Below are positions 1 through 64,000 of a stretch of DNA of 64,000 bases, piece after piece. Numbering within the stretch: the stretch's first letter is position 1; each line of letters starts with the position of its first letter. Where the stretch lies: the NCBI GenBank assembly GCA_017893485.1, contig CM030366.1, positions 202,301,173 to 202,365,172 of the forward strand, written 5' to 3'. The notes beneath the pieces are model-generated. The model ran no database searches. It was given only the letters and a program-made list of their open reading frames with translations, and was not told the origin of the DNA. The translations under genes were made by a program, and so were the position numbers. The stretch comes from Hemerocallis citrina (Eukaryota > Streptophyta > Magnoliopsida > Asparagales > Asphodelaceae).

Positions 1-373
1 TACTGCTCGTCCGGACGGTGTTGGCGGGAGGTTCCCTCTCGGGCCCGCTTCTCATCCAGATGGCGGCGAAGGTCATCATCTTTCTGGCGGTTGAGGGCGG
101 TATTATGGCGACCAGAGGCTCGGGGATGATGGGAGGCCATAGAGTCCGTAGAGGCGTTGTGGATGGAGACGTGTTCTTGGTGGAGAGGCTGTTTTTGAGT
201 GTTAGGACCCTTTGGAAGAGGCTGATTTGGAGGAGGAAGGTCCTGTTGGAGCGGGTCTTCCGCTGGAGGAGGAAGTTGCCCTTGCTGTTGGGTAGGCTAG
301 ATGGGAACTTCTTGCTGCTGGTCAGGGTTGGCCCTCTGTTAGACCCTCTTGATCTGACTTTCCTAGGAGGCAT
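1..373 (-). pseudogene. 5' end of a Ty3/gypsy-like gag gene, frameshifted, cut by window edge
   Basis: On the minus strand a start codon follows a primer-binding site and an LTR by about 50 bases, the position of gag in an LTR retrotransposon. The first residues read MPPRKVRSRGSNRGP. Then the likely reading moves to another frame, where the sequence becomes Gln/Pro-rich and ends in a basic, charged stretch with the motif DDDLRRHLDEKRARE, a type of linker common in plant gypsy gag proteins. That second frame has a TAG near its beginning, so the gene is probably broken. The first frame stays open to the window edge but does not look like gag. The rest of the element lies outside the window, so pol cannot be examined. 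The plus-strand reading of the same stretch is an antisense shadow. Confidence 0.55.
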
Positions 374-426
374 GGCTGGAGAAGATCTGTTCACCGGGAA
401 GAGGAGAGGTTTCTATTCGTTAGTTT

Positions 427-445
427 CCCACGGACGGCGCCAATC
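427..445 (-). other. Primer-binding site of the gypsy-like element
   Basis: The minus strand carries TTGGCGCCGTCCGTGGGA directly after the LTR end. TGGCGCC followed by a G/T-rich stretch is a common primer-site form in plant LTR retrotransposons. The tRNA was not determined. Confidence 0.5.
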
Positions 446-1066
446 TGTTGCCGCTAATTTCGGTGTGGGGGCAAACAGATAGTATTTGTGAGTTCTCAGG
501 GAAACTGAATAGTAAACCTGTATACCTGTTCCGTCGGGGTTTGATCGTCGTTCCCGCCGTACACCTGCAAAAAGTGCGAGACACCGGGGTTGTTCCCGGC
601 GATGCACCCTCCGACACTCAAGTCAGTAATCAGAGAGATTATGAAAGAGCGCAAAAATTGGAGAAAGATTGATTACCTCTTAATGGAGATGGGTGGGGGG
701 TATTTATAGGCATCTTAGGGAACAGATTAGGAATGTGATCCCTGTGATCTGATAAGGAATATTCTCCTTGTAATCAGATTAGGAATGTAATCCCTAGTCC
801 CGGTGAAAGGATAGATATGAATCAGGGCCGTTGATTAATATTAATCAAAAATCCTAATTCTATCCTGCTGGACCGGGTTTGTTGCGGGTTGAAACCCGCA
901 CCCAGTCGTGGTGGATCCGTTCGCGGGTTATTGAATCTGTGAGAAGGAGACCCAGTACCCGCTTCAGACCCGTTTGTAGGTGAAATTACTGTTTTACCCC
1001 TGGGCTTCAGGATTCGTGTCCGATTTGGACGGTCTTGATTAAACCCCTATTTTTAGCCACATCACA
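446..1066 (-). repeat. LTR (about 0.62 kb) of the gypsy-like element
   Basis: The block is bounded by TG...CA ends when read on the minus strand (TGTGATGTGG at the right end, GGCAACA at the left end) and is followed on that strand by the primer site and gag start, so it is the 5' LTR. The second LTR and the target-site duplication are outside the window or not determinable. The right boundary is uncertain by a few bases. Confidence 0.55.
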
Positions 1067-1634
1067 AGGAAAGGTTTGAAAGAATGATTTGTTGCTACCA
1101 TGGATTTTGGTGTGTTTCTTTGTTGTGGTTTATGGGTTCATGAAGAAGTAAAGTTGTGTTGGATATTTTAAGGAGATGGTATTGTGAGTATTTTGGGGGC
1201 AATGTTGAAGAAATCTAGTTGTTTATGTTACTTTTTATGAACCTCTTATGATGAATGTGATGGTATTTGTGAGTGTTTTGTAGCTTTTTGTACAATGAGA
1301 TATTTGTATTGAGTACAGACAAACATATGTATCAGGAGATGGAAGTCATATGTGTTGAGAAATCTGTAATGAGTATTTTGGGGTAATATTGAGAAATCTG
1401 TTTTGTACAATTCTGTTGAGTAATCTGTACTGGGAAATATGTATTTTACAAATTATGCTAAAGTAAATGGAAGACATTCATATAATAAAGATCATAGTGT
1501 AGAAACTGTACACTCTAAACACAACATACAGTTCTCGTAATCTATGAAATGTTGATACAAATGAATACACAGCGTGGGACAATCACAAAAAACACACAAA
1601 CACATAAACCTGTAATGTGATATCTTTCACCCTT
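1067..1634. other. No gene seen
   Basis: AT-rich sequence with many diverged GAGTATTTTG/AATCTGT-like words. I find no long open frame, no splice-like exon and no recognisable transposon end. Confidence 0.5.
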
Positions 1635-1754
1635 ATTGACATGTTATTCACATTTGTTGTTGTTGGTTGGCCTGGTACTGCACATGACACGCGCATTCTT
1701 TCATCAGTACTTGAAGAAATGAAACATGTGTTCCCTCACCCTCCTGAAGGTACT
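1635..1754 (+). pseudogene. PIF/Harbinger-type transposase exon fragment
   Basis: One frame reads MLFTFVVVGWPGTAHDTRIL followed by a stretch ending in FPHPPEG. This matches the DDE_4 nuclease region of plant PIF/Harbinger transposases, where a conserved GWxGxAHDxR box carries a catalytic Asp and is followed by a FPxPPxGKYYL box. The match stops at GAAG/GTACTT, which looks like a splice donor in front of AT-rich intron-like sequence, but the next exon (KYYLVD...) was not found. Only about 40 codons remain, so this is a relic. It may have been left by an element whose ends are no longer visible. Confidence 0.65.
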
Positions 1755-2311
1755 TAAAAATTTATATATATAGTTGTCATTTAAATATTTTTATTTTTTT
1801 TTATTTTTAATATAAACTAATAATTAAATATATTTCTTTTTACGAGTTTTCTAGGTTATTCTAAATATTTTATTTATTAGTAATATAAAGATTTTTTTTG
1901 TAATTTGATAACTTATATTTTATTCTTAAATAAAATCAAAAACTTAAATTAAGTATAAAAGTAGCTTACAATTGATATCTTATGCCAAACAACTTCTAGC
2001 TTAAAAGTAGCTTTAAAGTTAAAAAAAAGCTGACTATCCAAACAGCTTTAGCTTTTAATTTCAAAGCTCTACTTTCTGGCTTCTCCTTCTGAAGTAGCTT
2101 TAAAGCCCAAAAAAAGTTGGGCCAAACGCACCCTAAGACATGCATCAAAATGTTAAATGCATGTTCTAAAAACAGGAAAAGTTGACCTCCATTGCTATAA
2201 AGCTGACACACTCTCACTCGTTCAAACTTTGGTTGAATTTTGAAAGAAGATTGATAAAAAAAATAAAGAAAGAGCGAAAAGGTTTTTTAGGGTTAGGGTT
2301 TCTAAGGCTTA
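1755..2311. other. AT-rich stretch with a probable non-autonomous element remnant
   Basis: About 1,975-2,145 contains two diverged blocks of the type 'TTTAAAGCTACTT', each next to a 'GTTTGG(C)' end, finishing in GGGCCAAACGCACCCTAA. Such GTTTGGCCCAAC-type ends are common on small DNA transposons in plants. No TIR pair or target duplication could be confirmed. Nothing coding was seen. Confidence 0.3.
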
Positions 2312-2569
2312 TCCGCCATATCTGCCGGCACCTTCGATCATGATCATATGTGGCTTCTTTACTGCCCTAAATGAGAACTTTACCACCCTAAGAGAGAAGA
2401 CAACACTTTCCACTTCTTCAGCTTTGCCGATTCTCGGTGTCGGCCCGTCTACACTGTCAACTTCCTCTCACCTAGCTCCTCCTTCCTCAGCTCTAGCCAT
2501 GGCGATTGGCTCATCCTCAACGACTCCACTTGCTACTCCCCTTCCCTTTGCCACCCTTCCACCAACTGA
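2312..2569 (+). pseudogene. Fragment of a DUF295 (KIB-like) F-box protein gene
   Basis: In one frame the translation reads SAISAGTFDHDHMWLLYCPK, a TGA stop, then a stretch containing FHFFSFADSRCRPVYTVNF, SSSFLSSSHGDWLILND and SLCHPST. The order of motifs (W-x-L-x-P, then FFSF-D, then SSHGxWLIL, then a Pro-Ser-Thr end) is that of the start of the DUF295 beta-propeller of plant F-box/KIB proteins. The F-box itself and the rest of the propeller are missing. It lies immediately upstream and on the same strand as a MULE transposase relic, so it could be a gene piece captured by that element, or a chance neighbour. The assignment is by motif memory, not by a search. Confidence 0.5.
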
Positions 2570-2589
2570 AGCCTCCATCTCCCTTCCCT

Positions 2590-3810
2590 CCTTGGTGTAT
2601 GAACTATGAAGGGCTTGTCAATGTGATGCTAGTATCAACTGTTTGTTTTGACATAGAAATGATCGGCTATTTTCATTTGTTTTTGTAATAGTAGATGGAG
2701 AAAGTATAGCTGCTTGAATATGATTCATGAGTTAAATTCGATATTTTGTCACTGATCGCTAAGAGAGATGTGTTATTTCTGATAGTCATGCGGGTATCTT
2801 GTCTGTCATGGACACATGAAACAGAGCATGTAATGAGCCACATGCATATTGTTTTTGTATGCGACATTTTTCTACAATTTTTTCCAGCAAATTCGGTAAC
2901 AAGATTTTGAGGAATAAGGCTAAGGTGGTTGCATGCCAAAATCAACCGAGAAATTTTGAGAAAAAATTGGCAGCGATGGAAAAAGTTAAAATCGAGCTCG
3001 TCAATTGGCTGAATGAGAAACCAATCAAGAAGTTTGCACTTTTTGCATATAGAGAGCATTGATATGGCCTGATGACTACAAATTTATCAGAAATTTTTAA
3101 TTCTGTTTTGAAAGGTGTTAATAGTTTTCCCGTGATGGCAATTGTGGAGATGATATTCTATCATCTTAACTCTTACTTTACTGAACATCGCCAATCGACA
3201 CAAAAATTTACAAGTGAAGGGAAGATTTGGGCTCCCAGAGTTCGAGAAATTATCAATATACGGCGTGAGAGAGTAAATATGCATGATATTATAATGTTTT
3301 ATCATAATCCTGACGTATTTCAAATAAAAACATGTATTAGACTAGTTGGTGGGCACCAAAAGAGTGGAATATTTCTAATTGTTGACTTGAGAAGACGCAC
3401 TTGTACTTGTCAGAAATTCCATCTCTACCACCTGCCATGTTCCTATGTCTTGACGGCTTGTGCAGCTCGGAACATTGATTACCCACCTTATATTGGTCCA
3501 TTTTATTCTATGAATTTCTTAGCACTTACTTGGGCACCCACCTTCCGTCCTGTGCAAGACCAAACATATTGGTCTTCAAGCTGAAGGTTTTTCCTCACTA
3601 ATAAAATAAGGAAAGTAGAGAGAGATCCAAAGTGGTCTGAATCTCATAGCTGATATGAGTCTTAGAAGATGTAGGAAAGATCGGCCCGGGACTATGCAAA
3701 TTGGAAATGACTTTGGATGTCAGCGATGGCTCAAGCATGGGGCAAACTTATTCAAAATCTGGTTTAATAGGATACAACAAGCGTAACAAGCGTTGTTGCC
3801 GGGGTAATGA
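2590..3810 (+). pseudogene. Mutator-like (MULE) transposase relic, catalytic core to SWIM finger
   Basis: Reading one frame through several stops gives the order expected of a MuDR-type transposase. A CDAS box is followed by FVFVIVDGES and CVISDSHAGIL (DDE core), then the C-x2-H motif YCFCMRH. Next come ALF...YGLMTTNLSEIFNSVLKG and, near the end, the SWIM finger TCTCQKFHLYHLPCSYV with the usual NIDYPPYIGPFYS sequel. At least five in-frame stops are present, several explained by one transition (TGG or CGA to TGA), including TGA at 3060-3062 in front of YGLMTTNLSE. The longest clean stretch is 3072-3584. A weak tail with CRKDRPGTMQIGND continues to about 3,810. The last SWIM His is Tyr (CSY for CSH). 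Dead element. Confidence 0.8.
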
Positions 3811-4249
3811 CTGATTATATAGTCATATTGTACTTTGCATTGGTTCATTATACTTTGTTTTTAAAAAAATTGATTTAAAAACTACTTTATTAATTGACTA
3901 ATATTTTTACTATTTATATGTCATATACCATCTTATGTTTTTATTCATTAAGTAACTAATATTTTCAATGCTACTTTGCAGGGTCATCATCGCAATAATG
4001 ACACGAACATGTGGTAATGCAGGCCCCTCGAGTAACTACTAGTGGGCCTCGGATAAGTAGCATGCTTTTGGATGTTTAAAGAATATATTTATTTTTCACT
4101 TATTTAACAAAAATTATTTATTTATGCATAACGATACGATTGAAGGAGTTGGTATAAGTGGCCGAGGACGGGGACCACGAACGCGCAGTGGACGATCCCC
4201 GAGTAGTACTTGTGAGCCTTCTACTAGAGGTGGCTGAGGACGAGGAAAC

Positions 4250-5440
4250 GCACTGTAGGGTTATATGATTAGACAGAAATAAATTTATTTATTTGTTATT
4301 TTATTTATAGAGCAATTTTTGGTTTATTCACAAATATTGATATTGTGCATCAATAAGGTCCATGCTGCATAGTAATTATGTCTATATACAAAGAACATAT
4401 TCACAGTCTATAATAGAACTGGACATTCTATTTGACAGTCTGTAGCACAACAAGTGAGAGGGTTGACTCGAACTTGTTGTGCTAGTTCGTTTAGTACGAA
4501 TTGATGGAACAAAGAATGATTACACTTGTAAATAACCATATGACAGTGTTATCGTTAAAGATAATATAAACATGACCTCTAAATCCTGAGTATATAGTGA
4601 ACTCATTTTTTAATATCGCGCATTTTGATAAATCAAAGAATGAGGCCTTCTAGACCAATACCTCGATGCATTGGATATGTCTTATTAGAAATATGAGAAC
4701 ATGTATTTGCAATACGGAATCCTACCTCTAAAAGAGAAGATATTCCCTTGTTCATTTAACGAAGGTTATAATCTGACAGTAAAATCCCATGGGCATATTT
4801 TACAGAAAAATTATTTCATTATATACAAACTTTTATTTATTTGTAAAAAATAAATTTTAGAGTCATTGTCAGATTGTATGAAAGGTTAAATGTGAAAACA
4901 AGGTTTAAGTTACAAATTGACCCATGGAGGTGGTATCACGAATTCCAAGGGTGCATTTGTAAATATCGTTAAAGGAGGGGTGTCTTGTAGAACTATATTG
5001 TGACAAGGGTCTAATAATAATTTAGATTTTAGTTGGGGAGCAAAATACAAATACATAGTGGACAGTATTGTAATTTTATCCTAACTAGGATTTTCTAAAG
5101 TTCCTAACCCTAGGCTTTTATCTCCTCAATAAATATGAGAGCAAGCGTAAAATCTAGCCGTCTCTCTTGTGCCTCCCACCAGGATATAGAAGAAAGGAAG
5201 AGGAAGAACTAGAGTTAGAATTGAAGAAGAAAAAGAAATAAGAAATCAAAGCTTGAAGGGTAAAACTTATTGATTTTTGTTCTTATTATTTTATTTGAGA
5301 TTAGATTAAATATTAAATCATTGTGGTCTTGGAAATAGGGAAGAAAAAATCCCAACACGCACCTCCACATGTAAGATGAATTGATGTATAAAAAAAATTA
5401 TATATATAATGTTGTAGCTAATATAACAAAATTTTCATGT
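4250..5440. other. Non-coding stretch within the PMD locus
   Basis: AT-rich sequence, intron-like between the Gly/Arg-rich piece and the next PMD exon. About 5,060-5,260 has an untranslated-leader look: a TATA-like AATAAATATGAGAG, then a purine-rich AAGAAAGGAAGAGG run and GAAG/GGTAAAAC resembling a splice donor. This could be a promoter and leader of the PMD gene or of an unrelated element. No coding frame was seen. Confidence 0.3.
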
Positions 5441-5565
5441 TGGTGTAGGTTGTAGTTGATCCACCTCCCTCGTCTACCGATATTGGCCAATCATCTTCAT
5501 CTTTCGTTGCAACTGGAGGTCCAGGTCCACTAGACCCCACACTAATGATGTTGCAACAAAGTCAC

Positions 5566-6074
5566 TGTAACGCCCCGCACTCAACTCGTACGCACACAAT
5601 TAATTAAATTCTAGCCACGCCCACCACAGGCTGCCTCAAAAGGGTGTCCGGACGTTGGGTAACCCTTCTTCATAGGCTTCCTAATATATCTCTATTTCTC
5701 TCCTATTTCATAGCCGATATGGGACATATCTTCCCATGGTCAACCCCGGTCAAAGCTACCCAACCAAACCAGCATGCATTCTTTTCTTTCTTCCATTCAT
5801 TTAATTCTTTCCTTATGGTCCATAGGCCATCTTATGGGCCCATCACACTCTTGATTCCCCATAGGATCATCCTATAGGTCACACTCAATCATCCACTCAT
5901 ACTCTTCCTTTCTTTTCTTTTTTCTACACGTCATCACCTCTCATTCATTCCTTCTTTTTTCTTTCTACTATAGTATTATACTATATATATATATACTATA
6001 TACTATTTCCATACTAGTATAATATATACTATATTCCTTCTATATACTATTATACGGAAATACGGGGTCTCACA
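5566..6074 (-). repeat. TRIM 3' LTR (left copy)
   Basis: 509 bp, TG...CA ends. Contains a conserved TGTCCCATATCGGCTATG stretch on the minus strand, close to the GTCCCACATCGG word seen in many plant LTRs, and an AT-rich TATA-like region. The 77-codon open frame inside it is identical in both LTRs only because they are copies. Confidence 0.92.
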
Positions 6075-6087
6075 TTCACCCCCTCTT
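6075..6087 (-). other. TRIM polypurine tract
   Basis: Minus strand AAGAGGGGGTGAA lies directly before the 3' LTR, the position of the plus-strand primer. Confidence 0.8.
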
Positions 6088-6265
6088 AAGAATTCAGCGT
6101 CCTCGCTGAATACGGGACGTGCAATCTAGTACAGGATCGCCTTTCTAGTCGAATGTAGACTTGTCTCCTAATCGCTGCCCTCTCAGGGTCTTACGCATCT
6201 CATATACACATATTGCGTCCCACGCACTTCCTATATACAAGTCCTACATTCGATGTCGAAAGTTG

Positions 6266-6277
6266 GCTCTGATACCA
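6266..6277 (-). other. TRIM primer-binding site (initiator tRNA-Met type)
   Basis: Minus strand TGGTATCAGAGC, two bases from the 5' LTR end. Confidence 0.9.
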
Positions 6278-6279
6278 TC

Positions 6280-6788
6280 TGTAACGCCCCGCATTCAACT
6301 CGTACGCACACAATTAATTAAATTCTAGCCACGCCCACCACAGACTGCCTCAAAAGGGTGTCCGGACGTTGGGTAACCCTTCTTCATAGGCTTCCTAATA
6401 TATCTCTATTTCTCTCCTATTTCATAGCCGATATGGGACATATCTTCCCATGGTCAACCCCGGTCAAAGCTACCCAACCAAACCAGCATGCATTCTTTTC
6501 TTTCTTCCATTCATTTAATTCTTTCCTTATGGTCCATAGGCCATCTTATGGGCCCATCACACTCTTGATTCCCCATAGGATCATCCTATAGGTCACACTC
6601 AATCATCCACTCATACTCTTCCTTTCTTTTCTTTTTTCTACACATCATCACCTCTCATTCATTCCTTCTTTTTTCTTTCTACTATAGTATTATACTATAT
6701 ATATATATACTATATACTATTTCCATACTAGTATAATATATACTATATTCCTTCTATATACTATTATACGGAAATACGGGGTCTCACA
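6280..6788 (-). repeat. TRIM 5' LTR (right copy)
   Basis: 509 bp. It differs from the left copy at three sites, near the start (GCATTC for GCACTC), in CAGACTGCC for CAGGCTGCC, and in CACATCATC for CACGTCATC. Confidence 0.92.
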
Positions 6789-6916
6789 GTCACATATCTC
6801 AGTCCATATAGAATAGTACAGTCAGGGCGTGCACTTTCCGTACGCACACAATGTTGAGAATGCACCCACGTACACACGGCTTGTTGGTCGAAGCTGGTTT
6901 CTATGGTGTAGGATTG

Positions 6917-6980
6917 ATGAGGTCTATGAAGCTGGATCATGCTCTACTATGAGGTCTATGAAGCTGGATCATGCTCTACT
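6917..6980 (+). repeat. 32-bp tandem duplication in the PMD exon
   Basis: The 32-bp unit beginning ATGAGGTCTATGAAGCTGG occurs twice without a gap. As 32 is not a multiple of three it shifts the PMD reading frame. Confidence 0.95.
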
Positions 6981-8184
6981 TATAGCTTTTCTTGAGAAAT
7001 GGTGACCAAAGACACATTCGTTCCATATACCCGTAGGAGATATAACTGTCACGCTTCAGGATTTTGCGGTCATTTCAGGACTTCCTATTGATGGGCTGGC
7101 CGTGACTGGTAGTATGATGTTTGAGAGGGAGAAATTATTCAAAGATTTCCTCGGTGTTAACCCAGGTGAGAAAACTTTTGTTGGCAAACCTATTAGACTA
7201 TCATGGCTTAAGATAGTGTTTGTCATCTTCTTGAACACAAATTCATCCCAGTTTCATGTTAAGTGCTACACCCGAGCTTGTCTATGAACACTGTTTGAAG
7301 GTGTTCTCTTTCCGAACTCCATAGGTGATACTGTTCGGCTGATGTACCTACCGTTGAACGCTAACATTAGGAAAGCTGGCCAGTATAGTTGGGTAGTATG
7401 GAATTAGCATCCTTGTATAGAAGTTTGTGTGGAGGAGCCTTGAATGCGATACAATGACGGGGCCGATGGCAATACTATAGGTGTGGAGATGGGAGCGTTT
7501 ACATGCCGGTCGACCCTGCTTTAGTAAGCAATCATAGGGGTGGGATGAGGTCTTGTTGGCTCCCATTAGTGTGTACTGGGCTGGGGCACACACGTGGAAA
7601 GATAACACATGGGGGTGTTGACATATTATAAAGATGACCTTGCCCAATTGTGGGAGGAGTTCATCAAATGAAAGCCTTATGCGATCGAGAGATTGTAGAG
7701 ACTACAACCTTTATGCACAACGAGCAGAAAGCTTTGGTTGACGATAGCACCACTCATCAACTTTAGTATGATACTGCTCTGCACGTTATCAAATGGATGG
7801 ATCAATTTCCTGATCATGATTGTGCAAAATATCACCAAGTTAATGTTGCAGCATGCAAAGAGCGCAGATTCGAGACGATCGTTGCAGGAATTCCTCTATA
7901 TGATGGATCGTTGCTCAGTGTGTTCATGTCATGGTATCGGAGGATTACACGGTCATATATTTCTCACCTTTCCATTATACCAGCTGGGGTCCCGCTACCA
8001 GTTTCGAGGAGAGAGACGAAACCAACTCCGAGGTATTCCTCTTTACAACCCATGTATCAACCGAATCGTCAACATCTCGATCCACTGTAAGAAATAATTT
8101 TTTGTTGTTCATTTCATATATGTATCTTTAATTTTTTTCTCCATTTGAATCAAAATTATTATTTCATACTACAATATATGATAC

Positions 8185-11100
8185 TGTAACCCCAGTTTTT
8201 CACTTTTGGTATTTTTGAGGGTATTTTTCATTTTTGTGAATTATTATTTTCCATTGTATTTTCGAAACAATAAATTTAATTATTTTTACTCTATAATATT
8301 TTTTTCTGGCAGTTTTGACCTCCTTTTGCTGTTTGTGCGCCGTTTGGCCGTTTTCGACATTTTGAGCTCTTTTTCTCAATTTCTTGATCCCGTTCATGTA
8401 TAAATGTTATTTTAGGGTCATGGTGGATTTTTAGGAGAGTTTTGACCAATTTGAGATTTTTGGCCCTTAAGGAGATTTTTAGGAGCCATAGGATTCATTG
8501 TATTTTGTATCCTCATTTGAAATCTACCCAATATCCATTACCCAATTGTATACCTAATTAATCCTATTGATATCCACTACCCATTAACCCATATTTGATC
8601 TCCTATATATACTCCTAATACTAAATAAACCCCTAACACCCTAACCCTAATCTTTTTCTTCTCTCCTAATCAAGCCGGCTCCCTCCTTCCTTACAATCCC
8701 TCCCGGCCTGTTTTCCTCCCTCCCCAACCAACCTACTTCCATCCCCAAATCCGGCCTCCCTTGCACCAAGCACACCCCCTCATCCATCCATACAACTCCT
8801 ACTACAACAAAACCCCCGTCATACTCCCTCCTTGTGGCCGGCCCTTCACCAACCAGCACCACCATCTTCAAGAACAGCCCCCCCCCCCTCTCTTCATCCC
8901 TCGCTGATTTGGTGAAGAGGGTATCGTCCGTTTGAGTTCGTGCTTCAAGAAGATGATCGTAGGCAAGTTTCGGTTCGTGGGTTCGCTTGATATCGCGCGT
9001 GGAAGGACTTTTGTTCGTGGGTTTTTATTGCTAGGCTTCGTAGCGCCGTGTTCATCGCTAACGAGGCAAGTAACTTGTACTTAAATTTCTTAGGTTGATA
9101 CAAGTAGAAAGTTCACACATAGGATAGGTTGAGACTAGAGACGGACAAAGATCATATTTTTAATTGTGGGTTTCGTCTCTATTGTTTCAAAACAGGCCAT
9201 AGACGACTTAGGACATAGTCTGATAGGTTTGTGCCTTAGGATTCACCCAAACGCGATTTGATCGCGTATGTGACATATTGTGTACCCGATGTATGTTGAA
9301 CACCCATATGAGAAATACTAGATTTTGACATGTTAGATACCCTCCATAGGTAGACAGTGTTTTGAATTTGGAAGAGTTTGGATGATTTTTGAGGAAGTTA
9401 TGACGTTTTGAAACTTAGTTGAGAAATCTGGAAATTTGGATTGAACTGGATTGATTGTTGATTTTACCTGAATTAGAGTCCGAATCTCCACATGACTATT
9501 TCTGAGTAATTTGTAGATAATTGAATCTAATTTCTAATCCCACTGATTTCACCCTGTTTGGAGTTTGTATGAATTAGTTACGATTATTTTAGTAACTGTA
9601 TGCCGGTAGATTCCAGATTCATTTCGGGGTAGATTTTATCACCAATTTATTTTCAAGATCCAAGTTAGACATAATTTCATGCCACAAGATTTGGTCCAGT
9701 GTTTCACCATGATGTTAGGTAGTTCTCTGATTTTTTTGGTAATTAAAAGATGAGTTTTGAGTGATGCCTTACATCCTTTTCTATAGATCGCTTTTGTTGT
9801 AAACTGCGTGTGATTGTATGTTGAATGCCGTGTTCACCTTATTTCTAATTACTGTATGAATATTTCATGTGAGATATGAAAGTTGGGTAATTGTGTATAC
9901 TTTCATCCCGTTTTAGCGGAAGTGGATTTTGATGCGCTGTTTGCAAGATGTGTTCCATTTTGTACAGCGGTGTTGAAGAATTCCAGATCCATCAAAACTG
10001 TGTTATGTGTTACTTTCCATTTTTGAAAACATATTTATACTTTCTGGAAAAATATGAAAATCTATATTTTGAGACTATACATATAGGGGATTACCCAGAT
10101 TTTTCGTGGATTTAATTAATGACTTTACCTGCTGTTTTCATGTGGTTTAAGTTATTCCCCTGTTTTCTGGCTGTACTTGAAAACTGTGTTGGAATGTGTT
10201 TTGAGTCGTGATGTTGTGAAATAGCATATGGATTTATTATAACCGTTAGAAGCGTGTGGAAGTCTAGTTTCCATATCCTTCGACGGATCATGATTTTCAT
10301 GCCTGTAGGTCTTTGGATCATTGTTTTAGTACAGATTGGTCTTGCTGTTCTGATTACAAACATACACTATTTTGCTCGTATTTGTGAATGTATAGTATCT
10401 ATACTTACTGATCTGATGCCCTAAACCTAAACCTGATCATGTGATGTTAGTTTGACATCCTTTAGCTCACATTCATGTCTGTTTAATAACTACAATGAAA
10501 GTAATCAAGCCGGGATATGGGAAAGATCTAGTTGTGGGAAAGCATAGAAATGTGTACTTAAAAGGGGGCCCGTGTTTCCCATATAATTATCTATATTCTG
10601 ACCTTGTCTACATTGCTTCTAATGTAAGAAGGTGTAAAGTAGAAGAGAACCACTAGGTTCTATCTGTCTGTTTCTGACCCTGTCTACATTACTTCTTATA
10701 GGAAGGTGTAGAGGAGAAGAGAACCACTAGGTTCTATCTGTCTGTTCTGATATTTGTCTAACCCTGAGTACACGGCCCTATAATATCCCCTACGAAATCT
10801 ATAAACGAAATTGTTTTGAATGTAGCAACCATGTGATAAAAGTATGGCGCATGAAGTGCTACCTAGATAGAAATCACACAAGACTTACATTAATCTGAAA
10901 TCTGAAATCTGAATATATTTTTTTAAGTCTGAATCTGAATCTTATATATGGAAATCTAAATCTGAATCTGAATACCTGTTATCTGAAATCTGTTATCTGA
11001 TTTACCTGACATATCTGAATATCTGTTTACCTGACATATCTGTTATATGACACTTGACACTTAATATCTGAGACATCTGCTAGGATACTATGTTAGTTGA

Positions 11101-11645
11101 ATTTACCATACCATATTAGGTCTGTTTCTGATGTTAGTTAGATCTGTTTAGTTTTGTCCATGTGCTTGTATCCTATTCTATTTGTGACCCGGACTTGCCA
11201 TTGACGGGTACTATGTTTTCTTCTTTTCCTTTTTCCTATATTCGATGATTGCAGATTTTGGTGGACAGATTCAAGAAGGTACTGGTGGTTCGCAGTATTA
11301 GTTACTGATTATTATTTCTGTTTCCTGTTAGAACTTTATTCTATATTCGTGAACTTGAATATTTCTGTACTTGAGACTTGAGTATTATTTGTATTCGGGC
11401 AATGTGACCCAAGATTATTGTGTTATTCAGATCATGAATATTTGAGATTAATGTGTTTTATTTCAAGTATTCTTGTTGATATTTGGTTCATAAGTGCATG
11501 TGGTTGATCTTTTTCTGGCTTCCGACTCTGATTTTACTGGGATATGTTGTAAAGAATTCCTGAACAGCTTAAGGATGATTATATTCATTCGCTGGACTTT
11601 TGTTACGCGCTCGTATTCCATGTTTTTGGGAAGCGGGGCGTGACA
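8185..11645 (+). mobile_element. Solo LTR, family B (3.46 kb)
   Basis: Starts TGTAACCCC and ends GGGGCGTGACA, with a perfect 5-bp target duplication GATAC on both sides (8180-8184, 11646-11650). There is no coding sequence, primer site or second LTR copy inside, so it fits a solo LTR from a large, probably gypsy-type, element. A TATA-like CCTATATATACTCC near 8,603 is followed by a C-rich leader with CCCTAACCCTAAT. Short direct repeats occur near 10,610-10,745 (AAGGTGTAGAGGAGAAGAG-like, two copies), and stacked ATCTGAAATCTGAATCTG words lie at 10,890-11,060. A truncated relative lies at 40,548-48,618, sharing AATCAAGCCGG, CATGAAGTGCTAC and the end. It sits in the last intron of the PMD pseudogene. 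Confidence 0.85.
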
Positions 11646-12084
11646 GATACATTTTAATTTGTTGTAGATTGAAGACGTATGGGAGATTGCACGGAAATTC
11701 ATTCGTGCCTTGTCGAGTAATGTGAACAATGTCGTCAAGGTGTTTGCACGAGAAATTATCAAATCGTGCAGGTCGCAATTTGAACAGGTTGGTGAGGCAG
11801 CCATACTAGATGCGATGTTGACAACTCAGCTTCATCACACGGGTAGAGGTAAGAAAGTCATTAGGAGGCCCAGATGACAGGTACAACGGGAGGAGCAACA
11901 ACAAGAAGAGGAGTCATGACAAGCTGAACAACAAGAAGACGAGCGAACAAGTGAAGAGGAGCAAGTTGATGACCTGAATATGTCCATCTCACAGCTGACA
12001 CAAGTTAGTGTCAAAGCCTGTTTGAAAGAGGAAGAAGACCATATTTTATACGTCAAGTTAGATTTGTGCATTTTTTCTCTATAA

Positions 12085-13802
12085 TTTTTAGCAACTTGTG
12101 ATGTTTAAATGTGGTTGAACTTGTGATATTTCTTACTTTCTGAATGGACTTCTTTCATTTTGATTTCAATTTTATGCATTTGAATATGTGTTTGAAGTAC
12201 AACTATGTTTGAATATATTTCATTTATATGTGTGAGCTAGCAGTAGCCACTTGTTGTATTTTGTTTTCAATTGTTGAGCTCTTTGCCGCTGTTTTGGGTT
12301 AGTGATATCTGATATATATGTTTTGAGTTGTAAACATGGAAACTGTGATACATGATATATCAGATATCACTTTTCAACAGAAGTCGCAGTTAGGAACTGC
12401 GACTCCTGTGTAAGTGAAGTTGTAGCTTCCAACTGTGGCCTCTTACAGATATGAAGTATAAAGCAGGCCGCAGTCGAGAACTACTTCCTCTCCTGAAATA
12501 ATTTCAGCCAAAGAGCACTTTCTCTCATATTATCTAAGACTTGACTCTGTGTCCCAAAAGTTTGAGACAAAAATTTGAGACATGGTCGCTATCCCAGTTG
12601 TGGCCAACATTTACACTGTTGCGGCAGTTGGCAACAACGACGAGGAGTGAATTTTTTTAGAAGAAGCCGCACTGGGAATAATGGCTTCATAAGTTCCCAA
12701 CTATGGCTTAAACTGACGTGGCAACAACTAGTCCACTCGTGGAACAGGTTTTGCAAGTATCATCCTACGAAATTTTGTTTAAAAAATAAGCTTATTTTTT
12801 GGGGGAAATTCGTTAACTTATAAGATGAAATATGTAAGTCTGCATATAAGGCAATGATCCTCATGTACCAAAACATATGAAACTTAGTATTTAATTAATT
12901 TGTAGAAGATAAAATAAAGTGCTCAAGTCAAAACTTGAACTTGGGTCTCCGACTGCAGAGAAAATTTATCTACCATCGTACGACGTTATAATAACTAGTA
13001 ATTTACACGTCTTAATAATATATTTTTTAAGATAAAAACTTTAACGTAGTGAGGACTCGAACCTGGAACCTTCTTTATATTAATTATGTATGTGTGTCAC
13101 ATGCATTGATAAATTTACAAATGACACTAAAGCCTTCTCCCATTATAATATTATTAGGGATGTAATAATATTACACTTTCATAATCAAAATTGATTTTGA
13201 TTTTTTTTTTTTTTATTAAAGATAAGTGTTTCGTTATTATGTGTATGTATAAACGATTGGTGCGATGAGCACAGTTTTGGAATGGAGATTTTTTGAATAA
13301 AATGAACAACCGTAAAGGATGTCGCCTCAATCCGAAGGAAATTATTTAGAAGCTTTACATAATTATTATGAAGCTACGCGGCCATAAATTGATCCCTATG
13401 ATCGAAGTTATATACTTGATAACATAGGCCTTATACATACAAGCAACGGAGATCATACAAAGGTGTTGATTCACAAAGGCACAATTAAATCTTCCCGCTA
13501 AGGCACGTGTGTAGGCCTAATCACAGTGATTTCAAGTCCAAACATAGGTATTGAGGCCCAAAACAAGCCTAGGCCAGGTATGAGCATGACATCTACCTTT
13601 CAAGCAGGGCATCGGTTTGACAAGGTAAGGCCCAAAACCGGCCCCTTCTCTTACTCATTCACTAAAAGATGTCCTAATTGCATATTAATTCACACACAAC
13701 TTGCTATTTCATACTACTCACTCAGTCAACCCTCAAGTAATGGTCTATAAGAGAAAAAGATCGCAATTGTAGAAAGACTATTTTAAGCGAATGACATCAT
13801 TC
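12085..13802. other. No gene; hairpin words and a dispersed repeat fragment
   Basis: Holds a hairpin with arms GTGATATCTGATATAT and its complement (about 12,302-12,370) and a perfect short hairpin AGTCGCAGTT-AGG-AACTGCGACT (about 12,382-12,404). Diverged GTGGCC/GCGGC words follow up to 12,630. About 12,990-13,170 is a diverged copy of the dispersed repeat found at 59.28-59.45 and 59.77-59.94 kb (ACTAGTAATTTACACG start, CTTCTCCCATTATAAT end). No credible coding frame. Confidence 0.45.
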
Positions 13803-13811
13803 CACTTTAAA

Positions 13812-14477
13812 AAAAGGGGTTTTTAGATATTACCTCTACAAGCCTTAGGTATTTCTATAACCAACAAACTTTATAATTCTATATAACCCCCAACAAAAAC
13901 ATTAAGTAACTTTAAAAATCCCCCAAATATAAAATACAATTTTGTAATACCTAAATTGCACGTCTTTTATCATTTTTCCAACTAAAACACTCCTATTGAA
14001 AATATTTTTTCTCTAATTTTTCATTCATCCACCTTCCATTATGTTTCCTTTCCAACCTAATTTCTTCTTCCGCTTCTTGTTCTCATTCTTTTGAATCCTT
14101 AAATATATCCTTAAATATATCATTTCTAAATGTGTCCCTCATCTCGTATGCTTATCCAACAAATCCTAATAAAACACACCATAAATTCCCTCCACCACAA
14201 CACTCTCTTCCCTCTCTCGAAACACCCACATGGCCTTATTCCCAATTTCTTACTGGATCGACTGCAACCTCAATCTCGATTCGTCAAACCCAACCAACTA
14301 CAATCTTATCCGAAAATTTGAGAAATGTGAGATCTTTATGAGAGATGGACAATTTAGATATTACAAAATCACATTTTAGATTTAGTGTTTTTTGAAGTAA
14401 CTTATATTTGTTGTGGGTTATATTAAATTGGGGCTATACAAAAAATCTAAGTTTTATAGGGATAATATCTGAACAAT
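13812..14477. mobile_element. MULE-like non-autonomous element with diverged ~100-bp TIRs
   Basis: The two ends are diverged inverted repeats (TTTTTAGATATTACCTCTA on the left against CAGATATTATCCCTATA on the complement of the right), each continuing into ATATAACCC and AAGTTACTT words. CACTTTAAA flanks both sides (13,803-13,811 and 14,478-14,486), a 9-bp duplication as expected for Mutator elements. No transposase frame inside. Confidence 0.55.
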
Positions 14478-14490
14478 CACTTTAAAAATT

Positions 14491-14662
14491 GGGTAATGCT
14501 ACACCTACTACCAAATCTACTATCTTTCCCTTTACTACCTTAGGTGGCACACTGTTATTGAATATTTGTACCACCTACTCTACAATAATCTCCACTAATA
14601 GTGTGTCACCTAAGGTAGTAAAAGAAAATGTAGTAGATTTGGTAGTAGGTGTAGCATTACCC
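14491..14662. mobile_element. MULE-derived MITE, 172 bp, ~64-bp TIRs
   Basis: Ends GGGTAATGCTACACC and GGTGTAGCATTACCC are part of about 64-bp inverted repeats that make up most of the element. Flanks TTAAAAATT and TTAAAACTT agree at eight of nine positions, a Mutator-type duplication. It would fold into a near-perfect hairpin with a ~45-base loop. Confidence 0.85.
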
Positions 14663-14991
14663 TTAAAACTTTATCAAAAGTTTGTCCATTGGAACATAAA
14701 TTTCATGATGTTTCACTTGACATTATAGAGAATCACTTTTGAAAAATGTAGAACATTTATTAGTGAGTTATGTGGAAAAGTTCCTAAATAATAATATATG
14801 AGATTCACTCTCCAAAAAAAAAGATGAGTTTGTAAACCCTCATTGGAGCTGGTATTGTTTTTTAAAGGTATATTATTGAAATTTGAAAAGTACCTCAATT
14901 TTTCACAACTTTTTCATCTTAGAGAGTATAGTAGTAGTATTTTTTTCCCTGCCTATAAAAAAATAAAAATAAATAAAAATAATAGTAATAA

Positions 14992-15580
14992 GAGCATCTC
15001 CAACTATGCTAGCTATTTTAGCTCGCTAGAATAGGCAAAATGGTGAGCAATTCGATAATTTGGTTAGCGAAAAAAAATTCTGCTCCAACCATGCTAGTTA
15101 TTTTAGCTAACAATAAAATTTTTTATTTTATTTATTAATTCATTAAAGTCCAAAGAAAATGCTAAGCAATTAATAAATAATAAAATCCCAAATACACAAA
15201 CAAAAAAACCAAGCCCATTTTTTAAAGCCAAGAAAATAGAAAAAAAAACAAAGATCGCGATCTGAGATGGCGATTTGATCTCGCAATTTCTAAGATCAGA
15301 ATTTGATCGCGATTTTTTGATCTCGCGATTTTTGAGATCGTGATTTCGGATTGCAATTTCTGAGATGCGATCATGATTTATTTTTTCTTCGAGTCAACGG
15401 AAAGAGCAGAAATTTTTTGCCGAGCATTGTTCATTTTTTCAACCTCGTCAGATTTGGCGAGTGAATTTGAGATATCGATTTTAGCAAGTGATTTGCCTAG
15501 CCTCGTTGGAGCAATTTTTTCTTCAAAAAATTGCTAGTTTAGCTGAGAAAAAGATATAGCTGGTGTAGTTGGAGATGGTC
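14992..15580. mobile_element. Tourist-like (PIF/Harbinger) MITE, 589 bp
   Basis: Terminal inverted repeats GAGCATCTCCAACTA and GACCATCTCCAACTA (complement of right end), flanked by the 3-bp duplication TAA. The interior has several GATCTCGCGATTT-like tandem words around 15,250-15,370. No coding frame. Confidence 0.75.
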
Positions 15581-15726
15581 TAATAATATAATAACCAAAT
15601 TCATTTGTTCCAAATAACCTGCTCGTTTTGCTACACTAGTTGTGGGTTTAACTTCAGCTATCATTATAACTCGTATTTGTCAACAAATTCATGATAGTTT
15701 ATAGATTTTCTCTAAAGAACCTCTGA

Positions 15727-16429
15727 GAGCATCCACGGTCGTTTGCTAAAATGCCATTTTATGCATTTTTAGTTACTGTAGCCGACACACTCGTGAGCTA
15801 TTTTGCTGTTTTTTTACCTATTTCGCTACAGTAGAAAGGTATAAATAACAACGGATATAGCAAAATGCATATTATAGAGGACGAAACATCATGTTTCGTC
15901 TGGATTATTTAAATATATTTTTAAATAATCGGACGAAACATGATGTTTCATCTGGATTAAAAAAAAGAAAAAAAAAAGAAAAAACCCCAGAAATATGTAT
16001 ATAATGGCTGGACGTCCAGGCAATTGGGTCCCATTTCCTTAAAAAAATTGCAAATTACCCTCATTGGTTATTGGGTGCAATTATTTATTTTTTTTGCAAA
16101 TTTATAAATTGTTTTTGCAATTTTGTAAATGTTTTTGCAATTTTTTTGCAAAAAAAAACCTCCTTAAAACCGGACGAAGCATCATGTTTCGTCCAGTTAT
16201 TTTGCAATTTTTTTCTTCTTTTGGGACGAATATTTTATTAATATTTTCTCAGTTTCTGACTATATAAATGATTTTTAATTACAGACGAAACATCATTTGT
16301 TTCGTCTGTTTCATTTTTAACGAAAATATGCATTTTTTTCTTCCTTTTGAAGATTGCAGCATTTCGTCGAAATGTAAAGGTAAAATATTCATTTTGCCAT
16401 TTTTTTAACTCAAACCACTGTGGATGCTC
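15727..16429. mobile_element. Tourist-like MITE with internal palindromes, 703 bp
   Basis: Terminal inverted repeats GAGCATCCACGGTCGTTTG and GAGCATCCACAGTGGTTTG, flanked by TGA on the left and TAA on the right (a 3-bp duplication with one change). Four internal palindromes have the arm GACGAAACAT (about 15,890, 15,935, 16,172 and 16,285), two of them flanking ATTTAAATATAT. No coding frame. Confidence 0.7.
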
Positions 16430-16930
16430 TAACAGTTCATTTTTTAGTCTACTTTGTAAGGGCCACAAAAACATTTATTAATACTTTATCTTTAATCAAT
16501 CATCTTACAAATCTTTTTGATATCTCAAGTTTCTCTAATTCTCTACCCACCATAACATATTTTCAATTAAATAAATTGTGGATATTTTTGAACAATTTTA
16601 ATTTGAACAAATCCCATGAATTTGCGAAAACATGTTTTTCTTTATACAATTCATCTGCTATTAGATAATCAAGCAAGTTACCCATGCTTTTCTTCTTTTT
16701 CTCTGTTATCTTTCCCTTTCCACGCGGTTCATGCTTGTTCACTCCCACATAAGAAATAACGAACTTATCGTTGCACACTACTTGCACTACATCGGCTCAA
16801 AAGTTAGACATCTACATCTACATCTACATAATAATCTTACATACGCTGCACGTGATCAATAATTCAAGCTCTAAAAAAAACAAACCAAAAAAAAAAACAG
16901 AAGAAGAAGAAGAAAATTTAATGTAAATGT
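16430..16930. other. No gene seen
   Basis: AT-rich sequence with an ACATCTACATCTACAT short repeat near 16,810. No exon or element end recognised. Confidence 0.4.
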
Positions 16931-17310
16931 AGGGCAAAATTTGAAAGAAAAAAAAAACCTTTAACTATCATTTTTATGCAGAAACATCAACAAACTTTTT
17001 TTTTGCGCAGAAAACCACACTCAAGTATGGTTGCAAAAAACTCACTCCAACGGCGTTGGCTTTCTGCTAAAGTTGAGTGAGATTTTTTGACAATAACGAG
17101 AAAGATGCACAATGTTTTCTAAACCAACTTATAAAGCTGAATGTGGTTGCTTAATACAAGTAGAAAAATTAGATGTGATTTTTTGAAAATATAATTCGGT
17201 GGAATTTTTGAAACATACTTTGAAGAGGTTTTCTGTGAAGAAAAAAAAAAAATCAGTGAGGTTTTCTGTACAAAAGATATAGTTCAGTGGGTTTTTTTCC
17301 AAATTTAGCC
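16931..17310. mobile_element. MULE-like MITE with diverged TIRs, 380 bp
   Basis: Left end AGGGCAAAATTTGAAAG and right end complement GGCTAAATTTGGAAAA introduce diverged inverted repeats containing CAGAAAACC words. Flanks TGTAAATGT and TCTAAATGT agree at eight of nine positions. The ends resemble those of the MITE in TL29 intron 2. It lies about 240 bp upstream of the TL29 start codon, so it borders the promoter. Confidence 0.5.
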
Positions 17311-17339
17311 TCTAAATGTAAAGATCTACTCACTAATTT

Positions 17340-17547
17340 GTGTTGAGGAAAAGCTGTGTGATTGCGCCATGGCGAGGGAATCAAGAAGACCCCACCTTAT
17401 CAGCGTTCGTGGATAACGCCCTCTCTTTTGGCGCCACCTCACCATTCAAATTTCCACTTGTACTTCTTCCCCTGCCACTAACAAAGAGGAAGAAAGAGAG
17501 TGAGACAGAGAAGAAAGTGGTAGAATAGCAAACTCTACTAGCAAACA
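17340..17547 (+). promoter_or_regulatory. Probable TL29 promoter-proximal region and 5' leader
   Basis: This unique sequence between a MITE and the TL29 start codon is pyrimidine-rich, then purine-rich next to the ATG, like a plant 5' leader. Two GATAA (I-box-like) words occur, CTTATC near 17,396 and GGATAAC near 17,411. Such words are frequent in light-regulated photosynthesis genes. The transcription start is not defined. Confidence 0.35.
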
Positions 17548-20500
17548 ATGGCGGGAATCTCATTCCTCTCATCACTCTCTCCTCTCTTTCCCAATCCCTC
17601 TCAGTCCTCCTCCCCCAAACTCACCAATGTAAGTCAAACCCAAAATCCCCAATTTCGTTCTATCTTTTTTGGTCATAGTTTGTAAAACTGAAAAAAAAAA
17701 ATTGCAATTACTCTTTCTGTGTTGAAACTAGGGTGGCATCTGCTGTCAACACAGAGTTGAGGAACCCAACGTTCGGCGACGGGAGGTTCTGACATTTGTG
17801 GGGACTGTTGTTGGAATGGTATGTACTGTTTGAAAGAATCTTTAGTGCTTTCTATGATCTCTATGTTTACAGAGCATATATTGTTCCTCGTATTTGATCA
17901 TGTTATTTAGTACTTCCTCTTTGATTAACAGTGAAGTTGGAGTAGAGATGTTGTGTCGAAAAGTGCTTGGGCATTGATGAGGTTAAGTACAATCGATTGT
18001 GATTTATGTTTTGGAATGAGTCGGAGAGAGGTTTAAACATAGGCCTTAAAGTTAACTCAAAGAAGACTGTAGATCTCGGAGGAAGATTAGTTGAACTTGG
18101 CCTAAGAGTGAGTAGCTTTGTTTGAAGTTTTGCATGTAAGATGAGAAGTTTGATTTGAAGACATGCTCATTTAAGGTTTCTAGTGATGTAGGGGAAATTG
18201 CGATAGTATTATGGTAGAGCTTTTGATTGGCAATGAATGACCTTGTCCTTGAGTATACCAATCATGGCAATGATATGTGAAAGGAAAATTTCCGAGTTAG
18301 CTACAATGCTAAATATATACGGGAAAAAAATAATTAAGAAAGCCCCTAACGCTTGCATTTTAAATCAAAAAACTCCCGAACGCTTTTTTTATATTTTATA
18401 TATATCAATAAACCCCTTACTCCGTTAACAACATGAAATTTCTTGATTAGGAGTGTAAACGTTAGGGGGTTTCTTGATTAAAAATGCAAACTTTAGGGGG
18501 TTTCTTGATTAGAAAAAAATGGCAATTTTGTCATTTCCTAGACAGAATACAAAATTAACAGAAACAACAACAAAAAAAACAGAGTATGGGATTTATTTTA
18601 GGCTAAATTTAAAAAAACGCCACAATAGTTTGGCGCTGTTTAAAAAAACGTCACAAAACTTTGACTTTTTAAAAAAACCGCACAATGTTTAACTTTCAAC
18701 TCACGGAGTTATCCAACCGTTAACTGGGTTATACGTAATGTTTAAAAAAAATCACAAAACTATTGTTTTGTTTAAAAAAACAACACAGAACTATTATTCT
18801 GTTTAAAAAAACATCACAAAAGTTCCCATTTGTTTTAAAAAAACATCACATAACTATTATCCCAGTTAACGGTTGGATAACTCCGTGAGTTGAAAGTTAA
18901 ACATTGTGCGGTTTTTTTAAAAAGTCAAAGTTTTGTGACGTTTTTTTAAACAACGCCAAACTATTGTGACGTTTTTTTAAATTTTGCCTTTATTTTATTG
19001 ATAAAAAAATTAACGGTATAGGGTTTCTTGATTAAAATGCAAATGTTAGGGGCTTTCTTGATTTTTCCCCTATATATGGAAATATGTTTGTTAGCTGCAC
19101 CGGTCCGGACATTTATAGATTGTGCGTCCAATATTATTGTTCAAAATGTGGCTTCATGTTGTACTTTAGTTGAATAGTAAATCAAAATCAATTAGGAAGG
19201 GAGTTCAGAAAAAAAGGAGGGATCTGTCATAGATAATAAGTTTAACAGATAAGGTTAAACGTACTCTTTGTTTCGTTAACTTTCCATTAATGAAACAGGT
19301 GACTATGGTCACTTTTATTTCAAAAAAAAAAACAGATAAGGTTAAACCCCCATGATTAATTTATAGGTCATGTGATATAAATTTCTCTCGAATAGTAGGC
19401 TGGGCATGGTTTGAAACCATGGCCTATCTTGTCACATTTTATTGTCTTACTACCACACTAAAGGTCCTCTTAGGCTCGGTAGTTTCTTCTTTAGTCCATG
19501 ATTTGGATGTGTCAGTGGTTTGGGCATTATTTTCAGGCTTTTTCTATGCGAGTTTCATATGAAACTAAAGGAATCCATATTGCCAATTTTAAGTGATAGA
19601 AGTTCAGTATGGATGTAGAATCAGTAAGAAGCTAGAAAGAAGGAATTAGAACGAAGGGTCACATATAAAGAACAGAGGAAAACAACAAAAAACAAACTAA
19701 ATTCTGTTGGACAAAGGAACAAACAATCTTTCCTCATTTCTGCAATTTCTTTTTTGTTATAGTTTGCTTAATTTATGTTATTGATTAGATTATGAGTTCC
19801 TGCCGTTCGTGCTTACCTTCTTAGGAAATGATGACAAGCTCTGGGCCATTCACAGGAAATGCCGCTGCTGCTGATCTGATTCAACGTAGACAGCGGTCTG
19901 AATTTTTATGTAAGACTCTGAACGTTATACTCTCATTTAGGTTAGTTCATATTTGTATTGCGTTGATGCTGTCTAATTTATCGTTGCAGCAAATATCAAG
20001 GGCACTCTCAACACAGCCTTAGAAGTAAATCCCTTTTTCCTTATTGTATTTCTAAAATACTCATTTGAGGGCAATATCATTACTCTGGAATTCATTAACA
20101 ATGCTTTTGCTTTATGAAGGCAAATCCAGAGCTCCTGCCATCAATTCTTACTCTAGCACTAAATGATGCTATAACTTATGACAAGGTCAGGGTGAATTCT
20201 GGGAAGAGTACTTAATTGTGTGAATTCTGGGAATTTATTTTCTTTCTTTCAAACTCACCTTGTAGGCTACAAAATCCGGGGGACCAAATGGATCCATTAG
20301 ATGGAGGTATAAGCAATTCATAGTTTCGGGTCATCCATGATTTTCATTTTCATTTAAAGTAAGATAACTGGTAGTCTTCTCCTTTCTCTCTCCACCAATG
20401 AAGTTCGGAGATAAGCAGACCTGAAAACATTGGCCTCTCTGCTGCTTTAGATCTCTTGATAGAAGCCAAAAAGGAAATTGACTCTTACTCCAAGGGAGGA

Positions 20501-23500
20501 CCTCTTTCTTATGCGGACCTCATTCAATATGGAGGTAAGATACATTTTCTGCTCCATATAATTGTAAGAGTTAGATTTTCTGCTATATGCTATTCCTTCC
20601 GACTAACTGTAAAAATTGATATAACTTGTATACTGATTCATCCAATCCCTGCAGCTAAACATTGGTGTTCATGGTGTTAGTTGTAACTTTAACATGCACA
20701 TAATACGGCAGAACATGTACAGTTTCCTTTTTTTTTTCAAGTTCCATCGCTAATGACTGTCCTCGTTCTTTTGAATAGAAGATCACCACTGCTGACTGAG
20801 CTTTACCCATGTTTGGTATTCCAACCCATCATCAGTCTCATAACCATGTTTCTTTCTAGCTAGCAATATTTATTTTTAATGGCTTGAGGAGCCTACGACG
20901 ATTGTGAAATAAATCATCTAAACATGAAATAAGTTTTTAACAAAACAAATCACAAATGTTATTTTGGGTGACACATGTGTTGGTAACATTTGTAGGGTAT
21001 CATAGTCTGGATGCAGCTCATTGCTGAAAACTATTTAACCACTTACTGTTGAGAGTGTAGCAGAGGGCACCAGAAACTTGAAACAAACCACAAAAAAATG
21101 CATCTCTAACATCACTTTTCTGGGTGTAGCACAAACTGCAGTGAAGAAAACCTACCTTGATGCGGCAATCCGCAAATGTGGTGGGAATGTGGAGAAGGGG
21201 AGATTATTGTATACAGCATATGGCTCAACTGGCCAGGTTAGTTTTGTTTCTGCACCAATGGTTAATAACTGTGGATTTCAAAATCTTAACTACATCATCA
21301 CCAAGTGGGTTCAGCTTTTAGAATGGGCAAGTACTCATTATATTGTTAGCTTTTAGAATGGGCAAGTACTCATTATATTGTTTGATGGTGCTGCTTCGTT
21401 GTAATCATATGCCATATCATTTTTTTGTTAGCGAAAAGTAATTACAAACCATATGCCATATACTTGTCCTTGCTTCCTCTTGTATACTACTGAAGGGTTT
21501 ATGTTCTGTTTTTAAATTTAAATTTTTATATAGTGCACTGGAACTGAAGTGGTCCAAGAAGGATATGGAAAGTCCCATTGTGCATCATTTGAATACTGTA
21601 TGATTATTACTGCAATCTGTCATCAAATTATACATCCATTTGCTTTCAGCTAATATGGAAATCAAAACAACTTCAGAAAGTTGTGTAAAGCTTTTCTAGC
21701 ATGTACATTGTTTTGAATCTTTTGATTGTGGTTATAAATGGCAGGGAATTAGTAAAACACGAATATTGGAGTTTGATGAATCCACCCTGTAATAAGGAAG
21801 TCCAAATTTTGCATATTATATTAGGCATGTTGGAAGTCAACACCAACTCAACTGATGGTCTAATGATGCACGTCTGCAGTTTATTGAGAATAAACTGTAG
21901 TCAAATCAACCAAGATGAGATGTCCATAGCTTAAGTGCGATGAGATTGCACAGTTACATGATGATTCAAAGATTTCGGAGGCACGTATGGGAAGAATAAT
22001 TATCCATGGCCTGTGACCCAAAAAATCAGCTGCTGTGGAGTATACCGGATTCTTAAGCCATTTTGCGATAAAAAATATTTCAGAGGCAGCAGTATACCCG
22101 TTATACTAGGGTCTTAGGCCATGGATAATTATTCTTCCCATACGTGCCTCCGAAATCTTTGAATCATCATGCATGTAACTGTTCAATCTCATCGCAAAGT
22201 AATTTCACTTCTTGAGCAATGGACATCTAAATAGTAACTGTGTAAAACTGTACAAAAAGTAAAATTTCACCATACAACTACTAAAACTGAGTAAATCTTA
22301 ACTAAATAGTAACTGGGTAGTAATATCACCTTCATGATGATATTTTGCATGTTGCTTCCTGGCCGATTTATCTTGCTCAGTAGGCCTGTCGCAGACCGAG
22401 TGGTTATTAGCCATTCGTCCTTTCATCTTCAAGTCCAGTTTGAAGTTCTCTCAAGTGTAGAATTTGTCATTGTATTATGCTTTTGATTTCATCCCCACAA
22501 ATAGCTTTTGCATTTGATAGAACCTACCAAAATGTATTTCATACTGGGCTATGTCAGACTTATCTTTCATTATGTATTTCTAAAATCTTATAGGTTATAT
22601 CAAAAATACGGATTTTTTCCGAGAAGGTTGTTGGATGGAACATTTAGATTGTGATTAATTATAAGGTATTTGCATTTTTGCGCATGTCTCAATACAACAG
22701 TGGGGATTGTTTGAAAGACAATTTGGACGAAGTGATTCTGACGATGCTGACCCAGAGGGACGTATCCCGCAGTGGGACACGGCTTCTGTTCAAGAAATGA
22801 AAGACAAGTTTGTTGCAGTTGGCCTTGGCCCCCGCCAGGTACCTTCTCCATCACTACCTGTTTGTGTTTAGCTATTGTGATGATTGCAGAATTATGTTGT
22901 GTAACCAATCTATGCTATATGCTAAGCCTAAATCTCAACCATGACATTCATTTCGAAAAAGCGGCGGAATCATCCCCACTAGGCTACATCAATAAATTTA
23001 GAATTAAAAAAACAAGACAACAAATGTTCTAACTTCTGAGAATAATATTCTGTATAACTCTCTGAGACCATACCGGTCAAATACAACAATAAACTATCAA
23101 CTATCAAGTCCTAGGAAATAACGGTAGGACTTGAATGTGTCCACACTTTGGAACTTATATTATGTCTGGCAGATTGATTGTTGAACCTCATTTTAGTGTT
23201 AGGGACGAATCCCTCCAAAGTCATGTAGTCGTGTAGTCCCCATTTAAGGAGAGCTACTTATTGATTGTGGTTTGATCTTCTGCAAAGACCAGTAAAGGAT
23301 CCTCTCCAGTTTTAGTTAACAATGCAAGTAAATGGAGTTTAAAAAGGTCGGAAAGGATGATACCACACACTGCACAAATTAACTGCTAGTATCAGAGATT
23401 CACAATTCTCCGATGCTATGGCATTGTACAAATTGGGGGTGTCACTCTTGCTCTGCACATGCAAATCCGAAACGTGCTTTGTAGGTGGACTTGCTTTATT

Positions 23501-24688
23501 AGCAATCATTTTGTTGTTGTCATTGTCTTAATTTACCCAATCTACCCTTGTCATGAAACCAGTTAAGGACTTTGAAAAGTGTAGAAAGTCTATCAAACTC
23601 TTGTTCAGGATAGTCTCTCTGATTAATCATAGTTTATATTTAACGACGCATGAACATCTATATCCCATTTACGATTAGATAGCTGTGTAGTTCCTAATTT
23701 ATCCGACTCCAAATCCAAATCTGCCAAATAACCTATTCATCCATATAGGATTTAAATATCTGTTCAAATTAACATATGCATGTTGGTCTAAGTATCCAAG
23801 TTTTTCATTAGTTAGGGTATATCAGATGTTACCTTACAATGTTTAGCATAATTTTGTGGTTCATAACAACATTTGTATCAAATTGTTTTAGGCATGTTCA
23901 TCTTAGATTAATTTGGAGTTAGCAATGTATTCATATCCGTTTATAGAAAATACAAAGAATAGTTTTTGTATGAAACCGCTTAACTAAAGCGGAATGAATA
24001 TGAACGACCAATATCAGATCCATTTCTCCCTCTAGTATCTGAGCTTCTTTACAAATCCAGACAGGTAAAAAAATCTAAGGCAATATAAGAAGAGTGATTT
24101 TGTGATTTTGTGATTTTTCACCAAAGGCAAGAAATAGAAGAAATGTGACAATACTATTCACTGTTTTCATGAAGACATGAATTTGTTTGCAGCTAGCTGT
24201 GATGTCTGCATTTTTGGGACCCGACCAATTGGCAACAGAGAGTAAGTTAGCATCAGATCCCGACGTACGTCCATGGGTTGAGAAATACCAGAGAAGCCGA
24301 GAAACTGTGTCGCAAACTGACTATGAGGTAAGAAATAATCTATAGCATGACCCATTTGTACCATATTCATATATCTCCCGATTTCATAAACCATAAAAGT
24401 TCCTACCTTATTATACATCTTATTAGGAGATCTTTCTGAAACATATATACACTCGCAATGACTGCTTCTCCTGCTAGCAGAAAAGATTTATTCTGTTAAA
24501 ACTTACTATCACAGAGAAGTGCACAATTCTTTTTTAAAGAAAAACCTGATTTCTGATGATTATGTTTTCTCTTACAGGTTGATCTGATAACAACACTCAC
24601 AAAACTGAGCACTCTTGGCCAGAACATCAACTATGAAGCTTATACATACCCAATCCAAAAGATTGACTTTACAAAACTTAAACTATGA
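17548..24688 (+). CDS. TL29: Thylakoid lumen 29-kDa protein TL29 (ascorbate peroxidase-like, APX4)
   Basis: Eleven exons join in frame to 338 residues, close to the family's ~350: 17548-17628, 17732-17818, 19825-19909, 19990-20024, 20120-20185, 20266-20306, 20404-20534, 21130-21236, 22701-22838, 24193-24327, 24578-24688. All introns are GT-AG. The protein has a Ser/Pro-rich chloroplast transit peptide, then RRR (residues 42-44), a hydrophobic stretch and an AAAA/ADLIQRR site at about 71, a twin-arginine lumen-targeting signal. The rest is the class I peroxidase fold, but LTLALNDA stands where active peroxidases have the Arg-x-x-Trp-His of the distal haem pocket, and I see no proximal His. TL29 is known as a lumenal protein associated with photosystem II that lacks peroxidase activity. 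Motifs SIRWSSEISRPEN, ADLIQYGAQTAV and QWGLFERQFGRSD support the call. Introns 2 and 8 carry foldback elements. No lesion seen. Confidence 0.95.
18321..19070. mobile_element. Outer MULE-like element in TL29 intron 2
   Basis: Ends GGGAAAAAAATAATTAAGAA and (complement of right) GGGGAAAAATCAAGAAAGCC both lead into AAGCCCCTAAC and TGCATTTT words, so the terminal inverted repeats are about 45 bp and diverged. TATATA lies just outside both ends, but an exact 9-bp duplication was not confirmed. Several internal copies of GTTAGGGGGTTTCTTGATT are present. The element contains the nested MITE at 18,601-18,988. Confidence 0.55.
18601..18988. mobile_element. MULE-type foldback MITE nested in intron 2 of TL29
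   Basis: About 130-bp terminal inverted repeats (GGCTAAATTTAAAAAAACG... and its complement) surround a ~125-bp centre. A perfect 9-bp target duplication TTTATTTTA lies on both sides (18,592-18,600, 18,989-18,997), typical of Mutator insertion. Arms contain repeated AAAAAAACGTCACAA words. It sits inside the outer element, so it is the younger insertion. Confidence 0.9.
21910..22235. repeat. Long foldback in TL29 intron 8
   Basis: The segment 21,935-22,012 returns as its complement at about 22,120-22,198 with only a few differences (e.g. CGGAGGCACGTATGGGAAGA and its complement). The pairing extends outward after a gap through GATGTCCAT. The ~110-bp loop contains a second, weaker inverted pair (GCTGCTGTGGAGTATACC / GGGTATACTGCTGCC). 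An RNA copy would form a long, nearly perfect hairpin. No target duplication was confirmed, so it could be a MITE or an inverted duplication. Confidence 0.75.
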
Positions 24689-25349
24689 GCAACCTAAAAT
24701 TAGACTGCTGCTTTCTTGTAATTTAAAATTTTGTTACATCATGTTTATATATGTCCATTGTGTAACTGATCAATAATTTCTGTAAATGTTACATGTTCAG
24801 TCCAAAAAACCAAAACCAAAACAAAACAAACCTAGAAACAGGGTCATAAAATTTGCTCACTAACTTTTCGATTCTGTTCCAATGCCATTCACTTGCAACT
24901 GGATATGTTTGATGTAGGGTTTCATGTAACTGGGATGTTTCGTTCATTTAACAGTTTTTCACTCTTTGCTCTGAGAGATCTATTCTCAACAACACTGTAT
25001 GAAAATGAACAACTAATGTTTCTCCTCATACCATCACACACATAATAGTAAATTAAACGCTCATTGTTTTGTTTCCAATTTAATCTATATAAAAAAAACA
25101 CATGAAACTAATAGTAAATCATCTACTGCTGCACAATTTAAGAGAAATCTTTGCGACCAAATCTAAGCTAATCAAGATCTTTACCATAAAAGACAACACA
25201 TTGATATCACAACCCACCATCCAAATTACACGCCAGCCACAACCAGCTTCCAACAACCCCCCCATCACAAAACCAAAAACACAAGAAATGGAAAATACAT
25301 AAAGAAACCTATACTAGAATATTCCAAGCCATCTTCTTCATCTTCATCT
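24689..25349. other. Convergent 3' flanks of TL29 and histone H3
   Basis: AT-rich 3' sequences of both genes. AATAA-like words occur at about 24,770 (plus strand, CAATAATTTC). No further gene. Confidence 0.5.
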
Positions 25350-25784
<435 letters not shown>

Positions 25785-25793
25785 TTAGGGTTT
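25785..25793 (-). promoter_or_regulatory. Telo-box in the histone H3.1 leader
   Basis: Minus strand AAACCCTAA lies about 25 bp upstream of the start codon. Such boxes are common in plant genes expressed in dividing cells. Confidence 0.6.
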
Positions 25794-26060
25794 AGGATTT
25801 GATTGATTGTGGAAGAGTGATTTGGGAGGGTATAAGTAGGGATTGGGGTTTTGGAGGGGGGTTTGAATTTTGGGGGAATTTCATACGCGGGGTTTTGCCA
25901 TTTTGCGACAAAGAATTTGGAGGGTGGGGATTGGGGAGTGGTTTTGGAATAGAGGGTAGAGATTGAGTATACGGGGAGGACGAGGATCGATCCGGGGCTT
26001 GTTTGTCGGGCCAATGGAAGAATGCCAGCTGGTAAGTAGTTGGAAATGGAGATGGGCCAG
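25794..26060 (-). promoter_or_regulatory. Histone H3.1 promoter region
   Basis: Contains a weak TATA-like CTTATACCC about 70 bp upstream of the ATG, a CCATTGGCCC (CCAAT-type) word near 26,010 and CCGGATCGATCC near 25,990, which loosely resembles the histone octamer CGCGGATC. Boundaries are approximate. Confidence 0.4.
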
Positions 26061-26426
26061 GGGTGAGCCCATTACATGAAACTAGTAATTTTCACGTGTG
26101 CGATACATGTCTTATTATTTTATTTTTTTAAAATAATTTTTTTTGAGGTAGTCTAGTTTCAAAAGATCTCTTTTATATTAGTCATATAAATACACATAGG
26201 GAGCCCTTCAGTTGAGAACTAATTTTGGTGAGAACTCACGAAGTAGATCCCCATGAAAAATCCGAACCGACCATCTCGTTCTATATGCCTTAGATAGCAT
26301 AACATAAAGAATTCAAATAATTTGAAGTTCGTTTGCTCATCCATCAAATGGAGTAGAATTTTCAGCCATACAATTTTGCGATGATGTAAATCATGGAAAA
26401 ATGAACTTCAAATATATATATATATA
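26061..26426. other. No gene; repeat remnant
   Basis: AT-rich DNA with GAGCCCTTCAGTTGAGAACT followed by GGTGAGAACTCACG, words related to the end of the neighbouring inverted-repeat element, and an inverted pair around TTTGAAGTTC. Probably the relic of another element. Confidence 0.35.
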
Positions 26427-28178
26427 GGGGTCGGTTCGGGTGAGAACCTAAGGGCCTATCCTAGCCATTCATCTGTGTAATCTTAACGGTCAAGATTTTT
26501 TAAAATTAAACAATAAGATTAATTAATTTTTGCATTAAGATGTCAATCCCTTTAATTAAGGGATGGGGACCGCGTAATAAAAGGAATAATTATAAATTGC
26601 CTTTTTTTGTGTGCGACGGTTAAGGCAAATTTGGTCAAATTGGAGAGAGAAATAATTTATTCCCGTAAAATATTGGAGAAGATTTTGTTTCCCAAATTAA
26701 TAGCGACTGCAGAATCATTCACCATTTCGTTCCTTACAGTTATTGTTTATTACAGTTGCTATTTATAATTATTACAGTTGCTGTTTAAGTGGTCAGGTAT
26801 TGCTGTATAATTATTTCAGTTGCTATTTATAATTATTTCAGTTGCTATTTATAATTATTACAGTTGCTATTTATAATTATTACAGTTGCTATTCGAGAAG
26901 ATTTTGTATCCCAACTTAATAGCAACTTCAGAATCATCACCAATTCGTTCCTTCACCAATTCGTTCACTATATAGCAACTGACTGTATTGTAAGTAGATA
27001 CAATAGCAACTTCAGTTGCTATTTATAATTTTAACTTCAGTTGCTATTTATAGTATTCCTTCACCAATTTCAGTTGCTATTTATAATTATTTCAGTTGAT
27101 ATTTATAATTATTACAGTTGCTATTTATAATTATTACAGTTGCTATTCGAGAAGATTTTGTATCCCAACTTAATAGCAACTTCAGAATCATCACCAATTC
27201 GTTCCTTCACCAATTCGTTCACTATATAGCAACTGACTGTATTTTAAGTAGATACAATAGCAACTTCAGTTGCTATTTATAATTTTAACTTCAGTTGCTA
27301 TTTATAGTATTCCTTCACCAATTTCAGTTGCTATTTATAATTATTTCAGTTGCTATTTATAATTATTACAGTTGCTATTTATAATTATTACAGTTGCTAT
27401 TCGAAAAGATTTTGTATCCCAACTTAATAGCAACTTCAGAATCATCACCAATTCGTTCATTCACCAATTCGTTCACTATATAGCAACTGACTGTAATGTA
27501 AGTAGATACAATAGCAACTTCAGTTGCTATTTATAATTTTAACTTCAGTTGCTATTTATAGTATTCCTTGACCAATTTCAGTTGCTATTTATAATTATTT
27601 CAGTTGCTATTTATAATTATTACAGTTGCTATTCGAGAAGATTTTGTATCCCAACTTAATAGCAACTTCAGAATAATCACCAATTCGTTTCATTCCTTTT
27701 AGAAAATTAAAGAAGACTTTTATATTTGGTTTTTGGCACACACATTAGCTCACTCTAATTGGTTTTATAACATTTCTTCGTTTTTTTATAGGGTGAACTA
27801 GTTTGTATACGAGTTTTGGTTAAACAGGGTGGGATTCTTCATCCTTTTTTATCCAGGGTTTATACTATTGCAATTATAAAATGAAAACAATATTTGGTCA
27901 AATTTGTTATAATTTTAGTAAATGATATGATATAGTTGATAAGTGTAGTCATCTGTCTAATATTGATCGAAAAAATATTGACCGAAAAATCTGTCTAATA
28001 TCTTCATTCCTTTTATTATGCGGTCCCCAACGCTTAATTAAAGGGATTGACATCTAAAATCAAAAAATAATTAATCTAATTAATTATAACGGATAACATC
28101 TAGACTATTAATATTAGTCAGATTAATGGCTGGGATAGGCCCTTAGGTTCTCACCCCAGGGAATGGTTCTCACCCGAA

Positions 28179-28180
<2 letters not shown>
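26427..28180. mobile_element. TIR element (~1.75 kb) filled with minisatellite DNA
   Basis: The left end GGTTCGGGTGAGAACCTAAG continues through GGCCTATCC, GATGTCAATCCCTTTAATTA and GGGGACCGC. The complement of the right end shows the same words in the same order, so terminal inverted repeats extend roughly 150 bp. The right end also has a second GGTTCTCACCCGAACC copy. No coding frame. Left flank is TA-repeat, right flank CT-repeat, so a target duplication cannot be read. The centre is an array of TTGCTATTTATAATTATT units. Confidence 0.65.
26740..27690. repeat. Minisatellite with ~254-bp higher-order units
   Basis: The basic unit is about 21 bp (CAGTTGCTATTTATAATTATT). Larger units begin at CGAGAAGATTTTGTATCCC (about 26,894, 27,148, 27,402, 27,634), spaced 254, 254 and 232 bp. 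They include AGCAACTTCAG, the inverse of the basic unit's core, so parts can pair as hairpins. Confidence 0.9.

Positions 28181-28255
<75 letters not shown>
28181..28255. repeat. (CT)n(TA)n microsatellite
   Basis: Uninterrupted CT run followed directly by a TA run, between the TIR element and a TRIM-type LTR. Confidence 0.97.
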
Positions 28256-28256
<1 letters not shown>

Positions 28257-28880
28257 CTATTATATAGTTATCTCAAATTACGGGGTGTTACACACAGCCA
28301 CCCTTTAGAAATCAGCGTTCTCGCTGAGCACGGGACATGCACAATCTAGTGCAGGATCTACTATCTAGCCGATGTGGAGCATCTGCTTTCCTTTCCGCCC
28401 GATTAATCATGATCCCGGAATCCACCGTCCGATCAATCATAGTTTCGGATTTAATGAGCAGCTCTCCTATTCGCCCGATTAATCATGATCCCGGAATCCA
28501 CCGTCCGATCAATCATAGTCCCGAATTTAATTAAGGCATCACAGTCCCGGAATCCACCATCCGACTAGGTCTATATGCCCCACACTCGATGTCGAAAGTT
28601 GGCTCTGATACCATTTGTAACACCCCTGTCCCTTGCTGAGACAATTTATACAATTTAGAAGACAAATTATTTATAGTATAGTACAAGTGCCCACCACAGG
28701 CTGCCTCTCAAAAGGTGGTTAACCGGATTGATGACTCTTGATCATAGGCATTATTATTTTAATATTATATCATTCTAGTGTATTTTCGATATGGGACTAA
28801 TCTCATACCCTCTCTCATCTCTTAAACCCCGTGTACACACACAAAGCTCCTTTTGTAAGTGGGCCCATGCATGCACATCA
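28236..28880 (-). mobile_element. Second TRIM-type element, truncated
   Basis: The left LTR end (…CGGGGTGTTACA, to 28,292) is followed by a 323-bp interior. The interior ends in the minus-strand primer site TGGTATCAGAGC (28,602-28,613), then a right LTR starts TGTAACACCCC at 28,616. Interior words TCAGCGT-CTCGCTGA and CTCGATGTCGAAAGTTGGC match the TRIM at 5,566, so the two are relatives. The left LTR is replaced by a microsatellite and the right LTR stops at 28,880, where another LTR begins. The interior contains a ~47-bp direct duplication (ATCATGATCCCGGAATCC, copies near 28,405 and 28,480). Confidence 0.7.
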
Positions 28881-29119
28881 TGTAACACCCATTCCCGTAA
28901 ATACATATTTTCTGAATATTTTCTGCATTTCGATTATTGATAAATTTATTTTGTGCTAAATTCGTTTTGGGATTTTCTATTAAAATATTTGCCATTCAAA
29001 ATTATATTATTTCGAATGATGGTGTATTTTAAACTTATTTTATAATCTTAATTTATCGATTAATAATATTTGGGGCCAAATCATATATTATTATTATTGG
29101 ATTATTTTAATAAAAATTG
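28881..29119 (+). repeat. 5' fragment of a family A LTR
   Basis: Begins TGTAACACCC and is AT-rich like the first ~240 bp of the family A LTRs at 40,921 and 45,638. It is cut by the SIRE-type LTR that starts at 29,120. Confidence 0.5.
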
Positions 29120-30512
29120 TGTTGGATCCTGTAGGCAAGACAACAAACACTAGAGGGGGGTGAATAGTGTTTAATAAAAACTGCGGAAATTTTTCTCGGT
29201 GCAGTCGACTGAGTTTTGGACCAGTCGACTGATAAGTCAAAAATAATTGAAAATAACAACTCTGTGCAGTCGACTGATGGATGAAACAGACGACTGAAAG
29301 CACAATGAAATTACAACTACAAACGGCACTGACCAGTCGACTGATGGTGCAATGAGTCGACTGTCCAGAATCTTTTTGCAGAATTAAAATAAACAAGAAT
29401 GAATGCAAACACAAGATAATCAATCACAGAGTACACAAGATATATCCTGGTTCGGTCCTCCCGACCTACATCCAGTCCCCAAGCAACCCACTTGAGATTT
29501 CCACTATTCTTGAAAAAATTACAAGAATACCCTACGGCGTTACGACAACAACCTTGTCTAACCCGTAGTCCTTTCTCTCAACCAGAGAAAGCAGACCCAC
29601 TCTACAACCAAGAGTGAAAAGACACCGACTCTACAACCAAGAGTCAAAAACACTCTCCAACCGAGAGCAAGAGTACAAGAATACTTTACAGTCAACCTAT
29701 AGCCTTGTTGGTGTATATGTGTTGATGCACGTGGCTAACAAAATAGGTCGACTTCTATACTCAGTCCAGAGCGAAATCAATGCTATACTGGACTGAATGT
29801 AGAGAACCAAAGTGTATGAACTTGAAAGCTTTGTTTCTCACAGAAAATCACTTAAAATGTTTTTCACAAGAATGCTCGAGTGTATGAAAATCATGTAGAT
29901 CTTTTCAGTGAGATCTGAAACTCTATTTAAAGAGTTTGATCTCCTGAACGTTGGGAAAAACAGTTACTCAACTGTCAACCAACGGATCTGAGCTTTTGAG
30001 TTTGAAAAAATTCGATTTTGAAAAACAGAAAACGGTCAAAAGCTCTCGAACAGTCGACTGGGTTGCCATATGAGTCGACTGATCAGAGTTTGAATAATTT
30101 TAAACAGTTTTGTACTATCAGTCGACTGGCAGAAGCTTAAGTCGACTGGTACTTAAAAGTTAAAATTCTTCAAACTGTTTTGACTTCTTTTTGGGGGTTT
30201 TTAAGAGACACACATTATGAAATTTTGAGTGTGTGTGTGTGTGTGACAAGGCTTTACATCAGACTAAGACTCAACAGAAACTAAAATACAATGTTTACAA
30301 GACACAACAATATAACACATTTGAGCTTGAAGTCTTGAGTCTTGAGTCTTGAATTGAGTCTTGATCCTTGTCTTGAAGTCTTCATCTGTTATCCTTTTGA
30401 GCTTGTTCATTTGTTCAGCTAGAATTGTCTTTGGTCTGTGCACTGCAATGTTAGTTGTATAACATAGACACATGTTGTACTATATTGTGATCATCAAAAT
30501 CAAGAATCAACA
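29120..30512 (-). repeat. SIRE 3' LTR (1.39 kb)
   Basis: Minus strand begins TGTTGATTCTTG and ends GGATCCAACA, with short inverted ends TGTTGA/TCAACA. A TATA-like TTTAAATAG lies near 29,934. It contains five CAGTCGACTG pairs spaced 20-21 bp, plus one single site, and a GT microsatellite. It differs from the other LTR at only a handful of positions seen by eye (GT repeat number, one G in a G run, two or three substitutions near 30,478). Confidence 0.92.
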
Positions 30513-30526
30513 TTCTCCCCCTTTTT
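30513..30526 (-). other. SIRE polypurine tract
   Basis: Minus strand AAAAAGGGGGAGAA directly precedes the 3' LTR. Confidence 0.85.
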
Positions 30527-31035
30527 GATGATGACAACATAATAGCTGATAAACAGATAATATACAAGTATAGTGATGAAATGCTCCCCCTTATAAAAAC
30601 ACAATATGCATACACAAAATAGATGTTATTATAAGGAATGTATATGCATACACAAAATAGATGTTATTATAAGGAATGTATCAGTCGACTTAACAATAGA
30701 TCAGGCGACTGAACAGACGAAAAACATAACAGATGCAGTAGTTAGCAGCAGTCGACTGTATCCCTTGGGGAAGTCGACTGACCAGAGATATTTTAATAAC
30801 CAGAACAATGTTACAATGTTAACAATTCAAAACAAAAATAACACATAACACAGATAGACAAAATGTAACTCAGATAGACAAAATGTGACTCAGATATTTC
30901 TCTCCCCCTTTGGAATCATCAAAAAGGCACAAAGTAACAAGCGTTTGCATTAAAGAGAAAACAATGATAAAGTCTAATACATAAAAACAAATGCATTAAA
31001 AAGAAGATTACATAATAAAAAGAAATAAAAAATCT
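30527..31035 (-). other. Untranslated region between ORF3 and 3' LTR
   Basis: Holds a 38-bp tandem duplication (TATGCATACACAAAATAGAT..., about 30,606-30,681), two CAGTCGACTG-type pairs (30,682/30,702 and 30,749/30,771) and a second purine-rich run AAAGGGGGAGAG near 30,905. No coding frame. Confidence 0.7.
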
Positions 31036-32112
31036 TCAATCTTCTTCATCGGAGTCTTCATCATCATCTTGAGAAGGAAGATGAAATTGAGAGGTGAAGA
31101 GATGAGTTAGGTTGTCTAGTTTGGAGTCGAGGGTATGGAGTTGGGTATCTACAGAGACTGAGTGATTCATTAGGTAGGAAACACAGTCATACAAGGTACG
31201 AGGGTCATCATAATTGGCTTGAAGAATAGGTGGATCATCAGATGTAGAAGGTTGAGAGGGTCTAGGTTTAGAAGTAGAACCTAAGGGAGCTTGGGAGAGT
31301 GGAGGAGACCTAGGGGGTGATCGAGTAGGAGCATCAAGGAGTTTCATACGTGCCAAACTAGCACGATCGAAACACTCATAACGAGTAACAACATTTGTCT
31401 CCGAATCTAGATCAACACCAAAAGCTATAAAGACTCTAGTAAGAAAACCTCCAAAAGGTAGAAAATGATAGTGGTCTTGATTAAGCTTAGAAAAAATAAG
31501 TTGACCCCAATTAACAGCAATTCTACCAAAAATTGCATATATAGCTTTTTGTAGTTCAATAGAATATTGGTCATAACTACCCTTTTTAGGAAGGATATTA
31601 TAGGCTAATATTCTACCTACAAGCTTAGCAATTGGTTTGATATTTTTGCTTGTCATTGGAGGGCCATGATTGGGTAGGAAAATTTTAGATAAAATAGAAG
31701 CATCATCTAAAAGAATTTCATCAAGAGGTAATCCTACATCATCAATACCTAACATCTCATTAATCCTAGTCGGTGTGAGTGTCATTTTCATATTTTTCAC
31801 AGACGACCGGATTAAGACATCCCCATTTGGTTTTTGCACAATTCTCATATTTGTGTAAAACAAATAAATGAGTTGGGGATAGTAATTAGGTTGGTTTGAT
31901 AATGAGAGAAAGTCATAAAGACTGCAATTTTGAAATAGTGGAATGAGATTAAAACGGTCTAGGTCATCAAAATTTACAAATCTTTCAGGAAAGATTGTAA
32001 TGGTGCAAAAAAGATACCAACGATCAATAAGATCGGGACTCAAGAGATATTGAGTGTAGTCTTGTGAAGAAGAACTACCCTCATGAGATCGTTTTGATCG
32101 TTTGGGTGCCAT
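31036..32112 (-). CDS. ORF3 of the SIRE element, 'putative plant transposon protein' type
   Basis: A 358-codon frame on the same strand, about 490 bp downstream of pol, in the place where SIRE elements have an extra, historically 'env-like', gene. Residues ~25-250 resemble the uncharacterised plant transposon protein domain found beside many plant retroelements (LIPLFQNCSLYDFLSLS, TPTRINEMLGIDDVGLPLDE, GRILAYNILPKKGSYDQYS, LPFGGFLTRVFIAFGVDL). A Pro/Ser-rich linker (about 255-300) follows, then a helical stretch and a very acidic tail (QDDDEDSDEED). The N-terminus is basic (MAPKRSKRSHEGSSS). I see no signal peptide, membrane segment or retroviral envelope feature, so an envelope role is not supported. 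Function unknown. A second, broken copy lies at 39,532-40,547. Confidence 0.8.
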   Translation of the reverse strand: MAPKRSKRSHEGSSSSQDYTQYLLSPDLIDRWYLFCTITIFPERFVNFDDLDRFNLIPLFQNCSLYDFLSLSNQPNYYPQLIYLFYTNMRIVQKPNGDVLIRSSVKNMKMTLTPTRINEMLGIDDVGLPLDEILLDDASILSKIFLPNHGPPMTSKNIKPIAKLVGRILAYNILPKKGSYDQYSIELQKAIYAIFGRIAVNWGQLIFSKLNQDHYHFLPFGGFLTRVFIAFGVDLDSETNVVTRYECFDRASLARMKLLDAPTRSPPRSPPLSQAPLGSTSKPRPSQPSTSDDPPILQANYDDPRTLYDCVSYLMNHSVSVDTQLHTLDSKLDNLTHLFTSQFHLPSQDDDEDSDEED

Positions 32113-32598
32113 GAGAAAAGAGTGGAAAGGGTTTTACCTAAGTAAGAGAGAGATTCGATCAGGTGCAAGCACAATCAGCACTGAGAAAGTAGATCACCTT
32201 CTTCTCCAAAAACTAGGGTTTTGAAATTGGGGGTAAAAGCTTGAAATCGGTAAGGGGTTAAAACGGCTGGTAAAGAGGGTTTTAACTGTGAGTGAGCGGC
32301 TGAGATCAAGGAGAGGTGAAATCGACGGTGAGGATTAAAGATCACGGGTGAAGAGATAAGTGATTTCCATCTCAAAAGACGTGATGAATAGTCGCTGAAG
32401 ATGATTTAGCTCGCGACAGTCGACTGGTAGGGAGATCAGTCGACTGAGTCGAGAAGAAAATAAACATTTTATGTCGACTAATCAGTCGACTGGTATAGGA
32501 ACCAGGCGACTGGTCAGACAAAAAAAATTGGTATGTTTTTTAAAAAGCCAGTACAATCGACTTACTCAAAAGTATAGTCGACTTAACAGTAACAATTT

Positions 32599-35500
32599 TC
32601 AGCAAATATCAATAAAATCACAAATTCCAAGTTCTCGTCTTAAATTAATGAAAGTATCTTCTTTAAGGGGCTTGGTAAATATATCTGCTACTTGTTTATC
32701 AGTAGAGATAAAGTCTAAAGATATATCTCCTTTTAAAACATGATCACGTAGAAAATAATGTCGAATATCAATATGTTTCGTACGTGAATGTTGAATCGGA
32801 TTTTTAGATAAATTAATTGCACTGGTATTATCACACATAATAGAGGGTTTCTCAAATGAAATACCATAATCTAATAAGGTTTGTTTCATCCATAAAATTT
32901 GTGCACAAGCCAAACTTGCAGCGATATACTCAGCTTCTGTAGTTGATAGGGATACGGAGTTTTGCTTTTTACTGCACCAAGATACTAGGGAATGTCCCAA
33001 AAAGTGACATGTTCCACTAGTACTCTTGCGATCAGTTTTGCTTCCAGCAAAATCGGCATCGCTATAAGACAAAAGTTGAAAATTATCGGTGCGTGGATAA
33101 AATAAACCATATTCAGATGTGCCTTTAATATATCTTAAAATTCGTTTCACTGCTTTTAAATGAGACTCTTTAGGACTAGATTGATATCTAGCACATAAAC
33201 ATACGCTGAACATAATATCTGGTCTACTTGCAGTAATATATAAGAGTGAACCAATCATACCTCGATAGAGTTTTTGATCAACACTCTTACCTAATAAGTC
33301 TTTGTCAAGAGTAGTAGTAGTAGCCATAGGTGTGGATTTACTACTAGTACTATCCATGTTAAAACGTTTGAGTAATTCCTTTGCATATTTGCCTTGATTG
33401 ATAAATATGCCATTTGAGGACTGTTTAATTTGAAGTCCAAGAAAATAATTGAGTTCACCCATGTGACTCATCTCAAATTCATTTTTCATGGTATTAGCAA
33501 ATTCTTGACATAGATTATTATTAGTAGAACAAAAAATTATATCATCAGCATATATTTGTATGATTAAGATATCATTCTTAACTCTTTTGACAAACAAAGT
33601 AGTGTCTACTTTACCTATTTCAAATCCTGTTTCTAAAAGAAAAGTTTTTAAACGATCATACCAAGCACGAGGTGCTTGTTTAAGACCGTATAAAGCCTTT
33701 TTCAATTTATAAACATGATCTGGAAATTGTTCATGTTCAAAACCTGGTGGTTGTTTAGCATAAACATTTTCCTTAATAAACCCATTAAGAAAAGCACTTT
33801 TCACATCCATTTGATAAAGTATAAAATTCATAAAACAAGCAAAAGATAATAAAATACGAATAGATTCTAGTCTAGCAACAGGAGCATATGTTTCATCAAA
33901 ATCTATACCTTCTTCTTGATTATATCCTTGAGCAACTAATCTAGCCTTGTTCCTTACAACTTGTCCTGATTCATCTAACTTATTTTTGAATACCCATTTG
34001 GTACCAATGATAGTCTGATCAGGAGGTCTAGGAACTAAATCCCATACATCATTCCTTATAAATTGGTTTAGTTCATCTTGCATGGCATTCATCCAATATT
34101 CATTCTCACAAGCTTCTTGTATATTTTTCGGTTCAAAATCCGACAAGAATGTTGTATGAGAGATCATATTAATATGTGAACGTGTCTGAATACCATGAGA
34201 GATGTCACCAATTATTAAGCCATGAGGATGATCTTTAACTTCAACAAATGACTTTGGTAAAGTTGAAGATATCATAATCGGATCAGTCGACTTGACTTGT
34301 TCTTCAGTCGACTGCTTTACGTCAGTCGACTGGTTGAGCTTATCAGTCGACTTATCAGACAGATTAGTTTGCTCTAAGGATTTAATCACATTATCTAAAG
34401 GTGATAAATCAGTTTCATCATCTTTATTTAAGGTTGATGAAGGTAAGGATTCATCGAATGTAACATGCATTGATTCATCAATAGTCATTGTAGACTTATT
34501 GAAAATTCTATATGCTTTACTTCTATTTGAGTATCCTAAAAAGATACTCTCATTAGATCTAGGATCAAATTTGTCTAAATTATCTTTTGTGTTTAGAATA
34601 AAACACTTGCAACCAAATGTCTTAAAGTAAGAGACTTTAGGAATTTTATTAAAAAATAACTCGTAACAAGTCTTCTTTAGTTTAGGTCTTAGAAGAATTA
34701 TATTTAAAACATAACAAGCTGTAGCAACAGCTTCAGCCCAAAAATACTTTGGTAGATTGCTTTCAACCAGCATAGTACGTGCGCATTCTTGCAAAGTCCT
34801 ATTTTTCCTTTCAACCACTCCATTTTGTGGTGAAGCTCTAGGAAATGCAAATGAATGTGTTATACCATTCTTGTTGCAATATTCTGTAAATGTTTCATTT
34901 TCAAATTCTCCACAATGATCACTTCTAATAGTGACTATTGTTAGAGATCTTTGATTTTGAACACGTTTACAAAAATATGCAAATTCCTCAAAAGCATCAT
35001 TTTTATGTTTTAAAAAGAATGTCCAGGTGAATCTTGAAAAATCATCTACTAAAACAAACACATATCTACTTTTATTTAAAGAAGCAACTCTAGTAGGGCC
35101 AAATAAATCCATATGAATTAATTCAAGTGGCCTACTAGTAGAGATTACGTCTTTTGTTTTAAAAGTGGATTTGATTTGTTTTCCTAGTTGACATGCATGA
35201 CATAACTTATCCTTTTTAAAAGATAGTTTTGGCAGTCCTTTAACTAGGTTATATTTAGATAATTTTGAGAGATTTTTCATGTTCACATGTTCAAATCTTC
35301 TATGCCATAACCAAGATTCATTGTTAGAGGCTATTAAACAAAAATCATTTGAAAGATCAATTGCATTCAAACACAATTCATAAATATTATTTTTACGAAA
35401 ACCTTGAAAAACAACATTTTGCATAGTAGAATTATAAATCAAGCATGCATCTTTTTCAAAAACTATTTTATACCCTTTATCACATAATTGACTAATGCTT

Positions 35501-35718
35501 AAAAGATTATGCTTTAAACCATTAACCAATAGCACATTTTCTATAATTGGGTTAGATATTTTACCGACCATGCCAATACCGATGACTTTGCCTTTGTTGT
35601 TATCTCCAAAGGTGACGGTTCCTCCATCTATACTTTGAATGGTGGATAGTAGGTTGGCATGCCCTGTCATGTGTTTTGAACAGCCGCTGTCTAATATCCA
35701 GCGTTCTTTCTTGGGTAC
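32599..35718 (-). CDS. pol: SIRE pol: protease, integrase, reverse transcriptase, RNase H
   Basis: About 1,040 codons open without a stop. The reading starts just inside [20 protein letters not shown], the aspartic protease active site (DSG). It continues with the zinc-binding HRRFEHVN...CHACQLG and the integrase core ([17 protein letters not shown] and NGVVERKNR supply D, D and E). Reverse transcriptase follows ([33 protein letters not shown], and catalytic IYADDIIF), then RNase H ([30 protein letters not shown]). Length and domain order are those of Ty1/copia. The C in SDHCGEF replaces a usual Gly. A linker between integrase and reverse transcriptase carries four GTCGAC motifs, read as repeated Lys/Gln-Ser-Thr. 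There is no in-frame ATG before the protease, and a stop precedes GTACCC at 35,718. Expression needs a join to gag by splicing or readthrough. Confidence 0.93.
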
Positions 35719-35903
35719 CTATAAAAAGTTTAAGGTAAATATGGTACCATTTTTATTGGGTCCAAAACACATTAGTTTGGGGGAAACCAAACCCATGAAG
35801 AGTTTGATCTTCCTCCATAAGCAAGAATATAATAAGTAGAATTACATACATTTAATATATATGAGTTAATATAAGCAATTCTATCATTCTGATTCAGACT
35901 GAC
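35719..35903 (-). other. Candidate gag-pol intron (185 nt, or 131 nt from 35,849)
   Basis: The minus strand ends TTTTTATAG before GTACCCAAG, a good splice acceptor. Upstream, CCA/GTCAGT (35,903) and AAT/GTATGT (35,849) are possible donors. Either donor joined to this acceptor keeps the gag frame and fuses it to the protease in phase 0, giving [17 protein letters not shown] in the first case. Without splicing, gag ends at 35,772 and several stops separate it from pol. This is a prediction only. Confidence 0.4.
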
Positions 35904-37589
35904 TGGAACCCATACTAATTTGTTCTGTCCAGTCGACTTATCAGTGTCCTTCAGTCGACTGTTGGTGTACATCAGTCGACTGGTAGATACACTAGGTCGA
36001 CTTATAAGAGGTTTTGATCTCATCGAATAAGATCCACTTTCTCTGGACAGGCGACTGGTTGTATGGTTCAGTCGACTTAACCGAATGTTAGTTTTGCTTT
36101 TATCACTGAAATTAACAACCTTTGGCTTTGCAAAGAAATCATACAACTTGTGTGTAACACTAGAAATAGATGCTGACTTATTTTTACTAGTGTTTACTAC
36201 AGGAGATTCTTTTACAGAAGATTTTTTAAAACCAAGTCCAAATTTTTGACTAGATGTAACTTGATGATGAAGCATATCATTTAAATTCTCTTTGCCTTTG
36301 TTAAACTTAGATACGTTCTTTGAAATCTCTTCATAATTCTTTTTGAGAGTTTCAAGATCAGTATCTAAACTTGCAATGCGAGAATTTAAGAATTTTACTT
36401 CCTTATCAAGGTTAAGATTTTCTTGATTAACTGTTTGATTCACTTTCTCAAGATTCTTAATTCTAATCTTTTCTTTCTTCAATTCTTGGAATATTTCATT
36501 AAAAGCATCAAGAAGATCTTCGGAATCATAATCATTACTTACATGCTCTTGTGCAGCCATGAAACAAACATTTGCCACTTCGTTATTTTCATCCATTTCT
36601 TCTTCGGAAGATGAATCACTATCATCCCATGTAGCTTGATAAGCCTTCTTGTTTTTGGCAAATTTGTTCTTTGGATATTTGTCCTTCTTGAAGTTGGATG
36701 ATTTTCCCTTGTTCTTTGCATTTTCTAAGGGACAATCCTTCTTCATGTGACCTATTTTATTGCACCTGAAACATGTAGGAGGGTCATTAGAATCTTTAAC
36801 TTTAGAATGAAACTTACCCTTCTTTAAGAACTTCTTGAATCTCCGAGTGAACATTGCTATTTCTTCTTCATCTTCTTCTTCATCTTCTGAATCTGTCATG
36901 GCTTTAAAAGCCAATGATTTCTTCTTTGCTTGGTGTGATTCTGTATCTTTCTTTCGATCTTCAAGTTGGACCTCATATGCCATGAGATTGCCAACAAGAT
37001 TCTCGAGAGTAAGTGTTGACAAGTCATTCGCTTCCTCTATTGCTGTGGTCTTCTTCTCCCATTCTGGAGTGAGTGCACGCAAGACTTTTCTGACCATCTC
37101 TGCTTGAGTATAAATCTTTCCAAGTGCCACTAGAGAGTTTGTGATGTCTGTGAATCTGGTAATCATCTCAGACACAGTCTCATTGTCCTTCATTCTGAAC
37201 ATCTCAAACCTGTGGACAAGAACAGAAATTTTAGACTCTTTTACTTTATTCGTTCCTTCATGTGTTACCTCGAGTGTATGCCAAATTTGATGTGCGGTTG
37301 TAGCATTTGATACACGGTTGAATTCTTCCTTTGTAAGTGCACAAAATAAGGCATTCATTGCTTTGGCATTGTTCATAGTCTGATTCTTTTCATCATCATT
37401 CCATTGTGCATATGGAATGGTAGGAGCAGTGTATTCCGTCTCTGTCATTTGCCATATCTCATAGTTGATTGATTGGAGATAGATTCGCATTCGGCACTTC
37501 CAATAATTGTAGTTCGTCCCATCAAATAGTGGTGGCCGTTGTGTAGATTGGCCTTCATGGTACTGATTTGTATTTGAAGTAGTTGCCAT
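35772..37589 (-). CDS. gag: SIRE gag (nucleocapsid polyprotein)
   Basis: About 605 codons from MATTSNTNQYHEGQSTQRPP, whose ATG lies 13 bases after the primer site. An upstream ATG inside the LTR gives 18 extra codons and is less likely. The N-terminus (PPLFDGTNYNYWKCRMRIYL) and the following helical region (SKISVLVHRFEMFRMKDNET, MVRKVLRALTPEW) are the copia gag/UBN2 region. A CCHC zinc knuckle, CFRCNKIGHMKKDC, lies near residue 270-285. An acidic stretch and a long coiled-coil-like segment (NLEKVNQTVNQENLNLDKEV, DTDLETLKKNYEEIS) follow. The C-terminal third is Ser/Arg-rich and encodes six GTCGAC motifs in different frames. Gag coats the RNA in virus-like particles. No stop before the end. Confidence 0.9.
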   Translation of the reverse strand: MATTSNTNQYHEGQSTQRPPLFDGTNYNYWKCRMRIYLQSINYEIWQMTETEYTAPTIPYAQWNDDEKNQTMNNAKAMNALFCALTKEEFNRVSNATTAHQIWHTLEVTHEGTNKVKESKISVLVHRFEMFRMKDNETVSEMITRFTDITNSLVALGKIYTQAEMVRKVLRALTPEWEKKTTAIEEANDLSTLTLENLVGNLMAYEVQLEDRKKDTESHQAKKKSLAFKAMTDSEDEEEDEEEIAMFTRRFKKFLKKGKFHSKVKDSNDPPTCFRCNKIGHMKKDCPLENAKNKGKSSNFKKDKYPKNKFAKNKKAYQATWDDSDSSSEEEMDENNEVANVCFMAAQEHVSNDYDSEDLLDAFNEIFQELKKEKIRIKNLEKVNQTVNQENLNLDKEVKFLNSRIASLDTDLETLKKNYEEISKNVSKFNKGKENLNDMLHHQVTSSQKFGLGFKKSSVKESPVVNTSKNKSASISSVTHKLYDFFAKPKVVNFSDKSKTNIRLSRLNHTTSRLSRESGSYSMRSKPLISRPSVSTSRLMYTNSRLKDTDKSTGQNKLVWVPVSLNQNDRIAYINSYILNVCNSTYYILAYGGRSNSSWVWFPPN

Positions 37590-37602
37590 AGCTTGTAACC
37601 TT

Positions 37603-37614
37603 GCTCTGATACCA
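37603..37614 (-). other. SIRE primer-binding site (initiator tRNA-Met type)
   Basis: Minus strand TGGTATCAGAGC, two bases from the 5' LTR. Confidence 0.92.
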
Positions 37615-37616
37615 AG

Positions 37617-39007
37617 TGTTGGATCCTGTAGGCAAGACAACAAACACTAGAGGGGGGGTGAATAGTGTTTAATAAAAACTGCGGAAATTTTTCTCGGTGC
37701 AGTCGACTGAGTTTTGGACCAGTCGACTGATAAGTCAAAAATAATTGAAAATAACAACTCTGTGCAGTCGACTGATGGATGAAACAGACGACTGAAAGCA
37801 CAATGAAATTACAACTACAAACGGCACTGACCAGTCGACTGATGGTGCAATGAGTCGACTGTCCAGAATCTTTTTGCAGAATTAAAATAAACAAGAATGA
37901 ATGCAAACACAAGATAATCAATCACAGAGTACACAAGATATATCCTGGTTCGGTCCTCCCGACCTACATCCAGTCCCCAAGCAACCCACTTGAGATTTCC
38001 ACTATTCTTGAAAAAATTACAAGAATACCCTACGGCGTTACGACAACAACCTTGTCTAACCCGTAGTCCTTTCTCTCAACCAGAGAAAGCAGACCCACTC
38101 TACAACCAAGAGTGAAAAGACACCGACTCTACAACCAAGAGTCAAAAACACTCTCCAACCGAGAGCAAGAGTACAAGAATACTTTACAGTCAACCTATAG
38201 CCTTGTTGGTGTATATGTGTTGATGCACGTGGCTAACAAAATAGGTCGACTTCTATACTCAGTCCAGAGCGAAATCAATGCTATACTGGACTGAATGTAG
38301 AGAACCAAAGTGTATGAACTTGAAAGCTTTGTTTCTCACAGAAAATCACTTAAAATGTTTTTCACAAGAATGCTCGAGTGTATGAAAATCATGTAGATCT
38401 TTTCAGTGAGATCTGAAACTCTATTTAAAGAGTTTGATCTCCTGAACGTTGGGAAAAACAGTTACTCAACTGTCAACCAACGGATCTGAGCTTTTGAGTT
38501 TGAAAAAATTCGATTTTGAAAAACAGAAAACGGTCAAAAGCTCTCGAACAGTCGACTGGGTTGCCATATGAGTCGACTGATCAGAGTTTGAATAATTTTA
38601 AACAGTTTTGTACTATCAGTCGACTGGCAGAAGCTTAAGTCGACTGGTACTTAAAAGTTAAAATTCTTCAAACTGTTTTGACTTCTTTTTGGGGGTTTTT
38701 AAGAGACACACATTATGAAATTTTGAGTGTGTGTGTGTGTGACAAGGCTTTACATCAGACTAAGACTCAACAGAAACTAAAATACAATGTTTACAAGACA
38801 CAACAATATAACACATTTGAGCTTGAAGTCTTGAGTCTTGAGTCTTGAATTGAGTCTTGATCCTTGTCTTGAAGTCTTCATCTGTTATCCTTTTGAGCTT
38901 GTTCATTTGTTCAGCTAGAATTGTCTTTGGTCTGTGCACTGCAATGTTAGTTGTATAACATAGACACATGTTGCACTATGTTGTGATCATCAAAATCAAG
39001 AATCAAC
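37617..39007 (-). repeat. SIRE 5' LTR of the complete unit (1.39 kb), shared with the tandem partner
   Basis: Near-identical to 29,120-30,512, with the same ends and the same GTCGAC pairs. For the partial copy to its right it is at the same time the 3' LTR. Confidence 0.92.
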
Positions 39008-39531
39008 ATTCTCCCCCTTTTTGATGATGACAACATAATAGCTGATAAACAGATAATATACAAGCATAGTGATGAAATGCTCCCCCTTATAAAAACACAA
39101 TATGCATACACAAAATAGATGTTATTATAAGGAATGTATATGCATACACAAAATAGATGTTATTATAAGGAATGTATCAGTCGACTTAACAATAGATCAG
39201 GCGACTGAACAGACGAAAAACATAACAGATGCAGTAGTTAGCAGCAGTCGACTGTATCCCTTGGGGAAGTCGACTGACCAGAGATATTTTAATAACCAGA
39301 ACAATGTTACAATGTTAACAATTCAAAACAAAAATAACACATAACACAGATAGACAAAATGTAACTCAGATAGACAAAATGTGACTCAGATATTTCTCTC
39401 CCCCTTTGGAATCATCAAAAAGGCACAAAGTAACAAGCGTTTGCATTAAAGAGAAAACAATGATAAAGTCTAATACATAAAAACAAATGCATTAAAAAGA
39501 AGATTACATAATAAAAAGAAATAAAAAATCT
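39008..39531 (-). other. Polypurine tract and ORF3-LTR spacer of the partial SIRE copy
   Basis: Copy of 30,513-31,035 with the same polypurine tract (39,008-39,021), 38-bp tandem duplication and GTCGAC pairs. Confidence 0.85.
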
Positions 39532-40547
39532 TCAATCTTCTTCATCGGAGTCTTCATCATCATCTTGAGAAGGAAGATAAAATTGAGAGGTGAAGAGATG
39601 AGTTAGGTTGTCTAGTTTGGAGTCGAGGGTATGGAGTTGGGTATCTACAGAGACTGAGTGATTCATTAGGTAGGAAACACAGTCATACAAGGTACGAGGG
39701 TCATCATAATTGGCTTGAAGAATAGGTGGATCATCAGATGTAGAAGGTTGAGAGGGTCTAGGTCTAGAAGTAGAACCTAAGGGAGCTTGGGAGAGTGGAG
39801 GAGACCTAGGGGGTGATCGAGTAGGAGCATCAAGGAGTTTCATACGTGCCAAACTAGCACGATCGAAACACTCATAACGAGTAACAACATTTGTCTCCGA
39901 ATCTAGATCAACACCAAAAGCTATAAAGACTCTAGTAAGAAAACCTCCAAAAGGTAGAAAATGATAGTGGTCTTGATTAAGCTTAGAAAAAATAAGTTGA
40001 CCCCAATTAACAGCAATTCTACCAAAAATTGCATATATAGCTTTTTGTAGTTCAATAGAATATTGGTCATAACTACCCTTTTTAGGAAGGATGTTATAGG
40101 CTAATATTCTACCTACAAGCTTAGCAATTGGTTTGATATTTTTGCTTGTCATTGGAGGGCCATGATTGGGTAGGAAAATTTTAGATAAAATAGAAGCATC
40201 ATCTAAAAGAATTTCATCAAGAGGTAATCCTACATCATCAATACCTAACATCTCATTAATCCTAGTCGGTGTGAGTGTCATTTTCATATTTTTCACAGAC
40301 GACTGGATTAAGACATCCCCATTTGGTTTTTGCACAATTCTCATATTTGTGTAAAACAAATAAATGAGTTGGGGATAGTAATTAGGTTGGTTTGATAATG
40401 AGAGAAAGTCATAAAGACTGCAATTTTGAAATAGTGGAATGAGATTAAAACGGTCTTGGTCATCAAAATTTACAAATCTTTCAGCGAAGATTGTAATGGT
40501 TCAAAAAAGATACCAACGATCAATAAGATCGGGACTCAAGAGATATT
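39532..40547 (-). pseudogene. Truncated second copy of SIRE ORF3
   Basis: Nearly identical to the ORF3 at 31,036-32,112, but the first ~20 codons are lost at the junction at 40,547. A TGC to TGA change near 40,501 stops the frame. The open part starts at a Met at 40,359 (about 275 codons). A few amino-acid changes (Arg/Lys, Arg/Gln, His/Tyr) separate the copies. Confidence 0.9.
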
Positions 40548-40920
40548 ATTGAACCCTAAAATCCAGTTACTATTATACTTGACCCAAAACCACTCTTATT
40601 GGACCCTAAACCGCTAACTCAATACCTTAATTGAACCCTATAAATACAACCCTAGTACAAACCTTAAAAATTGCACAATTTTAAAACTCTAGCCGCTTAT
40701 TTTCTCTCCCCTCTCCTCATTCCTCTTGTTTCTCTTTCCCATTGCTGAGTAGTTCCCGCCCAAACCCATTTTTCCGTCGTCTTCCCCAGCCACCCTCCGG
40801 CGACACCATCGCCCTCTGTCGCGCCACCCTCGTCGGCGCACCACCACATCCTCGAAACCCCCTCCTCCTCTGGTTCTCATCGACAACAGCCTAGATCCCC
40901 GTTCATCTTCTCCGACCACA

Positions 40921-43606
40921 TGTAGAACCCCGTATTTTCAAATATTATTTTAATTATTTGAAAATGAATTTAAGTAATTTTTGAGGATTTAAATAAATAT
41001 TTTCTAAGAAAGTTATCTGTTGTACACGTGCAAAACACGTGCAAATGACTTTTGAGAAGTTTGAAAAATTAAGTTCTCTTTACGAAAAATCGTTATTTAT
41101 TATTTGAAGATTATTTAGTATTTTTCCAGATTTTTCTGAAATTAAATGGGTACTATTTGCAATTTTTGAGAAAAGAAGAACTTATTTGCAAAATTGACAT
41201 TTGTTTGGGTTAAAACGCAAAAGTGGCATTCTGGACGTTTTGAGCAGTATTGGCATTGAGGTTTAAGTTATATTTCACTATTAAATCCTGGCTTAAATGA
41301 TATTTGATGAAATTTCAAGACTAATCTATATATATATGTAAATTATATTTTGGGAGAGGATTATTTTGCAAATTGGGTGAAAACCCTAATATTTTAATCC
41401 GGCATATATATAAGGGATTTTCCTATTCCCAGCCGTCATTTAGAATATCCAGATTATTGAGATTCTTTGAGGAACAAGAAGAGGATTTTTGGATCTAGCA
41501 AAAGGAGAAGCTTTTGTGGATTTTCTCCAAGAACAATGTGAGTGGTTTGTTTGTTTTGTCTTGTTTGTTTGTTTGATTGATGAATGCCATGAGACCTTTG
41601 TTTCACTTGTTTATGATCGTTATGCTATTAATTTGTTAGTCCCATTGTATATATGATATGGATTCTTTATTTGATATGGATGATTAGAACTTTTAATTGA
41701 TATTTGGACCATGATGAGAAAAGATGTAGATTTGTTGAGGATATGCGGATTTATGAGATCATGTTGTTAGAAAGCAAATTAAGAACTGATTATGTTGTGA
41801 TCAGATATTTAACATCTGAATCTAGTGATTGCAAACCAATCTTGTTTATGTGTTGAGGACGACATTTAGTTTTGTTGAGAAGACCCTAATGGGAGAATTA
41901 AGAATTGAGATCATGAGAACATGAGATTTGAGTGTTTGATTAATTGAGGAATGTATCCATGATGGAGATTATTGAGAGATGGCTATTGGCCTGGATACAA
42001 TTAATTTTTATGATCAGTGAATCCTTAGAAAACCCCTGGTTGATTTGTGTTCGGACCTATTGTTGGGAACCTGTAGCCGACAGTCGACTGGACCATGCAG
42101 CAGTCGACTGGCACGAGCCTGTTGTGAATTTTTAGTCTTTGAGGTTTGTTCGGGACAGTCGACCTAGACTGTGGTCAGTCGACTGGTCCTCTGCTTATGA
42201 TTTTGTTCAGTTCTTTCGGGACGGTCGACTGATAACTTATCCAGTCGACTGATCTTTCCTTAGTTTATTTTTTAGAAATGTTGGATCATGCCCTCTGGAC
42301 AGTCGACTAATCTGATGTGCAGTCGACTGGTCCTGAAGGATCTTTGTATTTGAATTGAGATATTTTGTTTAGTGTTTGATTTTGAGACATTTGTTCAGTA
42401 CTTGATGTTGAGATAATTGTTCAGTATTGATTTTGAGATGTTCAGTTAAGAACATGATTTTGAGATATTTTGTTGAGCCACTTGTTAAGTGGTAATTTGT
42501 TCAGATATTTGTTTTTGAGTCTCTAGAGGTAAGTGACCCTAGTATACCGGTGTTTGTTCAGTTGTTTGTTGAGGCCCATCGAGGCAAATTTTCAGTTATT
42601 CAGACTTTTAGTTCGGTAGGGTGCACTACTCTAGGAGATTTGTTCAGCAACCCAAACTAATAAGGACAGGCATTAGTAGTGTTATGACGAATGAGAACTT
42701 GAGTTATGCACCTCAGTATGGCTTTTGATGTAGGATTAATCTCCTGAATTATCCAAGTAGTTAACTTGAGATGTGTGATTTATCTCCGGAATTATCCAGG
42801 TAGTTAACCTGAGATGTGAGGTATTTCTCCGGAATTATCCAAGTAATTATCTTGAGATGTGGGATTGAACTACGGAATGATCGGAGTCGAGGCGACGCTT
42901 TTGGGGTATTCCTGTGATTATGAGTCTATGTTTAGATGTGGGATGATCTCCTGAATTATCCAGGAAAAATACCTGTGATGTGGGATCAATCTCCGGAATG
43001 ATCAAGCATGGGCAAATTATCATAGTTTATCTTCATCTCTTAGTAGTCATCGTTGTCAGCATGTAGTCATGATGTTTTCTTGAATCACTTTTATGCATTT
43101 GGATTTCCTGTTTTTACACACACTTGGCTTTCGGTTTTGGTATCACCCCTTATTCTTTCGTTGTACTTCATACTTTAGTGTTTGATTAATATTTGTTGGA
43201 TATTATGTTTTAAGTTCATTTATGTTATTTGTTTTGATTAGTCGCCACTCACACCATTTTTATGGCTGACCCCTTTAGTTTGGGGGTTAGGGTTCAACTC
43301 TAGCCTCACTTGTTGCAGGTTACTGCTTAGACTGGAGGTTGGAGGCTTGAGTGGGCATTTTGAGATAGTTGGATTATTTAGCGTTTGTTGTAAAATTGTA
43401 ATGACATATCGAGTTGTTATTGAGTTGTAAATAAAAGATTAATTTGTGTTGAGATGTTTAGACTTCCGCTGTAATTGTAATAATTGTTGTAATAAAGAAG
43501 AAAAATTTTAGTGGTGTTGTTGGTGTTTATTGTTCTATTGAAGCGGATTGCTGGGATTTCGCCACTTATTTTCTAAGCTCTCATATTAGAAATTTGGGGC
43601 GCTACA
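40921..43606 (+). mobile_element. Solo LTR, family A copy 1 (2.69 kb)
   Basis: Starts TGTAGAACCCCG and ends GGGGCGCTACA with a 5-bp target duplication CCACA on both sides (40,916-40,920, 43,607-43,611). A TATA-like CATATATATAAGGG near 41,403 and GAACAATGTGAGTGG, like a leader with a splice donor, follow at 41,530. Four CAGTCGACTG pairs, all exactly 20 bp apart, lie at 42,082-42,330. Repeats of ATCTCCGGAATTATCCAGG lie at 42,730-43,000. No coding frame. Confidence 0.88.
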
Positions 43607-45637
43607 CCACATCCCCATATTTCGGCGCCCCCATCTCCGTTCGTCTTCTCCGGCGACACCCCCCTCGTTGCCACTCGCTACCACACCACGAAACCCCAAC
43701 CTCCTTTCCCTCTTTCGATCGTCAACAGCCAAATCCCAATCCCGTCGCCCTTGCTCTGTTCTCGTCATGCCGTCACCAGTGACGTCAACGCCTCCATCGA
43801 CGCCAGTTGCCGCATCGCCATCCGCCAGTCGAGCCAGAGCCTTTGCTGCCATTGCTGCTCTCTCTTTTCCCTTGCGTCTGTTGCTGCTGTCTCTTGTGTG
43901 CTTTATTACAGTTGCTGTGTCTCTTTGATTGGGTTCTATTGTGTATATAGTTGCACGTAGAATTGTGTGTTCGTGAGTTTGTTGCTTCGAGATCCTTATC
44001 CCGTTATTCTTGGTATTCGTTTTCGTCATCTAACAGGAAAGTCACTGTCCTTTTGAATTGTTAATTGTATCAAATTCAAGTTTTGTTGAAACTCTTGCAA
44101 GTAGATCTCTTTGTTATAATATTATCCTTTGTTCATCTCTTTGTTGGGTCTATTGAGAGTTTATACGAGCTAACCCTAATATTCTTGACATCGTGCCAAT
44201 TTTGACTCTAAAGTTTGGATCTTTCATGAGTGCATATAGAATTGATAATAGGGTTGTTCATATAATCATGACACAAATAAATTATTGTAGAGACAAATGA
44301 TAGGTTGTATGTTGTTTGATCGATTGATGATTGATTGATGATAAATTGATGTATGAGCATGTTCTAATTTTATTTATCATGTTTTGACACGCATTATGCT
44401 GATTATATAATTTATTGACTAAAGAATTGACACCTGTCACACCCATCATGTTTAATTAATTTATTTTCATGAAAAATATCCTAAAAACTGTATCTTGCTT
44501 GCTGCCTGAAATTTATCTGCTATTTTTGACCCAGTAAACGATCTTAAATTTAATAATTTTCTGAATATGAATGGTAGCCTTATCTTTCTAGTTTCCAGAA
44601 CATCTTGAATTTCTGAATTCCGAGTTTTGTAGCAAAAGTTATGCCCGTTTTACTACAGTTGTGTTTTATTTCCAGAATTATACTTTTCAGATTTTCTTGA
44701 ATTAATTATTCCTGTATCATTGTATTGCATGAATTAATGTATGTGTATTGCATTGCATGATCCTGGTATCCTATTGTCATTATTTTCATTGTCCTATTCA
44801 ATTTATCATCCTATTGTTCCCCCTATTGTTACTATCGTTCGTCTAATGTCTCTACATTACATATTGTATTGTTGCATTAATAAAATTGTTAATCAAGCCG
44901 GGGTTTAAGGATTGACTCAATTAGTGGACAATATAGGAACTGTACTCGGATTAGGGGCTTGTGGTTCCCTATACCGTTATCTTGTGATCTTGTAGCATCT
45001 TATTAATAAATAATCGTTATGGATGGAACATTATTCTCGTGCCGAGTACATGAATTTCAGAGCCCACCACTAAGTCTAAAACGTAACTTGTTTGTATGTA
45101 GCAACCATGTTGTAAATGGATGGGACGCATGAAGTGCTACATTAGTTAGGATTAAATAATTAATAGACTTAAGAGTTGCATCACATTGACACTGCATATT
45201 GTTCCTCATTGTTCCTCTTGATATCAAATTGACCGTTGATTACCATTACGGAATATTGAACCATTGTTTATAGCCATTGCATCGATTATCGTGATATTGA
45301 TTATCGTGCCATGTTATTGATTCCTATTGATCCATTGAAATCATTGTTATACCGTTATTCTATTGTTCTCTGCTTTCTCTACTTGTTGTCCATGACTTAC
45401 TCTAAGGACAATTTTTCTCCTCTTTTTAGATGAAGTGTTTACAGATGATCAAGAAAAATTGCCTGCTGGGATTGGACAATAAAAATTCTGAAGGCTTTAT
45501 TGAACTATTGTTATTTCATTGTATTGTGAGCTTTTGACCAGAATATTGTTATTTGTTTCCAGACGTTAGATTATTATTATATTTGGATATTTATATTGAT
45601 TCATTCCAAGTATTATTGTTCATGAGATTATTATTAT

Positions 45638-48481
45638 TGTAATACCCTGATTTTTCAAATACATGAAAATATTATTTATTTTTACATTTGGTATGCTTGT
45701 GTAGCATGTTGACTAATATTTCTCAACATGATGAAATAAGTGTATTGTTTTCTATAAAACATTTTCTTAAAGCCCAATGTTAATTTGCTTATTTTTCTTT
45801 TAAAATTATTTTGGCCCAACAAATTTTAGCCCATGAATTTAATTATATATTTTTTTTACAACTTGTATGTGTAGCATCTTTTCTTTTATTTTTCCGGGTT
45901 CTTGGTGTACAATTTATGTAGTGGGGTTTGTGTGTACACGTGCACTCCATGTACACGTGCACAAGGCACAAGTTTGGGCCGGATGGGAGAGTAGTGGAGA
46001 TGAGATGTGGGTAGTTTTTTTCTTAGGAGTGGGTAGTTTCTCAACTCCCGAATGAATCCTAGCTCTTGATCTCCAACTCCCTAATGCATCTTAACCCTCC
46101 ATCTCACTCTAATTTGTGTATAAATACCCCTCTCATTCCCTATCTTATTTTACACTAAAGTTATTATTGTAAGAGAGGCATTCTGTGAGTTTGTGTGTGG
46201 GAGCGTGCCTGTGGAAGCCAGGTAGCATTCTGAGGATTCGGTGTGGAACAAGGAGCAAGGAGGCGTTCACTATATTAAGGAGCTTTTGCGGGATTTCGTT
46301 ATTTCTTCATATAAGGTGGGTATTTTTCAGGACTTCTAATGTAGAGATTATACCATAATTATTATGATTGCTACCATGTTATAAAAAGTAAATTGGATGT
46401 ATTAGAAATTGCTTGAACATATTGTTAATAATGAGAACGGAAGTGTCGGTACAGTCGACTGTCACATGCACCAGTCGACTAGTACGAGACCGTTGATCTG
46501 TGATGTGGTGATAAACTGAATGCAAATAGACAAAATGGTGTGATTACTGAGTTGTAATTTTCCTATGACACATATGATGGAGGGAAGATAAATGGATGAA
46601 AAAGAACTAGCGATGATTAAACAAATTAAGAACTGTCGGAGCAGTCGACTGACACTGTGTTCAGCCGACTGGTGCTCCAATTTTAATTATGATTATTCGG
46701 AATGTCATGTAATGAGATGTTCTGTTGTGTTAAACCAGTATAATGACTTGGAAGTTATATCTTCATCATCGTAAGAAAGTTATAAGCAGTATGAATGCAT
46801 GTTTAAAGTATTTTTCTTCAAAGGAAAGAGTATATTAATAACTTGAAATTTTATGTTTGTGCTGTTCCTGAATAATCAGAGGCTCTGTGTTTATGAAATA
46901 TGAATATATGGGCATTGTAAATTGATATCATGATGCAAGAATATATAAAAGCCATTAGACAATCTCTTAATTTGAATTATGGAACTAATCAGTCGACTGA
47001 ATGCGCGTAGCAAGTCGACTGAACTGGACTTGGAATTGTGTTGTTGAGAATCCCAGAACAGATGACTGATGGATGAACAGTCGACTGTCATGTGGATGAC
47101 ACTATGAATATGAAAAGTTGCGGGACAGGCGACTGGTTGTGTACAGCAGTCGACTATCCCGAGCATTATGATGAACCTGTATTTGACTGTATGAGTCGAC
47201 TAGTGTACTTCCAAGTCGACTGTACAGAGTGAATTTTGAAATGCATGAATTTCATTTTATTTGCTGTTAGAAATTGTGAACTTTATGATCGAATTCTATG
47301 AACTCTTTTTGTAACTGTGTGGATTATGGATGGGAAGTGAGAATTAAATGAATATGAAAGGCTAAGATCATGATGAGAAAGTCTGTGAGACTCTAATTGA
47401 ATTATGAGCTGAAGTGCTCAATTGGAAGTTGTGAATTGTAAATTGAAACCGAGAGTAGCTAAGTCTCCCCCGGCAGCGAAATGAATGAAATGAAATGAGA
47501 ATTGAAAGACCAAGGTTGGTTATGTATTGAAATGAAATGATAAGTCCGGTTTGGTGGAGAGGCTAACTCTAAAGCTTGATTTATATTCATAATTCTAATA
47601 TTTAGTGCATAGTGAAGAGGTGATGAAGGTGGGAGAAAAATATGAGTATGAGAACTAGGATTTACGGTGCGGGTGTGTGAGCCGCAGAATGCATGCTTGA
47701 TGAGTCAAGACATGGCGCGGGCACAACTCAGTAATGATCGAACTTTAGTCACGCTTGTGGGATGTTTTGGTGACTGCAAGAGGATTGTGTTCAGGGAGGA
47801 GGCTGAATTGTCGCAGAATGCATGCTTGATGAGTCAAGACATGGCGCGAAATTCTACTCCAGGGGCCAGGATACATGCTTGTACTCATAGAATCATCTAA
47901 GATACTTACCGTAATTACAGAAGTAGAGTAAGTCATGGCGAGGGATTGAACCCTACAAAAATGAAGAACGACTAAGAGACTTGCCCTCGAACCTATGTAG
48001 TATGGGATGCATAGAATTCGAACAAGTGCGCATTAGTGTCATGTAAATTAAATAAATTGCATTAAGGATTAAGTGCACAATCACGACACGACATCATTAA
48101 GAGTTCCCTTTTGTTTTACATGCTTATATTGAACAAGTTTGTGATTTGTTAAGAAATGAGATTCATTATACTGTTTCTGGCATAGAGAGGATGGCCATGT
48201 ATAATTATCGTCGGTTGAATAAACTGACGTACCCACAGTTCTGTATGCAGGATGAATTACATGTAAAGAGGAATGGATGCATAAAGATCTTATCATGTTG
48301 TTAGTCATTTATGTAAATGTTGTATATATTTTGCTTCCGCTGTGTAAATGTAATTGTAATATGATGTAAACTCTGATGTAAGATGAAAAGTTTTAATTTC
48401 TTTGTAAAATTGTACTCAAAGAAAGTGAAAAGATCCTGTAGAACATCTCGAATTCAGTGATTTGGGATTCGGGGCGTTACA
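45638..48481 (+). mobile_element. Solo LTR, family A copy 2 (2.84 kb)
   Basis: Starts TGTAATACCCTG and ends CGGGGCGTTACA with target duplication ATTAT on both sides (45,633-45,637, 48,482-48,486). It contains six GTCGAC-type pairs (46,452-47,222) and a direct repeat of CGCAGAATGCATGCTTGATG (47,684 and 47,814). A TTCCGCTGT...AATTGTAAT end region is shared with copy 1. No coding frame. Confidence 0.88.
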
Positions 48482-48622
48482 ATTATTGCATGCACAATTA
48501 TCCTATATTGATTATATTTTTGAGTTGATCGGATAATCCGCTTATGGGTGACGTTAGTCATTCATTGGGCCAATGTCATGTACTCGTATTTCGTATTTTT
48601 AGGAAGTGGGGCGTGACACTTC

Positions 48623-48625
<3 letters not shown>

Positions 48626-48672
<47 letters not shown>
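48626..48672. repeat. (GA)n microsatellite
   Basis: About 23 GA dinucleotides without interruption. Confidence 0.97.
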
Positions 48673-48674
<2 letters not shown>

Positions 48675-48905
48675 AGCAGTCAACCTATTTTTCCTTTATA
48701 CCCGGTGGCCCCCACATGACTGCCACGTCAGCATGTGGCTGACGCAATAAGCAAAGAGCAGCTACATGCTCTGCTGTTCTTCACGTGTCCCCCCTCTCAA
48801 TCCACTATTCAATTCACAAATATTTACACATTTGCCATTCAACTCTCTTTATACATATATATATATATACTATTATATAGTTATCTCAAATTACGGGGTG
48901 TTACA
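48673..48905 (-). repeat. Fragment of a TRIM-type LTR
   Basis: The last ~60 bp (ATATATATACTATTATATAGTTATCTC... ending GGGGTGTTACA) are the same as the LTR end at 28,235-28,292. It directly abuts copia coding sequence at 48,906, so it interrupts the copia gag. Confidence 0.55.
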
Positions 48906-49931
48906 GTTAGTCTATCAATGCTAGCTCCTCTGCTCTTGCATTCTCTGCTACTCCCGGTATGAATTCGTTCTGGATTTTAGATTCTGGTGCATCACATCAT
49001 CTCACTATTAATCAAACATTGCTCACCATCTGCACTGCACTTTCCTCTCACTCTCCATCTCTACACACAGATGATGGCTCATCATTTCTCGTTACGCACT
49101 TAAGGGCAATTAGCTTTCCCACTCTCATATTACCTTATGTTCTTTATGCTCCTCATTTATCCATGAACCTTATTTCTATTAGTGCGTTATACGATAGTGG
49201 TCTTGTCGTTACCTTTGACTCCTTTGGTTGTTCTATTACTGATTCGTGCATCGGTGAGGAGTTTGGGCGTGCTAGTCGTCAGGGTCATCTATATCATCTA
49301 TATTTTCTTCGTGCACACCACTCTCCTTCTAGTTTTGCCAGTATTGTTTCCTCTGATGCTGATCTGTGGCACAGACGTTTAGGTCACATTAGTGCGTCTC
49401 GTCTCCAGATTTTAGCCTGCAGTGGTGCCCTTGGTCCTCTTACTTTTAAATGTTTATCTAATTGTCAGGGTTTTCATTTGGCCACATTGCACTACCCTTT
49501 AGTCACAAAAGCACTTCTCAAACCACCCATCCTTTTCAACTTGTTCAATTTGATATATGGGGACCCTCTCATGTACCTTCATGGAAAGGCTATCTCTATT
49601 ATGTTGCCTTCATCAATTACTTCACCAGACATACATGGACTTTTCTTATGCATCAGCGATCTGAGATACATGATATTTACCGGTTCTATATGACTACGAT
49701 TCACACTCAGTTCGGTGTACGCATCAAGAATTTTCGATTGGACGGTGCTCGTGAGTACACCTCCACCACTATGAGATCGATCCTTCAGTCTCACGACACC
49801 CTTTTTCAGCAATCATGCCCTCACACACATGAGCAGAATGGTATATCTGAACGCAAGCATCGTCACATTCTTAAGACGGACCGTGCTCTTTTACTCTCCT
49901 CTTTCGCTCCTCGTTTTTTCTTAGCTGAAGC
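48906..49931 (+). pseudogene. Ty1/copia element: protease to integrase part, decayed
   Basis: Begins inside the gag-protease linker (SINASSSALAFSATPG), then the protease site FWILDSGASHHLT, then gag-pre-integrase DLWHRRLGHISASRL. After a frame change comes the integrase core (QLVQFDIWGPSHVPSWKG, FRLDGAREYTS, HEQNGISERKHRHI) and FFLAEA, where a solo LTR is inserted. The zinc-binding C-x2-C after the His pair is damaged. Gag and 5' LTR are absent upstream. The part resumes at 54,047. Confidence 0.85.
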
Positions 49932-52900
49932 TGTGGCACCCCGAATTTTTAATATGATATCTCAGAAATACGTGGCACAATTTTCAGAATCTACCTCAAT
50001 GTAATAATAAACATAGCAAAACACAGAATTTTTTTCAACTTTTATTACAACATTTCTTTACAAAGCATAGCGGAAAATAAACACCTTAAATTACAATTTC
50101 TTTTTTTACCACACATTCTTTTACAATTTACATAAGCCACATTATCATTCTATCACATGTATCCAAATCCCAATCTATAGGTACCTACCTGTAAAATATG
50201 AGGCTAGAGATAACCCTAACTCCCCAAACTACGGGGTCAGCCATAACGGTGAGAGTGACATAAAAAAAAATACAATATGAATAAAGCATAAAGAATAAAG
50301 TCATAATCAACACATACCGATAGTAGTAACGAATGGAATATGAAATACCAATAAATAAAGCATGAAAACATCAAGTGAAACTAGACTAAGTGTCAAGTGT
50401 AGGAAAACAGAAAACAACATGTATAAAACCAAGTCGAGAAAATATGAATGCAGTATGATGACTCTCTAATGCATACTTGTCGGATTCTATGCATTCTATA
50501 GTACATAGGTCCGGTGTAAGCCCTTATCGTTCTCCACTTTGTAGGGTTAGATCCCACGTTATGCAACTATTCTACTACAATGACTACTACAAGATTTAGA
50601 AATTTTGCAAGTATCGGTTCTCACCCCTCACTCACGTAGATCATTCTGTGGCCTATTTCATCAATCGTCCCAGAATACTGGGGATTGCCTCACTCCGTAG
50701 GTCATCCTGGAACCCTCATTGCACAAACATCACATGAGCATCGCTCTCGTCCTTGGATTACTGGAGACCAATCATACTCACGTGGATCATTCTGTGGCCT
50801 ATTTCAGCCATCGTCCCGGAATACTGGGGATTATCTCACTCCTCGGATCATCATGGAGTCCATAACTCACATTTTCTCTCATTTCATCATATCAACATCT
50901 AATATCTGTCCTTATACTTATTAAGTTCATTTAATTAATTACAAATCTCCTATAGTTAGTGTACCCCACCAGGCTTAACTCAACTAATCAACAATCAAGA
51001 CCACAACTGACCAAACCATAAAATCTCAACTGCCGATGACTAGGGTCCCACTCAACCTTTAGAGACTCGCAACTCAACCATCAACACCAAATCTTTCATT
51101 AAAACTCTCAATTTCATTATCAATTCGCTCATATTAGGAAACTTCTAAAAAATCAACAAATCAAAAATCCATCCGAATACTCACAATTTTCAGAACTGAA
51201 ATGAGATATTAAATCCATTAAATAACTGAGTTCCATATTTTGAAGTTGTAGAAATCACAAAACATCAATTCTTTCGAAAACCGTATATATTTCTCTTTAT
51301 AAAGTCGTAGAAATACAATTTAAATTCTATTAAAATCCAAATGTAACTCTCTGTAAAATACTGTAATCTGTAGCAAAAACATCATCTAAAACAGTAGATT
51401 AATAAACCATAAGTTCGAAGAAATAATCATTCAAGAACAACGACAAAAACTCAAGAAAATAATCAGTCAAACAGCTGACAGTCAACTGTCAAAACCAGTT
51501 CAAAAGTGGGCGGTCGACTGTCAAGCCAAAATCCAAAAACCCAAGAATTTCCAGCTGACCGACATTTCATGTGCAATTTCGTGCGGTCGACTGTCAAGTT
51601 CGAAAATTGACAGCTTTAATATTCGTGCACATTTTTACTGATACTTCATTAAATCTTTATAAAATCATAAATTTGCAAAATAAAACTCCTGAGATGATCA
51701 AATACAACTTGTATAACAAACTGGAGTCTATAAAACAAATCAGCAATAGTACGAAAGAAATCAACCAACTCATGATTTCTATTAGGTTCTTAACAATCTC
51801 AAGTCATCTATATAGAATTCTAATCATCAATAGCATAGTTTTCATGAAAAGATTCAATCTTTATTCATCCATCCTTCAATAATTCATTATATCATCACTC
51901 AATCCCTTATCATGCTTTCTAATAGACAAATTATCACATACAACATGCATAGAACAATAAGAAAACAAATATATGTCACTCACCTTATTGAAGAATCAAC
52001 CGAAATAATAAAGATAATAAGAAAAATCCTTCCTTTCGCAAGAAAATCCAAGATCCTAGCTTCGAAACTCTAAGAAATCAATAATAAAGAAAACCCTTTG
52101 TTTAGTGTAGTGAAGAGACGGCTGCACTCTCTTTATATTAGGCCGGAAATTAGGTTTTAGGGTTTTAAGTAGGTTTTGTAAAATATCCCTTTTGAATATA
52201 TCTTTACATAAAAAGAGAGAGAACGTAGAACGCAAAGTGAAAGAAGAGAATAACCTAGGGTTTCCAATTTCGAGGGTAAGCATGAAGCGCAACCAACCTC
52301 CTGGTCGGGGGAGGGGAAGATCTGATGTGTCTGGACGCTGTTTTTACTTCTTTCTCGACCTTTTTGAGGCCTGGCTTGTGCTCTCCGTGGTGACCTCAAA
52401 TCTGTGGTTTTGTTACTATGATGTTCATTTTTGGCTAAATATCTTCGAGTAGCTTTTTATTTTCCTGCTTTGTTTTTAACTTTTGTGTTTCTATGTGGTT
52501 ACTATCAGTTGCTACTGTTGCTGATACCTCTACATTTTAGAGTATTTCTGTATTTATGTTCTTCTTTACTACTCTTCTGTTGCATTTTCTTTACCTATCC
52601 ATTCGTTCTTTTTTTTTTGCTGTGGGCATCTCTTGGTGGTGCTCGGTTGATTCTGGTTGGCTAGCTTTGGCCATGTTATTTGTTTCAGTTTGGTAGCTAC
52701 GGTATCTCTCGCTTGTGTTTTAATTTGCTTTGGTTACTACTGCTTTGTGTAGTTACTATCGGTTGCTACTGTTGCTGATTACTATACATTTTAGATTATT
52801 TCTGTATTACTGTTCATCTCTCCTACTCTTCAGTTGCATTTTCTATAGCCATCTATTCGTTCTATTTTTGGCTGTAGGCATCTCTTGGAGGTGCTCGGTT

Positions 52901-54046
52901 GACTCTGGTTGGCTAGCTTTAGCCTTGTTATTTATTTCAGTTTGGTTGCAGTGGTTTCTCTAGCTTGTGTTTCTGTTTGCTTTGGTTGCTACTACTTTGG
53001 TTTCTCGCCTCAGGTTTCAGCATCACAGCTCTTTTTGGGGTCGTCCCTGCCTTTGCACTGTTGTTTGGTAGGTTTGGTTGAGCTATCGCAGTTGGTGATG
53101 GTTGCTCTTGTTCGGTTCTGTTGTTGGGTTTGGTTTCTTCAGCTTGCATTGTTACCACTTGCTGCTCTTATTCTGATCTCTGATTTTGAACTTGTTTCAA
53201 CGACGTCTGGGAAGTGTGTCGAGTGCTATTCCCCTGTTCTCTGCCTCCAGCCGGTCATTGGCTTCTTTCCTGTTTGCTACCAGTCGCTTCGCTGGCTGTT
53301 TTTGGTCGTGTAATGCTTTCAATTGCCGCTTTTGTTTTTAGTTATTGTGTATATATGCGTTTATTTCTTCCAGTTTTACTCTGTGTAAAATTCAACTTTG
53401 TTTGTACATATTCGGTTATTTTTTATTATATTTGGGCTGGAGTCTTTCGACTCTATCCCCGTTATAAAAAAAAGGAATATATCTTTACATATATAAATCT
53501 TTAAACTAGGAAATTAGAATAACCAAGTCAATTAAGATTTAAAATCAAAAATAACCAACTGATATGGCCGGCACTGTTTTCAAACCCAGAAAAACGAATT
53601 TTGTAATTTTTGCCTCTAAGTGGCAATTTTGCAAAAAAAACTTTTCTTTAAGAAGTTTGCGAAATAAACCAAATCTATTAGCATAAAAAGTAAACTGTTT
53701 ACCTTTGATTTGGCTAGCCATCATGCTCAGCCTAGAAAATCGAAAATCTGAAGTTTTTACTCCAAGTGGTAATTTTGCACAAAAGCCCATCTTTTTGTAA
53801 TATTTGCAAATATACTAAATGAACATCAGAAAAATCCAGAAAATTTATAAATAATACCTACAAATAAATATTATATTTTTCCAAAATAATTTCTGACTTT
53901 GAACTTCTCAAAAATATGAACTTCTCAAAAATATATTTGCACGTGTAAAAAAACAATTTTCAGAAAAAGTTTATTACATCACCAAAAAATCATTTTAATT
54001 CATTTATTAATCTTAAAACATTATTTAAAAAATCTAGGGTGTTATA
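49932..54046 (-). mobile_element. Solo LTR, family A copy 3, inserted in copia integrase
   Basis: Minus strand begins TATAACACCCTAG (TGTAAC with changes) and ends CGGGGTGCCACA. Flanks GAAGC (49,927-49,931) and GGAGC (54,047-54,051) agree at four of five bases. Removing it restores the copia reading LAEA/FMTSVSPIN. Without the LINE-like insertion inside, it is ~2.83 kb, the same size as the other family A LTRs. It holds family A landmarks in reverse (GTCCCGGAATACTGGGGATT blocks at 50,640-50,850) and GTCGAC-type sites at 51,485-51,600. Confidence 0.8.
52211..53474 (+). mobile_element. LINE-like non-autonomous retroposon with 17-bp target duplication
   Basis: A 17-bp direct repeat GAATATATCTTTACATA flanks the insert (52,194-52,210 and 53,475-53,491), and the insert ends in TATAAAAAAAAG, so it was copied by target-primed reverse transcription. 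It starts with a purine-rich leader and an ATG (MKRNQPPGRGRGRSDVSG...), but no reverse transcriptase frame exists. The middle carries two ~255-bp tandem copies (around 52,495 and 52,750; GTTACTATC(A/G)GTTGCTACTG). The sense-strand open frames here are low-complexity readings of T/G-rich DNA. Confidence 0.8.
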
Positions 54047-54360
54047 GGAGCTTTCATGACCTCTGTTAGCCCTATTAACATTACTCCCTCATCTGCCCTA
54101 GTTGGTACGATGCCTTATGAGACTCTTTATCACTCACCTCCCGACTACAGTATACTCCGTACTTTTGGGTGCACCTGTTACGTTTTTCTCTCTCCTACTG
54201 AGCGCACAAAGCTCTCCACTCGTGCTGCTAAGTGCGTTCACCTAGGTCTTGGTTCTGAACATAAATGTTATCGTTGTTTTGATCCATCGGCGGGTCGTGC
54301 CCGTATTTCTCGACATGTATCATTTGTGGAAGACTCTCCTTGCTACCTGACCCCCCCCCC

Positions 54361-54397
<37 letters not shown>

Positions 54398-56259
54398 AGG
54401 ATGCTAGATTTCTTGATTCCCAGTTGTTGCTAGCTTCCCGACTTCATCTTCCCGCATTCCTTTTGATCCCACTCCTCTGGCTCCATTCGCATATCCTCCT
54501 GTCCTTACACCTATTGTTCCCCCTACTAAAACTCTACCTGCATCCCCACAGTTGCTAGCACCCACCCCACCTACTTCCCCACCGACACATGCACCCACTC
54601 CACCGTCCTCACCCCCACACCCTATCAGTCTACACGTTCCACTTCTGGTATCCCTCCAGCATGTTATACACCTGATGCCATTTATCCTTCTGACCATTTT
54701 AGTTTTGCCACCCTCGCTTCCTACTCACCACAGTTTTATGCATATCTCACTGTTATACACTCTACACGTGATCCTAGAACCTATCAGGACGCAATTCAAT
54801 ATTCCGAGTGGAGGAAAGCTATTGCAAAGGAATTTTGTGCATTTGATCAGACTAGCACTTGGGATGTCGTTCCTCTGCCAGAGGGCGTTCAGCCTATCAA
54901 CTGCAAGTAGATCTTCAAGGTCAAATATCAACCTGATAGATCTATTGAGCGGCATAAGACTCGTCTAGTAGCCCGAGGATTTATTTAGGAACATAGCATT
55001 GATTATGATGAGACATTTGCTTCCATTGCACAGATGAATACTGTTTGCACTCTCCTTGCTGTTGCAGTCATCCGTCAGTGGCCGTTATACCAGATGGACG
55101 TGAAGAATGTTTTTCTTTATGGTACCTTATATGATGTTGTTTATATGGATCCTCCTCTTGGCCTCCCTACTCCTCCTTGTCATGTTTTCCGGCTGCGTCC
55201 GGCTATATATGGTCTGAAACAGGCCCCTCGAGCCTGGTTTGAGTGTTTTCGCCTTGTCATCACCAATGCTAGTTTTAGTCAGAGTTCCTAGAACCATTCT
55301 ATGTTTATGTGGTCATCACCGCACGGGAAGGTACTTCTACTACTCTATGTTGATGATATGATCATTACTGGGGATGACTCCGTAGCCATTGCATCCACCC
55401 AAAAATACCTTTACCAGCGGTTCCATATAAAAGACATTGGCAGACTACGTTGAATTCTGGGTCTAGAGATTGCTCATGGATCTCGGAGGATACTCATTTC
55501 TCAACAGAAATACACATCAGATTATTATCTCCGCTGCATGCCTCTCTGACAGTCGATCAGCTGATACACCCTTAGAGCTTCATGTGAAGCTTTGTCCTAC
55601 TGATGGTGAGCTCCTTCCTGATCCCATTAGATACAGACAAATTGTTGGACAACTTGTCTACTTATGCATGACCAGACCCGATATTGCTCATGCAGTCAGT
55701 GTTAGTCGGTTTGTTTCCGCTCCTACGTCGGTTCACTATGGTGCACTTCTTCGGATTCTCAGATATCTTCGGAACACTATTACTCGCTCATTATTCATGC
55801 CTTCTACATCCAAACTAGAGCTAAGTGCATATTCTGATTCAGATTGGGCAGGTGATCCTACTACCAGACGGTCTACCACAGATTTCTGTCTATTTCTTGA
55901 TGTTTCGCTGATCTCATGGCGAAGTAAGAAACAATCAGTTATTGCATGTTCTTCGACCGAAGCTGAGTACAGAGCAATGATAGCTACTACTAGAGAGATT
56001 GTTCATGTTCGTTGGTTGTTATCAGATATGGGTGTCACTCTTTCAAGAGCTACTCCTCTTCATTGTGGTAACCGGACTGCACTACACATTGCAAGCAACC
56101 CGGTCTTCCATAAGCGAACGAAGCATACAGAGATTGATTGTCATTATGTTTGTGAGCGCTTGAAGCAGAGACCATTTCACTTCATTTTATTACCTCGTCA
56201 CAGTAGACGGCAGACTTCTTTTCCAAATCTCATACTGTTCAGAGATTTCGATATTTAGT
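54047..56259 (+). pseudogene. Ty1/copia element: integrase end, reverse transcriptase and RNase H, decayed
   Basis: Continues integrase (YETLYHSPPDYSILRTFGCT, CVHLGLGSEHKCYRCFDP), a Pro/Ser/Thr linker broken by a long C run, then reverse transcriptase with INCK-stop-IFKVK, TRLVARGF-stop, [24 protein letters not shown] and the catalytic YVDDMIITGD. RNase H follows (AYSDSDWAGDPTTRRSTTDF, SSTEAEYRAM, NPVFHKRTKHTEIDCHYVCE). At least five in-frame stops and several shifts are present, many explained by single transitions (TGG or CAG to TAG). Dead element, clearly older than the insertion it carries. Confidence 0.88.
54351..54396 (+). repeat. Poly-C tract (C10 T C35)
   Basis: Lies in the Pro-rich linker of the decayed copia. 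Poly-G on the other strand. Confidence 0.95.
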
Positions 56260-56303
56260 GGGAAAACTCACACTGTTTGATCCACCGTGAGTTTGAGAGG
56301 CGG

Positions 56304-56433
56304 TGTTAGATATTATAGTCCCACATTGGGTATTGTGCTAGTTTTATATATGGTTTACTCCAATATATAGAAGATATTGTACTCAGTTATTTATCAATTT
56401 ATTAATCAGTATTGTTTTCATCTCTCTAATACA
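56304..56433 (+). repeat. Probable short 3' LTR of the decayed copia element
   Basis: Follows the RNase H end and a purine-rich GTTTGAGAGGCGG (polypurine tract). Starts TGTTAGATATTATAGTCCC, includes a TATATATGG-like box and ends CTCTAATACA, giving inverted ends. The 5' LTR was not found, so the length is an inference. Confidence 0.55.
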
Positions 56434-57240
56434 AACGACAACTCCAACTCCAACTCTCCCATTATAATAGTAGAGATGTTTATTTTGAAAATGGTAAATT
56501 TCACTAAATCATTCCTAAGTTTCACCAATTTGTAGATAACTATATCTATAACTTTTTTTTTTGCATATGGGTATACTTTGTCCGCATTCTTGTTGCGGAT
56601 CGGTGTACTCCATCAAAATATGGTGTTATGTGCGATCACGTGACGAGTTCTGGGTATTTTTTAGGTGTTTTCTTCCTAATTAACCATAACTACTTAATTA
56701 GCTTATTTGCCTAATTAAATATGCTTATTATCCGTTTATGAAAAGTAATAAAAGCTAGAAAGGATTTTTTAAAAAAAAGTTGAAAAGGTATTTTCGAGAT
56801 ATTTATTTTAATAACTAAAAATAATTAAATTGTAAGCTATAAAGAGAGAGATGACAAACTCAGATAAAGTGAGGGGTATAACGGCCAATTTTTAAAAACA
56901 TTGACACGTTAAAGTATATGTTGACTCTTAGTTTGGTTTGTACAAAACGTGCTAACTTGTACTAATAAGTTTGAATTTAGTGTGTCAGATTTTCAGGATC
57001 AATTAACATCAAGAAAAGATCTAAAAGCGATTCATAAATATACAAACAAGGACAGTAATAAAGGAGGATTGCATACACAAGCAAAAGAGGAAGTTATTCA
57101 AAAGGAGTTCTCAACTAATTGGTCTCCATGCAATCTATCAAGACTGGTTTTTTAGTAATATTTTCGTGAGATTATTATTATATATGATTGATTAAAGATG
57201 GATTAATTTATGGTAAGAAAACAAAGTGGATTCGTATCAT
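56434..57240. other. No gene seen
   Basis: AT-rich flanking DNA with no exon, repeat end or conserved frame that I recognise. Confidence 0.4.
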
Positions 57241-57903
57241 ACAGCCAAGACCGGTCGACCGTACATAATGTCGGTCAACCGCATCACAGTCGACCGCAAC
57301 TTTAGTTGCTTAAGACAGCGGTCGGCCTTTCATCTCTCTAGCTATGCAGAGAGCTGAACGGTCGACCGCACGTTTTTGACGGTCGACCGCAACTTGAGCT
57401 ATATACTGTTTTGGAATGTATCGTTTCTATATTTGATTGATACACTTCCTCTTCTACTTAAGAGAACGAATTCACTGTGTCTTCTCTACCTAGTTCTTCT
57501 AAGAATTTTTTTTTGAAATAATCCTTCGATAATCATTGCGAGTGTGAGCATGAATTTGGTTGTATACTTCAGTCAAAATCTCAAAACGATCTTGAGTTTT
57601 CTTTTTTTTTTCTTTTCCATTTCAGTGAAATTGACGGGACTTGAATTAGAGGTCCTGTAGGTGTAATATGTCTCTCGGCCTGAATCCGAGAATCATTGTA
57701 CTAAGAGTTTTGAGTATAGTAGAACGCTTGTGGCGGAGAATTGCTACAAGTAGGTGATGTGGACGTAGACCTGGGGGTCGAACCACGTTATCGCTGTGTC
57801 ATCAGAGTTTGCGTTTTTTGTCTCTCTTTCATTTACTTTACTTTATTTCGTTAATTTTTAATTCCGCAAGATCACCTTATTCAAGTCCCCCCCCGGGGGG
57901 CGT
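57241..57903 (+). repeat. Fragment of a copia-type LTR with CGGTCGACCG motifs
   Basis: The stretch GAGAATTGCTACAAGTAGGT...GTGGACGTAGACC...GAACCACGTTATC resembles the 3' part of many copia LTRs, followed by TTATTCAAGTCCCCCCCC. The 5' part has five or six GTCGAC-type palindromes of the form CGGTCGACCG at 57,252-57,389, spaced 20 and 21 bp in two pairs. Ends, gag and pol are not visible. Confidence 0.5.
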
Positions 57904-58032
57904 ACAGGCAGTTAATCACAGCAAGTTTAAACAACTTTAAGAGTATAGTATACCCATCCGGGAAAAAAATTTGATATTGTTATTTATACAAATAAGTGAA
58001 ACCTGTGTATGATTTGATGAAATTTACCCTTT

Positions 58033-59250
58033 CGAAAAACGTGAAATAGTTGATTTTTTACCAAAATGATCCACCTTTTGAAAATATTTACCAAACTGAC
58101 CCAGTTTCGAAAGTATTTATCAAAATAACCCAATCGCTGTCTCAGATTGCAAATTTGGTGCAAACATCATCGCTATCTGGGAAGCAAATATAAGTTGAAG
58201 TGTTAAAACTTGAAGAAAATTCTCAAATTTAGACTGCTATCTTAGATAGCGAGTTTGGAGAAAACAACATCGCTATCGGAGATAGCGAGTATATGTTGAG
58301 GTGTTTCTCCACCACTTGGAGAAAGACTTGAAGAAAAATATCAAGTTTAGACTCACTAGCTCAGATAGCGAGTGTGTTTGTACCGCACTTGCTAACTGAG
58401 ATAGCTAGTGTCGACTGTGGAGTTTTGTAAAGACAAGACTCGCTGTTTCGCTATCTCTCTTCACTTCTCTCTTTCATAAAATTCGCAATTCTAACAATTG
58501 CTATCTCATATCGCGACCCTCTTTGAACCAAACTCGCTAACTGAGATAGCGAGCATAGTTATATTGACAACCCAGATTTTTCAACATTCTTAGGTCTTCC
58601 CTGTATACATATAATCTCATAATTCCGAAACACAACTCAGATCCCACATCTCATAATCTTCCTGAAATCAACAAAATTCGAGATCTTGGATGATGGGTTT
58701 AGGGTTTTGAGTGTGGGAGTAGAAAGGGTTGTGATGAAGTGGGTCTCAATAGATTTTGGACGGATATTGTTGGTGAAATAACAAATTTGGGAGGCTAAAG
58801 TTTTGAGTTTCTTTCGGAGTTTGGAGAGAGAATGGAAAGAGAGAAGTGAGGAGAGATAACGAAACAGCGAGTCTCGTCTTTAAAAAACTCCTCAATCGAC
58901 ACTCGCTATCTCAATTAGCGAGTGTGGTACAAATACACTCGCTATCTGAGATAACAAGTCTAAATATGATATTTTTCTTCAAGTTTTTCTCCTAGTGCTG
59001 GAGAAACACCTCAATATACACTCGTTATCTCAGATAACGATGTTGTTTTCACCAAACTCGCTATCTGAGATAGCGAGTCTAAACTTGAGAATTTTCTTCA
59101 AGTTTTAACACCTCAACATACATTTGCTATCTCAGACAGCGATGATATTTTCACCAAGTGGGTCAATTTGATAGATACTTTCGAAAGTGGGTCAGTTTGG
59201 TAAATAATTTAAAAAAGTGGGTCAGTTTGGTAAAAGATTCGAAATAGTTT
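58033..59250. mobile_element. Large foldback element with ~450-500-bp inverted arms
   Basis: The left arm (from TTTTTTACCAAAATGATCC) reappears as complement in the right arm (GGGTCAGTTTGGTAAAAG). The same order of words follows on both sides: TTTCGAAAGTAT, ATCGCTGTCTCAGA, AGTTTTAACACTTC, then repeated palindromes built on CTCGCTATCT, about ten in all. A non-repeated centre of about 330 bp lies near 58,480-58,800. No coding frame. A 9-bp target duplication was not confirmed. Confidence 0.75.
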
Positions 59251-59282
59251 TAGTCCATGATATGCAATAGCAATAGAACTTA

Positions 59283-59460
59283 TTTTAACTAGTAATTTAC
59301 ACGTGCGATGCACGTTTTAATAATTTTAAAAAATAAAAATAAAAACACTGACGTAGGGAGGATTTGAACCGGAAATCTCTTTTATATTAGTTATGTACGT
59401 GCGCTGCACAAGTTGGTAGAATGACAAATGACACTAAGGCCTTCTCCCATTATATATACT
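59283..59460. repeat. Dispersed repeat, copy 1
   Basis: Starts ACTAGTAATTTACACGTGCG and ends CTTCTCCCATTATA. Relatives lie at 59,770-59,944 and (diverged) 12,990-13,170. No coding capacity. Class unknown. Confidence 0.6.
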
Positions 59461-59705
59461 AGTATCATGCACATGCGATGCACGTGGAGAAGAATGAAAA
59501 GGACCAAAAAAAAAACTATAATGCACGCGCGATGCACGCAGTGGGGAACGAAAAGGAAAAAAAATGCCAACACGTGCGATGCACGTGGAGGGGAACGAAA
59601 AGGACAAAAAAAATCATAATGCACGTGCGATGCACGTGGAGGGGAATGGAAAGGAAAAACAAAAGGAAAAAAAAAGCCAACATGTGCGCTGCACGTGTTG
59701 ACAAA
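59461..59705. repeat. Minisatellite with CACGTGCGATGCACGTG core
   Basis: Five units spaced about 50-60 bp (59,467, 59,521, 59,571, 59,622, 59,682), each a near-palindrome containing CACGTG followed by GGAGGGGAA(C/T)GAAAAGGA. Confidence 0.9.
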
Positions 59706-59769
59706 ATGACAAAATGACAAAAAAAAAATGGTGACAAATGACACTAACCCCTTCTCCCATTATAATAGT

Positions 59770-59941
59770 AGAGATAGTTTACACGTGCGATGCAAGTCTT
59801 AATAAGTATATTTTTTTAAAAGTAAAAATTCAGACGTAATCTGGATTTGATCTAAAATCTCGTTTACAATAGTTATGTACGTGAGTTGCACGGGTTGGTA
59901 GATGGACAAATTACACTAAGGTCTTCTCCTATTACAGTAGT

Positions 59942-59944
<3 letters not shown>
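59770..59944. repeat. Dispersed repeat, copy 2
   Basis: Same start and end words as the copy at 59,283, ending CTTCTCCTATTACAGTAGTA. Confidence 0.6.

Positions 59945-60008
<64 letters not shown>
59945..60008. repeat. (TA)n(GA)n microsatellite
   Basis: TA run joined to a GA run. Confidence 0.97.
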
Positions 60009-60009
<1 letters not shown>

Positions 60010-60689
60010 TTCTTCCGTTGCAAACGGGTCGGAAGCGGGTCTGTTCGCACAGACCCATGCGAACTTTGATCTGGACTGTTGGATCAAAGATCCAATGGCC
60101 CAGATTTTTTTAAATAAAAAATTGCCGTAACCCGTCGTTGGAAATAACGGGTTAAGGCAAAATTTTATTTTAAAAAATAGCCATAACCCGTCCTTCCCAA
60201 GAACGGGTTAAGGCAATCTAAAATCATTTAGCGGTGCATTCAGATCGTCTTCTTCGACGATTTCTCTATCACTCGTTCTTCTTTCTTCGACGAACCCAAC
60301 GGCAAAAAAATCCTAATCCTTCGTCGAAAACCCAAATCAACGCACTTACATCCGCTCCCCCTCCTCCCAACTCCAAAGTTGGAAACCCTACATTCTCTTC
60401 CCCTCTTCGATACGAAATCGAAATCCTAGTTCTCTTCCAAATTGATTGTTTGGCTTGATTTGGACCTATTTTGTAAGGTATACACTATTTCTTTACCTCA
60501 ATAATCTATATTTGTGTTTTTTTTAATTTTGTGTGTAGTAAATTATTTACTAACTGGAAAAAAATTTATATGCCTTAGTAGATTTTAGATGTAGAATCGG
60601 GTTGACTTCAAGTATTTTCAATTGCCGAATTATGTTGCTTGCGTTAGTAATTTGTAGAATTAGAATTGTATATACGAAATTAGTTAGAA
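60009..60689 (+). other. Leader-like region with twin hairpins upstream of the palindromic array
   Basis: Two adjacent hairpins with the arm TAACCCGT lie at about 60,126-60,155 and 60,183-60,212. C-rich leader-like sequence (60,230-60,440) follows, with a GTAAGGTATACAC splice-donor-like end near 60,475. It could be the terminal repeat and untranslated leader of the FAR1-type element to the right. No clear coding frame. Confidence 0.4.
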
Positions 60690-62310
60690 ACTTTTCAGTG
60701 CGGTTATGGTTGAAAACCCTGCAAACGACTGTAAAAAAATACGAAACTTTGCGAGTAGGTTCGTCTCACGTAGTACAAGCCACCCCAATTTGTAGAAGCG
60801 AGTTTCGACTCACGGTTCGAGATATACTGCCGCGTATCGCTTTCGGTTGAAAAAACCAAGTAAAGCGGTACACGGCCGTATCTCCCGAACCGTATCTCGA
60901 AACTCGCTTCTATAAGTTCGGGTGGCTTGCCCTACGTGAATTGGACCTAGTCAAAAAGTTTTATAATTTTCGGATGCCGTTTGTGCGGTTTTCTTCAATT
61001 CCTCAAATGAGAAGTTTTTTACTTAGAATTTTCTAAGTGCGGTTAGAGTTGAAAACCCTTCAAACGACCTCCAAAAAATACGAAACTTTGCAAGTTGGTT
61101 GGTGTCCCCTACGAGAAGCCAACCCAAGTTGTAGAAGCGAGTTTCGACTCACGGTTCGAGAGATACGGCCGCGTATCGCTTTCGGTTGGAAAAAACCAAG
61201 TAAAGCCGGTACACGGCCGTATCTCCCGAACCGTGACTCGAATCTTGCTTCTATAAGTTCGGGTGGCTTACCCTACGTGAATTCGACCAAGTCGGAAAGT
61301 TTTATAATTTTCGGATGCCGTTTTTGTGGTTTTCTCAAGTTTCTCGCATGTGAATTTTTTGACTTAGAATTTTGTAAGAGCGGTTAGATTAGAAAACCCT
61401 TCAAACGACCTCCAAAAAATACGAAACTTTACGAGTTGGTTGGTGTCCACTATGAGAAGCCAACCCAAGTTGTAGAAGCGAGTTTCGACTCACGGTTCGA
61501 CAGATACGGCCGCATATCGCTTTCGGTTAAAAAAACCAAGTAAAGCGGTACACGGCCGTATCTCCCGAACCGTGACTCAAAACTCGCTTCTACAAGTTCG
61601 GGTGGCTTGCCCTCCGTGAATTCGACTTAGTCGGAAAGTTTTATAATTTTCGAATGCCGTTTGTGCAGTTTTGCTTCAATTCCTCAAATGAGAAGTTTTT
61701 TACTTAGAATTTTTTAAGTGCGGTTAGATTATAAAACCCTTCAAACGACCTCCAAAAAATATGAAACTTTGCGAGTTGGTTGGTGTCCCCTACGAGAAGT
61801 CACCCCAAGTTGTAGAAGTCAGTTCCGAATTACGATTCGAGAGTTACGGCCGCGTATCGCTTTCGGTTAGAAAAAAACAACTAAAGCCGGTACACGGCCG
61901 TATCTCGCAAACCGTGACTCGAAACTCGCTTCTACAAGTTCGAGTGGCTTACCCTACGTGAATCCGACCAAGTCGGAAAGTTTTATAATTTTCGGATGCT
62001 GTTTGTATGGTTTTCTCAACTTCCTCGTATGAGAAGTTTTTGACTTAGAATTTTCTAAGTGCGGTTACAGTTGAAAACACTTCAAACCACCTCCAAAAAA
62101 TATGAAACTTTGCGAGTTGGTTGATCTCATGTAGCACAAGCAACCAGAATTTGTATAAGTCAATTTGGACTCACGGTTAGAGAGATACGGCCGTGTATCG
62201 CTTTTGGTTAAAAAAAACTCAAATAAAGTAATACACAGCCGTATTTCTCGAACCGTTAGTGAAAACTGACTTTTACAAGTTGTGGTGGCTTGCACACTTA
62301 TAAAAATACC
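60690..62310. repeat. Five tandem ~340-bp units, each with a long internal hairpin
   Basis: GCGGTTA recurs at 60,700, 61,039, 61,380, 61,720 and 62,061 (steps 339, 341, 340, 341). In each unit AGAAGCGAGTTTCGACTCAC...GATACGGCCG is followed ~25 bp later by its diverged complement (ACGGCCGTATCTC...GAACCGTGACTCGAAACT), giving ~50-bp arms. No coding function. Open frames across units are by-products of the repeat. Confidence 0.92.
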
Positions 62311-62363
62311 AAATAAAACGGTTTAGTACCTCTAACTGTTCTCCTTTTCACGGTTTCTTAGGT

Positions 62364-64000
62364 ATGGATAGTTTCGAAGGAAGTTCTGTTGCCGGAGAGA
62401 AATTTGTTCGTGCACAACAAATTGGCGAGTATCTTCCTCATGTTGACGAGCACCTAAAACCGAAAATTGGTATGACATTTCCCACTCTTGAGGAAGCAGA
62501 AAAATTTTATTCATCATATTGCAAATCTGTGGGATTCTCTATGCGTAAGGGTGGAAATAAATACAAGGAAAACGATGTAGTGGATAAATCATATGTTTGT
62601 AATAAAGCCGGGGAGTCACCGAATAATCATAATGAAACTAGACGAGGCACAACTTTTAGAACGGATTGCAAAGCTTTCGTTCGTGTCAAACTAAACCCAT
62701 AAAGTAATTCACAAAGTAATTCGTGGATTCTTTATTCATTAAATGAAGACATAATCACGAATTTACTTCACCCGGTAGACGTCACTTGCTACCTCGAAAC
62801 CGTGAATTGACTAAGACAGATAAAAAAGTAATTAGTCAACTTACCGAAACTAATGTCCCTGTATGCAAACAAATGCTATTCTTTGAAGGTGCAAGTGGAG
62901 GTAATGAAAAAATTGGTTTTACTGAAACCGATGTCAGAAATCTCAGGAGAGACAAGATGGAGGGTTTAAAAGGACACGACGGACAAATGCTACTTGAGTT
63001 TTTGAATCCAAAAAGGAGACCGATCCTTTATTCTATTTTGATTACCAATGTGATCCCGAAGGGCGATTGTCACATTGTATCTGGGTGGATGGTATCGCTA
63101 GAAAGAATTTTGAAGTATTCGGGGATGTTCTCTGCTTTGACGCTACCTACAACACAAACCGATACGGGATGTTGTTCATACCATTTGTTGGATTCAACCA
63201 TCATTGGTAATCAATATTCCTAGGTTGTGGGTTCATCCCCAATGAGAAGACATCCTCATTTGAGTGGTTCTTTAAAAAGTGGCGAGAAGCAATGGCATTC
63301 GATCCGATGAACATCGTGACAGATGAGGACCGTGGGATAACTTCTGCAGTTTCTAAAGTTTTCCCAGCCACGTCACATAAATATTGCATTTGGCATATTT
63401 TGGATAAGTTACCACATGAAGTGCGCATGCCGAATAACGTTGATGAGTTCAGGGATGCTTTGAAGACTATCATTTATATGGCAGAATTTAAAACAGAATT
63501 CGAACAGAAGTAGAAAAATTTGATCTCCCAGTACAAACTGGAGAATAACAAATGGTTGAAGGAAAAATTTGAGATCCGCAAAAAATGGGCTCTCGTGTAC
63601 GCAAGAGACTCATTTTGGGGGGAGTATATTGAGTACCCAACGTAGCGAATCGCTACATTCATCCTTGAAGCATCATACTCATAAAAAGTACTTATTACAT
63701 GAATTTGCCGTCATTTTTGACCGACTCTTAGTAAAACAAAGATACGATGAACTTAAAGTAACACATCGTAATCGCGAGGAGCGGCCAAAATTGAAGACCG
63801 AATGGGCATTGGAGTCACAAATAGCAGGAACATACACTTTGAAGATTTTCTACAAATTTCAACAAAAAGTTATAAAAAGCTTATTACTTAATGTGAGTTT
63901 AATTGCGAGTATAGATACACCGGATAGTGCAGCTTATTTTGTAACAGTTTGTGGAAATTCAGAACCGGGGAGGGTTATTTCTTATTGTAAAATCACTGAA
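62364..64000 (+). pseudogene. FAR1/FHY3-type MULE transposase, decayed, continues past the window
   Basis: Starts MDSFEGSSVAGEKFVRAQQI. The FAR1 DNA-binding domain spans about residues 30-110 (GMTFPTLEEAEKFYSSYCKS, GFSMRKGGN, TFRTDCKAFVRVKLN). The MULE transposase core follows: CFDATYNTNRYGMLFIPFVG, IVTDEDRGITSAV and the C-x2-H motif HKYCIWHIL. Next comes STQRSESLHSSLK and a helical region to the window edge. Lesions are TAA at 62,700, a 1-base loss near 62,750, a shift near 63,000, TAA at 63,208 (NHHW-stop-SIFLGCGF), TAG at 63,511 and a shift near 63,630. The family includes domesticated light-signalling factors, but this copy cannot make a full protein. The palindromic array lies directly upstream. 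Confidence 0.85.

Follow-up and report, generated by a model that had tools for sequence, protein, structure and literature searches.

Why should unrelated LTR retrotransposons carry the same palindromic boxes, in pairs and at the same distance? The question is raised by a 64,000-nucleotide stretch of Hemerocallis citrina DNA (hereafter the window), for which an earlier note had described about 70 GTCGAC-type boxes crowded into one interval. Counting bore this out: 63 of the 65 GTCGAC sites in the window lie within 29,204–57,382. The site near 7,509, reported as the only isolated one, is indeed present, but there is a second at 58,410. With up to one mismatch allowed, the window holds 63 copies of the box CAGTCGACTG, most of them paired at 20–22 bp. 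All 63 fall in element clusters, whereas dinucleotide shuffles of the window (n = 100) yielded a mean of 0.70 copies (maximum 3).

Elements that carry the boxes

Forty-two of the 63 boxes fall in 29,119–40,547, a count that covers SIRE together with its other LTR copy and an extra partial copy; A1 holds 7, A2 10, B 3 and the 57 kb fragment 1 (Table 1).

Table 1. Box-bearing elements of the window, their parts and the positions of box pairs (start/start).
Feature	Positions	Strand	Details
SIRE 3′ LTR	29120..30512	-	99.6% identical to 5′ LTR
Two box pairs, env-like ORF to 3′ LTR	30682..30780	.	30682/30702, 30749/30771
SIRE env-like ORF, 358 aa	31039..32112	-	PF20167 'Transposase_32'
Three box pairs, pol to env-like ORF	32417..32584	.	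third pair 32554/32575, two mismatches per box
SIRE pol ORF	32602..35718	-	Pol_BBD, gag_pre-integrs, rve, SH3, RVT_2; pairs 34284/34305 and 34323/34344 in SH3-RT linker
SIRE gag ORF	35775..37589	-	five boxes at 35930-36078, C-terminal to zinc knuckle
SIRE 5′ LTR	37617..39008	-	five box pairs, same as in 3′ LTR
A1, solo LTR, assigned to chromoviruses (Del/Tekay, Ty3/gypsy)	40921..43606	+	TGTAGAACCC...GGGGCGCTACA; TSD CCACA; pairs 42081/42101, 42156/42176, 42222/42242, 42300/42320
A2, solo LTR, chromovirus-type	45638..48481	+	TGTAATACCC...GGGGCGTTACA; TSD ATTAT; pairs 46452/46472, 46642/46662, 46990/47012, 47059/47078, 47126/47147, 47193/47213
B, third Del-type LTR	50001..54046	-	TATAACACCC...; LINE-like insert ~52228-53478 (read by eye); three boxes, 51479, 51511, 51584, off pair spacing
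57 kb LTR fragment	57252..57389	+	boxes CGGTCGACCG/CAGTCGACCG; pairs 57359/57380, and 57252 with partner CGGTCAACCG 20 bp further

The element at 29,120–39,008 has the Ty1/copia pol order PR-INT-RT (RVT_2). Its polypurine tract AGGGGGAG stands 10 bp upstream of the 3′ LTR (terminal octamer starting at 30522, LTR at 30512), with three copies upstream of each LTR, and several copies of this tract by the 3′ LTR are a published Sirevirus feature. The env-like ORF lies where a Sirevirus envelope-like gene would be expected, between pol and the 3′ LTR, but nothing in it resembles a transmembrane stretch (its largest hydropathy mean over 19 residues is 1.51), a protein search with it returned no match, and its fold model (mean pLDDT 37) is too poor for use. 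The boxes of SIRE had been assigned to its LTR and UTRs; they are there, but some also lie in gag and pol coding sequence.

A1 is best classed as a Del/Tekay chromovirus LTR by its att sites, its 5-bp target duplication and its link to a chromodomain polyprotein: over its full length (1–2686) it shows 86% identity to an LTR of another locus (L130), which starts 208 bp past the chromodomain polyprotein ORF there. A2 is placed with it as chromovirus-type by its att sites and TSD. The commonest U3 att of Del elements, TGTAACACCC (PMC4029996), is matched at 8/10 positions by A1 and at 9/10 by A2 and B, and the GGG at −8 to −10 of the Del type A U5 att (PMC4029996) is also found in A1 and A2. Cruz et al. 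2014 (PMC4029996) reported CpG islands in Del (Tekay) LTRs and a Del cluster containing all eudicot elements without CpG islands; the term 'palindrom' is absent from the main text. A1 and A2 had been taken for two copies of one 'family A', a grouping we abandon since their nucleotide similarity is limited to short box-centred stretches. The 57 kb fragment, previously called a copia LTR fragment, can be refined to a probable Sirevirus-type LTR by its poly-C tract and by an RM box (see below) identical to that of a Vitis Sirevirus.

Spacing and outward extension of the pairs

The start-to-start distances given in the earlier note were correct on re-measurement, and the sequence between paired boxes is, as it had claimed, not conserved, the inner spacers being no more alike than shuffled ones. 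We counted boxes at two mismatches or fewer and dropped the second SIRE copy, which kept 58 of 73 boxes. In clusters of at least three boxes, 24 of 42 consecutive gaps measured 19–22 bp, against a mean of 4.3 and a maximum of 14 in 20,000 trials in which box positions were randomised per cluster. To the distances already reported we add a second spacing, 45–48 bp from pair to neighbouring pair (9 gaps versus a null mean of 1.7, P = 1e-4). An apparent helical periodicity of the inter-pair gaps (best period 10.7, P < 1/2000) was rejected as partly an artefact: when degenerate boxes are counted, gaps of 66–79 bp almost vanish and the best period shifts to 12.0, leaving two preferred inter-pair gaps about 11 bp apart.

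A sharp genome-wide peak at 20–21 bp, which had been put forward as a test, was found. Across the whole H. citrina genome (3.78 Gb), exact pairs are found 41,259 times with a spacing of 20 bp and 24,525 times with one of 21 bp, compared with 12,274 over the 22 spacings from 23 to 44 bp, or 558 per spacing, although large families weigh more in these counts. After pairs at least 80% identical had been dropped, 86 of 121 were left, spaced at 18 bp (1), 19 bp (3), 20 bp (42), 21 bp (32) and 22 bp (8). The loci of 64 new pairs were chosen by exact 20-bp pairs; with that type left out, the other 49 were spaced at 19 bp (3), 20 bp (15), 21 bp (26) and 22 bp (5). These deduplicated counts, with their peak at 20–21 bp, contradict the view that the boxes are a functionless tandem-repeat expansion or an artefact of one much-copied element. 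The arrays do have a rough unit of 66–78 bp, and right-hand distal spacers within a cluster were slightly more similar to one another, with a mean score of −0.92 against −2.81 (sd 2.79) for shuffled ones; inner and left-hand spacers are without clear excess similarity, and we regard this view as extremely improbable.

The spacing by itself does not set this system apart, because pairs of the same palindrome in bacterial and archaeal records also prefer 20–24 bp (25/50 gaps, with 11/50 at 39–42 bp). All 35 stretches with the pattern in GTDB were, by their record titles, bacterial or archaeal. Among 71 such stretches in IMG/VR there was no 20-bp peak, and a search of that collection for a relative of the Sirevirus RT found none.

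The outer sides of the pairs carry a conserved extension that faces outward, so that each half-site reads CAGTCGACTG-NNC-N-GA (about NNC-M-GA). C at +3 together with G at +5 occurs in 26 of 50 window flanks versus 3.0% of positions drawn at random from these elements, and the extension was replicated in the 64 new pairs, where 62/128 outer flanks but 4/128 inner flanks have it. Genome-wide it is present at 22,169 of 82,518 flanks (27%; about 3.5% expected). It is thus absent from about half of the outer flanks in the samples and from nearly three quarters genome-wide. By lineage, the counts are 13/30 in SIRE, 7/14 in the Del LTRs of the window, 31/58 in chromovirus loci, 20/44 in other gypsy elements, 5/12 in copia (a small sample of 12 flanks), 1/4 in TRIM and 5/10 in the unassigned part of locus L112. 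The box may resemble a WRKY W-box with methyl-C replacing T, and the extension may resemble an ANT/AIL site.

A probable protein-bound unit and its alternatives

The earlier note had also offered an RNA signal, in which each pair would form a 10-bp stem with a 10–11 nt loop or the palindromes would allow RNA dimerisation. Folding would take place in the genomic RNA, and a role in small-RNA production belongs to the same view. Palindromes of any kind can pair, and the available portions of PMC5311732 and PMC10760457 describe maize Sirevirus palindromes as hotspots of small-RNA mapping. Of 20 hairpin tests, some favoured pairing between the two flanks of a pair: P was 0.0016 for Watson-Crick stems in Del LTRs and 0.018 over all 26 pairs, and in A2 it was 0.007–0.015 on three of four measures and 0.059 on the fourth. 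However, pooled in-register tests did not repeat this nominal significance. Changes in the boxes are mostly uncompensated (4 kept versus 27 broken, then 7 versus 41 in new loci), agreement between outer flanks falls below permuted values (66 versus 75.0, then 143 versus 184.6 in new loci), and strong half-sites have no significant strand bias (33 sense, 43 antisense, P = 0.30). Rfam at gathering scores gave no match in 29,000–58,600, and the spacing is, we infer, far tighter than a loop requires. The RNA hairpin was rejected on compensation, flank agreement and strand bias; flank complementarity in the Del LTRs, which at first resembled hairpin arms, arises, we think, largely because both sides match one outward motif. 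An RNA signal therefore appears very improbable.

The claim that unrelated families use the same grammar held up in Sirevirus Ty1, chromovirus Ty3, other Ty3 and another copia elements: paired boxes occur in Sirevirus (Ty1) and chromovirus (Del) LTRs, in other Ty3/gypsy elements, in a second copia lineage and in a TRIM. Beyond Sireviruses, the boxes come from chromovirus loci, other gypsy loci, copia locus L123 and TRIM locus L129; those of L119 and L128 lie in Del-like LTRs adjoining a copia. In four LTR comparisons, three of which involve A1, 295 of 310 box positions were identical versus 1,284 of 1,657 neighbouring bases (P = 9e-16). None of 26 boxes in ORFs lies inside a Pfam domain, although domains account for 45% of the 14 ORFs analysed; these boxes are not independent, 15 being from one gypsy family and 7 from a related one.

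One ancestral array, most likely from a Sirevirus, may have spread by recombination, template switching or nested insertion, which would mean descent rather than convergence, perhaps with the same function. In favour of such spread, the elements agree in the outer extension and the two-step spacing more closely than loose convergence would need, and the portions of the literature covered report RM boxes from no elements other than Sireviruses. Against it, SIRE and Del LTR alignments run through the box arrays but are weak elsewhere, the spacers of SIRE and Del units align no better than shuffled ones, and boxes also lie in ORFs of different gypsy and copia proteins, so that a single transferred array cannot explain all of them. 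We consider this origin possible, if somewhat doubtful.

Binding by a host repressor, a silencing mark or a by-product of another constraint would instead impose a cost on the element. The boxes contain CG and CHG cytosines, and the consulted portions of PMC5311732 have palindrome-rich maize Sirevirus LTR regions attracting small RNAs. The recurrence of boxes in unrelated lineages, their conservation above neighbouring sequence and the placement of ORF boxes outside protein domains nevertheless argue for a benefit to the element, and we judge a costly role improbable.

We favour, with a probability of roughly 0.6, a composite DNA cis-element, likely protein-bound, that helps at least four lineages of LTR retrotransposons. 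Its unit consists of two half-sites, CAGTCGACTG plus an outer ~NNC-M-GA, facing apart with palindrome centres 20–21 bp, or two helical turns, from each other; units recur every ~66–78 bp with inter-pair gaps of ~46 or ~57 bp, and they are found in LTRs and UTRs as well as in those parts of the coding sequence that lie outside protein domains. The most likely occupant is a DNA-binding protein with sequence specificity, acting as a dimer or on paired sites, with transcription activation or counter-silencing along the element as the most likely effect. Occupancy presumably helps the element, because at least four retrotransposon lineages carry the units. The sequence data show the motif, its spacing and outer extension, the lineages that have it, its conservation in Del LTRs and its position outside domains, together with the lack of covariation and of significant strand bias. 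We infer that a protein occupies the pairs, that the same one works in every lineage and that it activates the elements. The earlier proposal of a DNA-binding host factor fits best in its first part, but 'host' was an assumption, as the factor may be element-encoded. More speculatively, and in our view unlikely in so strong a form, unrelated superfamilies could all rely on a single trans-acting protein, which may be an element-encoded anti-silencing or activating factor exploited by others, with units seeded along the whole length of each element and even in coding sequence between domains. By position, the PF20167 ORF of the Sirevirus may be a candidate.

If this cis-element reading is true, one factor acts on much of the genome's mobile DNA, including both superfamilies and the non-autonomous TRIM. 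Each family of LTR retrotransposons is generally assumed to have regulatory motifs of its own, whereas this unit of fixed geometry recurs tens of thousands of times. The pairs supply an exact probe, spacing and mutants for finding the protein, and the system is a case in which convergence and inter-family transfer of retrotransposon motifs can be separated.

Comparison with known systems

The motif had been thought undescribed, but Bousios et al. 2010 (PMC2829016), in the portions available to us, reported RM boxes, palindromes that occur both in the LTRs of Sireviruses and upstream of env, among them CGGTCGACCG. This Vitis Sirevirus RM is identical to three boxes at 57 kb and lies two bases from CAGTCGACTG. 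Like the published elements, SIRE has many palindrome copies in its LTR and upstream of env, and the first of its LTR clusters begins 366 bp from the start of the LTR, within the published range of 200–400 bp. The CGG-CCG core given for RM boxes, to which Tnd-1 is a published exception, is found in the three 57 kb boxes (CGG...CCG), whereas the boxes of SIRE and most of those in Del read CAG...CTG. Unlike the published boxes, those described here extend to ORFs, to the vicinity of the LTR 3′ end and to sequence downstream of env. The same portions of that paper call RM boxes Sirevirus-specific and missing from classic copia elements, and make no mention of gypsy, fixed pairing or an outer extension. 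As far as we found, the paired grammar outside Sireviruses (chromovirus, other Ty3/gypsy, second copia, TRIM), the conserved outward-facing extension and the avoidance of protein domains by ORF boxes appear to be new. The question posed in 2010, what purpose Sirevirus RM boxes serve, thereby becomes which protein binds CAGTCGACTG-NNCMGA pairs.

In maize, palindrome clusters mark a cis-region of Sirevirus LTRs (PMC5311732 and PMC10760457, citing Bousios et al. 2016, in the portions available). These palindromes are of another, longer motif and are discussed there as a hotspot of secondary structure and small RNAs. This motif, CACCGGACNNNGTCCGGTG, is also the commonest in structured regions of Helitrons (PMC10760457), a precedent for sharing between classes. 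In the VANC anti-silencing system of Arabidopsis VANDAL transposons, as presented in the available portions of PMC5735166, the VANC21 motif YAGTATTAY is bound by an element-encoded protein, and AT9TSD1, which is unrelated to VANDAL, is also hypomethylated by VANC6. Unlike VANC targets, the unit in H. citrina is a spaced palindrome pair common to LTR retrotransposon superfamilies. Like them, it is a short motif repeated along the element in non-coding parts, and VANC targets are bound by a sequence-specific protein.

Pair spacing and the elements that carry it

Allowing up to one mismatch, the CAGTCGACTG-type palindrome with its GTCGAC core (hereafter, box) occurs 63 times in the window, as compared with 0.7 times in shuffled sequences. 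Among boxes with two or fewer mismatches lying in clusters of at least three, and with the second SIRE copy excluded, 24 of 42 consecutive gaps measured 19–22 bp, whereas 20,000 null trials gave a mean of 4.3 and never more than 14. Distances of 45–48 bp between neighboring pairs are likewise commoner than chance (nine gaps versus a null mean of 1.7), in SIRE as well as in the Del LTRs. When the window was combined with 20 further loci from the same genome, degenerate boxes included, 99 of the 153 distinct gaps of 130 bp or less fell at 19–22 bp, 26 at 44–50 bp, and 15 at 54–59 bp.

The earlier note had named a sharp genome-wide distance peak as the test of its proposal, and the 3.78-Gb genome, in which the window occupies positions 202,301,173–202,365,172 of contig C9, indeed exhibits one. 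Exact pairs number 41,259 at 20 bp and 24,525 at 21 bp, versus 12,274 when the 22 spacings of 23–44 bp are taken together (558 per spacing); these pair counts were reported as whole, and repeat counts are possibly lower bounds. Controls with the reversed pattern yielded 0, 0, and 1 pairs for the same three classes. Separately, CAGTCGACTG pairs in 35 bacterial and archaeal records, four of them from Sporosarcina, favor 20–24 bp (25 of 50 gaps) and 39–42 bp (11 of 50), and therefore spacing alone is not specific to the plant system.

Elements and other features of the window, with one related element from locus L129
Feature	Position	Strand	Description
SIRE (Sirevirus, Ty1/copia)	39,008-29,120	-	5' LTR, gag, pol, env-like ORF, 3' LTR
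SIRE 5' LTR	39,008-37,617	-	
SIRE 3' LTR	30,512-29,120	-	
SIRE box clusters	29278-38593		near-even through internal region; midpoint gaps 1776, 1686, 1818, 1770 bp
SIRE env-like ORF (PF20167)	31039-32112		N-terminus MAPKRSKR; acidic tail at end
SIRE repeat	29,119-32,051 and 37,616-40,547		99.5% identity overall
Extra partial copy	39009-40547		partial env-like ORF and 3' UTR, upstream of SIRE 5' LTR
A1	40,921-43,606		chromovirus-type solo LTR; 5-bp target duplication
A2	45,638-48,481		chromovirus-type solo LTR; 5-bp target duplication
B	50,001-54,046	-	third Del-type LTR; breaks up a copia
LINE-like insertion in B	52228-53478		A-rich end; 17-bp flanking repeat (by eye)
Sirevirus-type LTR fragment	57 kb		
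Tandem array	60650-62310		five copies, ~340-bp unit, 61-91% identity to reference copy; adjoins FAR1-domain ORF at 62304
Tandem array	26813-27695		254-bp unit, 98-99% identity; near histone-domain ORF, 25353-25784
Relative of L129 LTR	28616-28800		78% identity
TRIM-type element	L129:4376-5167		792 bp; 282-bp LTRs (98.9% identical); TSD ATAAT; one pair per LTR

Two observations place A1 among the chromoviruses: it aligns end to end (86%) with an LTR in locus L130 that starts 208 bp past a polyprotein ORF encoding RT, integrase, and a chromodomain, and its termini are similar to the Del att sites published in PMC4029996. The Del-type assignment of A2 is based on its LTR ends, its TSD, and partial similarity to B (75% across 142 bp). 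That of B, which has neither the U5 signature nor a TSD, is based on LTR ends and partial similarity (68% across 310 bp and 63% across 503 bp with A1). The extra partial copy upstream of the SIRE 5' LTR looks like a truncated tandem element with one LTR in common with SIRE. No transmembrane-like stretch was found in the SIRE env-like ORF, which does not look like an envelope.

An outer extension of the site

The site includes a part on the outer side of each box, facing away from the partner, that was absent from the earlier note's finding. We aligned 25 window pairs outward, excluding the second SIRE copy, the overlapping pair 35952/35973, B, and 57,252. Among the 50 outer flanks, 30 carry C at +3, 38 carry A or C at +4, 34 carry G at +5, and 27 carry A at +6; the inner flanks of these pairs exhibit no matching preference at +3 to +5. 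C+3 together with G+5 (the extension) is present in 26 of the 50, against a rate of 3.0% at positions drawn at random from these elements, and the preference for both bases is evident in SIRE alone and in Del alone.

For replication, 20 stretches of 9,901 bp on contig C1, independent of the discovery set, were picked at exact pairs spaced 20 bp apart, a selection that biases spacing and leaves the flanks unbiased. Together with those of the window they provided 121 pairs, or 86 once pairs with at least 80% identity were dropped, of which 64 are new. The extension occurs in 62 of the 128 new outer flanks versus only 4 of the 128 inner flanks. With the 15 exact 20-bp pairs set aside, spacing among the remaining 49 is 19 bp (3), 20 bp (15), 21 bp (26), and 22 bp (5). 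Genome-wide, C+3 and G+5 accompany 10,986 + 11,183 of the 82,518 flanks of exact 20-bp pairs (27%), whereas base composition predicts ~3.5%. This share is below that of the deduplicated sample, perhaps because large families lack the extension.

Outer flanks with C+3 and G+5, by lineage (assigned by Pfam domains, att sites, and LTR similarity)
Lineage	Loci	Outer flanks	Remark
SIRE	window	13/30	
Del	window	7/14	
Chromovirus	L111, part of L112, L117, L118, L119, L122, L126, L128, L130	31/58	
Other Ty3/gypsy	L113, L115, L116, L120, L121, L125, L127	20/44	
Copia	L123, L124	5/12	small sample
TRIM-type	L114, L129	1/4	small sample
No lineage	remaining part of L112	5/10	

Assignment by nearest ORF is fallible (for example, L119 and L128). 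Boxes within the ORF itself secure the lineage of L113, L115, L120, L121, L125, and L123, and the chromovirus loci are backed by LTR similarity to A1 or A2. L116, L127, and L124 were placed by proximity, and the protease match of L116 is slightly below the Pfam cut-off. The two copia loci are not closely related to SIRE, with RT identity of 44–46% in the best stretches.

Constraint on the boxes and their placement

In four LTR comparisons (A1 with L130, L118, and L117, and A2 with L111, such that A1 was used three times), boxes are identical at 295 of 310 positions versus 1,284 of 1,657 neighboring array bases (P 9e-16). Their identity is high despite a mutable CpG in every box.

Six of 14 ORFs with Pfam domains contain boxes, 26 in total, and none of these lies in a domain. 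Domains make up 45% of ORF length (P 2.5e-7, a value inflated by related families); 15 of the 26 boxes are from one gypsy family and 7 from a related one. The other eight ORFs, chromovirus ORFs included, contain no boxes. In the 15-box family, they occupy the RNaseH–integrase linker and the region upstream of RT, whereas L113 carries them at both ends of its gag ORF and L123 in the SH3–RT linker, where SIRE pairs, outside the 26-box count, also reside. SIRE gag boxes are found in two reading frames and pol boxes in one. Given this placement outside domains, some elements seem to tolerate boxes wherever protein constraint permits.

A probable DNA site and its relation to known systems

Two helical turns between palindromes are frequent for paired protein sites. 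The earlier note had also considered that each pair might serve as an RNA hairpin signal, and pairing between a pair's own flanks was favored in some of 20 tests, including Watson–Crick stems for Del LTRs (P 0.0016) and for all 26 pairs (P 0.018), and A2 alone (P 0.007–0.015 in three measures, 0.059 in a fourth). However, three tests speak for DNA rather than RNA. Changes in a box are mostly uncompensated by its partner (4 compensated and 27 broken in the window, 7 and 41 at the new loci), outer flanks agree less than when permuted (66 versus 75.0 in the window, 143 versus 184.6 at the new loci), and the directional half-site has no significant strand bias (33 sense, 43 antisense, P 0.30). The hairpin alternative is thus disfavored.

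For a DNA site, one protein would recognize CAGTCGACTG plus an outward NNCMGA and would occupy two half-sites two helical turns apart, and tandem units would recruit more of it. Most likely, binding would activate the elements or shield them from silencing, since the site is retained in unrelated elements and, in several of these, is distributed over their length rather than confined to the promoter. The putative factor could be of host or element origin, and the PF20167 ORF adjoining the boxes is a candidate by position only.

Palindromic repeated-motif boxes have been published for Sirevirus LTRs and the region upstream of env, with CGGTCGACCG as the Vitis form, and PMC2829016 could not point to one factor for all of them. 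In maize, Sirevirus palindromes are described as small-RNA hotspots (available text of PMC5311732 and PMC10760457) and are also reported in Helitrons (PMC10760457, likewise in part). Among the literature matches listed, we found no earlier account of boxes in fixed pairs, of their outer extension, or of their presence in Ty3 elements. Whereas the boxes of PMC2829016 are described there, in the text available, as Sirevirus-specific, those reported here also reside in Ty3, other copia, and TRIM-type elements. By analogy, the nearest working model may be the targets of VANC, the anti-silencing proteins of Arabidopsis VANDAL transposons, as presented in the available part of PMC5735166.
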